From a virus, in the IMG/VR virus record IMGVR_UViG_3300033821_000019, positions 1 through 64,000 of that record: 64,000 nt of DNA. One strand, 5' to 3'. The notes under the pieces are model-generated. The model made no database searches and was not told the DNA's origin. It saw only the letters and a program-made list of their open reading frames with translations. Shown piece after piece: positions 1 through 64,000 of the stretch (the first letter of the stretch is position 1; each line of letters begins with the position of its first letter). The position numbers and the translations under genes are program-made.

Positions 1-1
1 G

Positions 2-307
2 AAAGACCGCTATACCTTTGCCTATATCATCGGTCAAGACAATGCCAACAGCTTCGATAAGTGGGTGAACTATGAATTCCTTGAACGAGCCATGCAATTT
101 GTAGTCATCCCGCGCAAAGGCATTCCGTTTGACCAGAACAGCACATGGTATCTTAAACCTCCTCACATCTTCATGGCTGGCGATACCAATATCATGGAAG
201 TTAGTTCTACTCAAGTGCGAGAAACCTTGAAGCGCAATGATTCAACGACAAATCAACTACTCAATCCTGCTGTATTGGCCTATATCAAAGAACATAACTT
301 ATATTAG
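2..307 (+). CDS. nadD: Nicotinate-nucleotide adenylyltransferase, C-terminal part
   Basis: The reading frame is open from base 2, so the N-terminus lies outside the window. NadD transfers AMP from ATP to nicotinate mononucleotide in cytosolic NAD synthesis. The visible part carries family features in order: an IIGQDNANSFDKW block (substrate-binding IG-D-N/S-F--W region), a VVIPRKG strand, then VSSTQVRETL, which matches the ISSTxIR motif of the nucleotidyltransferase alpha/beta phosphodiesterase superfamily, and a C-terminal LNPAVLAYIKEHNLY that matches the usual end of NadD. It is convergent with the next minus-strand gene and the stop codons overlap. The phage may use it to support NAD supply, which fits with the ADP-ribose enzymes near 57.5 and 61.5 kb. 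Identity is fairly certain; the HxGH ATP-binding motif is not visible here. Confidence 0.85.
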   Translation, partial: KDRYTFAYIIGQDNANSFDKWVNYEFLERAMQFVVIPRKGIPFDQNSTWYLKPPHIFMAGDTNIMEVSSTQVRETLKRNDSTTNQLLNPAVLAYIKEHNLY

Positions 308-684
308 CGGATATTGAATTCTGCTATGCCGTCTTCCAATTTCTTGAATTTGAACTTGGGGCTGAACGTCTCTTGCAGATATTTCGCCAGCCTTTGGGCG
401 TCTTCTTCGCTTCTCATAATTACATGCAGCTTGGAAGATGTGATAAAGTTTGAGCCTCTAAAAGCACCAAGCTTCATATCCAAATCCTTCACGTCAACCT
501 TTTTACTAATCAGGTCTTCCTTCAATGTCTTTTCTAGGCGCTTCAAAATCTTCTCAGCAGCGTCATGTTTCAAATCCTTCATTTTAATACGTAAATCGAA
601 AAATGCCTGTTCGAACAAAGTATTTGGCCTGTCTTTCGAGAGGATATCATTGGCTATTCGAACGATTACTTCTGAATAATTCAC
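304..684 (-). CDS. Hypothetical protein with weak N-terminal helix tag
   Basis: A protein of about 126 residues with a GTG start. The first residues, MNYSEVIVRIANDILSKD, form an amphipathic helix that loosely resembles the tag shared by many small proteins in this window (hydrophobic-x-x-hydrophobic-A spacing), but the K-V-A-x-E-L core is missing. The rest is lysine-rich and probably helical, with a more beta-like C-terminus. I do not recognise the family. It is the last gene of the minus-strand run and overlaps the next gene by four bases, so it is co-transcribed with it. Confidence 0.6.
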   Translation of the reverse strand: MNYSEVIVRIANDILSKDRPNTLFEQAFFDLRIKMKDLKHDAAEKILKRLEKTLKEDLISKKVDVKDLDMKLGAFRGSNFITSSKLHVIMRSEEDAQRLAKYLQETFSPKFKFKKLEDGIAEFNIR

Positions 685-1050
685 TTTATGTCCTCATTGA
701 AGTTGCTATACATGATTATCTTAGCTTGTGCTCCCAATTCTTGCAACCGGTCAATGAGTTTCTTGATGTTTATAGATATGTCACGATTGTCACGCTCACG
801 CAAAGCTTCTCTATTCTCGAACATGAAATTGCCATACGCTTTAATCTTCTTGTCTAGGTGCGCTATGTATTTCTTTAGCTTGATTTGATTCCAACGCTCT
901 ATGTCGTGTGGCAATCTAGGTTCTACATTCAAGGGTGAGACTTCTTGTTTGTTCCCCAAGGAAGGGGGGGTTGAATAAATCTCCCCCTTCCTCAAACACA
1001 TTGAAGGTATAAGCTAGAACCAATCGTTCTTCAATGGCTTTCTTGTTCAT
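681..1050 (-). pseudogene. Hypothetical protein with a frameshift at a G7 run
   Basis: An ATG at 1048-1050 starts one base after the stop of the upstream gene. Its product begins MNKKAIEERLVLAYTF and reads to the seven-base homopolymer at 964-970 (G7 on plus, C7 on minus). After it this frame soon stops, while the frame shifted by one base stays open for about 95 codons and ends at 681. Removing one base from the run would join both parts into one protein of about 122 residues. The second part is helical and charged (WNQIKLKKYIAHLDKKIKAY region). This may be a sequencing error, a real mutation or programmed slippage. Function is unknown. Confidence 0.5.
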
Positions 1051-1051
1051 A

Positions 1052-1384
1052 CTAATCCCATTCAACAGTGATGCCTAGCTTCTTTGCATTAGCGTCTGCC
1101 TTGACTTCCCGCATCATTTTACGTGCCTGATTCCTGTTTTCAAAAGTAACAGGCATCGCAATCAAACCGGGCTGGCCTCTTAAAGCTGTAACACTAATAC
1201 TGCCCATGTAAAGGTCAAATTCATAATCGCCGCTAAAGGAGTTGACATAATCATCAAGTTTTCCTTTAGTCTTTTCAGGATTGCCTGTGTATGGGATGAA
1301 AAAATTTAACGTGCCTTCTTCATCCCATGCAGTTAGAATTTGTGCTACTCTCCGTAGCTCCTTAGCTAAAGCTATCTTATTCAC
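1052..1384 (-). CDS. Helix-tagged hypothetical protein (110 aa)
   Basis: The N-terminus MNKIALAKELRRVAQILTA matches the recurrent N-terminal helix of this phage (K-I-A-x-E-L-x-x-V-A-x-x-L). Residues after about 22 form a separate small domain, probably alpha/beta, with strands such as FDLYMGSISVTAL and a basic helix RNQARKMMREVKAD. I do not recognise it. It sits in an operon-like run of tagged genes separated by 2-50 bases. By inference the tag is a shared sorting signal and the rest is cargo. Confidence 0.75.
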   Translation of the reverse strand: MNKIALAKELRRVAQILTAWDEEGTLNFFIPYTGNPEKTKGKLDDYVNSFSGDYEFDLYMGSISVTALRGQPGLIAMPVTFENRNQARKMMREVKADANAKKLGITVEWD

Positions 1385-1412
1385 GGCTATTCTCCTTTTA
1401 ATTTCATTACAA

Positions 1413-1661
1413 TTACTTAGGTTCTACTTTCTTTTTGCACTTCAAGCAATACTTAGTATTTTCAAGAACTTTTGTTCCGCAATTAGGACAAGGAAACGTG
1501 CCAGCCGCAACCGCTGCTTGCTTGACTTTCTTCTTACACTTTAGACAATAGCCAGTATTCTCCAAAACCTTAGTGCCACAATCAGGGCATGGGAAAGTTT
1601 CAGCACTTACAAGCTCTTTGGCCAGCTTCAACAATTCCGCCGCAATCTTCTGTCTGTCCAT
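1413..1661 (-). CDS. Helix-tagged protein with two duplicated zinc ribbons
   Basis: The tag is MDRQKIAAELLKLAKELVS at residues 1-19. Two nearly identical zinc-ribbon modules follow, each reading FPCPxCGTKVLENTxYCLKCKKKV, with C-x2-C and C-x2-C ligand pairs at about residues 24-45 and 56-78. The duplication is recent because the two modules differ at few positions. Zinc ribbons of this short type usually bind nucleic acid or protein partners; no catalytic domain is present. Neighbours on both sides also carry the tag. Confidence 0.8.
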   Translation of the reverse strand: MDRQKIAAELLKLAKELVSAETFPCPDCGTKVLENTGYCLKCKKKVKQAAVAAGTFPCPNCGTKVLENTKYCLKCKKKVEPK

Positions 1662-1712
1662 TGGGTTCTTCCTTTCTAAAATAGGCGCATCTATACGCCT
1701 TACCTGTTATGA

Positions 1713-2048
1713 TTATTCTTTTCCATCCACTTCCTTGGCACCTTCGTTAACAGAAGGCTTGTGCTCTGAGTCTAAAGTGGTCAACATCTTTTCCAATTCT
1801 CCGACGTGAACTTTTTCTTCCCTGCCAATATCAAGTAATACTTCTTTGAGCTTCTTATCGGTTACTACTTCTGCCAATCGCTCATACAAGTTGATAGCTT
1901 CATATTCAGCCATCGTCGCTACTCGTATTGCCCTCAGATTGACATTTTTGGATTCACCCTTGATTAGCTCGCCAAAGTTATCAGCGGCACCAGATGTGAG
2001 TCCTTTTGCTATCCTGAGTAGTTCTGAAGCAATTTTCTTATTATCCAT
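1713..2048 (-). CDS. Helix-tagged encapsulated-ferritin-like protein
   Basis: Start chosen at the ATG at 2046-2048, because it places the tag MDNKKIASELLRIAKGL at the N-terminus and has AAGGAC nine bases upstream. Residues 38-92 look like a two-helix ferritin-like domain: helix one holds AEYEAINLYERLAE with acidic residues E48 and E50, and helix two holds GREEKVHVGEL with an E78-x-x-H81 pair. This arrangement (Glu in the first helix, ExxH in the second) is the ligand pattern of encapsulated ferritins and rubrerythrin-like proteins, which oxidise Fe(II) and in encapsulin systems are loaded into an HK97-fold shell. Length, 111 residues, fits the small encapsulated type. Iron binding is inferred from motif only. 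Confidence 0.7.
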   Translation of the reverse strand: MDNKKIASELLRIAKGLTSGAADNFGELIKGESKNVNLRAIRVATMAEYEAINLYERLAEVVTDKKLKEVLLDIGREEKVHVGELEKMLTTLDSEHKPSVNEGAKEVDGKE

Positions 2049-2061
2049 AGTCTTCATGTCC

Positions 2062-2610
2062 TTATCTGCCTTCATCTTCCTGCACAATTTCAAAATCTAG
2101 CCCAAGAGAAAAAGTTGCTTTCCGTTCATTGATGTCTACTTTCAACCAACTCAAAGTCAAGTTCTTTTCCAACGCGCCAGAAGAACTATATTCCTTCCCG
2201 ATTAGGTCGTTCCAAATAACATCTGAGTCATCATTGTTCAACATATCTTTGGCACGTTCAATAATGTCTTGTTTAATTCTGACCCAATCGTATTTCTCAG
2301 CCGTTCTCTTAAATTGATTCAGATACTTCTTCAAACCGTCTCTGTCTTCACCAAATTGTTCCGTAGCGATAGCAGCCAAAAATTCCATAGTAGAACAGCT
2401 TACGTCAAATCTCAATGTGCCATAATAGGCCGTTCCATAATGTTCTGAATCTAGTTCCATACCTCTTGGCGCATCTCTATCAACACCTTCTTTACCTTCA
2501 TTGACAAATCTTGGATGTCCTTTTCTTATCAAAAACGACAAGAAATACTCAGGCTGCATCGCTATCATGTCGGCAACTATCTTCATCAATTCAATGGCTA
2601 TCTTTTTCAT
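2062..2610 (-). CDS. Helix-tagged hypothetical protein (182 aa)
   Basis: The N-terminus MKKIAIELMKIVADMIA is a variant of the recurrent tag lacking the V-A-x-E core spacing by one residue. The body has no motif I recognise; it contains a histidine/tyrosine-rich stretch (SEHYGTAYYGTLRF) and a helical middle (LKKYLNQFKRTAEKYDW). The gene ends inside the region upstream of the ferritin-like gene, so translation is probably coupled. Confidence 0.7.
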   Translation of the reverse strand: MKKIAIELMKIVADMIAMQPEYFLSFLIRKGHPRFVNEGKEGVDRDAPRGMELDSEHYGTAYYGTLRFDVSCSTMEFLAAIATEQFGEDRDGLKKYLNQFKRTAEKYDWVRIKQDIIERAKDMLNNDDSDVIWNDLIGKEYSSSGALEKNLTLSWLKVDINERKATFSLGLDFEIVQEDEGR

Positions 2611-2622
2611 TTTACAACCACC

Positions 2623-2997
2623 CTATATTACACCAATAGCCAATAACCAACTAGGCGCACCATCAACGCCCCAACCATCAGGCTCCACTCTTTGGCCCGT
2701 AACACTCTTAGCCACTCCATCGCTGCTCCATTTTTCAAGTGTGTTCATGCTCGGTGTTTTGTGAAATCCGCTAATATACTTATACAATGAACTAGTATGT
2801 ATCTTGATTGGCTGGACTTCATCATCGTCTATCGTAACAATAGCTACACTGGCGTCTTTGTTTTTCCATTCGACTTTACAGTGCATACCAACAGGAATAA
2901 CCGTTCCAGACCGTAGTTTAAGCTCTTTAACAATCTTATGGTCGGCTGCGATTACTTCTCTGGCGAGTTTAATCAATCTCAAAGCTATTTTGTTCAT
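2623..2997 (-). CDS. Helix-tagged hypothetical protein (124 aa)
   Basis: The tag reads MNKIALRLIKLAREVIAAD. The following domain is beta-rich: strands around GTVIPVGMHCKVEWKNKDASV and VAIVTIDDDEVQPIKI suggest a small barrel (SH3- or OB-like), but no family is recognised. It is the first gene of this run and a promoter-like T-rich element lies 45 bases upstream (3042-3057). Confidence 0.7.
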   Translation of the reverse strand: MNKIALRLIKLAREVIAADHKIVKELKLRSGTVIPVGMHCKVEWKNKDASVAIVTIDDDEVQPIKIHTSSLYKYISGFHKTPSMNTLEKWSSDGVAKSVTGQRVEPDGWGVDGAPSWLLAIGVI

Positions 2998-3041
2998 TAT
3001 AATCTCCTGCCAAAATAAGGTACTGTCTAATGGTAGGAGAG

Positions 3042-3057
3042 TATAAAATAATTGTTA
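3042..3057 (-). promoter_or_regulatory. Putative phage promoter, T-rich class
   Basis: On the minus strand this reads TAACAATTATTTTATA, a diverged member of the recurrent TCATAATTTTTTTATA motif that precedes several gene clusters here. It lies 45 bases before the start at 2997. Confidence 0.35.
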
Positions 3058-3095
3058 CAATTCAACCTATTCCTTTGAATCTAACAATCAAAAGA

Positions 3096-3809
3096 CTACT
3101 TTTTTGTATCATAAAGGCCGGGTAAGTTTTCAGGCTTTTTCCAAACGAAAGTTTCAAGGCTATTCATGTCACAGAGAGGTATGTCATTTCTCAAAACACT
3201 CTTTATCGGATGCCACACTCGTTTCTCTTTGTTCACCACACCAGCATCAAATTCCGGCTTACAATACCACCAAAATGTCTCATACGCGAAAGGATGCTGC
3301 TTGGCCTTAAATCCGTTCATCTTGCTTGCCGTAGCTGTTCTCATTTCAGAAATCACAGGCCAAAATTCTTGAGTGAATGTCTTAGACAACATCGCCATGA
3401 CTTCATCTTTCATCAACAATCCACATGATGGTGCTATACCACAAGCATAAGGTTGCGCTTTTACTGGCAACTGATAAACTGTCCTCATCCACGACCAATC
3501 GTTCCCCGGTAAAGATGACCCCGATATGTCTTCATCCCAAACCGGCCTGCAAAATTCTTCTACAAGCATACCAAAAAACACATCCCAATCCAAATAGAGC
3601 CAACGTTTACATTCTACCTTTCTTTGCTGATACCAATAATACATAGGGATATCGCAATGGAACCATGCGTCACCAGAACAATCTGTACTGCGAATGACAA
3701 TGAGTGGATAGTTGTTGGTGTTGCATTGAATGACAGAAGAAAGATTCTGCCGTACTACATTTATATCGGCAGTGTCATGGTATTGATAAATGATGCCCAA
3801 ATCATTCAT
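3096..3809 (-). CDS. Putative glycosyltransferase-like protein, copy 2 of a tandem pair
   Basis: Start at 3807-3809 is preferred because AAGGAAATT lies upstream and it aligns with the start of the paralogue. The two proteins share an N-terminal strand DLGIIxQYxD, a QRKVEC-RWLYLxWD block, an acidic W-x-D-x-F/Y centre, WPVISE-R-xTA-KMNGF, and WHPIKS/T near the end. The LDWDVF segment at about residue 75 could be a DxD-like metal site of a GT-A glycosyltransferase, but this is inference. No helix tag. It overlaps its paralogue by eight bases, consistent with tandem duplication. Confidence 0.6.
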   Translation of the reverse strand: MNDLGIIYQYHDTADINVVRQNLSSVIQCNTNNYPLIVIRSTDCSGDAWFHCDIPMYYWYQQRKVECKRWLYLDWDVFFGMLVEEFCRPVWDEDISGSSLPGNDWSWMRTVYQLPVKAQPYACGIAPSCGLLMKDEVMAMLSKTFTQEFWPVISEMRTATASKMNGFKAKQHPFAYETFWWYCKPEFDAGVVNKEKRVWHPIKSVLRNDIPLCDMNSLETFVWKKPENLPGLYDTKK

Positions 3810-4506
3810 AAAATCCAATTTCCTTATCTGGCCATACAAAAACGTCTAAACTGTTGATATCACGTTTTGGGATATCGTCATTAACAAGAGTCTTTATAGG
3901 ATGCCAAATACCACTTCTATGATATCGAGCCGCAATATTTGTTTCATCGGAGACATACCACTTAATAGTATACTTTGAATACGGGTGTTCTTTAATAATA
4001 AAACCATTCATTTTTGCTGCTGTTCCCACTCTCAATTCAGAGATGACTGGCCATGGTTCGTTAATAATTGTTTTTGATAAAACGTTCATTGCTTTGTCAG
4101 ACATCATGACAGCACACATAGGCCACACCCCACAAGCATTTTCACGTATTGCTTGCGTAGGTAAGTTTCCAATTTCACAGAACCAATGCCATCCATTATT
4201 TGGCAATGCAATGTTTGGAGCAGATATATCATCACTCCATACCGGCTTGAAAAAATCTTCTATAGACTGACAACAATAAGCATCCCATTCCAAATAAAGC
4301 CAGCGAGCACATTCCACTTTCCTTTGTTGATACCAATGAAACATCCCCAAATCGCCATTACGCCAAGCAGATTGGCCCTCAGTACGCTTTAATGGAATTA
4401 TGGGATATTTACCGTTACTGTAATGGATAAGAGAAGATAGATTTTGTGTAACTACGTCAGCAGGGGCACCGTCATAGTATTGAAAGATAATGCCTAAATC
4501 CGGCAT
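3802..4506 (-). CDS. Putative glycosyltransferase-like protein, copy 1 of a tandem pair
   Basis: A protein of 234 residues, paralogous along its whole length to the downstream gene. Conserved blocks are DLGIIFQYYD, QQRKVECARWLYLEWDAY, ACGVWPMCAVMMSD, EPWPVISELRVGTAAKMNGF and WHPIKT. The LEWDAY segment may be a metal-binding DxD-type site. The cysteine in ACG and the WHPIK motif are kept in both copies, so they are probably functional. A role in modifying DNA, capsid or host surface sugars is possible but not shown. Confidence 0.6.
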   Translation of the reverse strand: MPDLGIIFQYYDGAPADVVTQNLSSLIHYSNGKYPIIPLKRTEGQSAWRNGDLGMFHWYQQRKVECARWLYLEWDAYCCQSIEDFFKPVWSDDISAPNIALPNNGWHWFCEIGNLPTQAIRENACGVWPMCAVMMSDKAMNVLSKTIINEPWPVISELRVGTAAKMNGFIIKEHPYSKYTIKWYVSDETNIAARYHRSGIWHPIKTLVNDDIPKRDINSLDVFVWPDKEIGFYE

Positions 4507-4512
4507 ATAGTC

Positions 4513-5145
4513 CTAGACTTTGTTTCTGATGAAATCTATGGCTTCTCTAAAAGACCATTCCGAATCAAACAAATGCCGTAGTTGGTCTTCACCAAAAGAT
4601 TCCAATTGTTCCTTGTTAAAAGCCTTTTCTACTGTGCGTTTCCAACGTTGATATTCTCTTTCTGCTTGATGTTCATGTTGTGGATTGTTACCTTGCTCCA
4701 ATTCATTCCACCGCTGTTTTTCAACATCGCGCAGCTTTTCTCCGTAGCCTTCGTCTCGCCAAGCTTTTTTGGTTTTCTCCTTCGCTTCTGTTCCTTTTTC
4801 TCCGTACATTGTTTCTGGAAGTTTATGAGGTATCTTCTTCTCGCTCAGTTTTGCCAACCCACCATTATACTCTTTGCTGTATGTCTCTTTTGAACATTCT
4901 GTAAATAGCTCACCAAGAGCAGCTAAAGCTTCACCATGTGTTATGATTTCAAGTTCGTTGATAGCATTTCCAAAAGAGCTTGAATACACAACAATAGTAG
5001 GACCGAAACCCTTGTCAACTACTTTGAATGTCACGCCGCTATTACTAATATGAAGATAAACACTTCCGATTTCTTTACCTTCATCTTTAGCAGTCAATAA
5101 TTGTGCTACTTTCATTAGTTCGGAAGCTACTTTCTTGTTGTTCAT
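4513..5145 (-). CDS. Helix-tagged hypothetical protein (210 aa)
   Basis: Start at 5143-5145 is chosen since AAAGGATACACC precedes it and it exposes the tag MNNKKVASELMKVAQLLTA. Residues 25-95 look alpha/beta (VYLHISNSGVTFKVV; TIVVYSSSFGNAINELEI). The C-terminal half is highly charged and helical, rich in K/E/R/W/Q (KQRWNELEQGNNPQ), and ends in a compact helical segment. No family recognised. Confidence 0.7.
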   Translation of the reverse strand: MNNKKVASELMKVAQLLTAKDEGKEIGSVYLHISNSGVTFKVVDKGFGPTIVVYSSSFGNAINELEIITHGEALAALGELFTECSKETYSKEYNGGLAKLSEKKIPHKLPETMYGEKGTEAKEKTKKAWRDEGYGEKLRDVEKQRWNELEQGNNPQHEHQAEREYQRWKRTVEKAFNKEQLESFGEDQLRHLFDSEWSFREAIDFIRNKV

Positions 5146-5155
5146 GGTGTATCCT

Positions 5156-5683
5156 TTAGTGGTATTTCTTCTTGATTTCTGAGATTTTATTTTGTATCTC
5201 ATCTAAATCACTACCTTCTATTTCTATATCAGATAGCATATCCTTCAATTCTGTCAATTCCTTCTCTGTTGAAGCAATATCAAGTCTTATCGAATTCAAC
5301 AAATCACTTTTCCTCTTTCCTTCTGCTTCGGCAGTTTGTTCTGGATGTGCTTTGATATGCTCATTCCAAGCTTTAGTAATTTCATCTATGATAATCCTTC
5401 TGAAACTTGGTGGCGCATCATCAAAATTGCGGGTGATATAAGGACGGTCAGCATTTCTAACCTGCCAAACACCACCAATCTCAAAAAGATGAAGACTGAC
5501 ATTGAATTCATCATTCCGTAACTTCAATTTTGAAATATTAGGAGTGCTCAAATGTACATGGTTTTTATTAGTAATGGCAAACTCAATGACGCCTTGGACT
5601 CTGCCATTGAAATGCAATAAACCACGTACATGGTCTGCACAAAAGCTCTTGGCTATCTTGGTAATTATCGAATCAAGACTCAT
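5156..5683 (-). CDS. Hypothetical protein with variant helix tag (175 aa)
   Basis: Start at 5681-5683 is chosen because GGGAAGGAT lies eight to ten bases upstream. The first residues, MSLDSIITKIAKSFCAD, keep the hydrophobic spacing and K-I-A-K-S-F of the tag but lack the E-L-L-K core. A beta-rich middle domain (LHFNGRVQGVIEFAI; FNVSLHLFEIGGVWQV) is followed by a C-terminal coiled coil from about residue 115 (EKELTELKDMLSDIEIEG). Function unknown. Confidence 0.65.
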   Translation of the reverse strand: MSLDSIITKIAKSFCADHVRGLLHFNGRVQGVIEFAITNKNHVHLSTPNISKLKLRNDEFNVSLHLFEIGGVWQVRNADRPYITRNFDDAPPSFRRIIIDEITKAWNEHIKAHPEQTAEAEGKRKSDLLNSIRLDIASTEKELTELKDMLSDIEIEGSDLDEIQNKISEIKKKYH

Positions 5684-5698
5684 TGGTATCATCCTTCC

Positions 5699-6262
5699 CT
5701 ACTTTTCCATAAGGTTGTCGGCGTCCATACTGCTGATTAGAACTTCGCCTTGGTGTGTGAATGTCTTGCCGTTGTCTGTTAAGCGAATCGGATGAAGTAG
5801 TTTGGCTTCATACCAACTGCCGCGCTTCCTAAGTACCTTCACTAAATTGCCTTCTAGTAAATTAACAGCAGTAGAAGTTTCACCACTATGAGGAGAAACG
5901 GCTTCATGACCTTCTACCCAATAAGCTGAAAACTCCGTTACTACTTGATAGGTCTTGCCAATATCAAACATACCTTCTGCTGCAAAGAAATTTTTGGGAG
6001 CAATTTTTCTTAAATATCTTGCAACCACATCACCTGCTTTTGAACCTACATCATTGATAACGATTTTATCGCCTTCCCAATGTGCAAGTTTATTGCCGCC
6101 CATCCAACTGCCGTCCAGCGTCTTGCCGTCAGTAGAAAGCTTCTTGCCTGTAAGAGCTTTTTTGTCTGTGAAAGCATCAATAACCTTTTTGTCTTTATCC
6201 GACAAAATAAGGTCAGCAAGAAAATCTCTGGCTACTTTGATTACTATTTTAGAAGTGTCCAC
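5699..6262 (-). CDS. Hypothetical protein with variant helix tag (187 aa)
   Basis: A GTG start opens a variant tag, MDTSKIVIKVARDFLAD. The next region contains GSWMGGNKLAHWEGDKIVI, which reads like short beta hairpins with repeated G-x-W/H turns, and the C-terminal half has SH3-like strands (GNLVKVLRKRGSWYEAKLL). Two small beta domains are likely. No catalytic motif is visible. It lies between tagged genes with gaps of 3-16 bases. Confidence 0.65.
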   Translation of the reverse strand: MDTSKIVIKVARDFLADLILSDKDKKVIDAFTDKKALTGKKLSTDGKTLDGSWMGGNKLAHWEGDKIVINDVGSKAGDVVARYLRKIAPKNFFAAEGMFDIGKTYQVVTEFSAYWVEGHEAVSPHSGETSTAVNLLEGNLVKVLRKRGSWYEAKLLHPIRLTDNGKTFTHQGEVLISSMDADNLMEK

Positions 6263-6265
6263 GAT

Positions 6266-6511
6266 TTATTCCCCTAAAAATGAATTCAAATCTTCAAGAG
6301 ACGATTGTACGCGCTCTAATGAACCTACATAACCCCAATCCTTCTCGTCCTTCTTAAAAGCTTCTGCATCTCTCTTTAACTTGATTCGCAGTTTTTCTAC
6401 CAATTTATTTACCTCTTTTGTCAATTTATCGTGCTTGGATTTTGCCGTTTCTTCAGCACATAACGACTTCGCAAGCTTCAACAATTCTGCGGCTACCTTT
6501 TTGTCGTCCAT
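6266..6511 (-). CDS. Helix-tagged small helical protein (81 aa)
   Basis: The start at 6509-6511 exposes the tag MDDKKVAAELLKLAKSLCAEE. Almost the whole remaining chain is one charged helix (DKLTKEVNKLVEKLRIKLK), probably a coiled coil, ending in SSLEDLNSFLGE. There is no other domain, so the protein may be little more than tag plus coiled coil. Confidence 0.7.
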   Translation of the reverse strand: MDDKKVAAELLKLAKSLCAEETAKSKHDKLTKEVNKLVEKLRIKLKRDAEAFKKDEKDWGYVGSLERVQSSLEDLNSFLGE

Positions 6512-6535
6512 GGTTTTACTCTCCCAATACAAGCT

Positions 6536-6910
6536 TTACATTTTTTTGATAAATAAATTTTTCATAGCTTGATGCACTTGCGATATTTTCTGTTCGGCTA
6601 ATGGTAAAGTTATTGTAGATTGAATAACCACATCATGATATTTATCGTCCGCAATCAATCTCGGCGAATTCAAATTGATAGTTCTAAATCCTTCTCCGTT
6701 CAATGCAGTTTTTGTACCCTTCAAATCCTTCCAAAACTGCCCAAAAGCAGTTACGGTTTCTCCCTCATACAAAAATCCTTTTTCAAACGTCATAATGCAA
6801 TTAATAGTTACCATGTCTTTTGATACGGTATATGTCTTTTGGCCTATACCACCAGCTACAAGACTCTTAGCCATCTTCAACAATTCTGCGGCTACTTTTT
6901 TGTTGTCCAT
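6536..6910 (-). CDS. Helix-tagged hypothetical protein (124 aa)
   Basis: The tag is MDNKKVAAELLKMAKSLVAGG. The body is beta-rich (KTYTVSKDMVTINCIMTF; FRTINLNSPRLI), followed by a final helix KISQVHQAMKNLFIKKM. No family recognised. The DNA of the tag-coding segment is very similar to that of the genes at 6511, 7227 and 7683, which points to recent duplication or swapping of the 5' end only. Confidence 0.7.
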   Translation of the reverse strand: MDNKKVAAELLKMAKSLVAGGIGQKTYTVSKDMVTINCIMTFEKGFLYEGETVTAFGQFWKDLKGTKTALNGEGFRTINLNSPRLIADDKYHDVVIQSTITLPLAEQKISQVHQAMKNLFIKKM

Positions 6911-6912
6911 GG

Positions 6913-7227
6913 CTATTCCTTGCCTGAATATTCAAGCTGGTCCTTAACAGAATCTTTCCATTCTTTGCTGTCAACATCTTCTATCCATCCAATAAGAGTT
7001 TCAACCGCCCCTTCATTATCGCTGAAAAATGCTTCAAGATTAAGATAGCCAATAGCTTTAACTACACGTTCTAATGCCTTCATATTATTTCGATTCAATT
7101 TTTCTTGGCCTCTAAGCTCTTCAACAAGCTCGCCCAAATCAGCACTATCCATGTCTTCTTTGTCCATTTTTGAAACTAATGACTTAGCAAGCTTCACTAA
7201 TTCACCAGCTACTTTTTTGTTGTCCAT
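6913..7227 (-). CDS. Helix-tagged acidic helical protein (104 aa)
   Basis: Start at 7225-7227 has GGGGGATTAAAGCC upstream. The tag is MDNKKVAGELVKLAKSLVSK. The remaining 84 residues are acidic and helical (DSADLGELVEELRGQEKLNR; KALERVVKAIGYLNLEAFF) with a tryptophan-containing end. Function unknown. Confidence 0.7.
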   Translation of the reverse strand: MDNKKVAGELVKLAKSLVSKMDKEDMDSADLGELVEELRGQEKLNRNNMKALERVVKAIGYLNLEAFFSDNEGAVETLIGWIEDVDSKEWKDSVKDQLEYSGKE

Positions 7228-7275
7228 GGCTTTAATCCCCCTATTCATATATGGCGTTCTATCAAAGAATTATAG

Positions 7276-7683
7276 TTACCAATTAGTTTTGTCCACATCC
7301 TTTACTTCACTCAAATGTTTGTTAATCTTCGTTATAGCATCTTCTACACTCTTCACTCTCGTCTTCCTAAATTTATGTGACCTTAATCCACCACTAAAAA
7401 CCTCAAGCATTCCCTCATTGTAAAAAGACATAGTAAAATACCTTGAATTTTCGTAAATGCCGTTGGACCAATTCGCTTTGTCATCCAAAGATAGCTTTAT
7501 GTAAATTGAAACACGCTCATCACCACCAAGAGTGCTTTTTGATACAAACACATGCGGAGCCTTGATGCCACTTTTTAATTTTGTCATAGCATCTTCAACA
7601 CTATTTATGTCAAATACTTTTCCTTCTGCTATTAAGCACTTGGCAATTTTCAAAAGCTCTGACGCTACTTTTTTATTATCCAC
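7276..7683 (-). CDS. Helix-tagged hypothetical protein (135 aa)
   Basis: GTG start with AGGAGCC upstream. The tag is MDNKKVASELLKIAKCLIAEG. The body seems to contain a repeated strand-helix pattern: VFDINSVEDAMTKLKSGI near the start resembles RVKSVEDAITKINKHLSEV near the end, both with SVEDAxTK. Between them is a beta-rich part (STLGGDERVSIYIKLSL). First gene of this tagged run; a promoter-like element lies 52 bases upstream. Confidence 0.7.
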   Translation of the reverse strand: MDNKKVASELLKIAKCLIAEGKVFDINSVEDAMTKLKSGIKAPHVFVSKSTLGGDERVSIYIKLSLDDKANWSNGIYENSRYFTMSFYNEGMLEVFSGGLRSHKFRKTRVKSVEDAITKINKHLSEVKDVDKTNW

Positions 7684-7734
7684 GATTTTGGCTCCTTATT
7701 TAGTATAATAGTCCTTTTGCTATCAATAGTCAGC

Positions 7735-7750
7735 TATCTAAAAAATATCA
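7735..7750 (-). promoter_or_regulatory. Putative phage promoter, T-rich class
   Basis: Minus-strand TGATATTTTTTAGATA resembles the recurrent TCATAATTTTTTTATA element and precedes the tagged cluster starting at 7683. It overlaps the end of the upstream gene. Confidence 0.35.
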
Positions 7751-7987
7751 TACTACTGTTTCTATATCCTTAACACTGTAAATCGCAACCCTTGAATGAA
7801 TTTCAACAGGCTTCAAAGGATTCATCATTCTGCGCATGGTGTCCACAGGTATATTGTATTTAACTGCCGCCATACTCACCGTCAACTCTCCTTCACCACA
7901 AATGTCCTGAAGCTTGCTCAATACACTCTTGCGCTCAATTCCCCACTTTTTCCTATAATAAGCCACGCCTTCACCTTTAATCCACAT
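7748..7987 (-). CDS. Putative small helix-turn-helix protein
   Basis: A 79-residue protein. The segment ELTVSMAAVKYNIPVDTMRR at about residues 33-53 fits a helix-turn-helix (A-A-V-K-Y-N-I-P helix, turn, recognition helix). The N-terminus is basic (YYRKKWGIERKS). It could be a small DNA-binding regulator or terminase-small-subunit-like protein. It is separated from the capsid gene upstream by a terminator. Confidence 0.5.
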   Translation of the reverse strand: MWIKGEGVAYYRKKWGIERKSVLSKLQDICGEGELTVSMAAVKYNIPVDTMRRMMNPLKPVEIHSRVAIYSVKDIETVV

Positions 7988-8012
7988 ACATGCAAGGCGT
8001 ATGGTTAAACAA

Positions 8013-8040
8013 AAGCCCCTTAGATTTCTCTAAGGGGCTT
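8013..8040 (-). terminator. Rho-independent terminator after major capsid gene
   Basis: A perfect 12-bp stem (AAGCCCCTTAGA / TCTAAGGGGCTT) with a four-base loop, followed on the minus strand by TTGTTT. It lies 37 bases past the stop of the capsid gene. Confidence 0.85.
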
Positions 8041-8077
8041 CTTACTACAAAGTCTTACTGATATTAGCTTTGAGCCA

Positions 8078-8938
8078 TTATACTCTCGTGATGGTCAAAA
8101 CTTGGAGCGCATATGGATTGTAGGCTCCGATTCCGATATTCTCGAAGATTGAGAAACCAATCAAGCGATTCTTCGGGTCGTCAGCGGACAATACTGTCAA
8201 TTCTGTGCGGACAGGAATACGTCCGAAGAATTCTGGTTCACCGCAAACATAGACTGTACCTTCTGGAACGATGCGGGAAACAATCAACTTCGCGCCCCAC
8301 AGCGTTGCCATCAAACCAGTCTTCAACAACACTGCTTGTGTTTCGATGTCCAGTGTGTCGCGGTCCCATTTGCGGAGGTCAGCGTAGTCCTTAGCGTTCA
8401 GGAATACGTTGGCAACGCGAATGTCGGTTCTTTCAACGTTGGCGAAAGCATCGGCCAGAGCGTTGGCTGTCAAGTTACCAGTTACAGGAATCGCTGGATT
8501 CGGGTTGGTCGGGTTAGCCGAAAGAGCATCCATTACCGCGAAAACCTTGCGGTCTTCTTCGGCCTGGATTTCAGCCTTCGCCAAATCTACTGAACGTTCA
8601 ATCAGGTCGAAGCGGCGATTCTTGATTTCCGTCAACTGGATTTCTGGATTGCTTGCGATTTCGAAGAGCGGGAACAGAACGCGCTTCGGCTTTGCAACTG
8701 CTACGATATTCAAGCCTTCTTCGCCAACCACATACGCGGTTACGTTCGGGTCTTTATCGTAGATGGGGAGAGCGCCGTCTGGAAGGCGTTCAACGTAGAA
8801 AGCTCTGCGGCCAACGCTGGAATAATCGCGGCGTCTGCGTAGAGGCTGAATCATACTTGCGGCCAAACGTTGACGACCAGCAGCAGTCTTAATATACTGA
8901 CTGATAATCTCCTGTTTGGTATTGTTGTCAATAGCCAT
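8078..8938 (-). CDS. Major capsid protein (HK97 fold)
   Basis: A protein of 286 residues with a strong AAAGGAG site. Features of small HK97-fold capsid or encapsulin-like proteins: an N-terminal arm with an arginine-rich turn (PLRRRRDYSSVGRRAFYVE), a central spine helix (IERSVDLAKAEIQAEEDRKVFAVMDAL), a P-domain strand (VANVFLNAKDYADLRKW), and a C-terminal A-domain ending (GEPEFFGRIPVRTELTVLS; SIFENIGIGAYNPYALQVLTI). It lies directly downstream of decoration-like, scaffold-like and protease genes, the normal order of head genes. It has no helix tag. No scaffold delta domain is seen, in line with separate scaffold genes. Confidence 0.85.
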   Translation of the reverse strand: MAIDNNTKQEIISQYIKTAAGRQRLAASMIQPLRRRRDYSSVGRRAFYVERLPDGALPIYDKDPNVTAYVVGEEGLNIVAVAKPKRVLFPLFEIASNPEIQLTEIKNRRFDLIERSVDLAKAEIQAEEDRKVFAVMDALSANPTNPNPAIPVTGNLTANALADAFANVERTDIRVANVFLNAKDYADLRKWDRDTLDIETQAVLLKTGLMATLWGAKLIVSRIVPEGTVYVCGEPEFFGRIPVRTELTVLSADDPKNRLIGFSIFENIGIGAYNPYALQVLTITRV

Positions 8939-9110
8939 TGCCTTTTCTCCTTTACCTATATCTGGAAGTGCCGCTGCGCGACATACTCTTCCTGTTGCCT
9001 GTGCTATAATTTAATCTTTGCCTATATTTCGAGAACTACCTTGAAAGGCACGATTCTCGGCAAAAACTAAATTGTAAATTTCATAATGTCCAAAAAGGCA
9101 ATTGTATTGC

Positions 9111-9620
9111 TTAGATTCTCATATCAAGGCCAAGTGTTGGTGATGCTGTTGTCGGAATCTTTGTTACGACGCCTACTACAGCCGCGCCCTGTGCAATTGT
9201 CAACAGACCCTGTGCTGACGAATAGAGATAACGACCAACTGCGTAAGCAATCGGATTGCCAGGAGCGCCGTCATTGGTTTCGTATACGTCTACTTCTACT
9301 GACGCCATTCCTTTGATAACTGCTACTTTGCCAGATGCTACGGCTGGTGCGTTTTCAAAAGCTGCACCGGCTGCATCATTGACGAACAGACCGATTGGCA
9401 TAAGAGCATCAGTGCACGGAACTGCTACGTAATCGCCGCCTTCTGGAGCACTGGCTGCAACATCCATGCCTGCTACTGAACCACCCAATACGCCACGGGG
9501 GGTATTAACACTGAGAGTTGAATTGGTTACAGCACTAGGGAAGTTCTGCTTCGTATAGCAAGCTGGACTTAGCACTGGTATTGAATTCAACTGAGTTCTG
9601 ATTAAAATTGTAAGAGCCAT
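9111..9620 (-). CDS. Putative capsid decoration or head fibre protein, copy 2
   Basis: A protein of 169 residues, nearly identical to the upstream gene in the first 30 residues (begins MALTILIRTQLNSIPVLSP) and similar throughout. It is rich in A, G, V and T with many short strands (VASGKVAVIKGMASVEVDVYETN), typical of beta-structured capsid surface proteins. It sits between scaffold-like genes and the capsid gene and has its own AGGAGG site. Exact role not shown; similar genes next to capsid genes often encode decoration proteins. Confidence 0.65.
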   Translation of the reverse strand: MALTILIRTQLNSIPVLSPACYTKQNFPSAVTNSTLSVNTPRGVLGGSVAGMDVAASAPEGGDYVAVPCTDALMPIGLFVNDAAGAAFENAPAVASGKVAVIKGMASVEVDVYETNDGAPGNPIAYAVGRYLYSSAQGLLTIAQGAAVVGVVTKIPTTASPTLGLDMRI

Positions 9621-9661
9621 TCTTCTTTCCTCCTATAAGAGATTGTCCATTTTTACTTAAC

Positions 9662-10174
9662 TTAGATTCTCATATCCAAACCAAGGGTTGGTGATGCAGT
9701 TGTTGGAACCTTGGTCACAACGCCAACCGGAATAAGAGCAACGCTATGTTCAGGTGTCAACAGACCATTTACTGAACTATAGAGATACTGGCCAACGTTG
9801 TAAACAATTAGAGCACCGGGAGCCAGTTTCTGATTCGTTTCGTATACATCTACTTCTACTGAACCCATGCCCTTCATAACTGCTACTTTACCAGATGCTA
9901 CGGCTGGTGCATTTTCAAAAGCCGCGCCAGCAGCATCATTGACGAACAGACCAATTGGTGTTGTAGCTTCGGTACATGGAATTGCTACGTAATCGCCGCC
10001 TTCTGGACCTGCGGCGTCCATGCCTGCTACCGAACCACCTAATACGCCGCGTGGGGTATTGACACTGAGAGTTGCATTCGCTAAAGAACTAGGAAAGTTC
10101 TGCTTCGTATAGCAAGCTGGACTTAACACCGGTATTGAATTCAACTGAGTTCTAATCAAAATTGTAAGAGCCAT
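9662..10174 (-). CDS. Putative capsid decoration or head fibre protein, copy 1
   Basis: Paralogue of the following gene (170 residues). The two differ mainly around residues 31-36, in the loop following GSVAGMD (one copy lacks two residues) and in the last third. Near-identical 5' ends, including the ribosome binding region, show a recent tandem duplication. Two copies kept next to the capsid gene suggest two variants of one surface component. Confidence 0.65.
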   Translation of the reverse strand: MALTILIRTQLNSIPVLSPACYTKQNFPSSLANATLSVNTPRGVLGGSVAGMDAAGPEGGDYVAIPCTEATTPIGLFVNDAAGAAFENAPAVASGKVAVMKGMGSVEVDVYETNQKLAPGALIVYNVGQYLYSSVNGLLTPEHSVALIPVGVVTKVPTTASPTLGLDMRI

Positions 10175-10225
10175 TCTTCTTTCCTCCTAAATATTTTTTC
10201 CACTCTTCCGTAAAAAACTAAACAC

Positions 10226-11239
10226 TTATTCAAACAGCTTGCTTACATCCGGTGCACTTTCCCAAAGATTGCTCAAGTCAATTTCCTTGCCTTCGGAAGC
10301 TACCTTTGGCTGTCCACCTAGCTTTGACACACCCTTCTTTTCAGAAGCCTTCTTAGCTTCTACTTTTTCTTCTTCGTCTTCGGCTTTCTTCTCTTCCATG
10401 TCTTCTGCTTCGAAGATTGATGCCAAGAGCTTTTCTTCGGCAGCGTTTACTTCGCCTTCTTCTTCATCTTCCGCAGCCGTTAGCTGAATATCCAATTCTG
10501 CGGCCTTCTTGGCTTCTACCTTCTCTTCTTCTTTATCTTCGCTCTTCTTGGCCTTTACTTCTTCTTTATCTTCGGCCTTCTTAGCTTCTACCTTCTCTTC
10601 TTCCTTGTCTTCGGCTTTCTTGGCTTCTAATTTTTCTTCTTCCTTGTCTTCGGCCTTCTTAGCTTCTACCTTTTCCTCTTCTTTATCTTCGCTCTTCTTG
10701 GCCTTTACTTCTTCTTTATCTTCGGCCTTTTTGGCGTCTTCTTTGGTGAAAGGTGGAGCCTTCTTATCGCCAAGGTTTTCAATCGGGTTCGCAGCTTTCT
10801 TGGCTTCTACCTTCTCTTCTTCCTTCTCTTCGGCTTTCTTGTAAAGGTTTTCTGAGTCAGCAAATCTCTTGAGTGATTCGTTCAAAGATTCAGAACCCAT
10901 CTTCATGAAATCGCGGGCTTGTGCTTCGATGGTGTTTTCTTCAACCTTATCACCAAGAAGAAGAACGGCCAACTTTACAGCCTTGGATGCAGCGGCACGA
11001 ATACTGGCAACGGTTGGAATCGGGAAACCGATTTCATCACGCTGGTCGTTCTGCCAATCGTGTCTCATATCCGGTAATTCATGATTTACTGTGTGTTCAA
11101 ACGTGTGATAATGGTCACGTTCTACAAATTTGCGGTCTGGCTGATTGACTGTACCTGGAAATGGTTTCTCAGGGTCACCACCGTTGCCTTCAGCACCTTC
11201 AGCGGCAGCAAGACGCTTAGTAAGACGTTCTCTTGCCAT
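10226..11239 (-). CDS. Acidic/lysine repeat scaffold-like head protein
   Basis: A protein of 337 residues. Residues 1-110 look folded and contain a helix ASIRAAASKAVKLAVLLLGD, similar in character to the window's helix tag. Residues about 135-235 are made of repeated KAEDKEEEKVEAKKA-type units, highly charged and probably a long helix or disordered. The C-terminus, GKEIDLSNLWESAPDVSKLF, is a short amphipathic segment, as often used by scaffold proteins to touch the capsid. Position between protease and capsid genes supports a scaffold or inner-core role. Confidence 0.6.
   Translation of the reverse strand: MARERLTKRLAAAEGAEGNGGDPEKPFPGTVNQPDRKFVERDHYHTFEHTVNHELPDMRHDWQNDQRDEIGFPIPTVASIRAAASKAVKLAVLLLGDKVEENTIEAQARDFMKMGSESLNESLKRFADSENLYKKAEEKEEEKVEAKKAANPIENLGDKKAPPFTKEDAKKAEDKEEVKAKKSEDKEEEKVEAKKAEDKEEEKLEAKKAEDKEEEKVEAKKAEDKEEVKAKKSEDKEEEKVEAKKAAELDIQLTAAEDEEEGEVNAAEEKLLASIFEAEDMEEKKAEDEEEKVEAKKASEKKGVSKLGGQPKVASEGKEIDLSNLWESAPDVSKLFE
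10500..10735 (-). repeat. Coding tandem repeat (KAEDKEEEK units)
   Basis: About seven imperfect units of 30-36 bases encode lysine/glutamate repeats in the scaffold-like protein. The strand bias is extreme (pyrimidine-rich on plus), which is expected from GAA/AAG codons. Confidence 0.75.
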
Positions 11240-11286
11240 TTGTAATTCTCCTTTCGATTCAGTTCATTTTGTCCAATAACACATAT

Positions 11287-12054
11287 TTACTTAGAAATCT
11301 GTGCACGATGAGCGTCAATAGCATCCGCCAACGTATCAATACGGAGTGCCAATTTCTTGTAACCTTGTTTTTCGAGATAAGAAGCAACGTTGTCCAGACG
11401 CTCAGATGCTTCCTTCAAGCGTGATGTGCGCTGTTGCTTAATGGCTTCACCACCCGTTTCGCCTTTGACCGGGCTGTTAAAGGCTTCTTCCATCTTGTCA
11501 AATTTTTGGGTGATTTCGTCTTCGATTCCAGGCTCTGTTTCAGAGGATTTCTTTGCTTCCTCTTCTTTTTCTTCTTCTACTGTTTCATTTTCTTCGTGTT
11601 CATCTGCTTTTTTCTCTTCTACCTTCTCTTCTACTTTTTCTTCGGCTTTCTTGGCTTCTACTTTCTCTTCTACTTCGTCTTCGGCCAAAATTGTTTGAGC
11701 AAGCTTCACCAACATGCCTGCTACTTTGTCAGAAGCTTCCATTGTTTCCTCCTCATCCTCAGAACGCTTGTCACAACCTTCGCATTCTTCGTCGTCAGCT
11801 TTCTTCGCTTCAACCTCAAATGCTTCTTCTTCTTCGTCTTCACCAGCAGCGTTGCAACCTTCACATTCGTCGTCTTCCAACTCTGCCTCAAGAGCACGAA
11901 TTTCAGTGAGGATATCGCCATCAGAAGCTTCAACGATTTCCTTTTCTTCCTTCTTGAGTTCTTCTGTTTCTTGCTTTAATTCGTCGTCTTGGTCGGCAAG
12001 ACGTTTTTCGAGAGCTTCGATTTCTTTACCGAGAGAGCCTGTTTCACGTCCCAT
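11287..12054 (-). CDS. Acidic coiled-coil scaffold-like protein with internal tag helix
   Basis: A protein of 255 residues. Residues 8-62 are a coiled coil (IEALEKRLADQDDELKQETE). Two CEGC motifs, at about 64-67 and 91-94, could bind metal or form disulphides. Residues 109-125 read SDKVAGMLVKLAQTILA, an internal copy of the N-terminal tag found elsewhere. A charged repeat region follows, and the C-terminus is again helical (LDNVASYLEKQGYKKLALRI). Strong AAGGAGG site. Position next to protease and capsid suggests a scaffold; the internal tag-like helix may link scaffold and tagged cargo. Confidence 0.6.
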   Translation of the reverse strand: MGRETGSLGKEIEALEKRLADQDDELKQETEELKKEEKEIVEASDGDILTEIRALEAELEDDECEGCNAAGEDEEEEAFEVEAKKADDEECEGCDKRSEDEEETMEASDKVAGMLVKLAQTILAEDEVEEKVEAKKAEEKVEEKVEEKKADEHEENETVEEEKEEEAKKSSETEPGIEDEITQKFDKMEEAFNSPVKGETGGEAIKQQRTSRLKEASERLDNVASYLEKQGYKKLALRIDTLADAIDAHRAQISK

Positions 12055-12159
12055 TTGTTTCCTCCTTTTTCTTGCTAACTCACGGCTTTTTGGTCAGTAA
12101 TAGGTGCTATAATTTTTTCCTACTTTTATTAACTTTTACGCTCCCATAGCTTATAAAAA

Positions 12160-12175
12160 TATAAAAAAATTATGA
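12160..12175 (-). promoter_or_regulatory. Putative phage late promoter, T-rich class
   Basis: Minus-strand TCATAATTTTTTTATA, identical over 16 bases to the element at 46114-46129. It lies in the largest gap of the head region (12055-12272), 106 bases before the scaffold-like gene. Nothing else is seen in that gap. Confidence 0.5.
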
Positions 12176-12272
12176 AACCCCTATTTCCAATGTGCAATTT
12201 CACATAACTATTGCACGCCTTTGGAGATAAATTTCTAGCCTAGTTTGCCACGTAAAATAAGGTATTATTGGC

Positions 12273-14537
12273 CTAGTGTTTTGCCGCCCAAATAGTAACT
12301 CTGTTTATAAGTTGTTCCTCCTTACGTCTCCGCAATTCGGCACAAGCCACGTGCAACGCCAGCATTCCATTTTTATCTGCTACGCGCAATCTACTTATGT
12401 CATCAAACAAACCTTCAAGGCTTGTAGTTGACATACTTAAGATATTCGCGTATTTCTTTGTATCCACTTCACTAATATAATGATTGAGTACCGCGCCTTG
12501 GAATGCTGGACGTTCTACCCAACTTGCTTCAATATAGATACAAGATTTCGGGTCACCTTTCCTCTTTCCATCTGAACCAATAATTGTTCTACCACACAAT
12601 TCAGCTACGATACGATTGATGCCATTTTCATCTACGAAATATGTCATCAATTCATTATCTAAGTGATGGCAATTGGTACTAGCATCAGTGAATTCTTTAC
12701 CACATTTACTACATTGTGTGAAGTTTGCCTGACATCCCATTGACATAGTTGTTAATGCGCCTGATTCTATCTTTCGAATAAGGTCACTATGTTTTCTGTC
12801 CGTTGCAACTAAAATGTCCGTGTAGTAGACATTGGCCTTTTTACCAGTTTTGCTAGTATAAGCTACAGGACGCAGCACAGCATCAAGAATTTTCCCCTTG
12901 GATAATTCTGGAATCTGACAGTTATGAACTATAACACCTTCTGCTATATAAGAATTATCATTTTCTACTTCAAGATTAAATACATCACACTCCAAATCAA
13001 TTGTAGATACTTCTGTAATCTTTGAGGTTATGTATTTTTGATTTTCATGTTCAAATACATAAGTAAACTTTTGTTCTTGCCTTGCTTGGATGAGTACATT
13101 GTTGTAATTCAAAATTTCATCTAGCGATTTTGAATCTTGTACTGTAAATCTTAATAAATATCCGGGTCTTGATTTCTTTCCGGTATTGGGGTCAACGAAT
13201 ACTTGATATCCGTCTACTATTGTTTCTTCTGAATATCTCGGCAATACACCTGTTTCTTTGTATACGGGGTTCATTCCCAAACGCCAAGATATAAACATTA
13301 GTTGTTGAATCAGCGCCTTCGTCTTTAATTCAATACTATAACCACGTGACTCGCCTTTGTCTGTGCCGTCGCCATTGATTAAATGCTTCATAATTAATGC
13401 TTGTAGTTCCAAGGGCAACCATAACGCCGCATCATTAAGTTGTTTTGCCCAAGCATACTTACCACACCATTTTTTGAAGAATTCTGCAACTTTGATATTA
13501 CAAAGAGATACACACCAAGAACCACTTTCAGATTCATATACTCTAGGCTCGCAATCGCTTCTAAACAACTCTACAAATTCTGTAATTAAAAGTGATTTTA
13601 TTCTTTCTGCAACATCGCATTCGTCATTTCCAAGAGCAAATTGAACTCCCGACTCTCCATCATTAAATATATTTTGACTAGTAAAAGAACCTTCTGCCAA
13701 GAACCATCCTATTAACTCTGCACGATTCTTGTTTACTTCATTATTTTCTATTATAGTAGAAGAAACCGGATGAGTTAAGAAATCACGGTCTTTATTTATC
13801 TTCCCGGCATCTACCCATTGAGGTGTAAGTCCACAAGGATAATCTTCACCTTTTCTCTTATGAACACCTACAGTAAATCCGGTCCACTTATTCAGCGTCA
13901 AACCACTAAAATCAGGTGGATTGTTTGGTCGTCCTGTTTTTGGGCAAGTCTCTCTGGCGTGGTATACCCAAAATGGATGATTTGCGGTGACATACATATC
14001 CCTTGACAAAATTCCATTGCTTGTTATTTTTGTCAAAGAAGTAGATTTTCTAATTTGAACATTCTTTACAACATCTATATTTCCAAGCCTGTTGATAATT
14101 TTATCACCGGGTTTTATAGTCTCAATAGCTTGATAAGTTCCATTAGCCATTAAAACTCTAGTACCAGCCACAAAACAATGTTCAAGGTAATTTTCAGCAC
14201 CCACAAATGAACGGAAACAAGCCAGTAGAACTTCATCTGACCAGCCATTACCATTATTATTGACTAGTTCATCGGTAGGAGCTTTAACGTAGTAGCCATT
14301 TTCTTCCACATTGCAGCTTGATACAATACTACAATGACTGAATAAATATTTGTCTGCGCTGAACTTATTCCAATCTATATTTATATCTCTGGCGATTCTA
14401 ACATTGCCATTACCAGCATAGCTCCATTCCTTCTTTGGATTGTAAAGGATAGAGGCTATGGGCAAGTCAATTTCGAATGTTCTTGCTTTGTTAGAAGCTT
14501 CCAAAAGGCATTTATCGTTATCGCAGCGTCTATTCAT
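12273..14537 (-). CDS. Prohead protease precursor interrupted by an intein
   Basis: The precursor has 754 residues: N-extein 1-120, intein 121-539, C-extein 540-754, so the spliced product would have 335 residues. The extein resembles herpesvirus-type/T4-like prohead proteases: WSDEVLLACFRSFVGAENYLEH ends in the putative catalytic His120, the C-extein begins CQIPELSKGKILDAVL, and the putative nucleophile lies in ALTTMSMGC. A C-x2-C...C-H-H cluster (CSKCGKEF...NCHH) looks like a small zinc site. A conserved EASWVERPAFQGAVLNHYI end is typical of this family. These enzymes cleave scaffold and capsid arms in the prohead. The intein sits directly after the catalytic His. The start codon has a weak ribosome site, perhaps because the 5' end was disturbed by the HNH insertion. 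Confidence 0.75.
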   Translation of the reverse strand: MNRRCDNDKCLLEASNKARTFEIDLPIASILYNPKKEWSYAGNGNVRIARDINIDWNKFSADKYLFSHCSIVSSCNVEENGYYVKAPTDELVNNNGNGWSDEVLLACFRSFVGAENYLEHCFVAGTRVLMANGTYQAIETIKPGDKIINRLGNIDVVKNVQIRKSTSLTKITSNGILSRDMYVTANHPFWVYHARETCPKTGRPNNPPDFSGLTLNKWTGFTVGVHKRKGEDYPCGLTPQWVDAGKINKDRDFLTHPVSSTIIENNEVNKNRAELIGWFLAEGSFTSQNIFNDGESGVQFALGNDECDVAERIKSLLITEFVELFRSDCEPRVYESESGSWCVSLCNIKVAEFFKKWCGKYAWAKQLNDAALWLPLELQALIMKHLINGDGTDKGESRGYSIELKTKALIQQLMFISWRLGMNPVYKETGVLPRYSEETIVDGYQVFVDPNTGKKSRPGYLLRFTVQDSKSLDEILNYNNVLIQARQEQKFTYVFEHENQKYITSKITEVSTIDLECDVFNLEVENDNSYIAEGVIVHNCQIPELSKGKILDAVLRPVAYTSKTGKKANVYYTDILVATDRKHSDLIRKIESGALTTMSMGCQANFTQCSKCGKEFTDASTNCHHLDNELMTYFVDENGINRIVAELCGRTIIGSDGKRKGDPKSCIYIEASWVERPAFQGAVLNHYISEVDTKKYANILSMSTTSLEGLFDDISRLRVADKNGMLALHVACAELRRRKEEQLINRVTIWAAKH
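12921..14177 (-). mobile_element. LAGLIDADG-containing intein in the prohead protease
   Basis: A 419-residue intein in frame. It starts with Cys1 in CFVAGTRVLMANGTYQAI (block A), has ANHPFWVY (block B, with the His), LIGWFLAEGSF and a second motif in LIMKHLINGDGTD (LAGLIDADG endonuclease), and ends NSYIAEGVIVHN followed by Cys+1 (blocks F and G). All splice-site residues are present, so splicing should be possible. Boundaries were read from codons: Cys1 at 14175-14177 and terminal Asn at 12921-12923. Confidence 0.93.
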
Positions 14538-14541
14538 TGTT

Positions 14542-15255
14542 TTAACTCTTGATTTTGTCTTTTTTGGTGAGGTTATCTTTAGCCCACAAAGGTTGCAAAT
14601 TCATATAATTGAAACACTTTTTCTGTTCGTTCTCTTTTGTCAAATCAAACGCAGAACACGGAATAATGTGGTCAACGTGCCAGCCACGCAGTCCATGATT
14701 TTCCCAAGTCATTCCTTTTGTAAATTGTTTTTCAAGATGCTTTTTTAAATCTTCAATCGAACAACCCAACAATTTCGCAGTGTTATTCGATTTGGGTGTT
14801 TTTCGTAATGCAACAAGTATTCTGATTCTAAGACTGTTTTTTAGTCTGAATTCCGGGTCTGTTTTCATTTTCTCTTTGTAACGCAACCTAGCCATAAGTT
14901 TCCAATGTTCTGTGTTTTTTTCTCGCCATTCTTTATGTTGTTCATAAACTTTTTCTTTGTTTTTCTTGCTATAATCTTTTGCTTTTTCTATTCTTAGTTC
15001 TCTGTTCTTGCCATACCATATTTTATATTTTTCACTAATTTCTTTCTTTTTTGTTTGATACCTGTTTTTTGCATATTCTCTCATTCTTCCACCGTTCTCT
15101 CTCCATCTTTTTCTTGACATTTCTTTTTCATAGTTTTTAGCACAAGGAAGACAAGTGCCCTTGTTTTTCCTAAATTCTTCTATAGGCTTCATAAGATTGC
15201 AAATAGTACATTTTTTAAAAACGACTTTGCCTTCTGAGATGCTTCCAGAAGGCAT
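14542..15255 (-). CDS. HNH homing endonuclease inserted at the protease 5' end
   Basis: A protein of up to 237 residues. The N-terminal zinc module (CTICNLMKPIEEF...GTCLPC) is typical of phage HNH endonucleases. A long K/E-rich linker follows, then GWHVDHIIPCSAFDL and NLQPLWAKDNLTK, which give the HNH pattern (D-H, H/N, N). Codon use is AT- and Lys-rich compared with neighbours. It lies between the intact protease gene and a diverged fragment of the same gene's 5' end, so it probably arrived by homing. The first residues overlap that fragment in another frame, so the exact start is uncertain. Confidence 0.85.
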   Translation of the reverse strand: MPSGSISEGKVVFKKCTICNLMKPIEEFRKNKGTCLPCAKNYEKEMSRKRWRENGGRMREYAKNRYQTKKKEISEKYKIWYGKNRELRIEKAKDYSKKNKEKVYEQHKEWREKNTEHWKLMARLRYKEKMKTDPEFRLKNSLRIRILVALRKTPKSNNTAKLLGCSIEDLKKHLEKQFTKGMTWENHGLRGWHVDHIIPCSAFDLTKENEQKKCFNYMNLQPLWAKDNLTKKDKIKS

Positions 15256-15287
15256 TTATCACTATTGCAACGACGCAATTCAGTCAC
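15189..15287 (-). pseudogene. Remnant of the prohead protease 5' end
   Basis: A GTG-started frame of 32 codons encodes LRRCNSDKCLLEASQKAK, which matches the intact protease start (RRCDNDKCLLEASNKAR) at about 75% of positions, then runs into unrelated codons and stops. This is the old or donor 5' end of the protease gene, left upstream of the HNH insertion. A TATAAT-like box is just upstream. Confidence 0.7.
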
Positions 15288-15314
15288 GATATTATACCTC
15301 TTACAAGCAATGTT

Positions 15315-15345
15315 GGGAGAGGGTCTAATATAATGACCCTCCCCC
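15315..15345 (-). terminator. Hairpin between genes, possible terminator
   Basis: An 11-bp stem (GGGGGAGGGTC / GACCCTCTCCC, one G-T pair) with an AT-rich loop lies nine bases after the stop of the upstream gene. No long T run follows, so it may be an mRNA stabiliser or weak terminator. Confidence 0.5.
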
Positions 15346-15353
15346 ATAGTGAC

Positions 15354-15656
15354 TTATACGTTTGAAGCGTTGTTGCTATTGACGTTGTAAGCCGATTTCA
15401 CAGGCTTACGAACAAGGTCCACGCCATTCTTAAGGACACCGGCTGGTTTCTTGCCCATGCCTTCGTCATTCATGGTTTCCGTATCAATGGTAGGCTGTTT
15501 CTTTCCACCTAGAGCATTGACTTGGAAATAACCGGCTGGCGTTGCAACTTTTGCAGCCTTCTCGTAATCCTGTTCCACTTCATTAGCTAACGCACGTGCT
15601 TTACCAGCGCACGGTGCCTGATAGCTCTTTCTATTGAATGATGCTGGTGCTGGCAT
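15354..15656 (-). CDS. Hypothetical protein (100 aa), probably structural
   Basis: Strong AAAGGAG site. The protein begins MPAPASFNRKSYQAPCAGKARAL and is rich in A, N, K and P. A possible helix lies at GKARALANEVEQDYEKAAKVA and the rest is likely extended (YNVNSNNASNV at the end). It sits in the head-gene run, so a minor virion protein is plausible, but no family is recognised. Confidence 0.6.
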   Translation of the reverse strand: MPAPASFNRKSYQAPCAGKARALANEVEQDYEKAAKVATPAGYFQVNALGGKKQPTIDTETMNDEGMGKKPAGVLKNGVDLVRKPVKSAYNVNSNNASNV

Positions 15657-15734
15657 TTTCTTTCTCCTTTTTCTATGGTTTCCTTTATCTACACAATTCT
15701 AACGGTTCAATAATGTCCACGTTTTGAACGTAGT

Positions 15735-16217
15735 TTAATCGTCGTAATTTATTGCCTGTTTTAGCATTGAGAAAAATTCACCGACTTGGCTCGACTGATT
15801 CTTTGGTCCATGTTTTCTCGCAAATTCGCCGCTAAATTTTCCTTCCACAATAGCCTTAGCATGTTGAAGAACTTTGTTTTTCCATGGTGCCTTTGACTTG
15901 CCCAAAGCTTTAACTACATTGATGAAATTTTCTTTTGAAGGAGCTTTGGTTATCAATTTATTTACTTCTGTAATCCCTTCATCGTCTTTATGCGGAGTTT
16001 TAACAACATCATCAAACCAAGCATCTGTATGCGAGTCAAAAGTTCCAGACTTAGATTTATTCTCTTCTGGCTTCGTCTTTACTACTTTGTGATTTCTCTT
16101 ATCAGCATCAGGATGTTCCTTGAGATAGACTTGCATAGCTCTATCCGTTGGGAAATCAATGGCCAATAAACTCTGAGCTACTTTAATTAATTCTGAGGCT
16201 ACTAGTCTCTTATCCAT
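15735..16217 (-). CDS. Helix-tagged hypothetical protein (160 aa)
   Basis: The tag is MDKRLVASELIKVAQSLLA. The rest is lysine- and aspartate-rich, with a middle linker (KPEENKSKSGTFDSHTD) and a helical C-terminal domain (ENFINVVKALGKSKAPWKNKVLQH). This tag is the closest match to the one in the next gene, so the two 5' ends are recent duplicates. Confidence 0.7.
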   Translation of the reverse strand: MDKRLVASELIKVAQSLLAIDFPTDRAMQVYLKEHPDADKRNHKVVKTKPEENKSKSGTFDSHTDAWFDDVVKTPHKDDEGITEVNKLITKAPSKENFINVVKALGKSKAPWKNKVLQHAKAIVEGKFSGEFARKHGPKNQSSQVGEFFSMLKQAINYDD

Positions 16218-16228
16218 TTGTTTTTCCT

Positions 16229-16462
16229 TTATATGACTTTGTTAGACGGTATTTTCCAACCACAGCCAGGACAAATGTAAATTTTAACACCCCTCGAAAA
16301 TGGTTGGCGTTCCATAATATCTTTACATTTAGGACATATACAAGACTCTTTTTCTACTTCACCTTTTGAACGCTTGTAAACTCTTCCAACATCATGATGA
16401 TAAACAGCCAATAAACTTCTGGCTACTTTAATTAGTTCTGACGCTACTAATTTCTTGTCCAT
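16229..16462 (-). CDS. Helix-tagged zinc-ribbon protein (77 aa)
   Basis: The tag is MDKKLVASELIKVARSLLA. After a basic linker there is a zinc ribbon with C-I-C-P-K-C and C-P-G-C ligand groups about 20 residues apart (residues 43-68). It is a second tagged zinc-ribbon protein, unrelated in detail to the one at 1413-1661. Possible DNA- or RNA-binding cargo. Confidence 0.75.
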   Translation of the reverse strand: MDKKLVASELIKVARSLLAVYHHDVGRVYKRSKGEVEKESCICPKCKDIMERQPFSRGVKIYICPGCGWKIPSNKVI

Positions 16463-16473
16463 TTTGCTTCCTA

Positions 16474-16965
16474 TTAACTAACTCTGCGCGATTGCAAGGT
16501 GTTATATGGCTCAGCTATTTTATTGGCTATCTTATTAATCATGCTACTGACTTGAGTAACTGCTTTCGGCAAATGTTCTTCTCTATCTTTCTTAACCAAA
16601 TCTTGCATAATACTGAATCCACCGCCAACAGGCTTTTCAGCACCCCTATTTTCAGGCTTGCCGACTTCTGGACGATTGGGTGTTTCAGTCAAAGCGGCAA
16701 CACATACTTCAGGACGTAATCTCGCACGGTAACGCTCATAAATCTTCTCATCCATAAAATACGGATGCAGATGGATTTCAGTAGGGTCATGCTGCTTCAC
16801 CAAACCACCACTCCATTCCACGTAAACCTTGTATTCTTTGCGGCAAATGTCTACAATGATACCGTAGAATATATTGTCACTGCCGGGATAGAGTGGAGTG
16901 ACAAAATCCCCAATTCTGAAAATATCAATTGGGTCTACAAAGGTTGTACTGTAAGTGCTTGGCAT
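16474..16965 (-). CDS. Hypothetical protein with an SH3/KOW-like N-terminal domain (163 aa)
   Basis: Residues 10-65 look like a small beta barrel (IGDFVTPLYPGSDNIFYGII; KVYVEWSGGLVKQHDPTEI), as in many phage proteins of the head completion region. The middle is a linker and the C-terminus holds a short helix, SSMINKIANKIAEP, which resembles part of the tag motif and also the start of the gene at 18797. AGAGGGAG ribosome site. Function unknown. Confidence 0.55.
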   Translation of the reverse strand: MPSTYSTTFVDPIDIFRIGDFVTPLYPGSDNIFYGIIVDICRKEYKVYVEWSGGLVKQHDPTEIHLHPYFMDEKIYERYRARLRPEVCVAALTETPNRPEVGKPENRGAEKPVGGGFSIMQDLVKKDREEHLPKAVTQVSSMINKIANKIAEPYNTLQSRRVS

Positions 16966-17042
16966 AGCCTGCTCCCTCTTGAGCTACTACATAATTGAAG
17001 CCAATAGAATAGCCTATTTAGCTTCTTCTATGATTTAAGAAA

Positions 17043-17058
17043 TATAAAAAAAATATGA
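17043..17058 (-). promoter_or_regulatory. Putative phage late promoter, T-rich class
   Basis: Minus-strand TCATATTTTTTTTATA lies between a homing endonuclease gene and the gene starting at 16965, 78 bases upstream of it. It matches the shared motif at 14 or more of 16 bases. Confidence 0.45.
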
Positions 17059-17067
17059 ATGTTAGGA

Positions 17068-18063
17068 CTAGCGTATCTCTGTCGAGCAAGACCACTTACG
17101 AATCAACCTCAAATCTATGCCGTTAGGAGACATCCACTTGTATAGCTTTCTGGCTCTTTGTGCGTAGATATTAAAAGAGAAAAAGGTTGTTTTATTAGGT
17201 GTTTTTGAAATTTTTGGTGCTTTGCCGCCAACGACTTCTATTATCCTACATTTTAACCAAACCATAAACCGTTTATCAGTACATCCGAAACCCATTCTAT
17301 ACCCATCTTTAGAGCGCGTACCATCACCATCAAAAAATCCTCTCACAAAATGTCTCACAAATCGCTTAGGTATTTTGGGGATGCCTACTCCTACGAATGA
17401 CTTACGTTGTATCAGGCCATATCGCTTAAATTTTTCATACACCCACACGCAGTTTGTAGACAATGCCCAATAAGTTTTTCCTTTTACTACACAAGGACAT
17501 GGCTTTGCTTTCAACCCCATCCTTATACGTATGTCATCCAGAATTTGTTTGTCTTTTGAACTGATGCCACAAATCGGCATAATCCTATCTTTTCTTCCAT
17601 ATCCCTTCTTAAAATATTTTCCAGTTGTTCCATCTGCCCACATATATCCTAAAACATATGCCAAGTCATTACTCCATTTGAAAAACGATTTATCTACTGA
17701 TGTATCGGCCCTCCTGTTAAAGCCAACGTACTTTCCATTTCTTTTTATGAAACCTATGACGATATCATTAGTTGAATTGATAAGAGGAGCAATTTTTGAT
17801 GTACTAATTTGTGGGTACATATTGTAAATAATGCTTTTTTGTTCTTCGGTTAAATTTGTTGGCTTTGAACCTCTTTGGTCTGGCGGGCCTTCTATCTTGA
17901 ATTTTTTAGCCCATTTTCTTACTATTCCTTCTGATAATTTTAGTTGAATGGATGATTGTTTCCATCCGTCAATTTTTAATCGTTTGAGAAGGAAACTTCT
18001 TATCGCTTCTTTGCGTGTTTTTTCTATAAGCGTTTCTACCATTATTTTATCTCTATTTTCCAT
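17068..18063 (-). CDS. LAGLIDADG homing endonuclease with N-terminal HTH
   Basis: A protein of 331 residues. Residues about 28-55 (GWKQSSIQLKLSEGIVRKWAKKF) fit a helix-turn-helix. Two LAGLIDADG motifs follow: LAYVLGYMWADGTT at about 134-147 and FVRHFVRGFFDGDGTR at about 237-252, so it acts as a single-chain enzyme. The second motif and the following GYRMGFGCTDK strand are well preserved, so it is probably active. It is free-standing and overlaps the end of the gene at 18042 by 22 bases, which suggests insertion at that gene's 3' end. Confidence 0.85.
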   Translation of the reverse strand: MENRDKIMVETLIEKTRKEAIRSFLLKRLKIDGWKQSSIQLKLSEGIVRKWAKKFKIEGPPDQRGSKPTNLTEEQKSIIYNMYPQISTSKIAPLINSTNDIVIGFIKRNGKYVGFNRRADTSVDKSFFKWSNDLAYVLGYMWADGTTGKYFKKGYGRKDRIMPICGISSKDKQILDDIRIRMGLKAKPCPCVVKGKTYWALSTNCVWVYEKFKRYGLIQRKSFVGVGIPKIPKRFVRHFVRGFFDGDGTRSKDGYRMGFGCTDKRFMVWLKCRIIEVVGGKAPKISKTPNKTTFFSFNIYAQRARKLYKWMSPNGIDLRLIRKWSCSTEIR

Positions 18064-18458
18064 TTTGGTACGAACTTTTTTGGCAGGACAGCAACGTCTT
18101 TGATATTAGTCAAAGCGTAATTTTTGATGGTTCTATCGGCAACATCATAAGCGAATAACATCTTACGAATACCTATTTTAAGCTTTTTATATCTGTAACT
18201 ATAAGGGCAGACAGTGTATTTTTTCGTTTGGCGGGTGGTGGTCTTCTTGTAGGTAATAGTTATTTGTACGGTATTTATGGCTGCTACACGAATAGCAAGA
18301 CGTTTTTCTCTTAGACCATAGAGCGAACCTCTATTGGACCACTCTTTGATTTCTTCATGTGGTTTAGCCTTCTTTTTCAAAGGCTTACGACGCGGCTTAA
18401 TTTGTTGTTCTTCAACAAATTCCTTGCGTTTGATAGCAGCTTGAATATTTCTTGGCAT
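18042..18458 (-). CDS. Basic hypothetical protein (138 aa)
   Basis: A very basic protein with an N-terminal RKEFVEEQQIKPRRKPLKKKAKP tail and a beta-rich body (AAINTVQITITYKKTTTRQTKKYTV) ending in IEIK. It may be a head-tail joining or DNA-contacting structural protein, inferred only from position between portal and protease genes. The homing endonuclease gene begins inside its last codons. Confidence 0.6.
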   Translation of the reverse strand: MPRNIQAAIKRKEFVEEQQIKPRRKPLKKKAKPHEEIKEWSNRGSLYGLREKRLAIRVAAINTVQITITYKKTTTRQTKKYTVCPYSYRYKKLKIGIRKMLFAYDVADRTIKNYALTNIKDVAVLPKKFVPKWKIEIK

Positions 18459-18471
18459 TTATGCGGCTTCC

Positions 18472-18795
18472 TTAAAATTGATTTGGCCCTGCTGTAACGG
18501 GGTCTTGAATACCGTTTCTATCTGGCTCCCCTGAAATACCTTCTTTATCAATGTCATCCATATAATTCAAATCATCTTGAGTGGGTGGGTCTGTTGGGAA
18601 AAGAGCGGGATTATTTGACCATGAAGTACATGCAACACCTAGCATAGTATCCACTTCTTTTCCAGAGTTAATATATATTTCTCTGCGCAACCAATAAAAA
18701 GTTCGACATTGTTTTGTATGAACACAGGACGTGCATCCTTGTCCTCTTGGGCGAACAATAGTTCCAATAACCGGGTCTGGAAACGTCAATGCCAT
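18472..18795 (-). CDS. Hypothetical protein with a possible metal site (107 aa)
   Basis: It starts MALTFPDPVIGTIVRPRGQG and contains CTSCVHTKQC at residues 21-30, a compact C-x2-C...C pattern, and a further cysteine in GVACTSW. The C-terminal 40 residues are acidic and proline-rich, likely disordered. No family recognised; virion component by context. Confidence 0.6.
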   Translation of the reverse strand: MALTFPDPVIGTIVRPRGQGCTSCVHTKQCRTFYWLRREIYINSGKEVDTMLGVACTSWSNNPALFPTDPPTQDDLNYMDDIDKEGISGEPDRNGIQDPVTAGPNQF

Positions 18796-18796
18796 T

Positions 18797-19057
18797 TTAT
18801 TCTACCTCAAACGAATCCATTATCTTTGCTATGTCTGCCGTATAAGGTGCCACTCCATCATTAAGCAGTTCTTTCATTTGTTCTACCTTGGCCTTTTCTT
18901 CAACTGTCTCTGGCCTGACAGCATCCAACTGTTTACCTATAATCATAATTGAAGAAATTATGACATCAAGTTGCTCATCTATTTGCATATAAGGGTCAGC
19001 ACCTGTTTCATCAGAAGCTATTTTATTGGCTATGTTCTCGATGATATTACCCTCCAT
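18797..19057 (-). CDS. Acidic helical protein (86 aa)
   Basis: It starts MEGNIIENIANKIASDE, which shares I-x-x-I-A-N-K-I-A with the C-terminal helix of the gene at 16474. The rest is acidic and helical (LDVIISSIMIIGKQLDAVRP; VEEKAKVEQMKELL). It overlaps or abuts genes on both sides. Possibly a small chaperone or head protein; unknown. Confidence 0.6.
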   Translation of the reverse strand: MEGNIIENIANKIASDETGADPYMQIDEQLDVIISSIMIIGKQLDAVRPETVEEKAKVEQMKELLNDGVAPYTADIAKIMDSFEVE

Positions 19058-19061
19058 TTCT

Positions 19062-22000
19062 TTAATCCTTTCTCAAATCCGGGTCTTTGTTGATATCTGA
19101 ATCTTTTTCGCCCTTGGTTAGATTTTTAGTCCTGTAAAAATTCTTCGTATCTGTTCTGGATGGCTTAAATTCAGGCTCTCGCAATCGCGTCTTGCTAGAA
19201 CCACCAGTATCATTCATTAAATCCTTGTCCTTGTGTTGTGCAATAAAAGGCACATATTCCATTTCAAATTCGGCGGCTATTCTGGAGCTTATACTGTCTT
19301 CTAATAATGAAGACCGTTTCATTTTGTCACCGAAAAATGCTGCCAACGCTGCAAAGAAATTCTCACCCTCTTTATTACCCATCTTTTCGTAGAATGCTTT
19401 TCTCTGATTATCTGACAAGCTCTGGAACCATTGGATTATTTTCTTGGATTCTGCTTTTGCATCACCTTTCTCTTGCGGGGTTTTTGACCCTTTCTGTTTT
19501 TGTATATAATCGTGGAAAGCACCTTTCTCTTTATCGTCTAGCTTTTCACCCTTAATTCTTCGCGTTTTTGTTTCAGTGGGAAGCGGTGGAAGCTCTGGTT
19601 CTGGCTTTGCTTCTTCTTTTGGTGCCTCAGTCTTTGGTGTTTCTGGTGTTTGTTCTTCTTCTGATTCTACTGATTCTGGAACCTCTGCTATTTCAGAAGG
19701 CTTATTCTTTTGATACCAAGAAACCATGCCTTTGCCTATTTCATCGGCATCGTATGTTCCATCTTGCTTTTTCGTCAGACTTTGCAGAACATTACGCATT
19801 ATTTTCTTTTGTTCTTTTGGTTTTAATGTTGTGTAAGAATCCCATACTTGGTCAATATCTGGATGCTGAGCCAAAGCCAATTCAAAACCACCAGCTTTCG
19901 GACCCAAGCTATCCAATCGTGTTTCAACCAATTCACGTTTATACTTCACTTTTTCATAAGGACGTTTCAAAACGCCTTCATTTTTCGGTTTAAGAGTGAC
20001 TGTATCTCCTTCAGTTGTAACGTCGAAAGAATCTGCTACTACATCATTTGATTCCCAATTGTCACCAAATGACTTACGCATATCTGTATGAGACGTTGCG
20101 GTTTGCTTATCTGGACTCTGTTTAATCTTATGAAGAATGTCATGGTAAGCTTTCTTTTCGCCAGCATGTTCTTGTTTAAGAGCCGGTAGTTGAACCTTTT
20201 TCTTGGCAGGGGCTTTTGGTGTTGGTTTTATTGGCTTTGGTTCTTCCTTCTTTGGTTCAGAAATAGGTTCAACAGGTTTTGGCGTGGCTGGTTCTGTCTG
20301 TTCTGGTGCAGCAGGGGCAGGCTCAATTTCTGGTGGGTTGACTGGCACAGGTGGAGTAATTGGTTGCGCAGGTTTTTGTTCTGGAGCAGGAGTTGTTACT
20401 GGTGCTACTGGTGCTACTGGCGCAGCCTCTGATTGAGTCGGTGCTGTTGGTGCTGGTTGCGCTACGCTTTCTGCTGGTGGTGCCGGTGGAACCACTGGTG
20501 CTGCTGGCGTAGGTTGTATTGATTCTGGTGCTGTTGATACTGCGGGCTTTGTTTCACCTTCTGTTGGTGTAGCTTCAGTAGCATAAGGTGGAGTATGCCA
20601 AATACCATCACCATACTCGTTCATGTCATTCAATTCTTTTTTGACATCATCTGGCAACTCAGAATATTTATATTCCATACCAGTAGATACATCCACTAAA
20701 ACCATATCATCTGTAAACTCTTCTACTGCTTTGCGCGTAAAGCCTCTACTTTCCATATCCTTGTCAAAGTTCTTATTTGTGTGATGCAAAGGTCTTCTAG
20801 GATTAAACCAAGGATGCTTCTTGGCTGCTTCTTCTGGTGTTATTTCCGGTTTGGCTTCTGGCTCAGCTTCACCTTCTGGCTTAGCCTCACCTTCTGGCTT
20901 AGCCTCACCTTCTGGCTTAGCCTCACCTTCTGGTTTAGCTTCACCTTCTGGTTTAGCTTCACCTTCTGGTTTAGCTTCACCTTCTGGTTTAGCTTCTGCC
21001 GGTGCTGGTTGGACCGGGGGTGTTGGTGGTGCTGTTGGTTGCGCTGGTTGTGGTGCTGCTGGCTGCGCAGACTGTGGCGATATAGGTTGCGCTGGTGCTG
21101 GTGTTGGTGCTATTGGAGCCGGTGGAACCACTGGTGGTGCCGGTGCTGCTGGTTGTGGCGGTTGTGGCGGTTGTGTTGGTTGTGGTGCTGCTGGTGGAGC
21201 CACTTCACCCGGTGCTGGCTTTTTTTCGCCTTCTGCTGGTACAGGTTGCGGTGGTTGTGAAGTAGGCGATTGACCTTCTTCCGTTGGTTTTCCTTTTCCA
21301 CCTTGAAGTTCTTCGGGACTAGGTTTCCCGGTTGGTTCTGTAATTTGTGTACGTGTGGCAGTTCCACCTTTGCCGTCAGTATATGTCCAACGGAACGCAT
21401 CAGAACCTGGAGCTTTGTCTCCCTTTTCCCATCTAGCTATTCTAATAGACGCATTCATTGCCGTAAGAATGTTGACCGCATAATCAGCATAGTGAGCAAC
21501 AAGCATGTCAACTTCAGCAGCTTTTTTGACCTTCCCATTATCCAGCATCTTGTGCATCATGTCTACTACTTTATCAATGATACTCCAAATCTTATCCTTT
21601 TGAGCATAACCCTGTTTGTCTTGCTCTGTCTTTTCTTTCTTCTTTTGTTCCTTATCGGCCAGCGATTGTTCTTCTTGTTTACTTTGACTGAAGATTTTTT
21701 GGTCAACACTTTTAATTTTCTCGACAGCATCACCAAACTGTTTCATTACATTCTGTACGTCTTCGTCTGTTACTTCATCGTCCGCAGCTTTCAATAAAGC
21801 AGCCACCTTAATACCAATAGCCTTCAATGCTTCTTTGGTCTTTTCTTCATCAGCTTCTTCGTCTTCAGAATCCCCAGAACTCTCTTCTCCCATGACTTCC
21901 TTCAAGGATTCTTCAATGTCTTTTCGTAACTGAGTATCGTCGTCAGAATCATCTGTCTCTTTTTCTGGTACTTCAATTCCCGTATCCTTTAATGCTTCTT

Positions 22001-22325
22001 CAACGTCTTTTAACTGAGATTCATCTTCTTTTCCCGGCACTTCAATCCCCACATCAGTCAATGCTTCTTCAACGTCCTTTAACTGTGCATCTGATTCTGG
22101 CGCTTCAGTATCTTTGAAATCTTCATCGGTCAATTCTATTGATTTACTCCCAACACCAACACCTTTAGATTCTCCTGTACCTTCTTCTTTTGCAGGAGCT
22201 TCCCCCATATTTCTCAATGATAGGTTTTTGACATCAATACCGTGGGCAGGAGATGCTTCACCGCGCAGCTTCTCCTTGACCTTTCGGATAATAAGCTCTC
22301 TCAAATCTTCAGCAGTTAGTTCCAT
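19062..22325 (-). CDS. Large low-complexity virion-type protein (1087 aa)
   Basis: The N-terminus is a short helix (LTAEDLRELIIRKVKEKLRG), then acidic repeats (two LKDVEEAL-D-GIEVPxKE units at about 78-120), a helical region at 160-310, a long proline/alanine/glutamine-rich stretch (about 340-480) with six-residue KPEGEA repeats, a small folded region with the HPWFNPRRPLHHTNKNF sequence, another P/A-rich linker, and a helical C-terminal third. The K/E- and P-rich parts are probably disordered. Placed directly after the portal gene, it could be an internal head protein, but I do not recognise it. Confidence 0.6.
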   Translation of the reverse strand: MELTAEDLRELIIRKVKEKLRGEASPAHGIDVKNLSLRNMGEAPAKEEGTGESKGVGVGSKSIELTDEDFKDTEAPESDAQLKDVEEALTDVGIEVPGKEDESQLKDVEEALKDTGIEVPEKETDDSDDDTQLRKDIEESLKEVMGEESSGDSEDEEADEEKTKEALKAIGIKVAALLKAADDEVTDEDVQNVMKQFGDAVEKIKSVDQKIFSQSKQEEQSLADKEQKKKEKTEQDKQGYAQKDKIWSIIDKVVDMMHKMLDNGKVKKAAEVDMLVAHYADYAVNILTAMNASIRIARWEKGDKAPGSDAFRWTYTDGKGGTATRTQITEPTGKPSPEELQGGKGKPTEEGQSPTSQPPQPVPAEGEKKPAPGEVAPPAAPQPTQPPQPPQPAAPAPPVVPPAPIAPTPAPAQPISPQSAQPAAPQPAQPTAPPTPPVQPAPAEAKPEGEAKPEGEAKPEGEAKPEGEAKPEGEAKPEGEAKPEGEAEPEAKPEITPEEAAKKHPWFNPRRPLHHTNKNFDKDMESRGFTRKAVEEFTDDMVLVDVSTGMEYKYSELPDDVKKELNDMNEYGDGIWHTPPYATEATPTEGETKPAVSTAPESIQPTPAAPVVPPAPPAESVAQPAPTAPTQSEAAPVAPVAPVTTPAPEQKPAQPITPPVPVNPPEIEPAPAAPEQTEPATPKPVEPISEPKKEEPKPIKPTPKAPAKKKVQLPALKQEHAGEKKAYHDILHKIKQSPDKQTATSHTDMRKSFGDNWESNDVVADSFDVTTEGDTVTLKPKNEGVLKRPYEKVKYKRELVETRLDSLGPKAGGFELALAQHPDIDQVWDSYTTLKPKEQKKIMRNVLQSLTKKQDGTYDADEIGKGMVSWYQKNKPSEIAEVPESVESEEEQTPETPKTEAPKEEAKPEPELPPLPTETKTRRIKGEKLDDKEKGAFHDYIQKQKGSKTPQEKGDAKAESKKIIQWFQSLSDNQRKAFYEKMGNKEGENFFAALAAFFGDKMKRSSLLEDSISSRIAAEFEMEYVPFIAQHKDKDLMNDTGGSSKTRLREPEFKPSRTDTKNFYRTKNLTKGEKDSDINKDPDLRKD
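20862..20996 (-). repeat. 18-bp tandem repeat encoding KPEGEA
   Basis: About seven and a half units of an 18-base sequence, with only C/T third-position changes between early and late units, inside the 1087-residue protein. This region can be expected to vary in copy number between related phages. Confidence 0.85.
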
Positions 22326-22327
22326 TG

Positions 22328-24568
22328 TTATTCCGCTTTCTCTTCTGGTTTGGTGTCTTCAGGTTTATCTTCCTTCTTTTTTCCCGGCTTTTTCTCTTGG
22401 TTTGTTTCTTCTAATATCTTGTCAACTACTTTTTCTATATCTTCATCCGTTGCATCTTCACCAAGTTCCTTCGTAATAGTTTCGGCTGCGTCTTCTGCTT
22501 GACTCTCTAAGCCATTCTTGGCATCTTCTTGCTCTTTATCAACTTCTTCTTGTTTTGTGTTTAATACCTTATCAACTGCCTTGCCAATATCTTCGTCAGT
22601 AGCATTTTCATCCAAACCTTCACTAATGCTTTGTGCCACTTCTTCAACTTGTTTTGGCTCCACTTCAGAGCTATCTGGTAGCTTAGTTTCCTCAGTTGCT
22701 GACGCTGCTGCCGGTTGTTCTGGTGCAACTTCCGCTGGTGCTTCTTCTGCCGGTGCTTGTTCATCAGAAGCACCTTGCCCTAAATCAAAGCCTCCACCAC
22801 CGTCTCCACCGCCTTCTGCACCGCCTTCTCCTTCTGGTGGTTGCGCCATATTAAGATGTAGATATTTGGCAACTCTCGGTAAGATGTCAGTCTTTTCTAC
22901 TAATCCACGACCAACTTCAACATTCACTTCTTCCAATACACGATTAAATGTAGCGTCCTTGACAGTGAACAAATCATTGTAAATGCGTTCGTGAATTTCG
23001 TCCGTATTGAGATTGAACAACTCATAGATAATGTCAATCGGCATCGAACCCTTCTGATACAACTGGAAGAGGCTATCAAATACTTCTTGATTATCACGAA
23101 TGGACAATCTATTAAAGCCAAGCTTCGGATAGAAGTAGGTCTTGATTCCAAACTCGTCCGTGTCATACCAGCCATGTGCTTCGGCTACTGGTCTGAACAA
23201 TGCCTTTTCCACATAGTTTTGCAGGATTTCTCTGGTTAACAAGAATACTGTGTTCAAGATTTCAACGGTGATTTTGTTTCCAGTATAGGTGCCTTCGCCT
23301 GTCAGCAATTCTCTGGTAACACCCAATCCAGCAAATACATGGTTTTCAATCATTTCATACTCGGCTTGCAAATCAAGCAATCTCTGGTCTGCTCCAACTT
23401 GCTGCCAATCCCAATCGTAGTTGGTGATAATGGCGAAATCAGGGTCTAAATATGACAAGTCGAACTGCAATCTCAAATCGCCCAACTGTTCATCCGTAAG
23501 ACCCGGTGCAGAAATTTTGTTCTTTGGTGTCATATTGCGTGTGGCTAGACCAAGCTGCGTATACCGGAAATTTTCTTTCATCAACATTGGAACAAGTACA
23601 CGTTCCAAAACACTTGCGCCCAAATCCAAATAAGGAGAGCGTCTGCGTGCCAAATGATGAACGAAAGAACCCGTGGAAGGGTCAGAATCCATCACAATAC
23701 AGCCTTCTTCACGAATCATATTGACTATTTCTTCTGGTACTGATTTGATAATCTGCCTGTGCAAATCACTCATCATTTCGTCGGGAGCGTTCTTTGTAGC
23801 TTCAATGAGCGTCATCAATCTTTGCGGACGGTATTCCACCCTAGCATTTTCAGAGAATGGATATTGGAAAATACTGACTTCTTCTGGCGGCAGCATTACA
23901 ACCCTATCCCACATTTTCAACTTAGGATTCCACTCATGGAACAAATAACAATTTCCTATCATGTTATATTCAAAAAGAATAGCCTGCAATGTTTGAAATA
24001 AATTTAGCTTATCACACATACCAGTGAAAAAGCCATGTATTTTCTTCTTCAGTTCTTTGGGTTTGCCTTCCATTTTTGGCATGTTCAAAGAAAGCTTTGA
24101 CATTGGCAAGTCAGACAAAAGTTCCAATGCTCTACCGCAATAAGCATCTGTTCTTTGCCAATATCTGTACCATTCATACTTCTCTTTAAGCGTAACAGGC
24201 CAATACAGGATTCCACCATTTTGCTCATTCATCATAATGAAGTATGGTGGAATATCTCTCAAACCGCCAACTTGATTCAAGCCTTGGGCATATGATGATT
24301 GATAGGTAGAAAGAGTGCTTGTGCCTATAAGGGAATTTTCAATAGGCAAACTATCCATCATCATACCGGCAGTGCGTGTGCCTGCTCCACGACCAGCACG
24401 ACCAAGCATGGCTACCTTGTTGCGTTCCATTTGTGAAACGATAGTTGCCTTCACCGGGTCAACATGGCGAGTAGTAACACCGATATTTTTGACCCCACCC
24501 TTGAAAGAACCTTGTGGCACATTCGGGGAAGGATTATCTATAGGTGTAGTCTTTCTTGTTCGTGGCAT
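22328..24568 (-). CDS. Portal protein
   Basis: A protein of 746 residues. Portal-type features: an N-terminal arm, then a YEWYRYWQRTDAYCGRALELLSDLPMSKL segment, PEEVSIFQYPFSENARVEY in the wing region, a stem-crown helix pattern with YDWDWQQVGADQRLLDLQAEYEMIENHVFAGLGVTRELLTGEGTYTGNK, and a long helix at LNTVFLLTREILQNYVEKALFRPVAE. From about residue 590 the C-terminus is a low-complexity acidic tail with two DENATDEDIGKAVDKVL-like repeats. The portal forms the dodecameric DNA channel of the head. It lies near terminase and upstream of protease and capsid genes, as expected. Confidence 0.85.
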   Translation of the reverse strand: MPRTRKTTPIDNPSPNVPQGSFKGGVKNIGVTTRHVDPVKATIVSQMERNKVAMLGRAGRGAGTRTAGMMMDSLPIENSLIGTSTLSTYQSSYAQGLNQVGGLRDIPPYFIMMNEQNGGILYWPVTLKEKYEWYRYWQRTDAYCGRALELLSDLPMSKLSLNMPKMEGKPKELKKKIHGFFTGMCDKLNLFQTLQAILFEYNMIGNCYLFHEWNPKLKMWDRVVMLPPEEVSIFQYPFSENARVEYRPQRLMTLIEATKNAPDEMMSDLHRQIIKSVPEEIVNMIREEGCIVMDSDPSTGSFVHHLARRRSPYLDLGASVLERVLVPMLMKENFRYTQLGLATRNMTPKNKISAPGLTDEQLGDLRLQFDLSYLDPDFAIITNYDWDWQQVGADQRLLDLQAEYEMIENHVFAGLGVTRELLTGEGTYTGNKITVEILNTVFLLTREILQNYVEKALFRPVAEAHGWYDTDEFGIKTYFYPKLGFNRLSIRDNQEVFDSLFQLYQKGSMPIDIIYELFNLNTDEIHERIYNDLFTVKDATFNRVLEEVNVEVGRGLVEKTDILPRVAKYLHLNMAQPPEGEGGAEGGGDGGGGFDLGQGASDEQAPAEEAPAEVAPEQPAAASATEETKLPDSSEVEPKQVEEVAQSISEGLDENATDEDIGKAVDKVLNTKQEEVDKEQEDAKNGLESQAEDAAETITKELGEDATDEDIEKVVDKILEETNQEKKPGKKKEDKPEDTKPEEKAE

Positions 24569-24580
24569 ATCGGAACGTCC

Positions 24581-25462
24581 TTATAATATAATGCTGCCTC
24601 TGCGCTGCGATTTACTCTTATATAAGACAGGTTGTGATGATAAAATTTGGAAAAATGTCTTCGTGTCAGGAGAATCCAACTTATTAAAATCGAATTCCAC
24701 CTCACACCATATTGGCCTATAGTAAAGAGTCATATGAGACGGAATAATCATTATTTGACCTGTAGTACGCATAGCTTCTTCTTTTTCATCCACACGTAAA
24801 GGATTCAATTGCAAATTCTTATGAGTGGTGAAGTCAGATATACAATCCAGCATATCCGTAGCATGTTCTACTTTTGCAATTTCTTTCTCGACAATCTTCA
24901 ATCGTTCTTTTGAAGATTTAGTAGGTATCAATGTAGATTCATCACCCTCTTTATAGTGATAGCCTGCCCAATCCAGCCAAATGCCATGATTGGTTCTTAC
25001 TGCCGTATCTTTAGGCTCTATCTTTTCGTACTTATGGATATACTTATCGTCTTTAAAGGATGCTTCCAACAGATATGCTGTTTCTGCATCCCAACAAATT
25101 GTGTTACCCGGCAATTTATTTTCTATACACGATTCTAAAGCATTTTTGACAGACTTTTCCAACAGTGCCCTTCTTATTATTTTACCCTCTGGAGAGTAAA
25201 AATTGGACTTTTCTTTCTTCTTTTGTTCAGCTTCTTTTCCCTCATCTTCATCATGAGCCACAGCCATAGCTGAATTAAGTATGCTTACCCCATGTTCATT
25301 CAAACCTTCAGCATATTTTGTCTTATCATCCCAAATGAATTCGCGCTCTATATTCTCACGAAATGACTGTTTGATGTAGATAGTCGGATAGTAGTTTCTA
25401 TCACGGTTTTTTACACCAACCCAACCATCATTTTTGAAATATTTGAGTGCTACAATACACAT
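24581..25462 (-). CDS. Ntn-hydrolase-like protein (N-terminal cysteine)
   Basis: Start at 25460-25462 is preferred, giving MCIVALKYF. After removal of Met, Cys would be the N-terminal nucleophile, as in the C45 acyltransferase/choloylglycine hydrolase and TANGO2-like (NRDE) families. Further family signs are WVGVKNRDRNY (NRD motif, about residues 15-25), LNEHGVSILNSAM at about 55-67 (asparagine region), and AVRTNHG at about 150. These enzymes cleave amide bonds of small molecules or process themselves. Its place between portal and topoisomerase genes in a head operon is unusual. The fold assignment is fairly firm; the substrate is unknown. Confidence 0.65.
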   Translation of the reverse strand: MCIVALKYFKNDGWVGVKNRDRNYYPTIYIKQSFRENIEREFIWDDKTKYAEGLNEHGVSILNSAMAVAHDEDEGKEAEQKKKEKSNFYSPEGKIIRRALLEKSVKNALESCIENKLPGNTICWDAETAYLLEASFKDDKYIHKYEKIEPKDTAVRTNHGIWLDWAGYHYKEGDESTLIPTKSSKERLKIVEKEIAKVEHATDMLDCISDFTTHKNLQLNPLRVDEKEEAMRTTGQIMIIPSHMTLYYRPIWCEVEFDFNKLDSPDTKTFFQILSSQPVLYKSKSQRRGSIIL

Positions 25463-25473
25463 CACTTGCCCCT

Positions 25474-25986
25474 CTACTTCACATGATACGGTTTGATAAC
25501 TGAATCATCCAACATCCTTCTCATGCCTGAAGACAGCCTTAATAGTTTCACTACCTTGCTTCGCAGAAAAGGCTTGTCTTTGAAATCTGTCTCCGAATCC
25601 TGTACACACTTTAAAAAAGCGTCCGTTTCTTTGGCATATTGGGCTATCTTGGCATTGAAACTCTGCGCAGCGTTGATAACCTTTTTTTGCGTTTGTTCTT
25701 TCTTTTCCTCCTCTTGCTTCTGCTTTACTTCGCTTAATTTCTCAAGACTTTTGGCTTTCTTCAACTTGCGTTGTTCAAACTGTGTGTTGACCAATGCCGT
25801 TCTTTGTTCATGGCGCTCTTTCGCTTCTTCCATTTGACGAAGCAAAGGATGACCGGGCGGCAAATCAGCCAAATCACCTAAATTTCTTACTCTTTCACCC
25901 TTTTCCTCACCAGCAAGCGTTTCTTCTGCTTTCTTGACTGCCGCAACTAAACCAGCGTCAAGCTTTTTAATCGGTGCTGTGGCCAT
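25474..25986 (-). CDS. Coiled-coil hypothetical protein (170 aa)
   Basis: The chain is mostly helical: LDAGLVAAVKKAEETLAGEE at the start and a long K/E/Q coiled coil at about 55-100. The C-terminal 60 residues form a different helical domain (KIAQYAKETDAFLKCVQDSE; KVVKLLRLSSGMRRMLDD). It starts two bases before the stop of the upstream gene region ends, so it is co-translated. Possibly a head-completion or internal protein; unknown. Confidence 0.6.
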   Translation of the reverse strand: MATAPIKKLDAGLVAAVKKAEETLAGEEKGERVRNLGDLADLPPGHPLLRQMEEAKERHEQRTALVNTQFEQRKLKKAKSLEKLSEVKQKQEEEKKEQTQKKVINAAQSFNAKIAQYAKETDAFLKCVQDSETDFKDKPFLRSKVVKLLRLSSGMRRMLDDSVIKPYHVK

Positions 25987-25987
25987 G

Positions 25988-26590
25988 TTACACGCTTTGT
26001 CCTAATATAATGTAGTCACCTTCATCATCATGGCTTGTCTTGAATAGACAATAACCATTCCATGCATGAGCCGGTGTCTCCTTTTCCGAAGTAAACAAAC
26101 CATTTTCACTAATGTACAAATCCGCTCCCGGCGTATAAACCAATGGAGCACCTAGAACGGGATTATGTCGTTTTGCTTTGTTCAACTTCTCAAACCAATA
26201 AACCTTAAAAATACCTTCTGAAGCAATACACGCTACTGCTACACGAGTACCAGCACTTTGCAACAACCCTTGTTTATCAAAAGAATATTGTATACCAGCA
26301 TCTTTAGCAGTCCAATCCTTGTGCGTATCTCCACCGGGCCTACCATTAGTATCCCACATATCAGATAATTGTTCTACTGGCTGTTTGTGTTGTGGGCCAT
26401 AAAGCATGAAACCAAGATTGCGTCCTGTTTCATCAGTTCTCTCTACACGACAAACAGCCCTGCTATAATTTGATGCTGGCGTGGCAACTATCCTAACCCA
26501 TGTACCGGCAACCCAACCATTTGACATATTGCCAGAAGGCTCTACAGGCAATGTTACTTCGCCAGATAATTGATATACTTGGTCGCCCAA
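25988..26590 (-). CDS. Beta-rich hypothetical virion-type protein (200 aa)
   Basis: Probably a TTG start with AGAAGGAG upstream. The protein is rich in aromatic residues, glycine and short strands (NGWVAGTWVRIVATPASNY; GTRVAVACIASEGIFKVYW). This looks like a beta-sandwich structural protein such as a head-tail connector or fibre-associated protein. No family recognised. Confidence 0.55.
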   Translation of the reverse strand: MGDQVYQLSGEVTLPVEPSGNMSNGWVAGTWVRIVATPASNYSRAVCRVERTDETGRNLGFMLYGPQHKQPVEQLSDMWDTNGRPGGDTHKDWTAKDAGIQYSFDKQGLLQSAGTRVAVACIASEGIFKVYWFEKLNKAKRHNPVLGAPLVYTPGADLYISENGLFTSEKETPAHAWNGYCLFKTSHDDEGDYIILGQSV

Positions 26591-26646
26591 AATTCATACT
26601 CCTTCTGGCCACACTACATATTATCAATTATCAACTTATTATCTAA

Positions 26647-27399
26647 TCACTCTTTCAGATTCATTATTTTTCCATCTTTTATATAGCCCTTTTCCAAATC
26701 CGGCAGTAAATAGTGTTTTCTTAGTGTAGCTGGCCCATGTCCTACTTTTTCTGCCACATTTTTGATAATCTCATTAAACTTCTTTTGCCGGTCTTTTTCT
26801 TCCTTGATACTGTTTTGGCGCTTCAAGCATTCTATTACCATGCGGTTTGCTGAGTAACCGCGCATATCTTTGGCAGTCACTTCAAACTCATCAAGGTAAC
26901 GATTGATTTTGTCGGCTTTGATTTTGAATCCGTCTTTCGTCACCATCACGAAAGAATCAGGCTTATCTGCTCTCTTTAACAGTCCTGACAATATTTTGGC
27001 TATGGTTTCATTAGTGAATTCTTTTTCATGCTCTACAGACGACTTGCCTACATAATTCAGCATTACTTTGGAACCTTCGACTTTAATATGTTTCTTCTTC
27101 AAACCAGTGATGCCAACATGGTCTTCTTCTGCTGATGCATCATTGCCCACACGCTCCGCTGTCTTATCCATCATGGCCACAACCAATGCAGTTAATTGTG
27201 TCTTTTCATCTTCGTTTTTTAAATCACGTGTCACTTTGTTTCTCAGACCTTGTATATTCTGAGAAATCGTATGCACCGCGTCTATCTTTTTCTTGGCACG
27301 CTCTTTCTCTGCGTCTGTTAAATCTTTAGCTTTGCCAAATTCACCGCGCAGTAATTTGGCGACATGCAAAAGTTCTCTAGCTATGTGTATTTTATTCAT
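26647..27399 (-). CDS. Helix-tagged type IB DNA topoisomerase
   Basis: A protein of 250 residues. The N-terminus MNKIHIARELLHVAKLLRG is the shared tag. The rest is the catalytic domain of a poxvirus-like type IB topoisomerase, which relaxes DNA supercoils through a 3'-phosphotyrosine intermediate. All five catalytic residues can be placed by comparison with vaccinia enzyme motifs: R83 (TAERVGN), K119 (YVGKSS hairpin), R180 (TAKDMRGY), H221 (VGHGPA) and nucleophile Y230 (LRKHYLLP). The flanking VGITGLKKKHIKV block is typical. The usual N-terminal DNA clamp is replaced by the tag, so it may work as a minimal enzyme. Four bases separate it from the terminase gene. A role on packaged or incoming DNA is inferred. 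Confidence 0.88.
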   Translation of the reverse strand: MNKIHIARELLHVAKLLRGEFGKAKDLTDAEKERAKKKIDAVHTISQNIQGLRNKVTRDLKNEDEKTQLTALVVAMMDKTAERVGNDASAEEDHVGITGLKKKHIKVEGSKVMLNYVGKSSVEHEKEFTNETIAKILSGLLKRADKPDSFVMVTKDGFKIKADKINRYLDEFEVTAKDMRGYSANRMVIECLKRQNSIKEEKDRQKKFNEIIKNVAEKVGHGPATLRKHYLLPDLEKGYIKDGKIMNLKE

Positions 27400-27402
27400 T
27401 GT

Positions 27403-30400
27403 TTAGTACATCCTACCATGTGGAGAGTTTCTTCCACCAAAACTCTTGCCACCAATCAAAGGACGCTGCAAATTAATGCCATGTTTCAATATTTTGTTCG
27501 CAGCAAAACTGTTTAATGAACTAGTTCCTACAGCTTGTTGACCCGATACTATAACTGCGCCGTTTTTGCCCACAAGAGAAGTAATATTAGCCGGTCTTTG
27601 TTTGTAGTTGGTATAACATTCCCAAATAGCTCTGGCGATAGCGTCTGAAATGTCATCATGCGAGCCAGCCTTTTTAGGCGCTCGTACAATAATTCTGTTT
27701 TTAGCTTTTCTCTCGGCTTCCAAACTCAACAATTCTGGAATCGCTATGGGATGGTCTATCAGTTCTACCATACCTGCCGCATATAAGTCTTTGAATATCA
27801 TGTAGATTTCGCTATTCAAAGTTTCAGTCACGTTCTCCATATGAAACTGTTTTAGATTCATTTCATACAATTTTTCCATCAAACTATAGCCATTGAATTG
27901 GTCAAACCATCCTGATTTGATAGGGAACCACTTTACCAATTCTTGAATTTCTTTGGCCATGTCAGAGACTTGTATCAATTCCTGTTTGGCAAATTTATTG
28001 CAACTGGAATATATGCTTTGGTCACGCTCCCAAACATCGGAAGAACCTGAGTAAAATACATCAGCATAATCAACAATGATTTTATTAGTCGCATCTTCTT
28101 TATGAACAATACCTATGGCTGCTCCGTCATTCTTAATGCCCAAGTCAATTCCCATGAAGTAAGTAGTGCCCACCTGACCACGACTAGACATTGTTCTGTT
28201 AACGTTGATGCACTTCTTAAATTCATTTTCGTCCTCAATCCATGCGGTGATTGAATCGCTGAACTCACCACCATATTCGCACATGAAACCAACTCTATTC
28301 CTGCGTCGTTCTGTCTTGAGTACAACAGGGTCTACTTGCGGGTTTACCATAGCTGAATACATTTTGAACATCAACGTAGTATCGTTTTCATCAAAACTTT
28401 CCAAATAACGGTCATAGAACTTGCCGTATTTGGCATAAGGCGAACTGATACAAATAATCTTACCTTCACCTCTAAAAGTAGTTGTTGAAGGTGTCAAGGC
28501 TTTATAGACTTCATCACCTGAAAATCTACCACCATTGTCAATGAAGAATGCCATTTCGTCCATGATAACCGTAAGAGCATTTCTACCACGCAAAGAGTTA
28601 GATGAACAACCACCAGCCAAACAAGTTAATGAAGCTACCTTTCTTCCAGCAACCTTCATATCTGTATCAGTCTGAAGATTGAAATATGACTGTGTTCTGT
28701 TGACAGTTCTATCACGCAAATATGGGCAATTCATAGATAACTTCATAGTTTGGTCAAATACCACGCCTGCCTGTTCGTCTGTTGGAGCCACATTCATAAT
28801 GACAATGGATTGCTGTGGAGGGAAATTATAATAAGAAGAAGGGTCACCACGTTTAATCAGCTTATACAATTCATAAGCTGATATGCAAGAAGACATTGTG
28901 CTATTATGAGAAATAATATCACCACCTATAATGTGTGTGTCATCAACACATAAATCTATAGTTTGCAATTCGCCAACCTGTTTTATTGATTTAACAGCAT
29001 CCCACAGTACGTCAGAACAACACATATCTATTATGAATTTATCATTCAATTTCTCTCCATACGCTATTGCTTTATATCTTGTGGGGGCATATTGAGGACG
29101 AATTCTGCATTTATCTTCTGGTCCAATAATGTCTCTATGTGATAGACTGGCTTCATCGCGTAACCGTTCTATTCTGTTAACTACTCCTTTTGGCAATGTA
29201 TAACAAAGATTTGTAGTATTCTTTGCATTGCTTCTTAGATTAACAACTTGTTTAACTTTTTCTTCCTTCAAAAAGATATTTATTTCTGTTTGAAAATTTC
29301 TTAAAGACGACATCTCATATATGCTTAATGTATTCGCATGAAATCTTTTTCCATTGCAAAGAGCCATCTTTTCAGTCAATGATGTTAAAATTCCAAATTT
29401 AAGAAGAAGATGCTTTAATCCTTGGACAAGATTATCAGAAGCGGAACAATATCCGATTTCATGTCCAGTAGCCCAACCATCACAAGAATATATTCTTGAA
29501 ATGAATGCTGAAATTTCTTCTTTTGGTGCTTGTAAAATACATTCTGGTACAAATTTATGTTTTGACTTATACCCAAATACTCCTATTTCTTGCAACCATA
29601 ATTTGACTTGATTTATATGTCTCTTCTTTTTCCCATCTTTATGAGTAATACTATATCCGTAATTTTTCTTGCCTCTTTTCTTAATTAAGTAACCGGGGAA
29701 TTCAATATCAAGTATTGACTGAATTTCTTCTACTTTTTTAATATCTTTTGTAGTGAACCCGACATCACATGTTATGCCTCCATCACCTAACAAATAACCC
29801 AATAACTTTGCTCTATTAATTCCAATCGTCTTTTGTCCGAACATAGCATTCGATTTAGCGACAGCTATTCTGTCACTAATTTTTAGCTCGCTCAAATCAA
29901 TAAATTTTGGTTGTTCCCAATCATCCCTCCAAACTAAATAAGGATGATTGCCAGATGATATTTCTTCAATGCCTGTTTGTGTCTTCAATTTATAGCAAGG
30001 TTTAACTCCATTATCCCAAATCTTAAAATCATAAGTAATGCTCTTCACTAAATTATCTGGTTTGTATGTAGTGATTCCAACTTTTTCTTTATTATTTTTT
30101 CTTTTTAGCAGTTCTCCAAAAGTAATAGAACCAACAGTAGTCGGTATTAAATCATTAACATATCTACATTTTCCTGCTCTTCTTCCAAGTACCAATACCA
30201 ATTCACGAAATTGCATACCTTCTATTGTATCGGTATTACATCTTTTTTCATGGTATAGCCACTTCAAAAAGGCTTTCTCGGTGAAGCGATAAAGAATTTT
30301 GTCATTGACCAAATCAGGAACTTCGATAGTTTCTTCTGTGTCGTCTAATTTCAATCCATAATAGCATTTTAAGATGAAACGCTGTGCTGGAAACAGCTTG

Positions 30401-30510
30401 ATGCCTAATCCCCAAGGAGCTTCGATAAAAGTGATAGCATCAACAATATCAGTATTGTTGCCGGTCAAAAAGGATTCGGCAAGCTTCTTCATAAAGTCGT
30501 CGTTTGCCAT
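27403..30510 (-). CDS. terL: Terminase large subunit precursor with intein
   Basis: Start at 30508-30510 (AGAGGAT upstream) gives a 1035-residue precursor. The N-extein ends in the Walker A motif VLGRRAGK and the C-extein resumes STMSSCISAYELYK, so the spliced P-loop reads GRRAGKS. Further ATPase motifs are VIMDEMAFF (Walker B) and ICISSPYAKYG (coupling motif). The nuclease domain shows GIDLGIKNDG, WFDQFNGYS and HDDISDAIARA, which supply the acidic metal ligands. The enzyme packages DNA through the portal. The final product would have about 613 residues, a normal size. It is followed by the topoisomerase, an unusual partner. Confidence 0.93.
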   Translation of the reverse strand: MANDDFMKKLAESFLTGNNTDIVDAITFIEAPWGLGIKLFPAQRFILKCYYGLKLDDTEETIEVPDLVNDKILYRFTEKAFLKWLYHEKRCNTDTIEGMQFRELVLVLGRRAGKCRYVNDLIPTTVGSITFGELLKRKNNKEKVGITTYKPDNLVKSITYDFKIWDNGVKPCYKLKTQTGIEEISSGNHPYLVWRDDWEQPKFIDLSELKISDRIAVAKSNAMFGQKTIGINRAKLLGYLLGDGGITCDVGFTTKDIKKVEEIQSILDIEFPGYLIKKRGKKNYGYSITHKDGKKKRHINQVKLWLQEIGVFGYKSKHKFVPECILQAPKEEISAFISRIYSCDGWATGHEIGYCSASDNLVQGLKHLLLKFGILTSLTEKMALCNGKRFHANTLSIYEMSSLRNFQTEINIFLKEEKVKQVVNLRSNAKNTTNLCYTLPKGVVNRIERLRDEASLSHRDIIGPEDKCRIRPQYAPTRYKAIAYGEKLNDKFIIDMCCSDVLWDAVKSIKQVGELQTIDLCVDDTHIIGGDIISHNSTMSSCISAYELYKLIKRGDPSSYYNFPPQQSIVIMNVAPTDEQAGVVFDQTMKLSMNCPYLRDRTVNRTQSYFNLQTDTDMKVAGRKVASLTCLAGGCSSNSLRGRNALTVIMDEMAFFIDNGGRFSGDEVYKALTPSTTTFRGEGKIICISSPYAKYGKFYDRYLESFDENDTTLMFKMYSAMVNPQVDPVVLKTERRRNRVGFMCEYGGEFSDSITAWIEDENEFKKCINVNRTMSSRGQVGTTYFMGIDLGIKNDGAAIGIVHKEDATNKIIVDYADVFYSGSSDVWERDQSIYSSCNKFAKQELIQVSDMAKEIQELVKWFPIKSGWFDQFNGYSLMEKLYEMNLKQFHMENVTETLNSEIYMIFKDLYAAGMVELIDHPIAIPELLSLEAERKAKNRIIVRAPKKAGSHDDISDAIARAIWECYTNYKQRPANITSLVGKNGAVIVSGQQAVGTSSLNSFAANKILKHGINLQRPLIGGKSFGGRNSPHGRMY
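28903..30168 (-). mobile_element. LAGLIDADG-containing intein in the terminase Walker A motif
   Basis: A 422-residue intein from Cys1 (codon 30166-30168) to terminal Asn (28903-28905), followed by Ser+1. It begins CRYVNDLIPTTVGSITFGEL, has SSGNHPYLVW (block B), LLGYLLGDGGIT and ISRIYSCDGWATG (two LAGLIDADG-type motifs), and ends HIIGGDIISHN. All splice residues are present. Insertion after the P-loop lysine makes the terminase inactive until splicing. Confidence 0.95.
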
Positions 30511-30591
30511 TATCCTCTCCCTGAAACAAATTTGCAGAAGGCACCTTTTAACAGAAAGCACCTTCTGCAAATCACCTCCTAAAAACGGTGC

Positions 30592-31095
30592 TTACTTAAT
30601 CCAAACGTTGCCATAACTCTTCAATGCTTTATCCTTGCTCAAGAACTTACCACAACCATCTGATAGACCGCCCAAAAATGCCTTGATATAACCAACTTGT
30701 TCTGCCTTCAAAAACGTTCCAGCATCAGGAATCGGCAACATTGCATCCAATGCTACTGAAATCGCCAAAATAGCCTCTTTAACTTCATCCTTCACGTTTT
30801 TGAACAATGAAGCGTCAATCATTTGTTGCACTTCTGCTGACGAAGGCAACGTATCTCCGCTTAAATAAGGGAGTAGAACATCGCCAATGTTCTGTTTCAA
30901 TGCAGCAGCACACTCACCAGCCGAAGCCGCATCCTTCTTTGCCCACTGTTGTAGACCATAAAAAGCGCCATTGCTACCAGCCAACTTCAATCCGGCAGTA
31001 ATAATAGCAGGGTCAATCTTTGGAGCATCACAACCCGGAATTACAACCAAAGCACCACCAACTGCTGCTGCACCTAAGAACATTCTGCGGTCCAT
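30592..31095 (-). CDS. Putative Tat-type lipoprotein
   Basis: Start at 31093-31095 fits the AGGAGG spacing best. The N-terminus MDRRMFLGAAAVGGALVVIPGC has a twin-arginine-like RRMFLG motif, a hydrophobic stretch and a lipobox-like VIPGC with Cys22. The mature part is helical and small-residue-rich, about 145 residues (ASAGECAAALKQNIGDVLLP). It may be exported and lipid-anchored in the infected cell, for instance in superinfection exclusion, but the function is unknown. Its position next to terL is unusual for such a protein. Confidence 0.6.
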   Translation of the reverse strand: MDRRMFLGAAAVGGALVVIPGCDAPKIDPAIITAGLKLAGSNGAFYGLQQWAKKDAASAGECAAALKQNIGDVLLPYLSGDTLPSSAEVQQMIDASLFKNVKDEVKEAILAISVALDAMLPIPDAGTFLKAEQVGYIKAFLGGLSDGCGKFLSKDKALKSYGNVWIK

Positions 31096-31136
31096 ATTCA
31101 TTTCCTCCTAATTTTGTCTGCGTGTTAGCAGAACGG

Positions 31137-31721
31137 TTATTTTTGCAACCCACTAAGAGCGGTAATTTCTTCTCTTAGTTCTTTTTTCCAATTGTCCATA
31201 CTGGCACCCAAGTTCCTGAAAAATACGTCCGATACTTCGTCTTGATAGTTCAAGTTCTTAAAGGTCTTCCTTACCTTGCCCATAAAATATTGAAACACTA
31301 TTCTCATGGACGGGGAATCTAAATCTATGCCATGTTCTTTCTCAAACAACTGCTTCGCCTGTGCTGCTTTGATAACCTGTGCAAGAACTGCCGCCCGTTT
31401 TTCCGAAATAATCGTTGCATCTCTCAAACTGCCATTTTGCGTAGCGATTAGTTCATTGCCCAATAAATTATCTGTCTCTTTAATCACTTCATCTATTAAA
31501 GCAGTTACAAGGCTTTCAATATTGTCTTTTCCTTCTAACTTCAATCTTTCAGAAAGACTAGAAACGCCATTGTGGTATTTCTTTACTAATTGGTCACGAT
31601 GTTCCACCACATCATGAGGGACGTGATTTAATTTGTCAGGCGGTAATACTTCCACTGCCTGTGTTGTTTGCAATGGAAACGTTATATCTGCTTTATCAAA
31701 CTCGTTTTTTTCTTCATTCAT
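31137..31721 (-). CDS. Hypothetical protein (194 aa), helical
   Basis: Mostly helical, with DNIESLVTALIDEVIKETDNLL in the middle and RDATIISEKRAAVLAQVIKA afterwards, and a C-terminal region rich in W, K and E. It could be a terminase small subunit, since it lies upstream of terL and has a length in that range, but no helix-turn-helix is clear. Good AGGAAG ribosome site. Confidence 0.55.
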   Translation of the reverse strand: MNEEKNEFDKADITFPLQTTQAVEVLPPDKLNHVPHDVVEHRDQLVKKYHNGVSSLSERLKLEGKDNIESLVTALIDEVIKETDNLLGNELIATQNGSLRDATIISEKRAAVLAQVIKAAQAKQLFEKEHGIDLDSPSMRIVFQYFMGKVRKTFKNLNYQDEVSDVFFRNLGASMDNWKKELREEITALSGLQK

Positions 31722-31733
31722 ATTGTCTTCCTA

Positions 31734-33143
31734 TTAGAAGTCGAAACTACCCTTGTTGTCTACATCCAATTTTTTAGCTTCCTTCTTCTGCTTTGCTATT
31801 TGAATTATATCCGTATCCTTGAACTCCTCTTCCATAAATGTAGAAGGGTCAATGTCAATTTCACACATTGGCGTAGACAATTCTATCTCATTATCAACCG
31901 GACTTTCACAAATATCAAGTGGTGCCATAGCCGAATCGTCATTGATATCTACCTCTGTAAATAAGTCGGGATTGACAGCATTGACATCAAGTTGTTCTAC
32001 AGTGGAATCTTCATTAACATTTATGTCTGAGAACAATGAAGGATTTACCGGGTTCACGTCAAGTTCTGGCTCTACAGTGTTGTCAATTACATTTACATCA
32101 GAGAACAACGAAGGATTTGTCGGGTCTACATCCAGTTCTGCGTTTGCTTTTTTGTCTACTTTCACTGGAACTTCCGGCAATGATACTTCTTTGATATCGG
32201 GGTCTACTACCATCTTGCCTACTTCAAGAGTTGACATCTTTGGTGTTTCTGAAATCTTCAACTCTGCTTTCTTAACGGCCTTTAAAACTTGAACTACGAG
32301 TTTAGAAGCCTTGACAACATGCTCTTTGCTATCTACTCTTTCCGCATACTTTTTATCTTCGGCGTGTTTCCTCTTTTCAATGAGCTTGAATGCACACTTG
32401 AGTTGCTGATAAGGCTTCAAGGAAGACTTGCGTATAGCTTCAACATCGTCTTCTGTGATATTGCCAACAGTGGCCAAATCAATCAAGGTGTCATTTTTCC
32501 AATGTTCATCTACATCCTGATAACCAGCCATAATAGGCATCATCAATTCTTTGCAATATGCCACTGTGCCGGGTTCTTTATCTTCTTCGGCATTCAAGAA
32601 AGAATCAACGGCATTCTTAGAAGAATTGACTATTTTGGAGGACAGGATTTCTTTTGAACCCATTGGTAAATTCACAACGTCTTTCTTATAGCCAAGTACA
32701 TATTTCACAAATCTCTTGTATGGAGATTGCGAAACATCAACCAAAGCAGCTTGTATGTCTTTATATCCAGTCACGTCCACAGCTATACATCCCAAAATAC
32801 CTTCACTAGCCAAGACAGGCTTGAGATGGGGGATAGCCAAATCTACATCTTTCTTGGCATAGCTGTCATACAATTGTTTCATGACGCCAGCGGCCATTTG
32901 ACCCTGATTCAGATAATTTCTCGCCTTTTGTACAATGACAGACGTATTGTTTCTGTCAACGGGAGTAGGAACTATCTGTTCTTGTTTTTCGGCATATTTG
33001 GGGTCAATGTCTTGAGTGCCCCATTGCACTTCAAGGTCATCTTTTTTGTTATTGTCCTTGTCTTTTGGCTCAAAACCTTCTTCATTTAACAACCATTGGA
33101 AGTCGTTAAGCGAGCCTTCCTTCAGCATAGACTTTAAGTTCAT
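31734..33143 (-). CDS. Hypothetical protein with acidic NPSLF repeats (469 aa)
   Basis: Residues 1-300 appear folded and helical; residues about 340-430 hold three to four copies of LDVNPxNPSLFSDxNV. Such short linear repeats with a conserved L-F pair may dock onto another virion protein. The C-terminal part is acidic with EIDIDPSTFMEEEF, a weaker repeat, then a lysine-rich end. The gene is near terL and its role is unknown. Confidence 0.55.
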   Translation of the reverse strand: MNLKSMLKEGSLNDFQWLLNEEGFEPKDKDNNKKDDLEVQWGTQDIDPKYAEKQEQIVPTPVDRNNTSVIVQKARNYLNQGQMAAGVMKQLYDSYAKKDVDLAIPHLKPVLASEGILGCIAVDVTGYKDIQAALVDVSQSPYKRFVKYVLGYKKDVVNLPMGSKEILSSKIVNSSKNAVDSFLNAEEDKEPGTVAYCKELMMPIMAGYQDVDEHWKNDTLIDLATVGNITEDDVEAIRKSSLKPYQQLKCAFKLIEKRKHAEDKKYAERVDSKEHVVKASKLVVQVLKAVKKAELKISETPKMSTLEVGKMVVDPDIKEVSLPEVPVKVDKKANAELDVDPTNPSLFSDVNVIDNTVEPELDVNPVNPSLFSDINVNEDSTVEQLDVNAVNPDLFTEVDINDDSAMAPLDICESPVDNEIELSTPMCEIDIDPSTFMEEEFKDTDIIQIAKQKKEAKKLDVDNKGSFDF

Positions 33144-33183
33144 CTTCTCGTCTCCTATTACTTTTGGCTATTGCCTATACCGT

Positions 33184-33441
33184 TTATTCTTCAGTTTCTT
33201 CCAATTCATCGGCAGACAAAATATCAGTGTCAAAAACTGGCGTTATGGATTTTTTATCTTTAGAGAGCTTCCACAAAGCATTAGTGGATTTGTGGATAAG
33301 CAAATTCTCTCCCGCCATGATGAATAACTCACGTGCCTTCTTTGTGTTTGGAAGGCTTGCTATTTTCTTCTTCTTGTTGACAATGGTTTCGTCAATACCA
33401 AGCGAGCTATGCCACTCAAAACTCTCTAAGAAGTCTTTCAT
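33184..33441 (-). CDS. Small hypothetical protein (85 aa)
   Basis: GGGGAG lies before the ATG. The protein has a basic middle (VNKKKKIASLPNTKKARELF) and an acidic end (DILSADELEETEE). It follows a T-rich promoter-like element by 57 bases, so it may be the first gene of a transcription unit containing the two genes downstream. Function unknown. Confidence 0.55.
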   Translation of the reverse strand: MKDFLESFEWHSSLGIDETIVNKKKKIASLPNTKKARELFIMAGENLLIHKSTNALWKLSKDKKSITPVFDTDILSADELEETEE

Positions 33442-33497
33442 AGGTGAACACTCCCCGCCCGAAGCTGTAAATAGACTAACCCCTACCCACTATTAAA

Positions 33498-33513
33498 TAT
33501 CAAAAAAATATGA
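33498..33513 (-). promoter_or_regulatory. Putative phage late promoter, T-rich class
   Basis: Minus-strand TCATATTTTTTTGATA, 57 bases before the start at 33441. It keeps the TCATA start and the T run of the shared element. Confidence 0.45.
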
Positions 33514-33520
33514 CGACTGC

Positions 33521-34069
33521 CTACTTTTTGTAGAAACGCCTTACGATATTGAGGTTGTCATGGATAAATGAGAAGATTTCATATACATCCCAATGCTTGT
33601 TCTTTTCCAACTGTTTAATAGCCTTTTCGTATTTATACCTTATTTTGATTTGTTGCTGCCGCAATATTTTCGATGTACAAGTCAAAGAAGTGGTGTAAAA
33701 CATAAGAGTCAAAATCTCAAGTATTTCAGGGTCATACATAGCACCTTTGATGTCTAAAAAGTTTAAATAGATATCCCTGATTTGATGCAAATAATGAATG
33801 AATTGAAGTCGCTTCCTGATTCGGCGGATGTCATAACACAAGGAAGGCTGGCTACGGTTCAGAATCTTTTGAACATGATTCTGTTTGAGCCGACTTATAA
33901 ACATCAAAAAAAGGATGTCGCGGTCTTTGTTGTTCAAAAACTTGAAGATGTGACCAAACTCTTTAGCCTGTTCTGCGCTAAAGGACGGCAAAGAAGACTT
34001 ACCTCTTTCCAAGCCGCTTTCGTTTGCGTCTAATCTTTCTAGGTTTTGTCCTACATACTTTATACGCAT
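33521..34069 (-). CDS. Putative sigma factor-like (region 4) regulator
   Basis: A basic protein of 182 residues. The segment FLNNKDRDILFLMFISRLKQNHVQKILNRSQPSLCYDIRRIRKRL at about residues 42-90 fits sigma-70 region 4: a helix ending in a turn, a first HTH helix, then a recognition helix with SQPSLCYDIRRI. A second helical unit follows and may be a repeat of the same design (LEILTLMFYTTSLTCTSKIL; IRYKYEKAIKQL). GGAGAAAA ribosome site. It overlaps the NusG-like gene by 71 bases. It could recognise the phage-specific promoter motifs, but this is a hypothesis. Confidence 0.5.
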   Translation of the reverse strand: MRIKYVGQNLERLDANESGLERGKSSLPSFSAEQAKEFGHIFKFLNNKDRDILFLMFISRLKQNHVQKILNRSQPSLCYDIRRIRKRLQFIHYLHQIRDIYLNFLDIKGAMYDPEILEILTLMFYTTSLTCTSKILRQQQIKIRYKYEKAIKQLEKNKHWDVYEIFSFIHDNLNIVRRFYKK

Positions 34070-34667
34070 TCCGTTTTCTCCGGCGTTTCGATACAGATAA
34101 TGGTTCAGATAGTTTCTTTAACAACCGCTTGTGATTTCTGAGAACATATGATATGTTGTTCTCTAACACAAGGTTACTACGGAACATAGTTTTAGTAAAC
34201 GACTTTGTATACAGTTTGAACATGACCTTGCATTTGTTGTTAGCCAATCGCTTGATTATAACGCCTTTCAGGTTCTTTAGGTAGCCTTCTTTTACAGTCA
34301 CAATATCACCTTCTTGCAATTGTTCCACGCTACTGAACTTAACTTGCATTGAGTTTTTGAATTTGTGTACTTCTTCGTCGGTCAAAAATGATGGATTCTC
34401 ATATGAATCCAACACTCCAAAAACCATATCATTGTCACGCAACTTGTCAATGTAGGTAAAATAGTTCCTCACCTTGACAAACAAATAGTTTTCCAACTGC
34501 ATCTCGTAATTTTCTTCGGAAAGTTTGTCGGCAATAATCACGACATCACAAAGGTCTTTACCAAATATATTGGTTAATTCGCTCTTGATAGCATCAACAG
34601 ATTTGTTACCCTTGAGATATTGGATATCTATACTGATACAAACCCATCTTGGCTCATTGTTGTTCAT
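33999..34667 (-). CDS. NusG/Spt5-like transcription factor
   Basis: Start at 34665-34667 or 34677-34679. Residues 6-95 fit an NGN domain: W-V-C-I-S-I at the first strand, an ENYLFVKVRNYF strand-helix, and VFGVLDSYENPSFLTDEEV, which is the position of the usual P-x-x-L/I-x-x-x-E segment. Residues 118-150 carry a KOW motif (QEGDIVTVKEGYLKNLKGVI). The C-terminus is a strongly basic tail (SKRRRKRNAYKV; KIRRKRKRLGKR), absent from NusG and able to bind nucleic acid. The protein probably binds RNA polymerase and alters pausing or termination on phage genes. Confidence 0.72.
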   Translation of the reverse strand: MNNNEPRWVCISIDIQYLKGNKSVDAIKSELTNIFGKDLCDVVIIADKLSEENYEMQLENYLFVKVRNYFTYIDKLRDNDMVFGVLDSYENPSFLTDEEVHKFKNSMQVKFSSVEQLQEGDIVTVKEGYLKNLKGVIIKRLANNKCKVMFKLYTKSFTKTMFRSNLVLENNISYVLRNHKRLLKKLSEPLSVSKRRRKRNAYKVCRTKPRKIRRKRKRLGKR

Positions 34668-34669
34668 GG

Positions 34670-35119
34670 TTACCACCATTTAAACATAAACAGGTTCTTG
34701 AGTGTATCACATAACTCACCAGACACTTGTTTAAGACGCTCTTTACGTGAACTTTGCTTGGCTTCTTTTTGCAGTATCCAAATTAAAACTGCCAATTTTG
34801 GGTATTCCTGACCACAATGCGCCGGATTTTTGACTATCTCTTCGAAGTCATTCTTCACCGACTCCTCAGTATGTTTACACTTAAAACAGGTACATTGTTG
34901 CGCTGTTTCTGGCTCATTACAGATAAAAATGGAGTTTTTGACCTTGGCCAAAACATCTGTATTCTGGCAAAACCCTACATCACTATTGCCTTTGACTCTA
35001 TGACGCTTGTTCCAAACACAATTCAAATGGCACACAGATAGATACTTAGCCTGCCGTTCTCTCAGGTGTTTGTGATAAATCTCTTTGCTTTTGAAAGCAA
35101 CTTCTTCTTCACTTCTCAT
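34670..35119 (-). CDS. Cysteine-rich hypothetical protein (149 aa)
   Basis: Cysteines and histidines at C30, H31, C34, C52, C68, C76, C78 and C81 (CTCFKCKH) suggest one or two zinc sites. The C-terminal part is helical and basic. The gene overlaps the NusG-like gene's alternative start, so the two are coupled in translation. It could be a transcription accessory factor by context; no family recognised. Confidence 0.55.
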   Translation of the reverse strand: MRSEEEVAFKSKEIYHKHLRERQAKYLSVCHLNCVWNKRHRVKGNSDVGFCQNTDVLAKVKNSIFICNEPETAQQCTCFKCKHTEESVKNDFEEIVKNPAHCGQEYPKLAVLIWILQKEAKQSSRKERLKQVSGELCDTLKNLFMFKWW

Positions 35120-35753
35120 TCTTTTTAGCCTTTTCCGCCCGCTCTAAATATTCGTCTAACTGTCTCTTGGTATTAAAAAAACTCAGAGCCTTGGATAAGT
35201 CAATTCTATGGGCCTTACACTCTGGAAGGGTAGGCCACTTGCCTAATATACGTTTTAACACCCTGTATTTGTCTATATTCTCGCCTAGTGAAAACTGTTT
35301 GGCCATAAAAATCAGACGGCTGAATGATTGGAATTGCCTTAAAACGACATAGAAAGGCGGAATCACATCAGGACGTTTTTTTCTAGCAGTATAATAAGCT
35401 CTTACGGTCCACAGATTAAATTGGGTAACAAGCTTTGCCAAGTATTCATCAAACTCTTGGTTACTTACGGCAATAGGTGGACCTTTAGCTTTCTCTGGTC
35501 TAGGTATTTCTTTGTAGGCTTCGTTTACTGCAATACTCCATTTCCCAAATATCTTTGTGTAGTCATAGAGAAGAGGGTCTTGAGGAGAACGGCACTTTCG
35601 TAAATGATTCCTTGTGGTGATTCTATTGTCACGCAAATAGGACAATAGTTCATCACGGGAAAAGGTTGGCCTTCTCGCGTAAGGGCGCGTCGTTTCAGAC
35701 AAGCTATATCTTGAACGATTTTCAAGACTAGCATCGCTGAATTTCTGCCACAA
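35109..35753 (-). CDS. DNA-binding protein with homing-endonuclease-associated repeats
   Basis: A basic protein of 214 residues with two or three repeats of about 45 residues. Each has a helix with an aromatic or leucine pair, a conserved T-R-x-x-Y/L helix, then a final F-G-K/S-W or F-x-S-F element: SRDELLSYLRDN...YTKIFGKWSIAVNEA, then EFDEYLAKLVTQFNLWTVRAYYT...FQSFSRLIFMA, then a third weaker unit with RILGKWPTL. This matches the known repeats in DNA-binding parts of homing endonucleases and some phage proteins. No nuclease domain is present, so it may be a repressor or accessory DNA binder. TTG start. Confidence 0.55.
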   Translation of the reverse strand: MWQKFSDASLENRSRYSLSETTRPYARRPTFSRDELLSYLRDNRITTRNHLRKCRSPQDPLLYDYTKIFGKWSIAVNEAYKEIPRPEKAKGPPIAVSNQEFDEYLAKLVTQFNLWTVRAYYTARKKRPDVIPPFYVVLRQFQSFSRLIFMAKQFSLGENIDKYRVLKRILGKWPTLPECKAHRIDLSKALSFFNTKRQLDEYLERAEKAKKNEK

Positions 35754-35785
35754 GGACTTTTCTATAGCCTACTCCTATTCAGCAA

Positions 35786-36418
35786 TTAAGCTGTCTTAGG
35801 CGCGGGTGTAGCAGCAGTAGCAGCGGCAATAGTAGCAGCAGCAGTAGTAGCCTGTTTAGGAGCCTTGGATTTGGTTGAAGGGGTTGCGTTTGCTGTGGAT
35901 GCTGGAGTTGTTTGAACTTTGGTTTTGGCTGCTTGGGCTTGTTTAATTGGGCCTAGTATATCTTGGCCTGTTTTTTTGGCCTGTTCCGCTGCTTCAAATA
36001 CATCCCGTGCGTCATCATTCTCTAACCAATTTGGAACACCATTCGTTACTGCAAATTCTTCCGCAAACATCTCGTAATCTGGTTTGCGCTTCTTTGCGTA
36101 GTTGTTGCTTTCCGGGTCAAACCCACCACTTGGGATAGAGCACATTTGATGGAAAACGGACAAGTGCTTTTGTTTAGGACTAAAATTTTTCCACGTCTGT
36201 TCAAACACCTCTACAAAATAGACCTTATCAATAAGGATGTCATAAGGGTACTTCACCGGAATCAAACGAGTACCACGCTTTGATTTCTTGCCTTTGGTCA
36301 TCACTGGTTGCACGGCATTGACATCAAAGCCTTCAAAAACTTTAGGCAAGGCTTCAATTATCTTCTCCATGATTTCTGAAACTTCATTGTTGACTTCATA
36401 ATCCGTAAACTTAGCCAT
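35786..36418 (-). CDS. Phage metallopeptidase-family protein with degenerate active site
   Basis: Residues 1-145 resemble the small phage metallopeptidase family: YPYDILIDKVYFVEVFEQTWKNFSPKQKHLSVFHQMCSIPSGG, then KRKPDYEMFAEEFAVTNG. In active members the helix holds HExxH; here it reads H-Q-M-C-S, so the catalytic Glu and second His are missing. It has probably lost peptidase activity and acts as a binding protein. The C-terminal 55 residues are A/T/P/K-rich and disordered, possibly added by repeat growth. AGGAGAG site. Confidence 0.55.
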   Translation of the reverse strand: MAKFTDYEVNNEVSEIMEKIIEALPKVFEGFDVNAVQPVMTKGKKSKRGTRLIPVKYPYDILIDKVYFVEVFEQTWKNFSPKQKHLSVFHQMCSIPSGGFDPESNNYAKKRKPDYEMFAEEFAVTNGVPNWLENDDARDVFEAAEQAKKTGQDILGPIKQAQAAKTKVQTTPASTANATPSTKSKAPKQATTAAATIAAATAATPAPKTA

Positions 36419-36464
36419 TTTACTCTCCTATGATTGGAAAATTGTTTAACCCGCTTCTTTAAGT

Positions 36465-36473
36465 ATTATACAA
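36465..36473 (-). promoter_or_regulatory. Putative promoter, TTGTATAAT class
   Basis: Minus-strand TTGTATAAT, shared with 46644-46652 and 49119-49127. It resembles a host sigma-70 minus-10 box and lies 47 bases before the gene starting at 36418. No minus-35 box is clear. Confidence 0.4.
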
Positions 36474-36479
36474 CTAGCA

Positions 36480-36776
36480 CTACTTTTTTTGTGCTAATTC
36501 GATGATGATATTTTCCTTCTCTTTCATACTAGGCTGGAGATGACTCATTATGATATGGATGGCCGGGGAAGCATCAACGGAAACCACTATCTTTTTATCA
36601 GCACCGTTCTCTTTTTCGTCTTGTGCATCCAACCGGTGAATAGCGTCCTTCATCAACAGTGCATAAGAGTCTATGTTGCCTGTATGAATGTCGTCCGCTA
36701 CATACAGAATTTCATCATATTCCTCATCCACATGTTGCACAATAGCCTTTTTGGTGCAGATGAATAGTGTTTTCAT
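36480..36776 (-). CDS. Small hypothetical alpha/beta protein (98 aa)
   Basis: It begins KTLFICTKKAIVQHV and has DEILYVADDI and KKIVVSVDASPAIHIIMSHL. The alternating strand-helix pattern suggests a Rossmann-like small domain. It overlaps the next upstream gene by four bases. Function unknown. Confidence 0.6.
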   Translation of the reverse strand: MKTLFICTKKAIVQHVDEEYDEILYVADDIHTGNIDSYALLMKDAIHRLDAQDEKENGADKKIVVSVDASPAIHIIMSHLQPSMKEKENIIIELAQKK

Positions 36777-37099
36777 AGTTTTCCCGCACTCTTCATTAAC
36801 AATTCAACTTCAATCTTTTTATCCAATTCGTCGAACATTATTCGACAAAATTCAGGCGTGCAACTAAACGTCATGAAACCTTCGCCTTCATAATATCCTA
36901 TACCATTATTGTCTTTTTCTTCTCCCCATTTTTCTTGGTTCATCACTACTATAATATACGATTCACCACGACTTTTGAGAGCATCGGCTAACCATCCAAT
37001 GGGAATACACCGGCAAATGAATAGAAAAGCCTTCCTAAGCAAAGAAGGCTTTTCTTTTGGACGGTCAGTTAGTTCTCCCTCTAAATGTGGCTTAGTCAT
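36773..37099 (-). CDS. Small hypothetical protein (about 108 aa)
   Basis: The start at 37097-37099 overlaps the stop of the upstream metallopeptidase gene; a shorter alternative start is at 36941-36943. The longer version includes FLFICRCIPIGWLADALKSRGESY, which looks like a real helix plus strand. A terminator-like hairpin (37025-37053) lies within the longer version, which speaks for the shorter start. Function unknown. Confidence 0.5.
   Translation of the reverse strand: MTKPHLEGELTDRPKEKPSLLRKAFLFICRCIPIGWLADALKSRGESYIIVVMNQEKWGEEKDNNGIGYYEGEGFMTFSCTPEFCRIMFDELDKKIEVELLMKSAGKL
37025..37053 (-). terminator. Terminator-like hairpin near the end of the metallopeptidase gene
   Basis: AAAAGCCTTC / GAAGGCTTTT, a ten-bp perfect stem, with CTATTC after it on the minus strand. 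It is within 70 bases of the upstream stop at 37092 but inside the possible 5' part of the next gene. Confidence 0.45.
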
Positions 37100-38300
37100 A
37101 AGACGGCACTTCAATCTTAACGTGCTTGCCCCACTTGTACGGATACTGGTCTTCTGTCAACTCAGTAGTAAGTACCCACAAAATCGGCATCTGATATTTG
37201 TGATTGATGACCGGCGCATAAAAATCGGTGAAGTAAATCAAAGCATCATACTGCCCTTCAACTTCCTTCAAGACTGGTTCAAGGTCAGTACCGCCACGTC
37301 CGGTAATCTGGCCGTTCCATTTGCCCTTGTACCGATATTGCTTGGTAATGGCGCAATCACACTCCAACATTTGAATGTGAGCACCATTCTTGTAAATCCA
37401 GTAAATCTCATTCATGAACACCTTGAGTTGGGTGTCAGAAATGGAGCCTGAAGTATCTATTGCAACAGCAAGTTCCAACACATCTTCTTTGCGCGTACCG
37501 GGGCGTGTGCCAAACCGCTTGCTTACGCGCTTCATGGTGTAATCCAAATCGGACTCTGTAGCCGAAGCAACAAAAGTCCGCAACACCTTGTTCCACGGGA
37601 TGATTGGTTTGCGGGTCTTAAGAATGTCACCAATCTGTTCAATGACTTCGGCAGGAACGTTGCCGTAATCTTTATTGCAAAGCTCTTTAGCTTGGCGAAC
37701 AATGTCTTTTACAATGTCTTTTAGAATCGGGTCAGAAGCAGCCTCTTCCCACATATCATGGGATTTCACCGCATCAGAGAACATGCCTTCAACACCGAAC
37801 TGGCCCTTAGCACACATGTTTTGAAACTGTTTGTTGTCCTTCAATTGCTGATAGTACCAGAACGAAGACTTGTGTGGAGGAAAACCAAACATATCTGGCA
37901 GCATAGCAGCTTCAATGAGCTTGTCTTTATCAATGCAACTATTGACAACCAAATCCACTGCCACATTGCCACGCAGACGGTCAGAGAACTTCAAATTCAA
38001 ATGGTCAAAGACAACGTGCAATGTTTCGTGTTCCAAAGCGCCAAGCAGGAAGCCCCACGCTTGGTCTTCCGATTTTGCCTTGCCGAATATCTCATTAGCC
38101 AGCCAATCTTGGTTGATGTAGAGCTTAATCAGCAAGTCATCTTTTTGCTTTCCCACTGCCATTGTCGGAAGTTTGGCATTTGGACCGCCAAGGTAGACTT
38201 TGGACAATTGCTGTAAGATGTGACCATAGAAGACCTTATGGCGAATCAGGTCAATGATTCCGCACATTACCGTTTTCTTTGCATCACTGAACTTTGCCAC
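37092..38300 (-). CDS. VWA-like metallopeptidase protein (402 aa)
   Basis: GTG start with GGAG upstream. Residues 60-130 hold a zinc-protease helix, H91-E-T-L-H95 within LGALEHETLHVVFDH, and the following WYYQQLKDN region fits the family of putative metallopeptidases fused to a VWA-like domain (DUF2201 type). The C-terminal half has a metal-ion-dependent adhesion site, AVAIDTSGSIS, with later GRGGTDLEPVL and ALIYFTDFYA, the other parts of a VWA fold. Proteins of this design often work with MoxR-type ATPases, but none is seen in this window. The catalytic residues are intact. Confidence 0.8.
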   Translation of the reverse strand: MAKFSDAKKTVMCGIIDLIRHKVFYGHILQQLSKVYLGGPNAKLPTMAVGKQKDDLLIKLYINQDWLANEIFGKAKSEDQAWGFLLGALEHETLHVVFDHLNLKFSDRLRGNVAVDLVVNSCIDKDKLIEAAMLPDMFGFPPHKSSFWYYQQLKDNKQFQNMCAKGQFGVEGMFSDAVKSHDMWEEAASDPILKDIVKDIVRQAKELCNKDYGNVPAEVIEQIGDILKTRKPIIPWNKVLRTFVASATESDLDYTMKRVSKRFGTRPGTRKEDVLELAVAIDTSGSISDTQLKVFMNEIYWIYKNGAHIQMLECDCAITKQYRYKGKWNGQITGRGGTDLEPVLKEVEGQYDALIYFTDFYAPVINHKYQMPILWVLTTELTEDQYPYKWGKHVKIEVPSYD

Positions 38301-38327
38301 TTTATTGACTCCTTTTTAGACCACCAC

Positions 38328-38338
38328 AATTGTATCGT
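38328..38338 (-). promoter_or_regulatory. Putative promoter, ACGATACAAT class
   Basis: Minus-strand ACGATACAATT, 28 bases before the start at 38300. The same motif occurs at 40102, 56408 and 58319, each 28-42 bases before a start codon. Confidence 0.45.
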
Positions 38339-38353
38339 ATTATTCAACAATAT

Positions 38354-39109
38354 TTATTCGCCTTTTTGAAAAGAATCACTCATCTCAATGATTTTCTCCA
38401 AGTTATAAGGGATTATCTTCTTAATCTTCTTGAAGATGGAGTATTCTTTCTTTAAATACTTGTCAAAATACTCGCTCTTTTTGCAGGGCGTGAGTATTTC
38501 TTTCTTGCCGTAGTCGTAATCCCTGTCATAACCATAGTCCTTATCCCTAGACGGTTTAATCCAAGGTCTGTTATCTTCTACATCCCTATCCACAGGCATA
38601 TTAGAAATGTGTTCTGCCGTCTGGTCTTCTATCCGCTCTCTTTCTTCTTGAAGTTGGCGCTCCAATTCTCTCTTTTCACGCTCTTCTTTTTCTTTAAGCA
38701 GCCGCGCCTTTTCTTCGGGGTCAACCCATTCCGCCACATCGTAATTTGCAACATAACGTATATGGCCAAACTTGTCTTCCACTCTGATTAAATCTTTAAT
38801 GCGTACTTTCTTCTCAGCCAAATAGGCTACGCCCTTGTCAAAGAACCTAGCCCACAAATTGCCTGTTCCCCTGCCAAGGAATTCTATTTCCCATGATTCG
38901 TCAAGAGGCTCGTTGTCAAAAGTCACAAAATCTGGGTTGATATGTTCGTGTATTGCATCAACACCATAGCTTTTGAAATCTACCGCAATCCAACCTTCCC
39001 CAACAGAGAATTCCATAATGCGGCCATACTCTTTCTTGCCGCCATTTATAGGATGCTGGACAATAACTGCCCGCCCGACATCATCATCTGTCAATTCGCT
39101 AATGTTCAT
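38354..39109 (-). CDS. Hypothetical protein with coiled coil (251 aa)
   Basis: The N-terminal 125 residues look like two small beta barrels (GRAVIVQHPINGGKKEYGRI; WIAVDFKSYGVDAIHEHI). A charged coiled coil follows at about 130-170 (EEREKRELERQLQEERERIE), then a tyrosine/aspartate-rich stretch (DYGYDRDYDYGK) and a short helical end. Function unknown. Confidence 0.6.
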   Translation of the reverse strand: MNISELTDDDVGRAVIVQHPINGGKKEYGRIMEFSVGEGWIAVDFKSYGVDAIHEHINPDFVTFDNEPLDESWEIEFLGRGTGNLWARFFDKGVAYLAEKKVRIKDLIRVEDKFGHIRYVANYDVAEWVDPEEKARLLKEKEEREKRELERQLQEERERIEDQTAEHISNMPVDRDVEDNRPWIKPSRDKDYGYDRDYDYGKKEILTPCKKSEYFDKYLKKEYSIFKKIKKIIPYNLEKIIEMSDSFQKGE

Positions 39110-39120
39110 AGCTCACGCTT

Positions 39121-39564
39121 TCACACCAAGATAATTGAACCTGTTGGTTTGGTTTCGTCTCCAAGCCGCACTTTAGCTACCTTGGCAATGCGTTCGTCCT
39201 TTTCATTCAACATCACAGCGCCCAAATGTTTCGTTGGCACCTTTTCAGCCAAAAACAACCGATGGCCCACCTTCAAATCTTCCTTAAAGTAGTCCATCAT
39301 TTCCTCTTCCATAACGCCATAGGATTCCATCACGTCAGAAAAATCCGCTGCTTGACGGGCTTCATCATAATCAAACTTCTGCCCACGCACTTCAAGCCAA
39401 GCTTCAACGCCACTTCGGACATCAAGCTGGACCTTGCCGCCCTTCTTGTTGTCTTTGATATCATCGGAAATCGTGATGATACCCTTCTGAGGCTTTGCCG
39501 GTTGTGCTGGTGCCGCCTGTTTCTTGATTTCGTCAGGCAGGATTATCTTGCTCTGCTTCGCCAT
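39121..39564 (-). CDS. Hypothetical protein (147 aa)
   Basis: Start at 39562-39564 inside the end of the upstream gene. It begins MAKQSKIILPDEIKKQAAP, followed by a P/A/K-rich linker and a folded C-terminal part (VEAWLEVRGQKFDYDEARQA; VGHRLFLAEKVPTKHLGAVM) with strands and helices. The upstream extension of this frame is unlikely to be coding, since another gene covers it. Function unknown. Confidence 0.55.
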   Translation of the reverse strand: MAKQSKIILPDEIKKQAAPAQPAKPQKGIITISDDIKDNKKGGKVQLDVRSGVEAWLEVRGQKFDYDEARQAADFSDVMESYGVMEEEMMDYFKEDLKVGHRLFLAEKVPTKHLGAVMLNEKDERIAKVAKVRLGDETKPTGSIILV

Positions 39565-40060
39565 TGGATTCCTTGAACCTTTCTTTAAGCACCCGCATCT
39601 TCTCGCCAAACTTGTTTTCGGCCAAGATGTACTCTTTATTATCGTCTCTTTTGGCCGGAATTGCAAGATATTCCACACCCAAATCGAAAAAGTCTTCCAT
39701 GCCCACATTGCTGACACACAGATATGTCTGCTCAAATGGGTTCTGACCCTTTTGTGGAATAAAATTTGCCGGGAGATTGCTTGCGCGTGGCCGATGGATA
39801 GACACGAATTCTTTGCCCTTGTACTTGCACCATTGTTTGTAACAGAAATCCTTGGCCTTCCAACGGCTTCGGAACTTGCGCACTTTGATTCGCTCTGTGT
39901 GTTTCGTGCTAAGCTGAACTCGCAAAATATGCACGTAAAAGAAACCATCATCTTCTTTCTTTGGCGTGTAGCTACACCGGAACTTGTATCCACGGCGCAC
40001 TACCTCTGAAAAATAGAGGGAACGCTTGAAGGTCCGATACCGCAACTCCGGTGAAAGCAT
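39533..40060 (-). CDS. Basic hypothetical protein (175 aa)
   Basis: The ATG at 40058-40060, preceded by AAGGGG, is preferred over an upstream TTG. The protein is rich in K, R, F and Y (YRTFKRSLYFSEVVRRGYKF; VRKFRSRWKAKDFCYKQWCK), beta-rich, and probably binds nucleic acid. It overlaps the next gene by 32 bases. No family recognised. Confidence 0.55.
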   Translation of the reverse strand: MLSPELRYRTFKRSLYFSEVVRRGYKFRCSYTPKKEDDGFFYVHILRVQLSTKHTERIKVRKFRSRWKAKDFCYKQWCKYKGKEFVSIHRPRASNLPANFIPQKGQNPFEQTYLCVSNVGMEDFFDLGVEYLAIPAKRDDNKEYILAENKFGEKMRVLKERFKESNGEAEQDNPA

Positions 40061-40101
40061 GACTTTACCCCTTACAATGCTGCACTCACAACCTGCACAA
40101 C

Positions 40102-40111
40102 ATTGTATCGT
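40102..40111 (-). promoter_or_regulatory. Putative promoter, ACGATACAAT class
   Basis: Minus-strand ACGATACAAT, 42 bases before the preferred start at 40060. One of four copies of this element. Confidence 0.45.
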
Positions 40112-40164
40112 CAACTTTCGCTTTTTTTATCAATAATTCTCGCAAAATCTGATATAGCAAGGCT

Positions 40165-40740
40165 TTATGCCATAAATGAGAATATACGTCTCAGAAAAAT
40201 AGATGAAACAGAGGCTTTTGGAGCCGCAATAGGCGCATTGTCTGTAGGAATGACGTTAGACGACTGAATGTTCGACAACGCCAATGCTTCGGCCAATTCT
40301 TCAAGCTTGGTATGACCTTTGATAAAGATTTCAGACGCCGGGAATTCTCTTTCCACTTCATCTTTCAGTTCACCGTGGCCAGTGCTGATAATCGTTGGAA
40401 TGTCGTAACGGTTTTCGTGCAGCCATTCAATGAAACCTCTACCATCATCGCCTTGCAGTTCAATATCCACAATGGCCACTTTGATAGCACCGTCGCCATG
40501 TTTGGACACAGTATCCTTAGCTTCTTGAACCGTTCTCACATATAAAAGTGGTATGGTTGAATTAGCCGCAGCAAGCAAACCTTCTAAAATGGTTGCTTGT
40601 TCTGGTCTATCATCCAAAAAGAGAATCATACCAGTGCGTTGTTTGACTTCATCGCGCAATGAAAATTTGAAGAGGTGCTTGAGTGCCTTTTCCGTTGAAT
40701 TCAAGCGGTTCTTTAGGTCAGTGAAGTTTTGGTTAGTCAT
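40165..40740 (-). CDS. Response regulator receiver-domain protein
   Basis: A protein of 191 residues. Residues 38-150 form a CheY-like receiver: acidic pair D43-D44 (LFLDDRPEQ), phospho-acceptor D92 (AIVDIELQGDDG), T120 (IIST-GH) and K141 (FIKGHT). There is no DNA-binding or enzymatic output domain; the N-terminal 35 residues are a helix and the C-terminus is a short linker. It may accept phosphate from the histidine kinase encoded two genes upstream. AAAGGAGAGG ribosome site. Confidence 0.8.
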   Translation of the reverse strand: MTNQNFTDLKNRLNSTEKALKHLFKFSLRDEVKQRTGMILFLDDRPEQATILEGLLAAANSTIPLLYVRTVQEAKDTVSKHGDGAIKVAIVDIELQGDDGRGFIEWLHENRYDIPTIISTGHGELKDEVEREFPASEIFIKGHTKLEELAEALALSNIQSSNVIPTDNAPIAAPKASVSSIFLRRIFSFMA

Positions 40741-40752
40741 AATCCCTCTCCT

Positions 40753-41115
40753 TTAATCTTCTTTCACTTTGGCTGCATATCGGCAACGGTCAATCACCCG
40801 TTGTGTTCTTTCTAGCAATCTCTTTTCTTCCTCTTTCATGCGCTTTTCTTCTTCTAACATTGTCTTAACTTCAGCGCCACAATTAGTGCTTGTAGTCAAT
40901 GCATTAGAACATTTCTGTGCCAACGCCATCAATTGATTGTTGCGCTTTTCTAACAAGTCAGTCAAGTCTTTGATTTGTCGTTCGTGTTTTTTGTTGATGT
41001 GCCAATAGAAGGCTACCAACAAAACGATGAGGATAACACACATACCCCAAGGACCATATTTCGCCAACATTTCTGCAACAGTCATAGCACCTTGGGCGGC
41101 TGTCTGAGGATTCAT
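40753..41115 (-). CDS. Small membrane protein with coiled coil (120 aa)
   Basis: One transmembrane segment at about residues 20-40 (GMCVILIVLLVAFYW) is followed by a long charged coiled coil (KKHERQIKDLTDLLEKRNNQ; EEEKRMKEEEKRLLERTQR). It lies between the histidine kinase and response regulator genes and overlaps the kinase stop region by four bases. The kinase has no transmembrane segment, so this protein could anchor it. Phage holin or inner spanin is another possibility. Confidence 0.6.
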   Translation of the reverse strand: MNPQTAAQGAMTVAEMLAKYGPWGMCVILIVLLVAFYWHINKKHERQIKDLTDLLEKRNNQLMALAQKCSNALTTSTNCGAEVKTMLEEEKRMKEEEKRLLERTQRVIDRCRYAAKVKED

Positions 41116-43427
41116 ACTTTGCGCTCCCTTCTTTTTTTCAACCCGCTATAAATATGCACCATCAAATCTACCAAATCATATGGTTTCTTCGGGTAGTAAA
41201 CATCGGCGATAGGCACCTTCCAAATTTTGTTAGTCAAAACGATTTTTACCGCATCAAATGAATCACTTACTTCTTTAGTAAACTCACCGTCCATAAAATT
41301 ACTTCTAGCATCTGCAATAACTACTGCGAATGGGTCTTTGATATGTTCAGTAATGGCCTCTTGAATAGAACCTGAGATAAATACTTTATATCCTTCGCCA
41401 GTAATCGCTTCCCAAAGAAGTTTTCCCGTATCAAGAGCACCACCTAACAATAGAATACGCTCCCCGTTGCCTTTTTCATAGTCGGTGTTGACATAACCTG
41501 TCTGTGATTGGTCTATGTACTTTGGCAAATATAAAGAAAATGTAGTACCTTTATTCACCTCAGTATCTACCTTGATTTCGCCTTTGTGCTGACCTACTAT
41601 TATAGCATGACAAACAGATAAGCCTAAACCCGTTCCTTTCAGATTAGCCTGCCAAGAATTTTTCTCTGCGAAATTGCCTTTGGTGGAAAAGAAAGGCATG
41701 AATATTTTTGACAAGTTATCTTTAGCTATGCCACATCCAACGTCTGCTATTTTGAGGATAATCTTGTCCTCATAGAGAATATCATTACCTTCGGGTGGTT
41801 CTTCAATTGTAATAGTAATCTGCTTATTTTGAGATTTTGTCATCGCGTGTTGAGCATTGATAATCATGTTCATTAAAACGTGTGCTATGCCTTTCGGCTG
41901 CACATATATTTTTGCCGTTGTGTTCTCTACAATATCTACTTTTACATTCTCTTTGCCCAAATCAATATTCAGCAGTTCAACGACTCCTTGAATCAATGCT
42001 TTTGGCTGGACTGCTTTCATACTACCTTTATTTGAAGCCGTACTAGTGAAAGCCAACAAATCGTTTGTGATACTTGCTCCTTGAGAAAGAGCAGATTTGA
42101 CAATATCTAATGATTTGCGAACCTTATCTGGCACCGTCTCGCGATAAATCAAATCCACATGACCCTTAATCACTGCATTAATGTTGTTGAATTCGTGAGC
42201 AATGCCGCTTGCCATCAAACCTACAGCCGCCAATCGTTCTGAACGTAGCAACTTTTCCTGATGTTGGTATTCTTCGCTCACGTCTCTAAACACCATAACA
42301 ACACCTATCATATCTCCGTATTCATCTATGATAGGTGAAGCATTGTGTTTGATAGGTACTTCTTTACCACTTGAAGTCACATAGAGCGTGTTGTTACGCG
42401 GAGCTATCAAAGCGCCCGTGTTGAGTACCATTTCAACAGGATTAGGTACTTCTTTCTTAGTAAACTGGTGAATAAATTTGATGAAAATGTTAAGAGGTTT
42501 GCCTATCATTTCAAATTCTTTATAGCCAAGTATACTTTCAGCAGCAGCATTAACGCCTATTATCTGACCACTATTGTCTGTTGAAATAACACCATCACCT
42601 ATTGAATGCAGCGTGGTAGAAAGCAGCTTCCGATTATCATGTAAGGCTTTTTCAGCTTTCTTGCGTTCTGCAATATCATGGAATACTACCTCAAAGACCA
42701 TATTGCCATTGACGCGCTCAAACGATGTGGCGGCAGTTTCAACGTCAATAAGTTCTCCGGTATAAGTAAGAAACTGGCTTTCAACAAGAGGCACTTCGTA
42801 CCCGCGTTCTTTTTTCATTTCTTCCATGCGTTGAAGTTCTTGTGCTCTAAATTTTGGATGAACAAAATCCAGATACTTCCTGCCTAGTAAATCCTCTCTA
42901 GTACAAGCCCTTAGCATTCTTACGGCAGCGTTATTCGCAAATTCAATATTGCCGTTCTCATGCAAAATAGTAGCGAAAGGTGAAACCTCTATCAACCTTT
43001 TATACCTTTGTTTTGTTTCCTCAATTTCCAATTCTTGTTTCTTGCGTTGGGTTATGTCCAACATTGCACCAACTATACCTATTTTTTTGCCAGCTTTAGT
43101 AGTTAAGACTGATTTTTGGTAGATGATGTTTTTAACTTGTCCGTCTGATGTTACCATCTCTTTTTCATACTGCGTTTGAAAATCAGTAGATTCAAGGAGA
43201 TTGTCATCTATCTGTTTATGAAAATAGGCGGTTTTCAATGGAGAAGCATCAATAGGACTAGCGCCTATAATGTCTTCTCGTTTCACATTGCGCAGATTCT
43301 CAAAGGCTGTATTGCAACCTACGTAGACACCATTAGCATCGGTGTAATAAACAGCTATTGGAATTGCATCCAATAGTGTTTGCAAAAAATGGTTCTGCTT
43401 TTGTATTGTTTCATCATCGTCGTTCAT
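41112..43427 (-). CDS. PAS-domain hybrid histidine kinase
   Basis: A protein of 771 residues. Three PAS domains lie at about 14-128 (AIPIAVYYTDANGVYVGCN), 140-256 and 265-385 (SIGDGVISTDNSGQIIGVN). The dimerisation helix has H411 in ASGIAHEFNNINAV. The ATPase domain shows an N-box at about 520-527 (MNMIINAQHAM), G1 ADVGCGIAKD, F-box IFMPFFSTKG and G2 GTGLGLSVCHAII. The C-terminal 115 residues resemble a receiver, with D706 (VVIADARS) and K748 (YPKKPY), but the acidic pair is absent (LLGGALDTG), so it may be inactive. No signal peptide or membrane segment is present. Phage-encoded complete kinases are rare. Confidence 0.9.
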   Translation of the reverse strand: MNDDDETIQKQNHFLQTLLDAIPIAVYYTDANGVYVGCNTAFENLRNVKREDIIGASPIDASPLKTAYFHKQIDDNLLESTDFQTQYEKEMVTSDGQVKNIIYQKSVLTTKAGKKIGIVGAMLDITQRKKQELEIEETKQRYKRLIEVSPFATILHENGNIEFANNAAVRMLRACTREDLLGRKYLDFVHPKFRAQELQRMEEMKKERGYEVPLVESQFLTYTGELIDVETAATSFERVNGNMVFEVVFHDIAERKKAEKALHDNRKLLSTTLHSIGDGVISTDNSGQIIGVNAAAESILGYKEFEMIGKPLNIFIKFIHQFTKKEVPNPVEMVLNTGALIAPRNNTLYVTSSGKEVPIKHNASPIIDEYGDMIGVVMVFRDVSEEYQHQEKLLRSERLAAVGLMASGIAHEFNNINAVIKGHVDLIYRETVPDKVRKSLDIVKSALSQGASITNDLLAFTSTASNKGSMKAVQPKALIQGVVELLNIDLGKENVKVDIVENTTAKIYVQPKGIAHVLMNMIINAQHAMTKSQNKQITITIEEPPEGNDILYEDKIILKIADVGCGIAKDNLSKIFMPFFSTKGNFAEKNSWQANLKGTGLGLSVCHAIIVGQHKGEIKVDTEVNKGTTFSLYLPKYIDQSQTGYVNTDYEKGNGERILLLGGALDTGKLLWEAITGEGYKVFISGSIQEAITEHIKDPFAVVIADARSNFMDGEFTKEVSDSFDAVKIVLTNKIWKVPIADVYYPKKPYDLVDLMVHIYSGLKKRRERKV

Positions 43428-43462
43428 AATCTACCTAATATAGATGCCCTACTAAGACCAAA

Positions 43463-43478
43463 TATCAAGAAATAATAA
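43463..43478 (-). promoter_or_regulatory. Putative phage promoter, T-rich class
   Basis: Minus-strand TTATTATTTCTTGATA, 36 bases before the kinase start. It lies directly after the terminator of the previous unit. Confidence 0.35.
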
Positions 43479-43504
43479 ACCGCGCCCTTTGTCAGAGCGC
43501 GGTT
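43478..43504 (-). terminator. Terminator hairpin before the kinase operon
   Basis: Perfect eight-bp GC-rich stem (AACCGCGC / GCGCGGTT), followed by TATTATTTCTT on the minus strand. It lies 33 bases after the stop of the gene at 43537. Confidence 0.65.
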
Positions 43505-43536
43505 CAAGAGCTACAGTTAGATTTTATGGGTAATCT

Positions 43537-44724
43537 TTAACCAACAGGAAGCTTATCCAAAAAGCCTTCTTTCTTGGCTATCAATTCTTTAATTCCACCT
43601 CTTTCCACAATGTTTTTGAACTCTTTTTCAAAGCAGAAATACAGCCGTACCACTCCACCCGGCTTTTCTTCCCACCCAGAAACACCCAACACATCATCCT
43701 CAAGTTTCTGAGAAATCTGAGCGCCAGCACCAACCGATACAGATTTAACTTCTTGCTCAAATGCTGTTTCTGGCACACGTATTTCTTTCGTGCTCCGTGA
43801 TATTTTTGTACTACGTAGAATGCCTGATGATGGAGCACTTTTAATTAAATCTGCATCGCTTATAGAACAAGATAGTTCGCCAGAGTGTGCATCATTACAA
43901 CAATAGGTATGATGACCGTCATTGTAGATGTTTTCGTTACTATTAAGAGATTGTGTTTTGATATTCCCACAGCCCCAAGTTGCATCATACGTTTTATACC
44001 CCCCATAATTTTTGTATGGGGAATATTCATTAGAACCAGAATTGACACCAATAATTGAAGTATGATAGATATGTTCAACCCGTGGCATTTCGCGTCTAAT
44101 TTTAGTCTTGTAAAAAGCAAAACCAAAAGCCGGAACTGTCTTCTCTCTGCCCATAACCAACGAAGCAATATCCCGTGCTTCATCCTCTGAAAAGAAAAAT
44201 TGACGCACAGTTCCATCATTACTATTCCTGAAACCATCCCACCAATGCGGAGCAGAACATATATAATTCTGCGCTGGCCACTCATATCCACACTTCTGGC
44301 AGAATCTTCCATGTGCGAATGGTTCATTATGTCTAGGACAATTATTAGTGTAGCTTTCCAAGCCCAAACCATTCATTTCCATTCCAGTAATAGGGTTCAT
44401 GCCTTTTACGCTTGGAACAACAGCAGTATTGAGAGGGTCATTTTCAGTCCAATCAAACCACAAACCGATATTTACAGAAACAGGACAAACATAAGTTCCA
44501 GCAGCACGAACCCAATCTTTCGGAGCACCGGGTAAACAAGCAATTGGGAAAACAGGCAGCGGCTCGCCTTTTGGCAAAACATGAACTAATCCATCATCTT
44601 TAATGCGCTCTGCTTTCATAAGACGCGCCTTAAACCCGGCGTGTTCCATAACATCCACCCAACCTTTTTTTGCATGTTCCTGAACGTATGTTGTCGCTGT
44701 TCTATAATTAGTATATTGCAACAT
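43537..44724 (-). CDS. Hypothetical protein with zinc ribbon (395 aa)
   Basis: Residues about 125-150 form a zinc site (CPRHNEPFAHGRFCQKCGYEW) with the pattern C-x2-H...C-x2-C. The upstream gene has a very similar site (CPFHPGVILVNGYCDECEREW), so the two proteins share a module. The N-terminal 110 residues are mixed and the C-terminal part has a glycine/serine-rich loop (GVNSGSNEYSPYKNYGGYK). Strong AAAGGAG site. The conserved FSEDEARDIASLVMGRE helix and VPAFGFAFYKTKI strand are characteristic, but no family is recognised. It lies between a TROVE protein and a kinase. Confidence 0.6.
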   Translation of the reverse strand: MLQYTNYRTATTYVQEHAKKGWVDVMEHAGFKARLMKAERIKDDGLVHVLPKGEPLPVFPIACLPGAPKDWVRAAGTYVCPVSVNIGLWFDWTENDPLNTAVVPSVKGMNPITGMEMNGLGLESYTNNCPRHNEPFAHGRFCQKCGYEWPAQNYICSAPHWWDGFRNSNDGTVRQFFFSEDEARDIASLVMGREKTVPAFGFAFYKTKIRREMPRVEHIYHTSIIGVNSGSNEYSPYKNYGGYKTYDATWGCGNIKTQSLNSNENIYNDGHHTYCCNDAHSGELSCSISDADLIKSAPSSGILRSTKISRSTKEIRVPETAFEQEVKSVSVGAGAQISQKLEDDVLGVSGWEEKPGGVVRLYFCFEKEFKNIVERGGIKELIAKKEGFLDKLPVG

Positions 44725-44748
44725 AGTGCATCTCCTTTGTCATAATTC

Positions 44749-44796
44749 GTCAGAGACTCCCTGCTATTATACTTTAAATAGCAGGAAGTTTCTGAC
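44749..44796 (-). repeat. Inverted repeat (20-bp arms) between two zinc-ribbon genes
   Basis: Arms GTCAGAAACTTCCTGCTATT and AATAGCAGGGAGTCTCTGAC (minus strand) pair at 18 of 20 positions plus one G-T pair, around an eight-base loop. It lies eight bases after the stop at 44804. There is no T run, so it may be an operator, an RNA stabiliser or a terminator of another type. A TATAAT sequence lies at the end of the loop. Confidence 0.8.
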
Positions 44797-44803
44797 ATTG
44801 TTG

Positions 44804-45901
44804 TTAGTATGTACGAGAAGGATTCATTGGGTCTGACACTTCACGCTCTTGTGAGGTTCTGACTTTAATTCTAGGAAGACTATCATCAGCCTTACGTTCA
44901 AGGTATGTCGCGTAAGCCTTCGGATAATCGTCCTTCAATCCAGCATTACCATCCTTGCTAACAATGCCGTACTGCATCAACTCATTGATGAATTGGCCGA
45001 TATAAGCCTTGTCTTTAGGCGCTTGACCCATTTCATAAACAATACGCGCAAACTGCATCTCTTCGTATTTCTCAACATTCCATTCACGCTCACATTCATC
45101 ACAGTAACCATTAACGAGAATAACACCCGGATGAAATGGGCATTGGAACATTGCCAACGAAGGGAAATGGCCTGCACGATAGAGACGCTTCAAGACATTC
45201 TTCACAGGATAATGCACAGGCGTCTTGCCCTTACGCGCCTGTCTCAGAAGACTCAACGAAGCTTCAACATCAATGGTGCCTTCCGCTTCGTTCTGGAAGA
45301 TGATGAAAGGACGCTCATGGGCTTTTTTATCAAGCACTTCAAAGATAGTAGGGTCACAGGTAGGGTTGTATGCCTTGAGCAATTCTTCATCGCTCCACTG
45401 GCCAACAGGACGATTAGCCTTGACAATCGTTTCTATTGCCACTTTGTACTCTTCAATAACAGGCATACCTCTGACTTCTTTGGTAGCTGCATGAACTTCA
45501 GCAATTTGATTTTCAGGTTTTTCGCCAAATGAACACTGACTACCTTCCTTCAAGATGCTCCACAATCTCTTGAAACGAATTGGCGGGAGATTGGGTTGAC
45601 CGTTTTCACAGAAGATACGACGTGCTTCACCCTCTGTGCAGTCGTCAGAAAGAAGCAACTCATGGCTTCCTTCATCACAATAAATGCCAAGCTTACAGAG
45701 TCTATCCCAAATGTAAGCTTCGGCACTTGATTCAATTGCACAATTGATGCCGTAAATCTTAGGTGCTTCAGTTAAGTCGGCAGGAAGAGATGCAGTTACA
45801 CCTTTTGCATTGACTTGTTTCAATGCAGGTTCAATCTCTTTGGCTGCTTTTTTGACTTTGGAAATAAGTGTTTCGACAGAAGTACGAGTATTTGTAGACA
45901 T
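44804..45901 (-). CDS. Hypothetical protein with zinc ribbon (365 aa)
   Basis: The ATG at 45899-45901 follows GAGAGGAAC and is preferred over an upstream TTG frame start. The protein starts with a helix (SVETLISKVKKAAKEIEPALK), and contains EEGSHELL-like acidic loops, a helical middle, and a C-terminal zinc site CPFHPGVILVNGYCDECEREW that matches the downstream gene's. No family is recognised. A late-type promoter lies 213 bases upstream, with a long untranslated leader between them. Confidence 0.6.
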   Translation of the reverse strand: MSTNTRTSVETLISKVKKAAKEIEPALKQVNAKGVTASLPADLTEAPKIYGINCAIESSAEAYIWDRLCKLGIYCDEGSHELLLSDDCTEGEARRIFCENGQPNLPPIRFKRLWSILKEGSQCSFGEKPENQIAEVHAATKEVRGMPVIEEYKVAIETIVKANRPVGQWSDEELLKAYNPTCDPTIFEVLDKKAHERPFIIFQNEAEGTIDVEASLSLLRQARKGKTPVHYPVKNVLKRLYRAGHFPSLAMFQCPFHPGVILVNGYCDECEREWNVEKYEEMQFARIVYEMGQAPKDKAYIGQFINELMQYGIVSKDGNAGLKDDYPKAYATYLERKADDSLPRIKVRTSQEREVSDPMNPSRTY

Positions 45902-46113
45902 GTTTTTGTTCCTCTCTTCACGCTTGTTTTGTGACTTGCCTATGGTCACGTCGCTGACTGCATTACGAACTTCCCCAATGGAAGTGTAAATTCGCTCAGC
46001 TTTTCAGGCACTGCTGACTGCTATTTTATTATTCACTCTTTGTCTTTAGTGTCACCTCCTTCTATAAAATCATTCAACCTCATAAAAGATTGTATCCAAC
46101 ACACCTAGATAAT

Positions 46114-46129
46114 TATAAAAAAATTATGA
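46114..46129 (-). promoter_or_regulatory. Putative phage late promoter, T-rich class
   Basis: Minus-strand TCATAATTTTTTTATA, identical to the element at 12160-12175. It overlaps the stop codon of the upstream gene. The 212-base gap that follows also holds an AAGGAGG sequence with no clear gene behind it. Confidence 0.5.
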
Positions 46130-46621
46130 CTTTCTTGCAGCCCACTCTAAAGGGAGTCTGATATACTGTACTTTTTCATCGTCGTCAGCATCATAAACAA
46201 GCCATTGCAGAATCCTCAGTTTTATGTCGTCTGCCTGTTGAACAATAGGCTTTTTCATGGTCTTCATAATAGCCGCAATCTTCTCTTTGGCTTCTGCAAC
46301 AGTCTTAGGTGTCTCAGGATTTTCTCGTATCTCGTTGTATTCTTTAATATGCTCTTCTTCTTTGTACACATCCACATAAAACACACCAACGTCTTTTGGA
46401 GCGGCAAATCCTTTGTTCGCAATCAACCAATCTGCAAATCCCAATGTTTCAGATGTTTCAACCGCATGTAGTTCCTTAAGCTTATATTTGCGATAGCCTA
46501 AAGCTCTGTACTCTGCGTGTAGCTTTTTCAAGTTGCTTTTAGGTGGTCCAAAAACAATCGTCACCCCGCGATTATCTTCTTCATAGCCATTTTCACAAAG
46601 CACAAAAATTTTCTGTTTCAT
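46124..46621 (-). CDS. Hypothetical protein (165 aa)
   Basis: The ATG at 46619-46621, after AAAGGAG, is the real start; the longer frame would run through a terminator. It begins MKQKIFVLCENGYEEDNRG and has a helix-strand pattern (LKKLHAEYRALGYRKYKLKEL; DVGVFYVDVYKEEEHIKEY). A K-rich helix (AEAKEKIAAIMKTMKKPI) follows. Function unknown. It has its own TTGTATAAT box, 23 bases upstream. Confidence 0.6.
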   Translation of the reverse strand: MKQKIFVLCENGYEEDNRGVTIVFGPPKSNLKKLHAEYRALGYRKYKLKELHAVETSETLGFADWLIANKGFAAPKDVGVFYVDVYKEEEHIKEYNEIRENPETPKTVAEAKEKIAAIMKTMKKPIVQQADDIKLRILQWLVYDADDDEKVQYIRLPLEWAARKS

Positions 46622-46643
46622 GGTTTCTCCTTTTGTCATTACC

Positions 46644-46652
46644 ATTATACAA
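46644..46652 (-). promoter_or_regulatory. Putative promoter, TTGTATAAT class
   Basis: Minus-strand TTGTATAAT directly follows the terminator of the TROVE gene and precedes the gene at 46621 by 23 bases. Confidence 0.4.
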
Positions 46653-46653
46653 A

Positions 46654-46682
46654 AAAGAATGGGGTTTTTAGCCCCATTCTTT
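46654..46682 (-). terminator. Rho-independent terminator after TROVE gene
   Basis: Perfect 11-bp stem (AAAGAATGGGG / CCCCATTCTTT), ending in TTTTTT on the minus strand. It lies 32 bases after the stop at 46714. Confidence 0.85.
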
Positions 46683-46713
46683 CCGCACCCCGCTACCATT
46701 TTTATTTCGGGCT

Positions 46714-48516
46714 TTACCACTTAGACCGAATCTGGTCAATCGTTGGAATAGGTGCCTTCTCTTCCTTCTTGACGACACTTTCCGTCTCCAAAAGCATACT
46801 GAAAATCTTCTCAGAGAATCCACCAACCAAATTCACCTTCTTTGTTGCCTCATTGACAGGCGTATCACCATAACCATGCAAGTTCACAGAATGCAGCCAA
46901 CAATTCGGATGCTTCTGTTTGAACTTCTGCCATTCGCCATTCAACGAACCGTCAAACCCGCCGTAGCCGTCATTCCAACACTGCATGTCGCTCAGAATGA
47001 TAACACGGTCTGGATTGACATTATTTTTCGCCATCCACTGCACACAGCGATGTGCGTTGGTTGAACAGCCATTGGTATCCGCCTTCTCCAATTTCTTAGA
47101 GATGTCAATAATGGTCGTGTTCTTTGTGTAGTGAACTTGTGCCACATCAGTACCGAAAGCGCACAAGAGAGCACTACCTTCAGAACGCTTTGCAATCATT
47201 CCAGCCAACACATTCGCAGCTTTCAGACACGTAATCTGGCTCTTGTCTGAAACCGGCGAAGTCATGGAACCGGAATTGTCGGCAAAAACAGCCGTCATTC
47301 CCGGCATTTCTGGAACATTCTGACAAGCCAAATCAATGGCATTTTCAATTGCTTCCAAAAGCTTCTGCTTGTGGCGCGGATTGGCCTTATCTTCCTTTTT
47401 TGGCTCTTCGTCGTAACTATAGCCATAAGGATTTGGCTGTCCTTCAACAGCGTCATAAGCAGCCACGAAGCGGAATGGAAGCTGACGGCTCTTCTTAACT
47501 TCTTCCGCGTCAGACAGCATGGCATAGACGCTTTCAATCGTTGCATCTGAAACATTAGCCGATGCCACATTGCGAAGGTTACGCAACATAGCCATATAGC
47601 CAAGAAGCTTTTCGGCAATCAGGTATTCCCAAACTGCCCGCTTGTTTTCACCGCTCTGGCCAAACTGAGACAAAACGACTTCCCAATTGGCCATTGACTG
47701 TGTGACCAATTCCCTAGCCTTATCGTCAAAAATCTTGCACTGCTTCAGGTCTTCACGTGCCGCAACGATTGGCAAAGCTGCCCTGTCAACTGTGCCGTGA
47801 GTCATGTACGTGCGGAGAGGCATCGGCAAAGGATAATCCTTCTTGCGATAAATCCAATGCAGAACATCCTTCCATTTCGGGAATTCGGAACTGTTGTACT
47901 TCAACAATCCACGCTCACCGAAATTATGAAGTGCATCAGCTAGACCACGGCTCAAACAATTCTTTAAGCACTTTGGGCCGAAAAAGAAACGATGCAGCAT
48001 CAAACACGTCTTGATTTCATCAGGACGGATTGCAACCTTTGGCATGTACTGACGGACAAACTGCTGTCCCTTTGGATGGATAGATGCCACAACCATAAGA
48101 ACTTGCGGTGTCAAACGGATGTTCATATCATTGCGCAACCAAGCTGCAATGCTGAACAAATCCTTCGGGTTTGGGCCATTCAAAATACTGATAGCTGCCG
48201 CAAGAATTTCTTGGGACACACTATCCAACTCAGGACAATCAACAAATTTCTTAATCTTTTCGCCTGCCATTTCAATGCGGGACACAAAATCTTCCGCATC
48301 CTTCCTGATGACGTTAGGATTTGGCTTCCAGACGTTATCATTGTAATACTTCGGCTCAGCGAAGAAAGCTCCCGCCGTCATAGTAATGAGCTTTACAGCA
48401 GGATTTTTGATTTCCCACGCAACACCGCCAGCACGGTTCACGCTGGCTCCCTTATCTTGGTTTTGGATGGAAGTAGAAACCGACTTGGCCTTCATTAATT
48501 TCTTCATCGTGCTCAT
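46714..48516 (-). CDS. TROVE-domain Ro60-like RNA-binding protein
   Basis: A protein of 600 residues with an AAGGAG site. The TROVE part (about 20-360) is a helical repeat ring; the signature YMAMLRNLRNV at about 307-317 matches the family hallmark. The C-terminal part is a VWA-like domain with D413-N-S-G-S-M (metal-ion site). Ro60 orthologues bind Y RNAs and misfolded RNA and help RNA decay or repair in bacteria. Two tandem structured RNA elements lie right upstream and a terminator follows, so this is a separate unit. No RtcB or nuclease partner is visible here. Confidence 0.88.
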   Translation of the reverse strand: MSTMKKLMKAKSVSTSIQNQDKGASVNRAGGVAWEIKNPAVKLITMTAGAFFAEPKYYNDNVWKPNPNVIRKDAEDFVSRIEMAGEKIKKFVDCPELDSVSQEILAAAISILNGPNPKDLFSIAAWLRNDMNIRLTPQVLMVVASIHPKGQQFVRQYMPKVAIRPDEIKTCLMLHRFFFGPKCLKNCLSRGLADALHNFGERGLLKYNSSEFPKWKDVLHWIYRKKDYPLPMPLRTYMTHGTVDRAALPIVAAREDLKQCKIFDDKARELVTQSMANWEVVLSQFGQSGENKRAVWEYLIAEKLLGYMAMLRNLRNVASANVSDATIESVYAMLSDAEEVKKSRQLPFRFVAAYDAVEGQPNPYGYSYDEEPKKEDKANPRHKQKLLEAIENAIDLACQNVPEMPGMTAVFADNSGSMTSPVSDKSQITCLKAANVLAGMIAKRSEGSALLCAFGTDVAQVHYTKNTTIIDISKKLEKADTNGCSTNAHRCVQWMAKNNVNPDRVIILSDMQCWNDGYGGFDGSLNGEWQKFKQKHPNCWLHSVNLHGYGDTPVNEATKKVNLVGGFSEKIFSMLLETESVVKKEEKAPIPTIDQIRSKW

Positions 48517-48549
48517 ATTACATCTCCTTGTTGCGAAGTGTGCCTTAAC

Positions 48550-48638
48550 AAGAATCCATCAATCCCAAAAACTAAGACAGGCTGGTTTCGTTTATGATAG
48601 AAGTAAGCCGGTCTTGAAGTGGATTGATTTCAATTCTT
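48550..48638. ncRNA. Structured RNA element A, upstream of the Ro60-like gene
   Basis: Nested pairing reads: AAGAAT/ATTCTT, then CAATCC/GGATTG, an internal loop, then AAGAC-A-GGCT/AGCC-G-GTCTT, then GGTTTC/GAAGTA closing a ten-base loop. The same layout recurs 100 bases further on with different stem sequences. Strand is uncertain: the innermost stem has G-U pairs on plus, while the gene behind it is on minus, where it would be a leader. It could be a Y RNA-like partner of the Ro60-like protein or a cis-regulatory leader. Confidence 0.6.
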
Positions 48639-48651
48639 GCCATTAAGCACC

Positions 48652-48730
48652 AATCTGCTAATACCGAAAAGTTTGGCTTGGCTGGTTTCATTCAGAGAAG
48701 TAAGCCATGCCAGAAGCGTATCAGCATTAT
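48652..48730. ncRNA. Structured RNA element B, upstream of the Ro60-like gene
   Basis: Pairs are TGCTAATAC/GTATCAGCA (one mismatch on plus, a G-U pair on minus), TGGCTTGGCT/AGCCATGCCA with one mismatch in the same place as element A, and GGTTTC/GAAGTA around a seven-base loop. The inner GGCTGGTTTC and GAAGTAAGCC strings are identical to A, but the outer stems differ while still pairing, which is covariation. Confidence 0.6.
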
Positions 48731-48786
48731 GATAATACACGCAAGAATGAACTTTTCAAGAAGAAAATTGAAAAATTTCGCTTTTT

Positions 48787-49053
48787 CTAAAACTGCGGTT
48801 TTTGCTCTGCAACCCGTGTAATAGTGCCATCTGGACCTATTTTATCTTCTTTGCCTACATGGTATTTAACCTGTATCAATTCGGCTGTCAAAGAGAAAAT
48901 TTTCTGTGCGTTCTCGATGTCCTTTTTTAGTTCTTCAAGCCGTTTTCCTGCTTCACGATATCTTGCCCAATCTTCAGGCGACACTCCTTCTCTGCCTGCT
49001 ACTCCCGGCAGTCCTTCATTGTGTCCTCTTTTATCTTCATCTTTGTAATCCAT
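48787..49053 (-). CDS. Small hypothetical helical protein (88 aa)
   Basis: Good AAGGAGAC site. The protein has a flexible start and a helix LEELKKDIENAQKIFSLTAEL in the middle, then a small beta end. It precedes the RNA elements and Ro60-like gene on the same strand. Function unknown. Confidence 0.6.
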   Translation of the reverse strand: MDYKDEDKRGHNEGLPGVAGREGVSPEDWARYREAGKRLEELKKDIENAQKIFSLTAELIQVKYHVGKEDKIGPDGTITRVAEQKPQF

Positions 49054-49118
49054 CGGGCGTCTCCTTTTTCATTAATGGGACAGTGGGACAAAAATATCTC
49101 ACAACTTTTTCACTCTGC

Positions 49119-49127
49119 ATTATACAA
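49119..49127 (-). promoter_or_regulatory. Putative promoter, TTGTATAAT class
   Basis: Minus-strand TTGTATAAT in the divergent gap, 66 bases before the gene at 49053. Confidence 0.4.
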
Positions 49128-49172
49128 TAGAACTATATGGGCTTGAACGCAATTCCGATATGGTGGATTCAC

Positions 49173-49188
49173 TCATAATTTTCTTATA
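49173..49188 (+). promoter_or_regulatory. Putative phage late promoter, plus strand
   Basis: Plus-strand TCATAATTTTCTTATA, 54 bases before the plus-strand gene at 49242. It is the one clear plus-strand copy of the T-rich motif, oriented with the plus-strand gene, which supports the promoter reading. Confidence 0.55.
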
Positions 49189-49241
49189 GATGGTCAACCA
49201 CAGAGAGTCTTTTTCTTCTCACCATTTTGAGGGACAAACGT

Positions 49242-50354
49242 ATGCAAGCCGACAATAAAGACAACAATAAAGACAATCGAATCAGACTCAACACAGAAGA
49301 AATGGAACTAATTAAATTGTATCGTGAAACTGGAACAATACCCGACACCTATGTTATTAATTCAGATTTAAACGTCAACAAGCTTCGCGGTAAACATGCG
49401 GAGCTTCAGCGCAGATATAAGACCACGCTAGAAGAATTAGAGCACGCCAACATTCAAATCAACACTTTGATTGATTTGAAAGATGTTAAAATCGAAAAGA
49501 TGGTTTTTGGTGAACAGCACAAGGGACAGACCGGCAACGCTACTGCTGTCATGGTTGCCTCTGATTGGCATCTTGAAGAAAAAGTAGAGCCAGCACAAGT
49601 CAGTGGCAAGAATCAATACAACATACAAATTGCTGCTAAACGTGCTACTAAATTCTTTGAAAAAGGTTTGTTTTTGACAAATCTTATTCGCCAAGGAATC
49701 AAAATCAACAGGCTCGTATTAGCTCTGCTTGGCGATTTCATTTCTGGTTATATCCACGAAGAATTGATGGAAGATAATCAATTAAGCCCAACAGAAGCCA
49801 TTCTTTTCTGCAAGAAGATTTTAATTTCCGGCATTGAAAAGCTGATAGAAGACGGCGACTTTGAAGAAATCATTATTCCTTGCTGCTATGGTAACCACGG
49901 CAGAACAGGGCAAAAGATGAAAATTTCCACCGGCTATAAGAATAGTTTTGAATGGTTAATGTATAAGGATTTGGAAACATACTTCCAAAAAGAAAAGAGA
50001 GTAAAGATTGTCGTCGCTAATGGTTATCATAACACCATCAATCTTTATGGCAAATATCCAATAAGATTCCACCATGGCGATTCTATCAAATATGGTGGTG
50101 GTATTGGCGGCATCACAGTACCCGCTAATAGGGGAATTGCGCAGTGGAATACCCAAGGCGCAGTATATATAGATTGTTTTGCTCATTTCCATCAGTTTAT
50201 AGACAATGGTAATTTTATTTGTAATGGTTCGTTGATAGGTTACAATGCTTTTGCCAATTCCATCAAGGCTCCATTTGAGGAACCCAAACAAACCTTTTTT
50301 GTAATAGACGCTGATAGAGGTAAAATTTTGACAGCACCTATTTTTGTAGAGTAA
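49242..50354 (+). CDS. Calcineurin-like metallophosphoesterase
   Basis: Start at ATG 49242 with GAGGGAC upstream. After a helical N-terminal region of about 100 residues (coiled-coil LRGKHAELQRRYKTTLEELE), the metal-binding motifs of the calcineurin fold appear in order: ASDWHLEEKV (D-x-H), LLGDFISG (G-D), CCYGNHGRTG (G-N-H), RFHHGDS (H-G-D) and FAHFHQF (H-x-H). Such enzymes cleave phosphomono- or diesters or nucleic acids; the substrate is unknown. It opens the plus-strand island. Confidence 0.8.
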   Translation: MQADNKDNNKDNRIRLNTEEMELIKLYRETGTIPDTYVINSDLNVNKLRGKHAELQRRYKTTLEELEHANIQINTLIDLKDVKIEKMVFGEQHKGQTGNATAVMVASDWHLEEKVEPAQVSGKNQYNIQIAAKRATKFFEKGLFLTNLIRQGIKINRLVLALLGDFISGYIHEELMEDNQLSPTEAILFCKKILISGIEKLIEDGDFEEIIIPCCYGNHGRTGQKMKISTGYKNSFEWLMYKDLETYFQKEKRVKIVVANGYHNTINLYGKYPIRFHHGDSIKYGGGIGGITVPANRGIAQWNTQGAVYIDCFAHFHQFIDNGNFICNGSLIGYNAFANSIKAPFEEPKQTFFVIDADRGKILTAPIFVE

Positions 50355-50365
50355 GGGATACTCAT

Positions 50366-50944
50366 ATGCCATATAAAGACCCACAAAAAGAAAAACTCAG
50401 GCAAAAAAAAAGAAAGGAAACTCCTCAATATAAAGAGTGGTTACACAATTATTTAAAAGAATATAGAAAAACTACAAAATATAAACAAAGTCGTCAATCA
50501 TATCTAAACTCTAAATCTGGCAAAGCTGTTATAAAAAAAGCCAAAGCAAAATATCGCAGTTGTGAAGCAAATCGTAAAAAAGAAATAGAAACTGGACGAA
50601 GATACAGAGAAAAAAATAGAGAATTGATTAATAAAAAATCACGACTTAGAGGAAGAATAGTGCGTTTAAAAAAACGCGGATTGACAAAGCAATCTTATAA
50701 GAATATCCTACTTTCACAAAATAACTTATGTGCACTATGTTATAAGCCATTCACTAAAAACAATAAACCTTGCATGGACCATTGCCATTTAACAAACAAA
50801 TTTCGTGGCTTACTTCACAACCAATGCAATTTATTATTAGGCATAGCAAAAGATTCAACTGAGCTATTGTCAAATGCAATAAAATATTTGAAAAAAACAT
50901 CAACCACAAACCAAGGACAAAAATATGAAAAAGTTATTAGTTAG
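50366..50944 (+). CDS. Endonuclease VII-type HNH endonuclease
   Basis: A basic protein of 192 residues, lysine- and arginine-rich. The C-terminal part holds CALCYKPFTKNNKPCMDHCHLTNKFRGLLHNQCNLLLG, the recombination endonuclease VII pattern: C-x2-C, D-H-C-H, then a second helix with the catalytic N. These enzymes cleave branched DNA or act as homing nucleases. It overlaps the following lipoprotein gene by 20 bases, a sign of late insertion into the island. Confidence 0.85.
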   Translation: MPYKDPQKEKLRQKKRKETPQYKEWLHNYLKEYRKTTKYKQSRQSYLNSKSGKAVIKKAKAKYRSCEANRKKEIETGRRYREKNRELINKKSRLRGRIVRLKKRGLTKQSYKNILLSQNNLCALCYKPFTKNNKPCMDHCHLTNKFRGLLHNQCNLLLGIAKDSTELLSNAIKYLKKTSTTNQGQKYEKVIS

Positions 50945-51224
50945 TATATCTGTTGTATGTATTATCGGCTTGTCTGGTTGTGCAGAAACAAAAAGAGTAG
51001 CAAGAGAAACGCACACCATGACAGCAGTATTTTCCGCTCAAGTAAAGGCTGGTAAAACAACAAGAGAACAAGAGCAGAAATTTATCTATGCCATGAAGGA
51101 TGTAACCGCTACGCTAGACGCTTCTATTAGAGGAACGAAAGCAGCAACCAAAACCACACAAGAAGCAGAAGCAATGGCTGCTGGCATTGACGTAACTAAA
51201 CCAGCCAATTTGGACGGCAAGTAG
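50925..51224 (+). CDS. Small lipoprotein (99 aa)
   Basis: An N-terminal signal (KKLLVSISVVCIIGLSGC) with lipobox LSGC and Cys19 marks a lipoprotein. The mature part is polar, helical and small (about 80 residues) with TREQEQKFIYAMKDVTATLD. Small lipoproteins in phages can be outer spanin or immunity proteins; the inner spanin partner is not visible. It ends the plus-strand island. Confidence 0.7.
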   Translation: MKKLLVSISVVCIIGLSGCAETKRVARETHTMTAVFSAQVKAGKTTREQEQKFIYAMKDVTATLDASIRGTKAATKTTQEAEAMAAGIDVTKPANLDGK

Positions 51225-51227
51225 ATT

Positions 51228-51470
51228 TTATTCTTTAATAAGTTCGCGGTTAAATACAGGCAATTCACCATCTGCCTGTATTTCGACAGAAGTAGAATCG
51301 AGTTGAACTGTTACCAAACCTTGATTTAATTTATCTACAGCTATAACAATTCCGATTGGGTAACCATTAGCATATACCACTTCGCCGATATTCATTGTTG
51401 GTGGATTGACTACTTGAACCACGCTTGTTGAAATTTCAATATTGTTTGGTCCACAAGCACACATAATCAT
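51228..51470 (-). CDS. Small beta-rich hypothetical protein (80 aa)
   Basis: The start at 51468-51470 directly follows the upstream stop. The protein is mostly strands (VVQVVNPPTMNIGEVVYANG; QGLVTVQLDSTSVEIQADG), probably a small barrel. A double start (MIM) makes the exact start uncertain. Function unknown. Confidence 0.55.
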   Translation of the reverse strand: MIMCACGPNNIEISTSVVQVVNPPTMNIGEVVYANGYPIGIVIAVDKLNQGLVTVQLDSTSVEIQADGELPVFNRELIKE

Positions 51471-51471
51471 T

Positions 51472-51894
51472 CTATAGCAAACCAATGAGAATCTTGATTA
51501 TCGCTGGTGCCACACTAGCAATCAAGAAAGTCTTGGCAGCAGCTTCAAACTTATCCCTATCTTTATTGTACTCGTCAAGCGTCATATAATTCTGGTTCAT
51601 TCTGGCAATAATGTCATCAGCAGTCATGTTCTTTGCCAAGAGGTTAAATGCCTCTTCTTCTTTTCTTTCAAAAATAAGCACCAAGAAATCCTTGAACAAA
51701 TCTTTGCCGATATGAATAAGAAGTGTCTTATTGTCTTTGAAAAAGCTGATGAAATCCAGGGCTAGAGTGGTCTTAATTACTTGACCACCAATTTCGAATT
51801 GAATAGTGCCGGAACTTGCGGCATTAAAGTAAGTAATAAGATTGTCTACCCAATCCGTTGAAGCATCTCTGACGCTTATATTTTGAGAATCCAT
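51472..51894 (-). CDS. Hypothetical protein with C-terminal hydrophobic segment (140 aa)
   Basis: The end, FLIASVAPAIIKILIGLL, is a single hydrophobic segment of about 18 residues that could span the membrane (tail-anchored) or act as a holin-type element. The rest is a soluble alpha/beta part (LDFISFFKDNKTLLIHIGKD) and a charged helix. It lies near a tagged gene. Holin function is only one possibility. Confidence 0.5.
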   Translation of the reverse strand: MDSQNISVRDASTDWVDNLITYFNAASSGTIQFEIGGQVIKTTLALDFISFFKDNKTLLIHIGKDLFKDFLVLIFERKEEEAFNLLAKNMTADDIIARMNQNYMTLDEYNKDRDKFEAAAKTFLIASVAPAIIKILIGLL

Positions 51895-51911
51895 CTGTTT
51901 TATATTCTCCT

Positions 51912-52163
51912 TTAAGGCTTGAGCATTTCCATAATATCTTCGATAGCACCTTGGGCATTTTGATACCTTGATGCTATGCGGTGAATGTATGGTATATCAG
52001 AGTATTGGTCTAGTTTACCAAAAGCGTCATCAAGAACAAGACGGGCCTTGGCAAATTCGTTGCGAGCCACAGCAGCATCTTCACGAGTATATGGTTTGCC
52101 TTTGAAGCCCATAAGCATTTTAGCCGCCTTAACCAATTCTCTAGCCACACGCATTCTGTTCAT
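51912..52163 (-). CDS. Helix-tagged small protein (83 aa)
   Basis: The tag is MNRMRVARELVKAAKMLMG. The rest is a single helical domain (REDAAVARNEFAKARLVLDD; IHRIASRYQNAQGAIEDIMEM). It is far from the main tagged clusters, so the tag is used in several operons. AGGGACA lies before the ATG. Confidence 0.7.
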   Translation of the reverse strand: MNRMRVARELVKAAKMLMGFKGKPYTREDAAVARNEFAKARLVLDDAFGKLDQYSDIPYIHRIASRYQNAQGAIEDIMEMLKP

Positions 52164-52173
52164 GATATGTCCC

Positions 52174-52380
52174 TTATTTTTTACCTCTCAAACTTGCATC
52201 CCCTTCGTAAGCTTTTTTGATGTTTTTGACCATGATGGAAGCTCTGACGCGACTAATATTTTTTTGTTGCATTTTGTCGGCGCAAGAGGCACAGACAGTA
52301 CGCATCTGGTCAACAGTAATCCATTCGTTGTCCAGAAGACTTGCTATTTTGTTTAATTCGGTAAGAACTTTGGGGTTCAT
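52174..52380 (-). CDS. Small protein with weak tag (68 aa)
   Basis: The ATG at 52378-52380 has GAGGAGAG upstream and gives MNPKVLTELNKIASLLDNE, a degenerate tag. A C-x2-C pair (CASCADKM) occurs at about residues 30-33. The rest is basic and helical. Function unknown. Confidence 0.6.
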   Translation of the reverse strand: MNPKVLTELNKIASLLDNEWITVDQMRTVCASCADKMQQKNISRVRASIMVKNIKKAYEGDASLRGKK

Positions 52381-52416
52381 AATACTCTCCTCAACCACAA
52401 TCCACTATAAGGAGAG

Positions 52417-52432
52417 TATAAAAAAACTATTA
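52417..52432 (-). promoter_or_regulatory. Putative phage promoter, T-rich class
   Basis: Minus-strand TAATAGTTTTTTTATA, 37 bases before the start at 52380. It keeps the T run and final ATA of the shared motif. Confidence 0.4.
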
Positions 52433-53410
52433 GTGGCTAGTCAAATCCCAAAGAAAACTAGTTAAAGTACGGGGATTTTTAGCTAAATTGTCTAATCTCT
52501 TCACTGCCGCATAATGTGCCTTAAGGTCTTCTCTCTGTCTCTCTGTAAGATTTTCTTCCGGCTCTGTAAAAATGGGGGCAGAATATCTAGATTCTTTAAC
52601 TTCCTTTTTCCCTTCTGCATCCTTATTAGCAATACTTTTCCTAACTTTTTCTACAAAAGCCTCATCAGGAACACCGTAATTCTTGTGGAGAACTTCAACA
52701 AGAGTTTCTACCACAGGGGCTTCGGCAGTTTGTTCTGCTGGTTTAATAGTTTCAATTACTTTTGTTGGCACTTCAACAATTGGTTCAGCACTGATTACAA
52801 CTTCCGATTTTACGGCAGATTTTTGATTCTTCTTTTCGCAAAATTGTCCATAGTGTTTCCTGCAATAACCCTTACCATGATGTTTGTCTGTGCAACCTTC
52901 AATAGAGCATGTTCTAATTGCTGTTTTCATAGGCTTTTTATTAACGGATACTTCTTCAACAATCATTTGTTTAACAGGCTTTTTTGCAGATACTTTGGCA
53001 GGCTTATTCTCATAATGTTTCCTACAATAGCCTTTAGCATGATGTTTGTCTGTGCAACCTTCAACAGAACATGTTTTGACGGGACTATCCTTCATACTCC
53101 GATAATGTTTCTTGCAATAGCCCTTCGCATGATGCTTGGTCTTACAGCCACGAATTAAGCACTTCTTTTTTGCCTGCTTCCCAATGGTATCTTTTTTGTC
53201 TTTTTTGTCTGTAGGAATGTCGCTATGCTCCGATTGTGAAGGCACATCTTCCGGCGATACCTTATCCATATCAACATGCGGTATGTTTTTGACTATAGTA
53301 TTATCTTCCTTAACTGATTTGTCACACAACATGATTTTATGTTTGGAGATTCTTTTGAAGCTACGGTTAATGGTCTGTAGATTTTTGAGATAATCGGTAG
53401 CATTACTCAT
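52430..53410 (-). CDS. Protein with three C/H zinc-binding repeats (326 aa)
   Basis: The ATG at 53408-53410 (GTGAGG upstream) is preferred. Between about residues 80 and 200 the pattern C-x4-C-x3-HH-x-K-G-Y-C-x2-H-Y repeats three times (first: CLIRGCKTKHHAKGYCKKHY). Such motifs occur in phage and plant zinc-binding proteins, often next to DNA-binding domains. The linkers are K/P-rich (PVKQMIVEEVSVNKKPMKTA) and the C-terminal 120 residues are acidic then mixed. Probably a nucleic acid binder; no catalytic domain seen. Confidence 0.6.
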   Translation of the reverse strand: MSNATDYLKNLQTINRSFKRISKHKIMLCDKSVKEDNTIVKNIPHVDMDKVSPEDVPSQSEHSDIPTDKKDKKDTIGKQAKKKCLIRGCKTKHHAKGYCKKHYRSMKDSPVKTCSVEGCTDKHHAKGYCRKHYENKPAKVSAKKPVKQMIVEEVSVNKKPMKTAIRTCSIEGCTDKHHGKGYCRKHYGQFCEKKNQKSAVKSEVVISAEPIVEVPTKVIETIKPAEQTAEAPVVETLVEVLHKNYGVPDEAFVEKVRKSIANKDAEGKKEVKESRYSAPIFTEPEENLTERQREDLKAHYAAVKRLDNLAKNPRTLTSFLWDLTSH

Positions 53411-53499
53411 TGTAAGCCTCACTCGATAAAATGGGTTGACAAATCGCTCATCCACTTCCACAAAGGCCATCATCATTGTACCACAAAGCCATTCTGTTT

Positions 53500-54048
53500 T
53501 TATTTTTTGCCCTCAGATGGTTCATTAACAATGCAGTAAGGACACACAAGCTTACCATTCAAAGGACCATGTGTTATCTTGATATAATGCATAAAACACT
53601 TAGGACAGTTATAGTCATACTGTTGACCATATACCCCGCGCGTAATGAACCAAAAATCATTATTTTCTATGACTTTATCTTCTAAATCTTCATTGCATGA
53701 AGCGGCCACTAAAGCCAAAGCCTCTGGTGGTGATTTGTGTTGAAAATGTGGCACTTCCCAAAAAGGATGATTGTTGCATGTAGAAATGAGGTAATAGTAT
53801 CCTCTTTGAATAATGAACGTATGATAGTTACAAGACGGGAAAGACAATTGAGTGGTTGACTTAATTATACCGTCCTTGATTTGCTGTTTAATTATTGCTT
53901 TTAGCTCTTCGTTCTGTCCATCTTCTTCATGTCCATCACGAAAAGGAATCATAGCTAAAGCCACATCTGCTGTGCTCTTGTAGAACTCCAAAGGCACAGA
54001 AAATGAAGTGGAACTGCTGTTACTGACAAAACCACGCCTGATTTTCAT
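53500..54048 (-). CDS. SNSSS-motif family protein, member 5 (182 aa)
   Basis: The start at 54046-54048 has AGGGAGG upstream and opens with MKIRRGFVSNSSSTSF, the motif shared by five consecutive genes here. The body is beta-like with several C-x2-C pairs near the end (CPKCFMHY; CPYC), which probably form a zinc ribbon. It is the only member of the five with this ribbon. Function unknown. Confidence 0.65.
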   Translation of the reverse strand: MKIRRGFVSNSSSTSFSVPLEFYKSTADVALAMIPFRDGHEEDGQNEELKAIIKQQIKDGIIKSTTQLSFPSCNYHTFIIQRGYYYLISTCNNHPFWEVPHFQHKSPPEALALVAASCNEDLEDKVIENNDFWFITRGVYGQQYDYNCPKCFMHYIKITHGPLNGKLVCPYCIVNEPSEGKK

Positions 54049-54058
54049 ACTGTCCTCC

Positions 54059-54589
54059 CTAGTGATGGTTAAGTCTGAAATGCACCAATTCCTGAAAAAT
54101 GTCACCATGTTCCATAAAAGAATTTAATTCACAACCATCGTTGTCAGAGTAATGAAACTTGAAGAAGCGATTAAAGTCATATACTTTGAGTAGCTGTTTG
54201 AATACTGTTTTGGCAACATCATCTCTACATTTGGCACGCTTTTCAAGATATTTCTGCATGGCATTTTGTGTGTCTTGGGCAAAGTCCCAATCAGGCATAA
54301 GACATCTTTCGGTGAATCCATGTTTCACTGCTTCTTCTGAAGGTTCCAACATACCATTTGTCAATTCATCCAAAAGCTCTTTGCGACTCTTAACCCGGCC
54401 TTCTTTCATATCTCTCATGACAACGAAAGCTATCTCTTTTGTAGAGTAAACATTGTTATAGCCAACGTACAATTTATCCCCAAACAGAAGCCTCTCCATT
54501 TCGGCTACTGTTTTAGGAAGCTCTTTTGGGAACACCACCACAAAAGAGCTTGAACTACTATTGCTGACAAAACCGTTTCTAGTTTTCAT
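54059..54589 (-). CDS. SNSSS-motif family protein, member 4 (176 aa)
   Basis: It begins MKTRNGFVSNSSSSSFVVVF. The following LPKTVAEMERLLFGDKLYV block is shared with members 2 and 3, as is the VYSTKEIAFVVMRDMKEG segment. The C-terminal part, YSDNDGCELNSFMEHGDIFQEL, matches the acidic ending (E-x-G-x-x-x-x-x-MEHGEIF) of the next two. Clearly paralogous over the full length. Function unknown. Confidence 0.7.
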   Translation of the reverse strand: MKTRNGFVSNSSSSSFVVVFPKELPKTVAEMERLLFGDKLYVGYNNVYSTKEIAFVVMRDMKEGRVKSRKELLDELTNGMLEPSEEAVKHGFTERCLMPDWDFAQDTQNAMQKYLEKRAKCRDDVAKTVFKQLLKVYDFNRFFKFHYSDNDGCELNSFMEHGDIFQELVHFRLNHH

Positions 54590-54593
54590 AGCC

Positions 54594-55181
54594 CTAGTGT
54601 TTTGAAATCCTTATGTGTGGAATTTTGTTAAAAATTTCGCCATGCTCCATTGTGGCACCCAACTGACCGTCTTCGTCAGCGTATTCAACTTTATACATAT
54701 GTTCTAATGGCCACTTCTTCAAAAGCTTGTTGGAAATCTCTTTGGCAAAAGCCGTGTCTTTCTCGTCCACATTTTTCCAAAACGCTTCTCTCTCTTCTTC
54801 TGTTCCATCAGCCACTTCTTCCGTGTCGTATTCAGGCTCTTTTATCTTGCCTAGTACGGGTTCATTCTCTGGCTCATCGCCAACAACACCATTTTTCAAA
54901 ATCTCGGCGAGCATTTCAAAAGATGTGATTTTACCGCATTCTCTACTGTGGTCTTTAATTTGTTCACCTTGCAAGTTCCTAAAAACAATGGCGGCAATTT
55001 CCTTGGTAGAGAATTTAATCGCTTCAGAATTAGGATGGTTGTCGTTGTACGGATAATCTATATACAACTGGTCGCCAAACAATAGTTCTTCCGTTTCCTT
55101 GACGCTCCCCGGCAATTTGGGAAGTACAAGGATGAACGCACTTGAGCTACTGTTGCTGACAAAACCATGCCTCTGTTTCAT
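54594..55181 (-). CDS. SNSSS-motif family protein, member 3 (195 aa)
   Basis: It begins MKQRHGFVSNSSSSAFILVL and is the closest paralogue of the next gene. Shared elements are the LLFGDQLYI block, KFSTKEIAAIVFR, an acidic middle insertion, and the identical ending EHGEIFNKIPHIRISKH. The shared ending shows strong conservation of the C-terminus. It has a poor ribosome site, so it may rely on coupled translation. Confidence 0.7.
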   Translation of the reverse strand: MKQRHGFVSNSSSSAFILVLPKLPGSVKETEELLFGDQLYIDYPYNDNHPNSEAIKFSTKEIAAIVFRNLQGEQIKDHSRECGKITSFEMLAEILKNGVVGDEPENEPVLGKIKEPEYDTEEVADGTEEEREAFWKNVDEKDTAFAKEISNKLLKKWPLEHMYKVEYADEDGQLGATMEHGEIFNKIPHIRISKH

Positions 55182-55183
55182 GA

Positions 55184-55753
55184 CTAGTGTTTTGAAATCC
55201 TTATGTGCGGAATTTTGTTAAAAATTTCGCCATGCTCCATTGTAGAACCCAAATCGCCATCTTCATCAGCATATTCTACACGATAAAGGTGCTTCAAAGG
55301 CCACTTCTTCAAAATCTTCTTTGCAACTTTGTCAGCAAACTCATCCATAGCCTTGTCATGTTCCTTATATCGTTTGTCTCTATCTGCATCCGTTTCATTT
55401 GGGTCATAATTCCATTCCATTTTAGGTGCTACAATACCTTCATATTTATTTAACCAACCATCCCGCACGATATTTTCCAAATCGTGAATAGTCTCTATGT
55501 GACCAGCATCATCATGCCTAGAAAGTGGCAAGGCTGGCGGCTTATGTGTGATATCATGAAGAACAATAGCCGCAATCTCCTTGGTGGAAAACTTCTCGCA
55601 AGCAGGATGAAGGTCTTTATACGGATGTTCCACATAAAGCTCGTCGCCAAATAGCAGTTCTTCCATTTCCTTGACAATTTCCGGTACTTTCGGAAAGACA
55701 AGGATGAATGCGCTTGAGCTACTGTTACTGACAAAGCCATGTCGCTGTTTCAT
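55184..55753 (-). CDS. SNSSS-motif family protein, member 2 (189 aa)
   Basis: It begins MKQRHGFVSNSSSSAFILVF and has the same architecture as member 3, ending EHGEIFNKIPHIRISKH. The middle (RDGWLNKYEGIVAPKMEWNY) differs most. The near-identical 5' and 3' ends suggest recent duplication or gene conversion. Confidence 0.7.
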   Translation of the reverse strand: MKQRHGFVSNSSSSAFILVFPKVPEIVKEMEELLFGDELYVEHPYKDLHPACEKFSTKEIAAIVLHDITHKPPALPLSRHDDAGHIETIHDLENIVRDGWLNKYEGIVAPKMEWNYDPNETDADRDKRYKEHDKAMDEFADKVAKKILKKWPLKHLYRVEYADEDGDLGSTMEHGEIFNKIPHIRISKH

Positions 55754-55765
55754 TCTTGCAATCCT

Positions 55766-56152
55766 TTAATTCCAAAAAGCCTTATGACGTAATTTTCTAA
55801 AAGCTCCGCTATACCCCTCAAAATTCACCGATTCTGGAACGACTAACCAAAACACTTTTGATTGCCTGTTCTGCTTGAAAAAGTTCTTGGCTTGCACCAT
55901 TTGTTCTTTGCGCAACTTCTTATCAGTCATGTCACCACATCCACGCACATAGCTACCACTTTTCACTATCTGGTTAAAAATGAGTGCTGCAAACACTTTT
56001 GGCGACTCTTTCAAGTCAGTGTGTTCGTTGCATAAATAGTCTTCATCAAAGAGCATGGTTTCAAGCTCTGCAACATTCTCAGGAGCCTTATTGAAAGCTA
56101 CCAAAAACGAGCATGAAGAACTATTACTTACGAATCCCGACCTGATTTTCAT
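55766..56152 (-). CDS. SNSSS-motif family protein, member 1 (128 aa)
   Basis: It begins MKIRSGFVSNSSSCSFLVAF and is shorter than the others. It keeps the block after the motif (APENVAELETMLFDEDYL) and a VFAALIFNQIV helix, but has a different, basic C-terminus (LRKEQMVQAKNFFKQNRQSK). It overlaps the upstream gene by 29 bases. Confidence 0.7.
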   Translation of the reverse strand: MKIRSGFVSNSSSCSFLVAFNKAPENVAELETMLFDEDYLCNEHTDLKESPKVFAALIFNQIVKSGSYVRGCGDMTDKKLRKEQMVQAKNFFKQNRQSKVFWLVVPESVNFEGYSGAFRKLRHKAFWN

Positions 56153-56378
56153 TTTCCTGTCCCTTGTTTACCGTGTGCTCCAAATGGTACGGACATACTT
56201 CAGGCACACCGTCTGTAATCTTCATCAAACGCATCAAAGCAGCACATGTAATGTTGCCATCAGCCCAACGACGGTCATCCCGGTCACTCCAACCCCAACG
56301 CTGTTTGTTGTGGCACCATACACAAATTTCTTTGGTAATGGCGCTATTCGGAACAAATACCTTATCCTTCTTTGCCAT
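56124..56378 (-). CDS. Small zinc-binding protein (84 aa)
   Basis: Cysteines and histidines in EICVWCHNKQRW and VCPYHLEH suggest a C-x2-C-H...C-x2-H zinc site, similar to small phage proteins of unknown role. It starts with a basic MAKKDKVFVPNS and overlaps the first SNSSS gene. AAAGGC ribosome site and a class 2 promoter-like element upstream. Confidence 0.6.
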   Translation of the reverse strand: MAKKDKVFVPNSAITKEICVWCHNKQRWGWSDRDDRRWADGNITCAALMRLMKITDGVPEVCPYHLEHTVNKGQENENQVGIRK

Positions 56379-56407
56379 GACTATTTGCCTTTCTAAAACT
56401 CCCTTCA

Positions 56408-56417
56408 GTTGTATCGT
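56408..56417 (-). promoter_or_regulatory. Putative promoter, ACGATACAAT class
   Basis: Minus-strand AACGATACAA, 30 bases before the start at 56378. One of four copies. Confidence 0.45.
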
Positions 56418-56434
56418 TAAGGTGCTTCGTTTTT

Positions 56435-57070
56435 CTAAAGTTTCTCTACCGGCACTGATTCGGCTTTCTTCAAGAGCTTCTGAACGAAAGCCACGTAAGC
56501 CATATTATACGCGCCTTTGAAAGCAAGAGCAACTTTCTTCTGTTCTTCGTGGTCTGCCTCTCGATAAATCATGTCTTCCACTTCGCCCTCAATTCGTGTT
56601 TTATTAGCATGGTCATAATTGCCTTTGCCAGCCACGCCAGTTCCAAGATTTGCAATATGTTGTTTTATCGTTGCCTCAAACTTCTGTGGAATGTCTGGCA
56701 TCCAATGTGGGCATTCAGTATGAGCCACCACGCATTGATTGGTAAAAGTACAATAACCAGTACGACGCTTGCCTTGACGACCAACAGAGAATTCAAACAT
56801 GGCACAGTTATCACAACACCGCGCTACATCAGGGCAGAACTTGTTTTTGGCTGGCTTTTCTGCCATGACAAATGTGCCAACGCCGTCTCGTTCATCAACC
56901 AAATAGGCGCGTTGACCACACTGAACACACTTGTATTGTCCTTTCGTACTACCCCAACTGTTTTCTTCCGCAAGGAATGTCTGGCAATTCGGGCAATTAG
57001 CAACTTTGCATAAATTCGACTTCATAAGTACATCTGGGAAGAGGACGGAGTTTTCTGGCGTCTGCATCAT
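56435..57070 (-). CDS. Cysteine-rich protein with two zinc modules (211 aa)
   Basis: Two likely zinc sites: CKVANCPNC...YKCVQCGQRAYL at about 21-55 and CPDVARCCDNCAMFEF...GYCTFTNQCVVAHTECPHW at about 79-123. The C-terminal half is helical (EGEVEDMIYREADHEEQKKV). The start at 57070 has no clear ribosome site, and the last part of another gene (ending at 56997) overlaps it by 74 bases, so an internal start at 57025 is possible. Function unknown. Confidence 0.55.
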   Translation of the reverse strand: MMQTPENSVLFPDVLMKSNLCKVANCPNCQTFLAEENSWGSTKGQYKCVQCGQRAYLVDERDGVGTFVMAEKPAKNKFCPDVARCCDNCAMFEFSVGRQGKRRTGYCTFTNQCVVAHTECPHWMPDIPQKFEATIKQHIANLGTGVAGKGNYDHANKTRIEGEVEDMIYREADHEEQKKVALAFKGAYNMAYVAFVQKLLKKAESVPVEKL

Positions 57071-57165
57071 TTATGTAGCAAGAAGAGCAAAGACAAGCGT
57101 TAAAAGGACTGAGTATAAGCTTCCCTTTTTCAGTTTTGACTTTATACCAATTGCTTGTTTCCACG
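56997..57165 (-). CDS. Small cysteine-containing protein (55 aa)
   Basis: A GTG start at 57163-57165 with AATAGGAG upstream is preferred over a TTG further out. The product starts METSNWYKVKTEKGKLIL and has C-L-C-S-S-C. It overlaps the following gene. It could be a real small protein or a translation leader; moderate doubt. Confidence 0.4.
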
Positions 57166-57175
57166 CGCCAATCTC

Positions 57176-57439
57176 CTATTGTAAATCTTTGAAGGAATCT
57201 GGACGCCAATAGACCTTATAGCTGTTCTTGTATTTGCCGCTTTGCTCACATTCATGGAGGCCCGGTTTCTCAATTCGGGACACGGTAGCTTGCGCTACAG
57301 GAACACCATCGAATTTGAAGTAGAGCGTATCACCGACTTGACACTTTGGCGGGAATCGGAAAGCCCAAAATTCTTCGAAACCGATTTGAGGTTCTGTCCA
57401 AAAGTGTTCACGGGCGGCTGCTGGTACGTTGATGTTCAT
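57176..57439 (-). CDS. Small ASCH/PUA-like protein (87 aa)
   Basis: The stretch FRFPPKCQVGDTLYFKFDG and VPVAQATVSRIEKPG reads like the beta barrel of an ASCH/PUA-type domain, in which a VGD turn and a strand-rich end are common. The final NSYKVYWRPDSF is a strand. Such domains bind RNA or modified bases. Identification rests on general pattern only. Confidence 0.5.
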   Translation of the reverse strand: MNINVPAAAREHFWTEPQIGFEEFWAFRFPPKCQVGDTLYFKFDGVPVAQATVSRIEKPGLHECEQSGKYKNSYKVYWRPDSFKDLQ

Positions 57440-57486
57440 GCTTAAAATATCCCTAATGCTAGAAACATATAGCTTTACAAGTCATG

Positions 57487-58290
57487 CTATGCTTTCGCCC
57501 TTTTCTTCGGTTCAACATAGACCTGATTGAACTTAACCGCAATGCTTCTGAAAAAAGAAGGCAGCGAACTAATCGCCCTCTTCACATGCACTTCTGGAAT
57601 GTCTTTATAAAATGCCTCAGCTATACTTCCAGCAATACAGGCTTGTGTATCAGCATCACCACCAAGAGAAACAGCATTCCTGATTGTGTCTTCAAAATCA
57701 GTAGACTCCAAAAAGCAGATAATCGCTTCTGGCACTGACTCTTGACAACTCACCTTGAACGAATAAGTCGGCCTAATGTCGTCAAGCTTCCGGCTCAAAT
57801 CATAACCAAAAGTTCCCTCAATATATGTTTTGATGTCATCTTTGGTAGTGCCGGTACGAGCAAGGTAAATAGCAACGGCAGTAGATTGCGCACCCTTAAT
57901 ACCTTCTGGATGGTCATGGGTTACTTCTGCACTGGCCTTCGCGCCTTTAAGAACTTCATCAAGGCCATCATAAAACCAACCAACAGGACTCACACGCATG
58001 GCAGAACCATTGCCATAAGAATTGTAAGGCTGTGTCTTACCAGCACGCACCCAATTGCCAAAGGTGCTGCCATAACCGCGCTTCGGTTCTTTCCTGACGA
58101 ATTCATGGAAGAGCTTGACCAAAGATTCCTTAGTCATTAAGTGCTGAGCAACGGCAAGCGTCAATACCGTATCATCACTGAACGTAGGCAGCTTGCGCCT
58201 ATTGGTTGGGTAGAATTCAAAATCCTTAGATTTGATTGGCTCGAATTCAAAACTTACGCCTGCGATATCCCCTACAATTGCACCCCACAT
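57487..58290 (-). CDS. ADP-ribosylglycohydrolase (DraG-like)
   Basis: A protein of 267 residues with GAAAGGAAG upstream. Motifs in order: AIVGDIAGVSFE at the N-terminus, FSDDTVLTLAVA (S-D-D-T metal site), YGNGSAMRVSPVGW, EVTHDHPEGIKGA, and SLGGDADTQACIAGSIAEA (G-G-D-x-D-T, the second metal site). All are intact, so the enzyme should remove ADP-ribose from a protein side chain or from nucleic acid. The substrate is unknown. It may reverse ADP-ribosylation by host defence or phage proteins. Confidence 0.9.
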   Translation of the reverse strand: MWGAIVGDIAGVSFEFEPIKSKDFEFYPTNRRKLPTFSDDTVLTLAVAQHLMTKESLVKLFHEFVRKEPKRGYGSTFGNWVRAGKTQPYNSYGNGSAMRVSPVGWFYDGLDEVLKGAKASAEVTHDHPEGIKGAQSTAVAIYLARTGTTKDDIKTYIEGTFGYDLSRKLDDIRPTYSFKVSCQESVPEAIICFLESTDFEDTIRNAVSLGGDADTQACIAGSIAEAFYKDIPEVHVKRAISSLPSFFRSIAVKFNQVYVEPKKRAKA

Positions 58291-58318
58291 TTTTATCTTC
58301 CTTTCTATTCTTCCTTTT

Positions 58319-58329
58319 CCTGTATCGTT
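58319..58329 (-). promoter_or_regulatory. Putative promoter, ACGATACA class
   Basis: Minus-strand AACGATACAGG, about 29 bases before the start at 58290. Confidence 0.45.
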
Positions 58330-58378
58330 AATTCAACCTACTTGTTCTAATCTTTTTTCAATTTTGTCAACATTAAAA

Positions 58379-58651
58379 TTATGCACGCGCCCCTTTGATT
58401 GTTTTTCCTTTTTCCAATTCCGGCAAAGGCTTGTTTGGTTTCAACTCAATCTGTTTTTTCTCATGTGAAAGCTGATAGGTTGCCGTTACGCCATCAAAAA
58501 TAGGATTCGGCATATATCCATCGTCATCAGTTTCATACCGGTGTTTATAGCAGAACTTAACGTTTTCCGGCAAATCAAATTCTTTTCGTAAAGCTTGCGC
58601 AACGTCTTCAGTGGTCAGTTCCAATGTTGCTGTTATCTTTTTTGTGCTCAT
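58379..58651 (-). CDS. Small hypothetical protein (90 aa)
   Basis: It begins MSTKKITATLELTTEDVAQAL and contains FKYKHRYETDDDGY-like acidic/aromatic stretches around residues 33-48. The C-terminus is K/P-rich (IELKPNKPLPELEKGKTIKG). It overlaps the next gene by four bases. Function unknown. Confidence 0.6.
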   Translation of the reverse strand: MSTKKITATLELTTEDVAQALRKEFDLPENVKFCYKHRYETDDDGYMPNPIFDGVTATYQLSHEKKQIELKPNKPLPELEKGKTIKGARA

Positions 58652-59010
58652 ATCTCTTCACCTTCTTCAAATGTCAATGGCTGCACGGTTACGTTTGGAA
58701 ATTGTTGTAATGTTTGTTGAATAGTAGCGGCACTAGCACACCACCAAGCGGCATATAGATTATAAGTGTAGTCTATATCCTGTTCACCAATGAACATATT
58801 ATCTTTACTTTTATCTCGAAATGTTACCCAAGGACAAGTGCTTGGTCTGTAATGAACTTTGATTTTATGAACCGAATAATCATCCTTCTTTTTGAAGAGC
58901 TTTTTCGGGTCTGTTTTGTTTGTGTAATGACGACAGAGGTTAATATCCGTAACCGTGAACTTGCCATTCAGGTCAAGATACTTGCCTTGATATTTGACTG
59001 TGTAAATCAT
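58648..59010 (-). CDS. Small hypothetical protein (120 aa)
   Basis: Beta-rich (YTVKYQGKYLDLNGKFTVTD; YSVHKIKVHYRPSTCPWVTF), with an aromatic-rich C-terminal half (YNLYAAWWCASAATIQQTL). It overlaps the HNH gene by four bases. Function unknown. Confidence 0.6.
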   Translation of the reverse strand: MIYTVKYQGKYLDLNGKFTVTDINLCRHYTNKTDPKKLFKKKDDYSVHKIKVHYRPSTCPWVTFRDKSKDNMFIGEQDIDYTYNLYAAWWCASAATIQQTLQQFPNVTVQPLTFEEGEEI

Positions 59011-59558
59011 GCCTTGTTTTCTCTAAATTTAACTACTGCTTCACAAAAAGTAATCAATTCTTCATCATTGATACCATTTCTCGCTAAATTTGCTAGATAA
59101 GAAATAAACCTCACATTCCCCTGCAAGTAGCCTTTCTTCGGGTCTATTCTATCCAAACTGGCTCTAAAAATTCTACTAGAATTATTTTTCCAACCAGCGG
59201 TAGTATTTGGCAATAATAACTGCAAACCCGATATACAACAAATTCCTTTTTGTTTTTCCCAAAGTTCCTTAATATATTCAAGAGTTAAATCTGTCGTTCC
59301 TTTTAGCAAACTTCTTTCTTTAGAAGTTTTCAAAAAATACCTAAATGGAGTAAATTCATCAGACTTATCGTATCCCTTCAACAGATTTTTTCCATCATAA
59401 ACTCGCGTTCCTATGTTTTGACTTTTGCCAGAACAGGAACGACTACAGAAATGTCTTCTTTTAAGAAGTTCACTTCTGCTGTATTCTATTGAACTTTTTT
59501 CAAATATTTTGCGACAACATGCACATTCTACTTTTACTTTCTTTCCTTTAATAGCCAT
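59007..59558 (-). CDS. HNH endonuclease next to the tmRNA intron
   Basis: The ATG at 59556-59558 follows AAAGGAGG. The protein has a zinc module at the start (CACCRKIFEKSSIEYSRSEL...FCSRSC) and an HNH-like core (KGICCISGLQLLLP...SLDRIDPKKGYLQGNVRFISYLANLARN) with the D-R-I-D-P, G-N-V and N-x-x-x-N pattern of phage homing nucleases. It starts 58 bases after the end of the tmRNA gene on the same strand. It may mobilise the group I intron even though it lies outside it. Confidence 0.82.
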   Translation of the reverse strand: MAIKGKKVKVECACCRKIFEKSSIEYSRSELLKRRHFCSRSCSGKSQNIGTRVYDGKNLLKGYDKSDEFTPFRYFLKTSKERSLLKGTTDLTLEYIKELWEKQKGICCISGLQLLLPNTTAGWKNNSSRIFRASLDRIDPKKGYLQGNVRFISYLANLARNGINDEELITFCEAVVKFRENKA

Positions 59559-59584
59559 AAGCACCTCCTTTATGCTTATGGCTA

Positions 59585-59600
59585 TATAAAAGAATTATGA
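59585..59600 (-). promoter_or_regulatory. Putative phage promoter, T-rich class
   Basis: Minus-strand TCATAATTCTTTTATA lies between the tmRNA 3' end and the HNH gene start, 27 bases from it. It could give the HNH gene its own expression. Confidence 0.45.
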
Positions 59601-59633
59601 ATGCGACGGGAATTGCTGGTGGAGGTGGCGGGA

Positions 59634-59925
59634 CATCTGTATCTTTGCTTTCACAAAGTATGGACTATTCCTTCATCTGGTTTTTATCCAGAGAGTGGCG
59701 TTTATGATTTCAATTCATGCTAATCCTTAAAAGGATTGCTTAAATTTATCCATCCTAGTGACGCCATGATTTTTCAATTTTAGGCGTTCTATGAGTCTCT
59801 AGACCATCGCCATGATTTCTCAATGGTTTTGGTACGGTGTTTTCATGGGTTATTCCTAACCTTTAGAATTCGCCGTTTGAGCCACTTTTTTGCGCAAGAA
59901 TCACTTCTTGCCTCGACAATTCCTT
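59634..59925 (-). mobile_element. Group I intron in the tmRNA T-loop
   Basis: A 292-base insertion splits the T-loop after TTCGAT. It begins after U (5' splice site) and ends in G (GATG), the rule for group I introns. P1 forms between exon TTCGAT (59931-59926) and GTCGAG (59917-59912) with a U-G pair at the splice site. Core elements are a GTCTAGAGACT block (59794-59804, R-like) and AAGGAATAGTCC (59662-59673, S-like, P7 3' strand). No reading frame is inside. The intron must be removed for the tRNA-like domain to fold. Confidence 0.88.
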
Positions 59926-60142
59926 ATCGAACCCGCGTCCTGAGATACTCCAAAGCAAGCGTCTACACGTTTAGTTGCAGATTTGGGACTTCGGTTTGAA
60001 ACTGGCTCTACAACGGCCATTCTCAATCCTATTCTGATTGTCTCACTTTTCAATTCCTCAGATGGTGGAACTGAAAGCCAGTCTGATTGGGTACGCAGTT
60101 ATAGGCATCCAGACGTAATCCCTATAACCACGTCGCTGGTGT

Positions 60143-60199
60143 TTAGGCAGCGATTTCAGCTACCTTGCGGAAGCTGAAGTCAACGTGTGTTACGTTGGC
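60143..60199 (-). other. tmRNA tag-peptide reading frame
   Basis: The resume codon GCC at 60197-60199 starts a tag of 18 residues, ANVTHVDFSFRKVAEIAA, with stop TAA at 60143-60145. The upstream TAACT matches the usual spacing before the resume codon. The tag ends in I-A-A, so it keeps the AA end needed for ClpXP-type degradation, and begins A-N as in most tags. Confidence 0.82.
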
Positions 60200-60361
60200 A
60201 GTTAGTTATTTTCCCCGGTGGATTTTACGTGGCCAACCTGAGAACTCCACGACATGCAGCTACGCCTCTCGGCAATCCAGTCGAAACCTGTTCACCCCCA
60301 TATTCAGCTTCAAAGAACCACTGTCACTTCCTCATTATATCGTCATCTTTGCCAAATTCCA

Positions 60362-60814
60362 CTAATTTTCTTTGGGAAAAAACTTCAACGGCTTGAGCAA
60401 GTTCTTCTCTGGAACACTGTGAAAACCTTCGTATTTATGTTTTTCAAAAAGCTCGATTGGAAGTTTTTCATCTAACTCATTAAAATTACCAATGCCATAT
60501 TTGAACAAAGTTGCATCCACTATTTTATTATCAACGACCACCCACGCATGAAGAAGTTTGTCCAAGATTTCTTCTTTCTCGTGTTTGCCAGCGAATCCTT
60601 GCCAAACAAAATGATAGCTTGCCGACAGATAACCTACCCAATACACCGGCTCTTTGCCACGCTCTTTTTGTGCCCAATATTCCTTTCGCGCATTCTCAAA
60701 ACACCAACGAACTTCGCCTTTGGTAAACTGTTTTTCCATCACAGAAGGCATTGTTTCAGACAAAATACCTTTTGCCAATTTCAGTAACTCTTTTGCTATC
60801 AATAGTTTATACAT
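60362..60814 (-). CDS. Helix-tagged protein with a possible cysteine-hydrolase fold
   Basis: Start at 60812-60814 exposes the tag MYKLLIAKELLKLAKGILSE. The domain that follows has a possible catalytic triad in the order of papain-like or transglutaminase-like folds: Cys in EVRWCFENA (about residue 40), His in HAWVVVDNK (about 102) and Asp in IVDATLF (about 111). Similar C-H-D layouts occur in lasso-peptide proteases and related phage proteins. It ends in a lysine-rich segment. Placed by itself between two RNA genes. Activity is inferred from motif only. Confidence 0.6.
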   Translation of the reverse strand: MYKLLIAKELLKLAKGILSETMPSVMEKQFTKGEVRWCFENARKEYWAQKERGKEPVYWVGYLSASYHFVWQGFAGKHEKEEILDKLLHAWVVVDNKIVDATLFKYGIGNFNELDEKLPIELFEKHKYEGFHSVPEKNLLKPLKFFPKEN

Positions 60815-60984
60815 AAATGGCTTTCTCACCCTCTCCACCACTACAGAAAATCAAAAAATTGTTATAGAAATCAGTGAAAGTGACGATACAGTAAGTGTAG
60901 CAATTTGAAGGACGTGGATACCGAACCACAAATAAAAAAGCGGAAAGAATGTGATTGACTTTTTAGGATAAAGGAGATAGGTTT

Positions 60985-61396
60985 ATGAACTGACCGTAAT
61001 CCCCGCCTGTGCAAGACCACTTCTCGCTGGCGTGCGGTGGTTCAAGGGGAAAATGAGAGCCAGAGCGCGGGTAATGTGAAACCGCGCAATGATGGAGTCT
61101 AAAAGCACAGAAAGCGTCAAGCGGACAAAAACTAGAGACTAACTGAAAGGTAAGGTGGGCCATGTAGCGCGAACCGAGTAGTGAACGCCAACTTAGATAC
61201 TAATTTTGAGACTTGATGCAACACTTTGCTTAGACACACAATACATGTGGCTAAAATTAGAAGGAAAGACGAACATGAACTGGCCTTAAGATGATTGTAA
61301 AAACACTCTTGCAAAATAATTTAGATTGAGAAAAAATTTAGCCGTTTAACGCCACAGTTTGACTACGGGACTACTGGCTAGGCATTCTACCGTAGG
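60985..61396 (+). ncRNA. Structured RNA, possible reduced RNase P RNA
   Basis: This 400-base stretch has no gene but many stems: CCCC...GGGG with a GACCAC/GTGGTTC inner stem (about 61001-61049), GCGCGG/CCGCGC (61065-61086), AGTCT/AGACT, CTAATTTT/AAAATTAG (about 61201-61260) and CTACGG/CCGTAG (61363-61395). In order it contains GGGGAAAAT, ACAGAAA (61107-61113), GGTAAGGTG (61149-61157), AGAAGGAAAGAC and ACATGAACTGGCCTTA (61258-61288). These resemble conserved regions I, II, III and V of bacterial RNase P RNA, and GCCAG/CTGGC could be helix P4. The fit is imperfect and helix P1 and the GGTAAAC block are not found. Other large phage RNAs are possible. Confidence 0.35.
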
Positions 61397-61436
61397 AAAA
61401 AAGCCTTCCGAGCATAAAGCTTTGGAAGGCTTTTTT
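61397..61436 (+). terminator. Bidirectional terminator
   Basis: A 13-bp stem AAAAAAGCCTTCC / GGAAGGCTTTTTT with a loop of about 14 bases, T-rich on both strands. It ends the RNA gene above and separates it from the macrodomain gene. Confidence 0.85.
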
Positions 61437-61452
61437 ATGCCTTGTATCTGTA

Positions 61453-61458
61453 TATAAT
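61453..61458 (+). promoter_or_regulatory. Putative minus-10 box (TATAAT)
   Basis: TATAAT in GTATATAATAAG lies 22 bases before the macrodomain start, directly after the terminator. No minus-35 box is clear. Confidence 0.4.
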
Positions 61459-61479
61459 AAGTAGAGGAGACTTAAACCT

Positions 61480-61947
61480 ATGCCCATGCACATCATTGAA
61501 GGTAATCTACTTGAAGCCGAAGAGAGATTTATAGCGCACCAATGTAATTGTATCTCTATCGGCTCTGCTGGTCTGGCAAAATCCCTATTCAGAAAATTCC
61601 CTTACGCCAATGTTTACTGTACCAGAAAAAAGCGTGGCGAAGATAAAATGGGAACCATCACTGTTTGCGGCAATGGTTCTGGCAAGCGTTATGTGATTAA
61701 CATGTTTGCTCAATACAATCCGGGTGGTCCAGACAAAGGCAGAGACAGCCCCAAAGGACGGGAATTCTACTTTGCCCTTTGTTTACGCCAGATTGTATCA
61801 TATAATGCCATCACGCCAATTGTGAGCATAGCCTTCCCATTTAAAATAGGATGCGGTCTGGCAGGAGGTAGCTGGAACAATTATTTTAAGATGTTAAACG
61901 ATTTTTCTGATAAAAATGGCTTTGAAGTGACGATATACAAACTGTGA
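61480..61947 (+). CDS. Macrodomain protein (ADP-ribose binding, ALC1/TARG1-like)
   Basis: A protein of 155 residues, a complete single macrodomain. It starts HIIEGNLLEAEERFIAHQCNC, with the asparagine-containing strand, then GSAGLAKSLFRKFPYANVY, the G-x-A-x-L loop and helix typical of the ALC1/TARG1 subgroup, and VSIAFPFKIGCGLAGGSW, the second ligand loop. This group removes ADP-ribose from proteins or, in DarG-like members, from DNA. It could counter DarT-like defence, by inference only. AGAGGAG ribosome site. Confidence 0.85.
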   Translation: MPMHIIEGNLLEAEERFIAHQCNCISIGSAGLAKSLFRKFPYANVYCTRKKRGEDKMGTITVCGNGSGKRYVINMFAQYNPGGPDKGRDSPKGREFYFALCLRQIVSYNAITPIVSIAFPFKIGCGLAGGSWNNYFKMLNDFSDKNGFEVTIYKL

Positions 61948-61971
61948 GAGCTTTTTAAGAAAGGGAAAGAA

Positions 61972-62484
61972 ATGGATTTTTTGGTACTGTCAAGATATGA
62001 GGTAGAGAGCGGAGAGCACATTCCACAAGGAGTGCCACACGTCGTTGTGTCTATTGGCAGTCCATATGACAAACAAGGCAGATTTGGCCTTCTTCTTAAA
62101 TACCCTTATCCTCAAGCTCGCATACCGCCCAATCCCAACTGCAAAGGCATTCTCCGGCTACAATTTTTGGATGCCACTGGAAGAGAATTTGGCCACATGT
62201 TTGGGATAGGTTATGAGGAAGGCGAACTTTTCAACGAGCAAATGGCACGGCAGGTTCTAAAGTTCATCCGTGGGCACAAGGATAAAGTAAATCTCATTGT
62301 CTGTCATTGTGAGGCTGGCGTAAGCAGAAGCGCGGCAACGGCTGCTGCTCTGTCAAAATGTTTCGGCCAGAGCGATATGGAATTCTATAAGGGCCGATTC
62401 CATCCGAATCCCTTGGTTTACCGCACTATTTTGAATGTTGCGCAGAAAATGGATATCTTCACTAAATTTGCTGTGACTGCCTGA
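61972..62484 (+). CDS. Dual-specificity-type protein phosphatase
   Basis: A protein of 170 residues. The active-site loop is CHCEAGVSRSAATAAAL (C-x5-R with C at about residue 113), the hallmark of cysteine phosphatases. An Asp that could act as general acid is in the region LQFLDATGREFGH (about residue 65). The N-terminal half has the usual strand pattern (FLVLSRYEVES; VPHVVVSIGS). It follows the macrodomain gene on the same strand. Substrate unknown; a small-molecule or phosphoprotein target is possible. Confidence 0.85.
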   Translation: MDFLVLSRYEVESGEHIPQGVPHVVVSIGSPYDKQGRFGLLLKYPYPQARIPPNPNCKGILRLQFLDATGREFGHMFGIGYEEGELFNEQMARQVLKFIRGHKDKVNLIVCHCEAGVSRSAATAAALSKCFGQSDMEFYKGRFHPNPLVYRTILNVAQKMDIFTKFAVTA

Positions 62485-62491
62485 AAGTCGT

Positions 62492-62815
62492 TTACCAGTT
62501 TTTGCTGCGTTTGGCTTTTGTGACAGAGCATTCAGGTCTAGTACGCACCCATTGAAGATAGTTGGCAATTTCTGGATGTTCTTGCAATGATTCGATAGTG
62601 TGATAATGCTTCACCAAGTTACGTTCACTGATTATGGCATGAACCATACGGTGACAGTCGCGGCAGAAATCAACCGTAATATGTTTCTCTTCTGTACTAA
62701 ATTTGTTTTTGACTGTCTTGCCATTATGAGTAGTGCGCGGTATCAAATGGTGTCTGTTTGTGGAAGAAACGGTACGCCCACACAACGAACAAATAGTAGC
62801 TTGGCAAACAGCCAT
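62492..62815 (-). CDS. HNH-type protein (107 aa)
   Basis: Start at 62813-62815, with TGGAGGC upstream. The core is ICSLCGRTVSSTNRHHLIP (C-x2-C, H-H), then FCRDCHRMVHAII (C-x2-C-H, final H), the pattern of small HNH proteins. The rest is a helical end. It overlaps no other gene and could be a solitary homing nuclease or an anti-defence nuclease. Confidence 0.75.
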   Translation of the reverse strand: MAVCQATICSLCGRTVSSTNRHHLIPRTTHNGKTVKNKFSTEEKHITVDFCRDCHRMVHAIISERNLVKHYHTIESLQEHPEIANYLQWVRTRPECSVTKAKRSKNW

Positions 62816-62866
62816 TGAATTTGCCTCCACAAACACGTTGGTATCATACGATAAAATCAGCGTCTT

Positions 62867-63142
62867 TCAATACTTTTTCTTATGTTTGACGGAGAGCAAA
62901 AACATGTTGTACTTTCCAAAAACAAACATTGGCAATTTAATTACGATTGAAAATAACCACGCCACAAAAACAATAGGCCAAAACATACCTTTGAAAAACG
63001 GCGAGAAATCTTCCCATTCCTTTTCACACTTGAACAATTCTAAATGATATTCGATGATTGCGCCAACCAAATACCACGCAAAAAGCCATGCTGGATTTGG
63101 CAACATGGCCATTAACATTTCAATTACTAGACCGTCTTGCAT
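62867..63142 (-). CDS. Small membrane protein (91 aa)
   Basis: Two likely transmembrane segments, at about residues 14-34 (PNPAWLFAWYLVGAIIEYHL) and 52-74 (FWPIVFVAWLFSIVIKLPMF), joined by an acidic loop, with a basic C-terminus (VKHKKKY). AAGGATT lies upstream. Possible holin, superinfection or membrane-remodelling protein; not specific. Confidence 0.65.
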   Translation of the reverse strand: MQDGLVIEMLMAMLPNPAWLFAWYLVGAIIEYHLELFKCEKEWEDFSPFFKGMFWPIVFVAWLFSIVIKLPMFVFGKYNMFLLSVKHKKKY

Positions 63143-63153
63143 GACACAAATCC

Positions 63154-63483
63154 TTATTTAGTGTTTCCTTGAAGCCACTGAGTTGCCAGTTTCTCAAGTT
63201 CCCCACCCGTAATGATTTCCCGTATGAGCGCATCCACCGGCACCCAATCAGCAGTATACTTCTGCAAAACAGTCACTTCGTCATCGCCTTCTGCCAATTG
63301 TGGAGTTTCAGGAATGTTGCTGAGAACATGAAGGAACACGCCAGTATTGCCATAGATGATATTGGCATTAGCGGAGCATTCAACCACTATCAAACTTACA
63401 TTGGGCACCGGGCCATACCACTGTTTGGTCAGACCGAGAATCCACTGCTCGAAAATCTTTTTGGCAAGCTCTTCTTTGTTCAT
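63154..63483 (-). CDS. Hypothetical protein (109 aa)
   Basis: Good AAAGGAC site. Helical start (MNKEELAKKIFEQWILGLTK), then strands (VSLIVVECSANANIIYGNTG) and an acidic loop, ending with a helix (GGELEKLATQWLQGNTK). Function unknown. Confidence 0.6.
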   Translation of the reverse strand: MNKEELAKKIFEQWILGLTKQWYGPVPNVSLIVVECSANANIIYGNTGVFLHVLSNIPETPQLAEGDDEVTVLQKYTADWVPVDALIREIITGGELEKLATQWLQGNTK

Positions 63484-63485
63484 TT

Positions 63486-63821
63486 TTAACCGTCCTTTTT
63501 CTTTGGGTAAACTCTTATGTGACCAAGTGGAACTTTTTCATCTATCACAACTTCAGCGTCACGAAGGTAAGAGATAACGCTTCCGTCTTCTTTCAGTTTA
63601 CGAACAATGCAATTACCTAGCCAAGTATGAAGAGTGCAAAAGCCGTGACTATTCACCTTGACAACACCAACCTTGTAACCTCTTTTTTCAAGAGTTTGAA
63701 ACTTGTCAAGCACGTATTGCAAAATACGTGAAGCAATAGCTTGGTGCGTTGCCAATTCAGCCAAAGCAGTGCTAATTTCGTCTTTGCTAACGGGGAATTG
63801 AGCCGCTTCCATTAAGTTCAT
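63486..63821 (-). CDS. Hypothetical protein (111 aa)
   Basis: A helix (ISTALAELATHQAIASRIL) is followed by a beta-rich region (YKVGVVKVNSHGFCTLHTWL; GSVISYLRDAEVVI). Two bases separate it from the next gene. Its start overlaps the stop of the gene that runs off the window (ATGA). Confidence 0.6.
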   Translation of the reverse strand: MNLMEAAQFPVSKDEISTALAELATHQAIASRILQYVLDKFQTLEKRGYKVGVVKVNSHGFCTLHTWLGNCIVRKLKEDGSVISYLRDAEVVIDEKVPLGHIRVYPKKKDG

Positions 63822-64000
63822 TTTTTAACGTCTGCCTCAAAAGCGACACCTAGCTCTTTGGCTCTGTAATAGCAATCTGATGAAGCCATGCTAGATATCA
63901 GCATAATACCGTTTTTCGTGAGCCTGAATCGCTCTGTACATTCTTCAAACGCGATAGCATAGGTATCGTCACCTATCTTTGCCGTCTTGGTCGCAAACTC
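63818..64000 (-). CDS. C-terminal part of a hypothetical protein, runs off the window
   Basis: An open frame of 60 codons from the window edge to a TGA at 63818-63820. The visible part reads AKIGDDTYAIAFEECTERFRL, LTKNGIMLISSMASSDCYY and RAKELGVAFEADVKK. The pattern is beta-alpha. It overlaps the next gene by four bases. Function unknown. Confidence 0.55.
   Translation of the reverse strand, partial: EFATKTAKIGDDTYAIAFEECTERFRLTKNGIMLISSMASSDCYYRAKELGVAFEADVKK

What the first reader, a model, noticed from the sequence alone, without database searches (positions are those of the whole stretch)
1052..60814. A shared N-terminal helix on at least 17 unrelated proteins: a possible virion-loading tag
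Seen: genes starting at 1384, 1661, 2048, 2610, 2997, 5145, 5683, 6262, 6511, 6910, 7227, 7683, 16217, 16462, 27399, 52163 and 60814 all begin with a 17-20 residue amphipathic helix, consensus M-D-N-K-K-V-A-x-E-L-L-K-L-A-K-x-L; four others are weaker (684, 1050, 19057, 52380). The bodies behind it are unrelated (topoisomerase IB, ferritin-like, zinc ribbons, cysteine-hydrolase-like, coiled coil). For several genes the 5' DNA is nearly identical while the rest is not, so the tag has been copied separately. Known: phage T4 internal head proteins carry a short N-terminal capsid-targeting sequence removed by the prohead protease, and encapsulin cargo also uses a short peptide. Inference: this is a sorting tag for head cargo, possibly ejected with DNA. 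The A-x-E element in many copies resembles the A/G/S-x-E cleavage motif described for phage phiKZ's protease.
Basis: partly seen in the sequence, partly recalled or inferred. Interest (0 to 1): 0.92.

Follow-up and report, generated by a model that had tools for sequence, protein, structure and literature searches.

The report
Shared cargo helix in phage-G-like phages
A relative of the giant phage G, known only from environmental DNA, puts the same 18-residue helix at the front of about fifteen otherwise unrelated proteins, and a similar helix sits on a protein encoded among its head-building genes, so the helix probably loads those proteins into virus particles for delivery into the next bacterium.

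Summary
The observation largely holds. With a profile built only from other phages, 15 window N-termini stand out (18.7-43.9 bits; the next best scores 1.9; no shuffle reaches them). Two of the 17 claimed (5683, 6262) and the four 'weaker' ones do not pass individually. The 5' DNA is not nearly identical (best pair 82%).

The record is related to Bacillus phage G (capsid protein 37% identical). The tag recurs in related phages: 82 hits outside the window phage, none in reversed proteins. It is more alike within one phage (50%) than between phages (42%), while the following 18 residues share 6% either way.

Two findings tie it to the head. A protein encoded just after the head protease ends in a similar helix in many relatives, there without the glutamate typical of cargo tags. 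A zinc ribbon that is part of a larger head-module protein in 13 distinct relatives is a separate, tagged protein here; in one other phage a split ribbon has no tag. Tagged bodies include topoisomerase IB, a ferritin-like protein, a CCA-adding enzyme and an LPD29 protein.

Best reading: a capsid-targeting helix that works like phage T4's CTS but is not shown to belong to it. The A-x-E cleavage idea is not supported. There are no virion data.

The parts
1052..1384 (-). tagged gene, tag = first 19 codons; body unknown
   Evidence: 21.2 bits with the relatives-only matrix; no homologue in fetched loci
1413..1661 (-). tagged double zinc ribbon
   Evidence: 42.0 bits; Pfam Zn_Ribbon_1/DZR above cut-off; tagged homologues in L090, L091, L093
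1713..2048 (-). tagged ferritin-like protein
   Evidence: 39.5 bits; Rubrerythrin 28.8 bits above cut-off, EncFtn-like 24.3 below its cut-off of 27
2062..2610 (-). tagged gene, body unknown
   Evidence: 18.7 bits
2623..2997 (-). tagged gene, body unknown
   Evidence: 25.3 bits
4513..5145 (-). tagged gene, body unknown
   Evidence: 36.0 bits
6266..6511 (-). tagged gene, body unknown
   Evidence: 36.5 bits; tagged homologue in L007
6536..6910 (-). tagged gene, body unknown
   Evidence: 43.9 bits
6913..7227 (-). tagged gene, body unknown
   Evidence: 35.0 bits
7276..7683 (-). tagged gene; body matches phrog_3308 (unknown function)
   Evidence: 40.1 bits; phrog_3308 E 8.5e-16
15735..16217 (-). tagged gene; tag followed by an 'FPTxxAxxxYLKEHPDADK' stretch that recurs in relatives
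   Evidence: 29.1 bits; homologues in 12 loci
16229..16462 (-). tagged zinc ribbon; in 13 distinct relative ORFs the same domain is part of the protein of 16474-16965
   Evidence: 37.3 bits
16474..16965 (-). untagged head-module protein, first half of the chain that is whole in relatives
26647..27399 (-). tagged topoisomerase IB
   Evidence: 27.4 bits; Topoisom_I E 4e-30
51912..52163 (-). tagged gene, body unknown
   Evidence: 43.1 bits
60362..60814 (-). tagged gene, body unknown (an upstream start at 60829 is possible)
   Evidence: 19.2 bits from the 60829 start
11287..12054 (-). ORF A, candidate scaffold-core protein; internal tag-like helix at about residues 108-126
   Evidence: 8.7 bits with the cargo-tag profile; helical model with C-terminal hairpin
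10226..11239 (-). ORF B, candidate major scaffold protein
   Evidence: conserved family between ORF A and the decoration gene; role inferred from gene order
12273..14537 (-). head maturation protease with intein
   Evidence: phrog_18299 E 1e-8; intein domains below Pfam cut-offs
8078..8938 (-). major capsid protein, untagged
   Evidence: phrog_2522 E 6e-52
5156..5683 (-). claimed tag, not supported individually
   Evidence: p 0.019 per gene
5699..6262 (-). claimed tag, not supported individually
   Evidence: p 0.006 per gene
304..684 (-). possible decayed tag on a conserved body
   Evidence: p 0.054; tagged homologue L097; loose helix then compact body in the model

Best explanation
The tag is a capsid-targeting (cargo-loading) helix. 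Cargo proteins encoded on the strand of the head genes carry it at the N-terminus. Its hydrophobic face, with nearly invariant alanines seven residues apart (A7, A14) and leucines L10 and L17, packs onto the scaffold core that fills the procapsid. Proteins of that core carry a similar helix: at the C-terminus of a small protein encoded next to the protease in relatives, and inside ORF A in the window phage. The shell closes round the loaded core, the core is removed during maturation, and the cargo stays in the head and enters the next host with the DNA. Shown: the shared helix, its spread, its likeness within each phage, the similar helix in the protease-scaffold locus, the split gene, and the domains of some bodies. 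Inferred: that ORF A, ORF B and the small protein are the scaffold core; that tag and core helix touch; packaging; ejection. Not supported: removal of the tag at A-x-E.
For: Fifteen N-termini on bodies of which those with a domain match are unrelated. Tags of one record are more alike than tags of different records, 0.497 against 0.417 over 409 and 2,344 pairs in 8 records (z 9.3; reduced alphabet z 7.3); the next 18 residues give 0.061 and 0.061. Tags on homologous bodies of different records average 0.44 over 38 pairs. A similar helix in proteins encoded between protease and ORF B scores 8 bits or more in 12 of 22 such stretches, reversed proteins at most 2.8. All 38 hits in capsid-gene loci other than the near-twin are on the capsid strand. 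Zinc ribbon: part of a head-module chain in 17 ORFs, 13 distinct; separate and tagged in the window. No capsid, portal, TerL or protease gene is among the 30 best N-termini. Cargo domains: topoisomerase IB, ferritin-like, zinc ribbons; in relatives a CCA-adding enzyme, a WYL-like domain below cut-off and LPD29 (tags 27.4, 25.3 and 13.9 bits). T4 and P1 target proteins to the head by N-terminal signals (PMC9026906 and PMC9024508, passages).
Against: No virion proteome and no isolate. In L030/L032 the same zinc ribbon is also on a separate frame but has no tag (2,009 of 5,000 shuffles reach its score), so the split-gene argument rests on one case of two. The ADP-ribosyltransferase chain L096 has no N-terminal tag (578 of 5,000 shuffles); its strong tag is internal. 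Core helix and cargo tags do not co-vary by phage (p 0.11, 10 records). Ten of 22 protease-scaffold stretches show no core helix at 8 bits. Tags are found in 24 of 62 loci with close capsid proteins and 0 of 21 more distant ones. Some tagged genes (51912, 60362) lie outside the head module. Amphipathicity is modest: mean moment 0.41 against 0.25 for shuffles, only 28% of tags above the 95th percentile.
Confidence: 0.68

Rival explanations
2. The tag sorts proteins to another place in the infected cell: a phage nucleus or replication body, or the membrane.
For: Short shared peptides could sort proteins to any compartment; the helix is amphipathic and lysine-rich; some tagged genes lie outside the head module.
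Against: A similar helix occurs in the protease-scaffold locus; nearly invariant alanines and a glutamate suggest helix-helix packing more than lipid binding (inference). I did not search for a nucleus shell protein.
Confidence: 0.12
3. A mobile or regulatory 5' cassette: the DNA of gene starts is copied for expression reasons, and the helix is a by-product.
For: One pair is 82% identical in DNA (16217/16462) and codon agreement slightly exceeds expectation (44% against 38%).
Against: Upstream DNA is not shared; codons are nearly randomised; the helix also occurs at C-termini and inside chains.
Confidence: 0.04
4. Chance likeness of amphipathic N-terminal helices.
For: Six of the fifteen score inside the shuffle range in the whole-ORF search.
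Against: Leave-one-out E values, the relatives-only matrix, and 94 hits of 10 bits or more against 0 in reversed proteins.
Confidence: 0.01

Closest known systems
Phage T4 capsid-targeting sequences (internal proteins IPI-III, Alt)
   Same: Short N-terminal peptide on several internal head proteins; works through the scaffold core; cargo includes an injected ADP-ribosyltransferase (Alt) (PMC9026906, passages).
   Different: T4: the first 10 residues of IPIII suffice, removed by gp21 after a glutamate (same passages). Here about 18 residues, also found C-terminal and internal, with no sign of a cleavage site.
Phage P1 DarB N-terminal packaging signal
   Same: N-terminal 30 residues direct a reporter to the capsid (PMC9024508, passages).
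   Different: Described there for DarB; here one helix is on about fifteen genes. No sequence comparison was made.
SPN3US / phiKZ head-protein propeptides
   Same: N-terminal regions of inner head proteins with a proposed targeting role (PMC5694885, PMC10052503, passages).
   Different: Mostly 111-254 residues in SPN3US, two of 20 and 24; cleaved by a known protease. The A-x-E resemblance was tested and not supported.
Encapsulin cargo-loading peptides
   Same: Recalled: a short peptide docks unrelated enzymes, ferritin-like proteins among them, inside an HK97-fold shell.
   Different: Recalled: usually C-terminal and docking on the shell protein; here mostly N-terminal, and the proposed partner is a scaffold core.

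Membership tests
T4-type CTS | Short N-terminal peptide shared by otherwise unrelated internal proteins | tested here: met
   for sharing; that the proteins are internal is not testable here
T4-type CTS | Removed by the head protease after a glutamate motif | tested here: inconclusive
   A-x-E is conserved in the cargo helix (E9 90 of 103) but 0 of 28 capsid N-termini have [AGS]-x-E; no cleavage data
T4-type CTS | Sufficient to package a foreign protein | not testable with these tools
   needs a phage and a fusion
T4-type CTS | Acts through the scaffold core | tested here: inconclusive
   similar helix in the protease-scaffold locus; no contact shown; co-variation p 0.11
phiKZ/SPN3US propeptides | Cleavage motif shared with the capsid protein | tested here: not met
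   0 of 28 distinct capsid N-termini
Encapsulin cargo-loading peptide | Docks on the inner face of the shell protein | not tested
   no complex modelling was available

The most novel reading that the evidence does not exclude
Heads of this phage family are loaded through a helix-pairing code: cargo helices carry glutamate at position 9 (90 of 103), core-protein helices lack it (0 of 19; K or R in 11 of 19), so an acidic cargo helix pairs with a basic core helix, and any domain joined to it is packed and injected. That would make the head a general, evolvable protein-delivery container with tens of cargo types. The contrast (Fisher p 4e-14) is inflated, because the cargo profile itself favours E9 and one of the 103 is a core helix.
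Probability: 0.28. Interest if true: 0.86.

Novelty: new variant of a known kind. Interest (0 to 1): 0.73.

Why it matters
If right, one short helix marks which genes of an uncultivated, phage-G-like group act inside the particle and at the first moment of infection. That gives a sequence rule for finding injected effectors among hypothetical proteins, predicts part of a virion proteome before an isolate exists, points to a candidate scaffold core in this group, and offers a new peptide for loading proteins into large phage heads.

Tried and rejected
Rejected or not supported: recent copying of 5' DNA; a purely regulatory 5' element; A-x-E as the head protease site. Led nowhere: Foldseek of ORF A in PDB and of the 304 gene in PDB and BFVD (no match at E <= 0.001); Pfam on four proteases (no protease family); co-variation of core helix and cargo tags; a genome-contig scan with the capsid protein (one contig of an uncultured bacterium); the tag profile in phage G, Tunturi_5, Myrna and LR745208 (no match). 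Paper searches listed nothing that I recognised from titles and abstracts as describing such a tag; the letters of the second N-terminal motif were in no paper. The library holds only open-licence PMC papers. The phage G virion mass-spectrometry paper cited in PMC8570332 was not read.

Selection effects. Profile A1 has 16 rows, 9 from the window and 7 from relatives, so hit counts favour window-like tags. The 94 hits come from 9,365 distinct frames that include the window record: 12 are from the window or its near-twin L006, 38 from L007-L085, and 44 from L090-L101, stretches fetched because one search had found hits there. For some searches, hits under 8 bits or with gaps were dropped, identical tag-plus-body copies merged, near-duplicate records pooled, pairs with homologous bodies left out, and only the 8 records with 4 or more tags used. 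In one search the 12 of 22 includes L031 and L037, whose core helices are the same; three more loci have hits of 3-4 bits. In one search one of the 17 distinct tails (L051) had no helix by my pattern. In one search the near-twin L006 was left out, and four of the six ribbon-only frames begin at or next to the start of the held stretch. Gene calls in relatives are my own; one seemingly untagged homologue (L090 2957-3805) was a wrong start and has an upstream tag. Part of the output was cut.
Full report
What the record is. The window is the first 64,000 bases of a 78,380-base IMG/VR virus record. Its minus strand holds a tailed-phage head module: TerL with an intein (27403-30570), portal (22328-24568), protease with an intein (12273-14537), two candidate scaffold genes (11287, 10226), two decoration-like genes (9662, 9111) and the major capsid protein (8078-8938). 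Scaffold and decoration names rest on gene order. The capsid protein is 70% identical to that of a 485-kb uncultured phage, 48% to Tunturi_5 and 37% to Bacillus phage G. A protease of a relative (L041) is 44% identical to Tunturi_5's annotated head protease over 226 residues and 26% to phage G gp19.

The tag is real. Nine minus-strand genes begin with nearly the same 19 residues; left out one at a time they are found again at E 1e-6 to 1e-10. With a matrix made only from 77 tags of other phages, 14 of 96 window N-termini score 18.7-43.9 bits, the next 1.9, and none of 19,200 shuffles reaches 18.7. A fifteenth, 52163, scores 43.1. In a whole-ORF search seeded with the nine, the other six lie inside the shuffle range, so they rest on the N-terminal test.

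It is held at the protein level. Among the nine, tag DNA is 42-82% identical, while upstream and downstream DNA is far less alike. Codons at shared amino acids agree in 44% of cases against 38% expected. Over 103 gap-free tags A14 is kept in 102, A7 in 97, L10 in 94 and E9 in 90; position 19 is A, S or G in 94, and conservation ends there.

It is a family feature, most alike within each phage. One search fetched 80 loci with related capsid genes. Profile A1 gives 94 hits of 10 bits or more, 82 of them outside the window phage and its near-twin, and none in reversed proteins. Of 27 records searched whole, 19 have hits at E <= 0.5, for example 22 in G005, 13 in G015 and 11 in G004; phage G, Tunturi_5, Myrna, LR745208 and four others have none. 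Of 62 loci with capsid proteins at least 82% identical, 24 have a hit of 10 bits; of 21 more distant loci none. Many of these loci are short. Tags on unrelated bodies of one record share 49.7% of residues, tags of different records 41.7%; the residues after the tag share 6.1% either way. Tags on homologous bodies of different records average 44%. The tag thus follows its genome rather than its gene, as expected if the tags of one phage fit one partner, or if they copy one another.

Link to head assembly. In many relatives the gene after the protease codes for a small protein ending in a similar helix after a 'DQNxxAxxNWP' stretch. With a profile trained on 92 tags that include no core helix, such helices score 8 bits or more in 12 of 22 protease-to-ORF B stretches; reversed proteins reach 2.8. 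In the window phage the helix lies inside ORF A. ORF A is modelled as a coiled coil, a helix over the tag-like stretch (block pLDDT 73-86) and a C-terminal hairpin (block pLDDT 78-97); no solved structure matches. Position 9 of the core helices is never E (0 of 19, window included; K or R in 11) whereas cargo tags have E in 90 of 103. Cargo hits were chosen by a profile that rewards E9, so the contrast is partly built in.

A split gene. In 17 ORFs of relatives, 13 distinct, one chain holds both the 16474-16965 protein and the zinc ribbon of 16229-16462. In the window phage the ribbon is a separate gene with a tag. That the parent is a virion protein is inferred from its place between portal and protease. 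In L030/L032 the ribbon is also on a frame of its own, and that start has no tag, so the argument holds in one case of two.

What is tagged. In the window: topoisomerase IB, a ferritin-like protein, zinc ribbons. In relatives: a CCA-adding enzyme and a WYL-like domain below cut-off and LPD29, all in L098, with tags of 27.4, 25.3 and 13.9 bits. LPD29 is named among the domains of polyvalent proteins, part of which are thought to be packaged in the head (PMC5512222, passages). An ADP-ribosyltransferase (PF03496, 23.5 bits, cut-off 23.4) sits in a 635-residue chain of L096 whose start is not a tag but which has a strong internal one (25.2 bits). T4's Alt is an injected ADP-ribosyltransferase (PMC9026906, passages). 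Chains with several tag-like segments exist: L067 joins them to the core protein in one frame, L031 has three. The 304 gene model shows a loose N-terminal helix (block pLDDT 57) before a compact body, but its own tag is weak.

Judgement. The helix most likely works like a capsid-targeting sequence. Whether it belongs to a known family is open: the one phiKZ-type feature tested was not met, and the T4-type features were met only in part or could not be settled. The steps from tag to core contact, packaging and ejection are inferred.

Noticed in passing
window 53500-56152 (-) and record 64086-70067 (in L005): Fourteen genes share a different N-terminus, MKxRxGFVSNSSSSSF, on at least 8 body groups by BLASTP. 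Five of six tested match phrog_7397 (unknown function), mostly over the N-terminal part; the motif letters were in no paper.
   Followed up: partly
window 27403-30570 and 12273-14537 (-): Inteins in the terminase large subunit (with a LAGLIDADG domain) and probably in the head protease, where the Pfam matches are below cut-off.
   Followed up: no
L086 (Bacillus phage G) and its whole record: Six places in phage G start MKRL[IV]K, control pattern none; two of them are gp38 and gp53. Possibly a parallel N-terminal signal.
   Followed up: partly
L067 380-2296, L031 2910-4964, L012 4912-5712, window 15735-16217: A second recurring stretch, 'xFPTQDAxDKYxKEHPDADKSxH', follows the tag in several proteins.
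   Followed up: partly
window 3096-3809 and 3802-4506 (-): Two untagged genes with similar starts ('DLGIIxQYxD') sit inside the run of tagged genes, with no homologue in the fetched loci.
   Followed up: no
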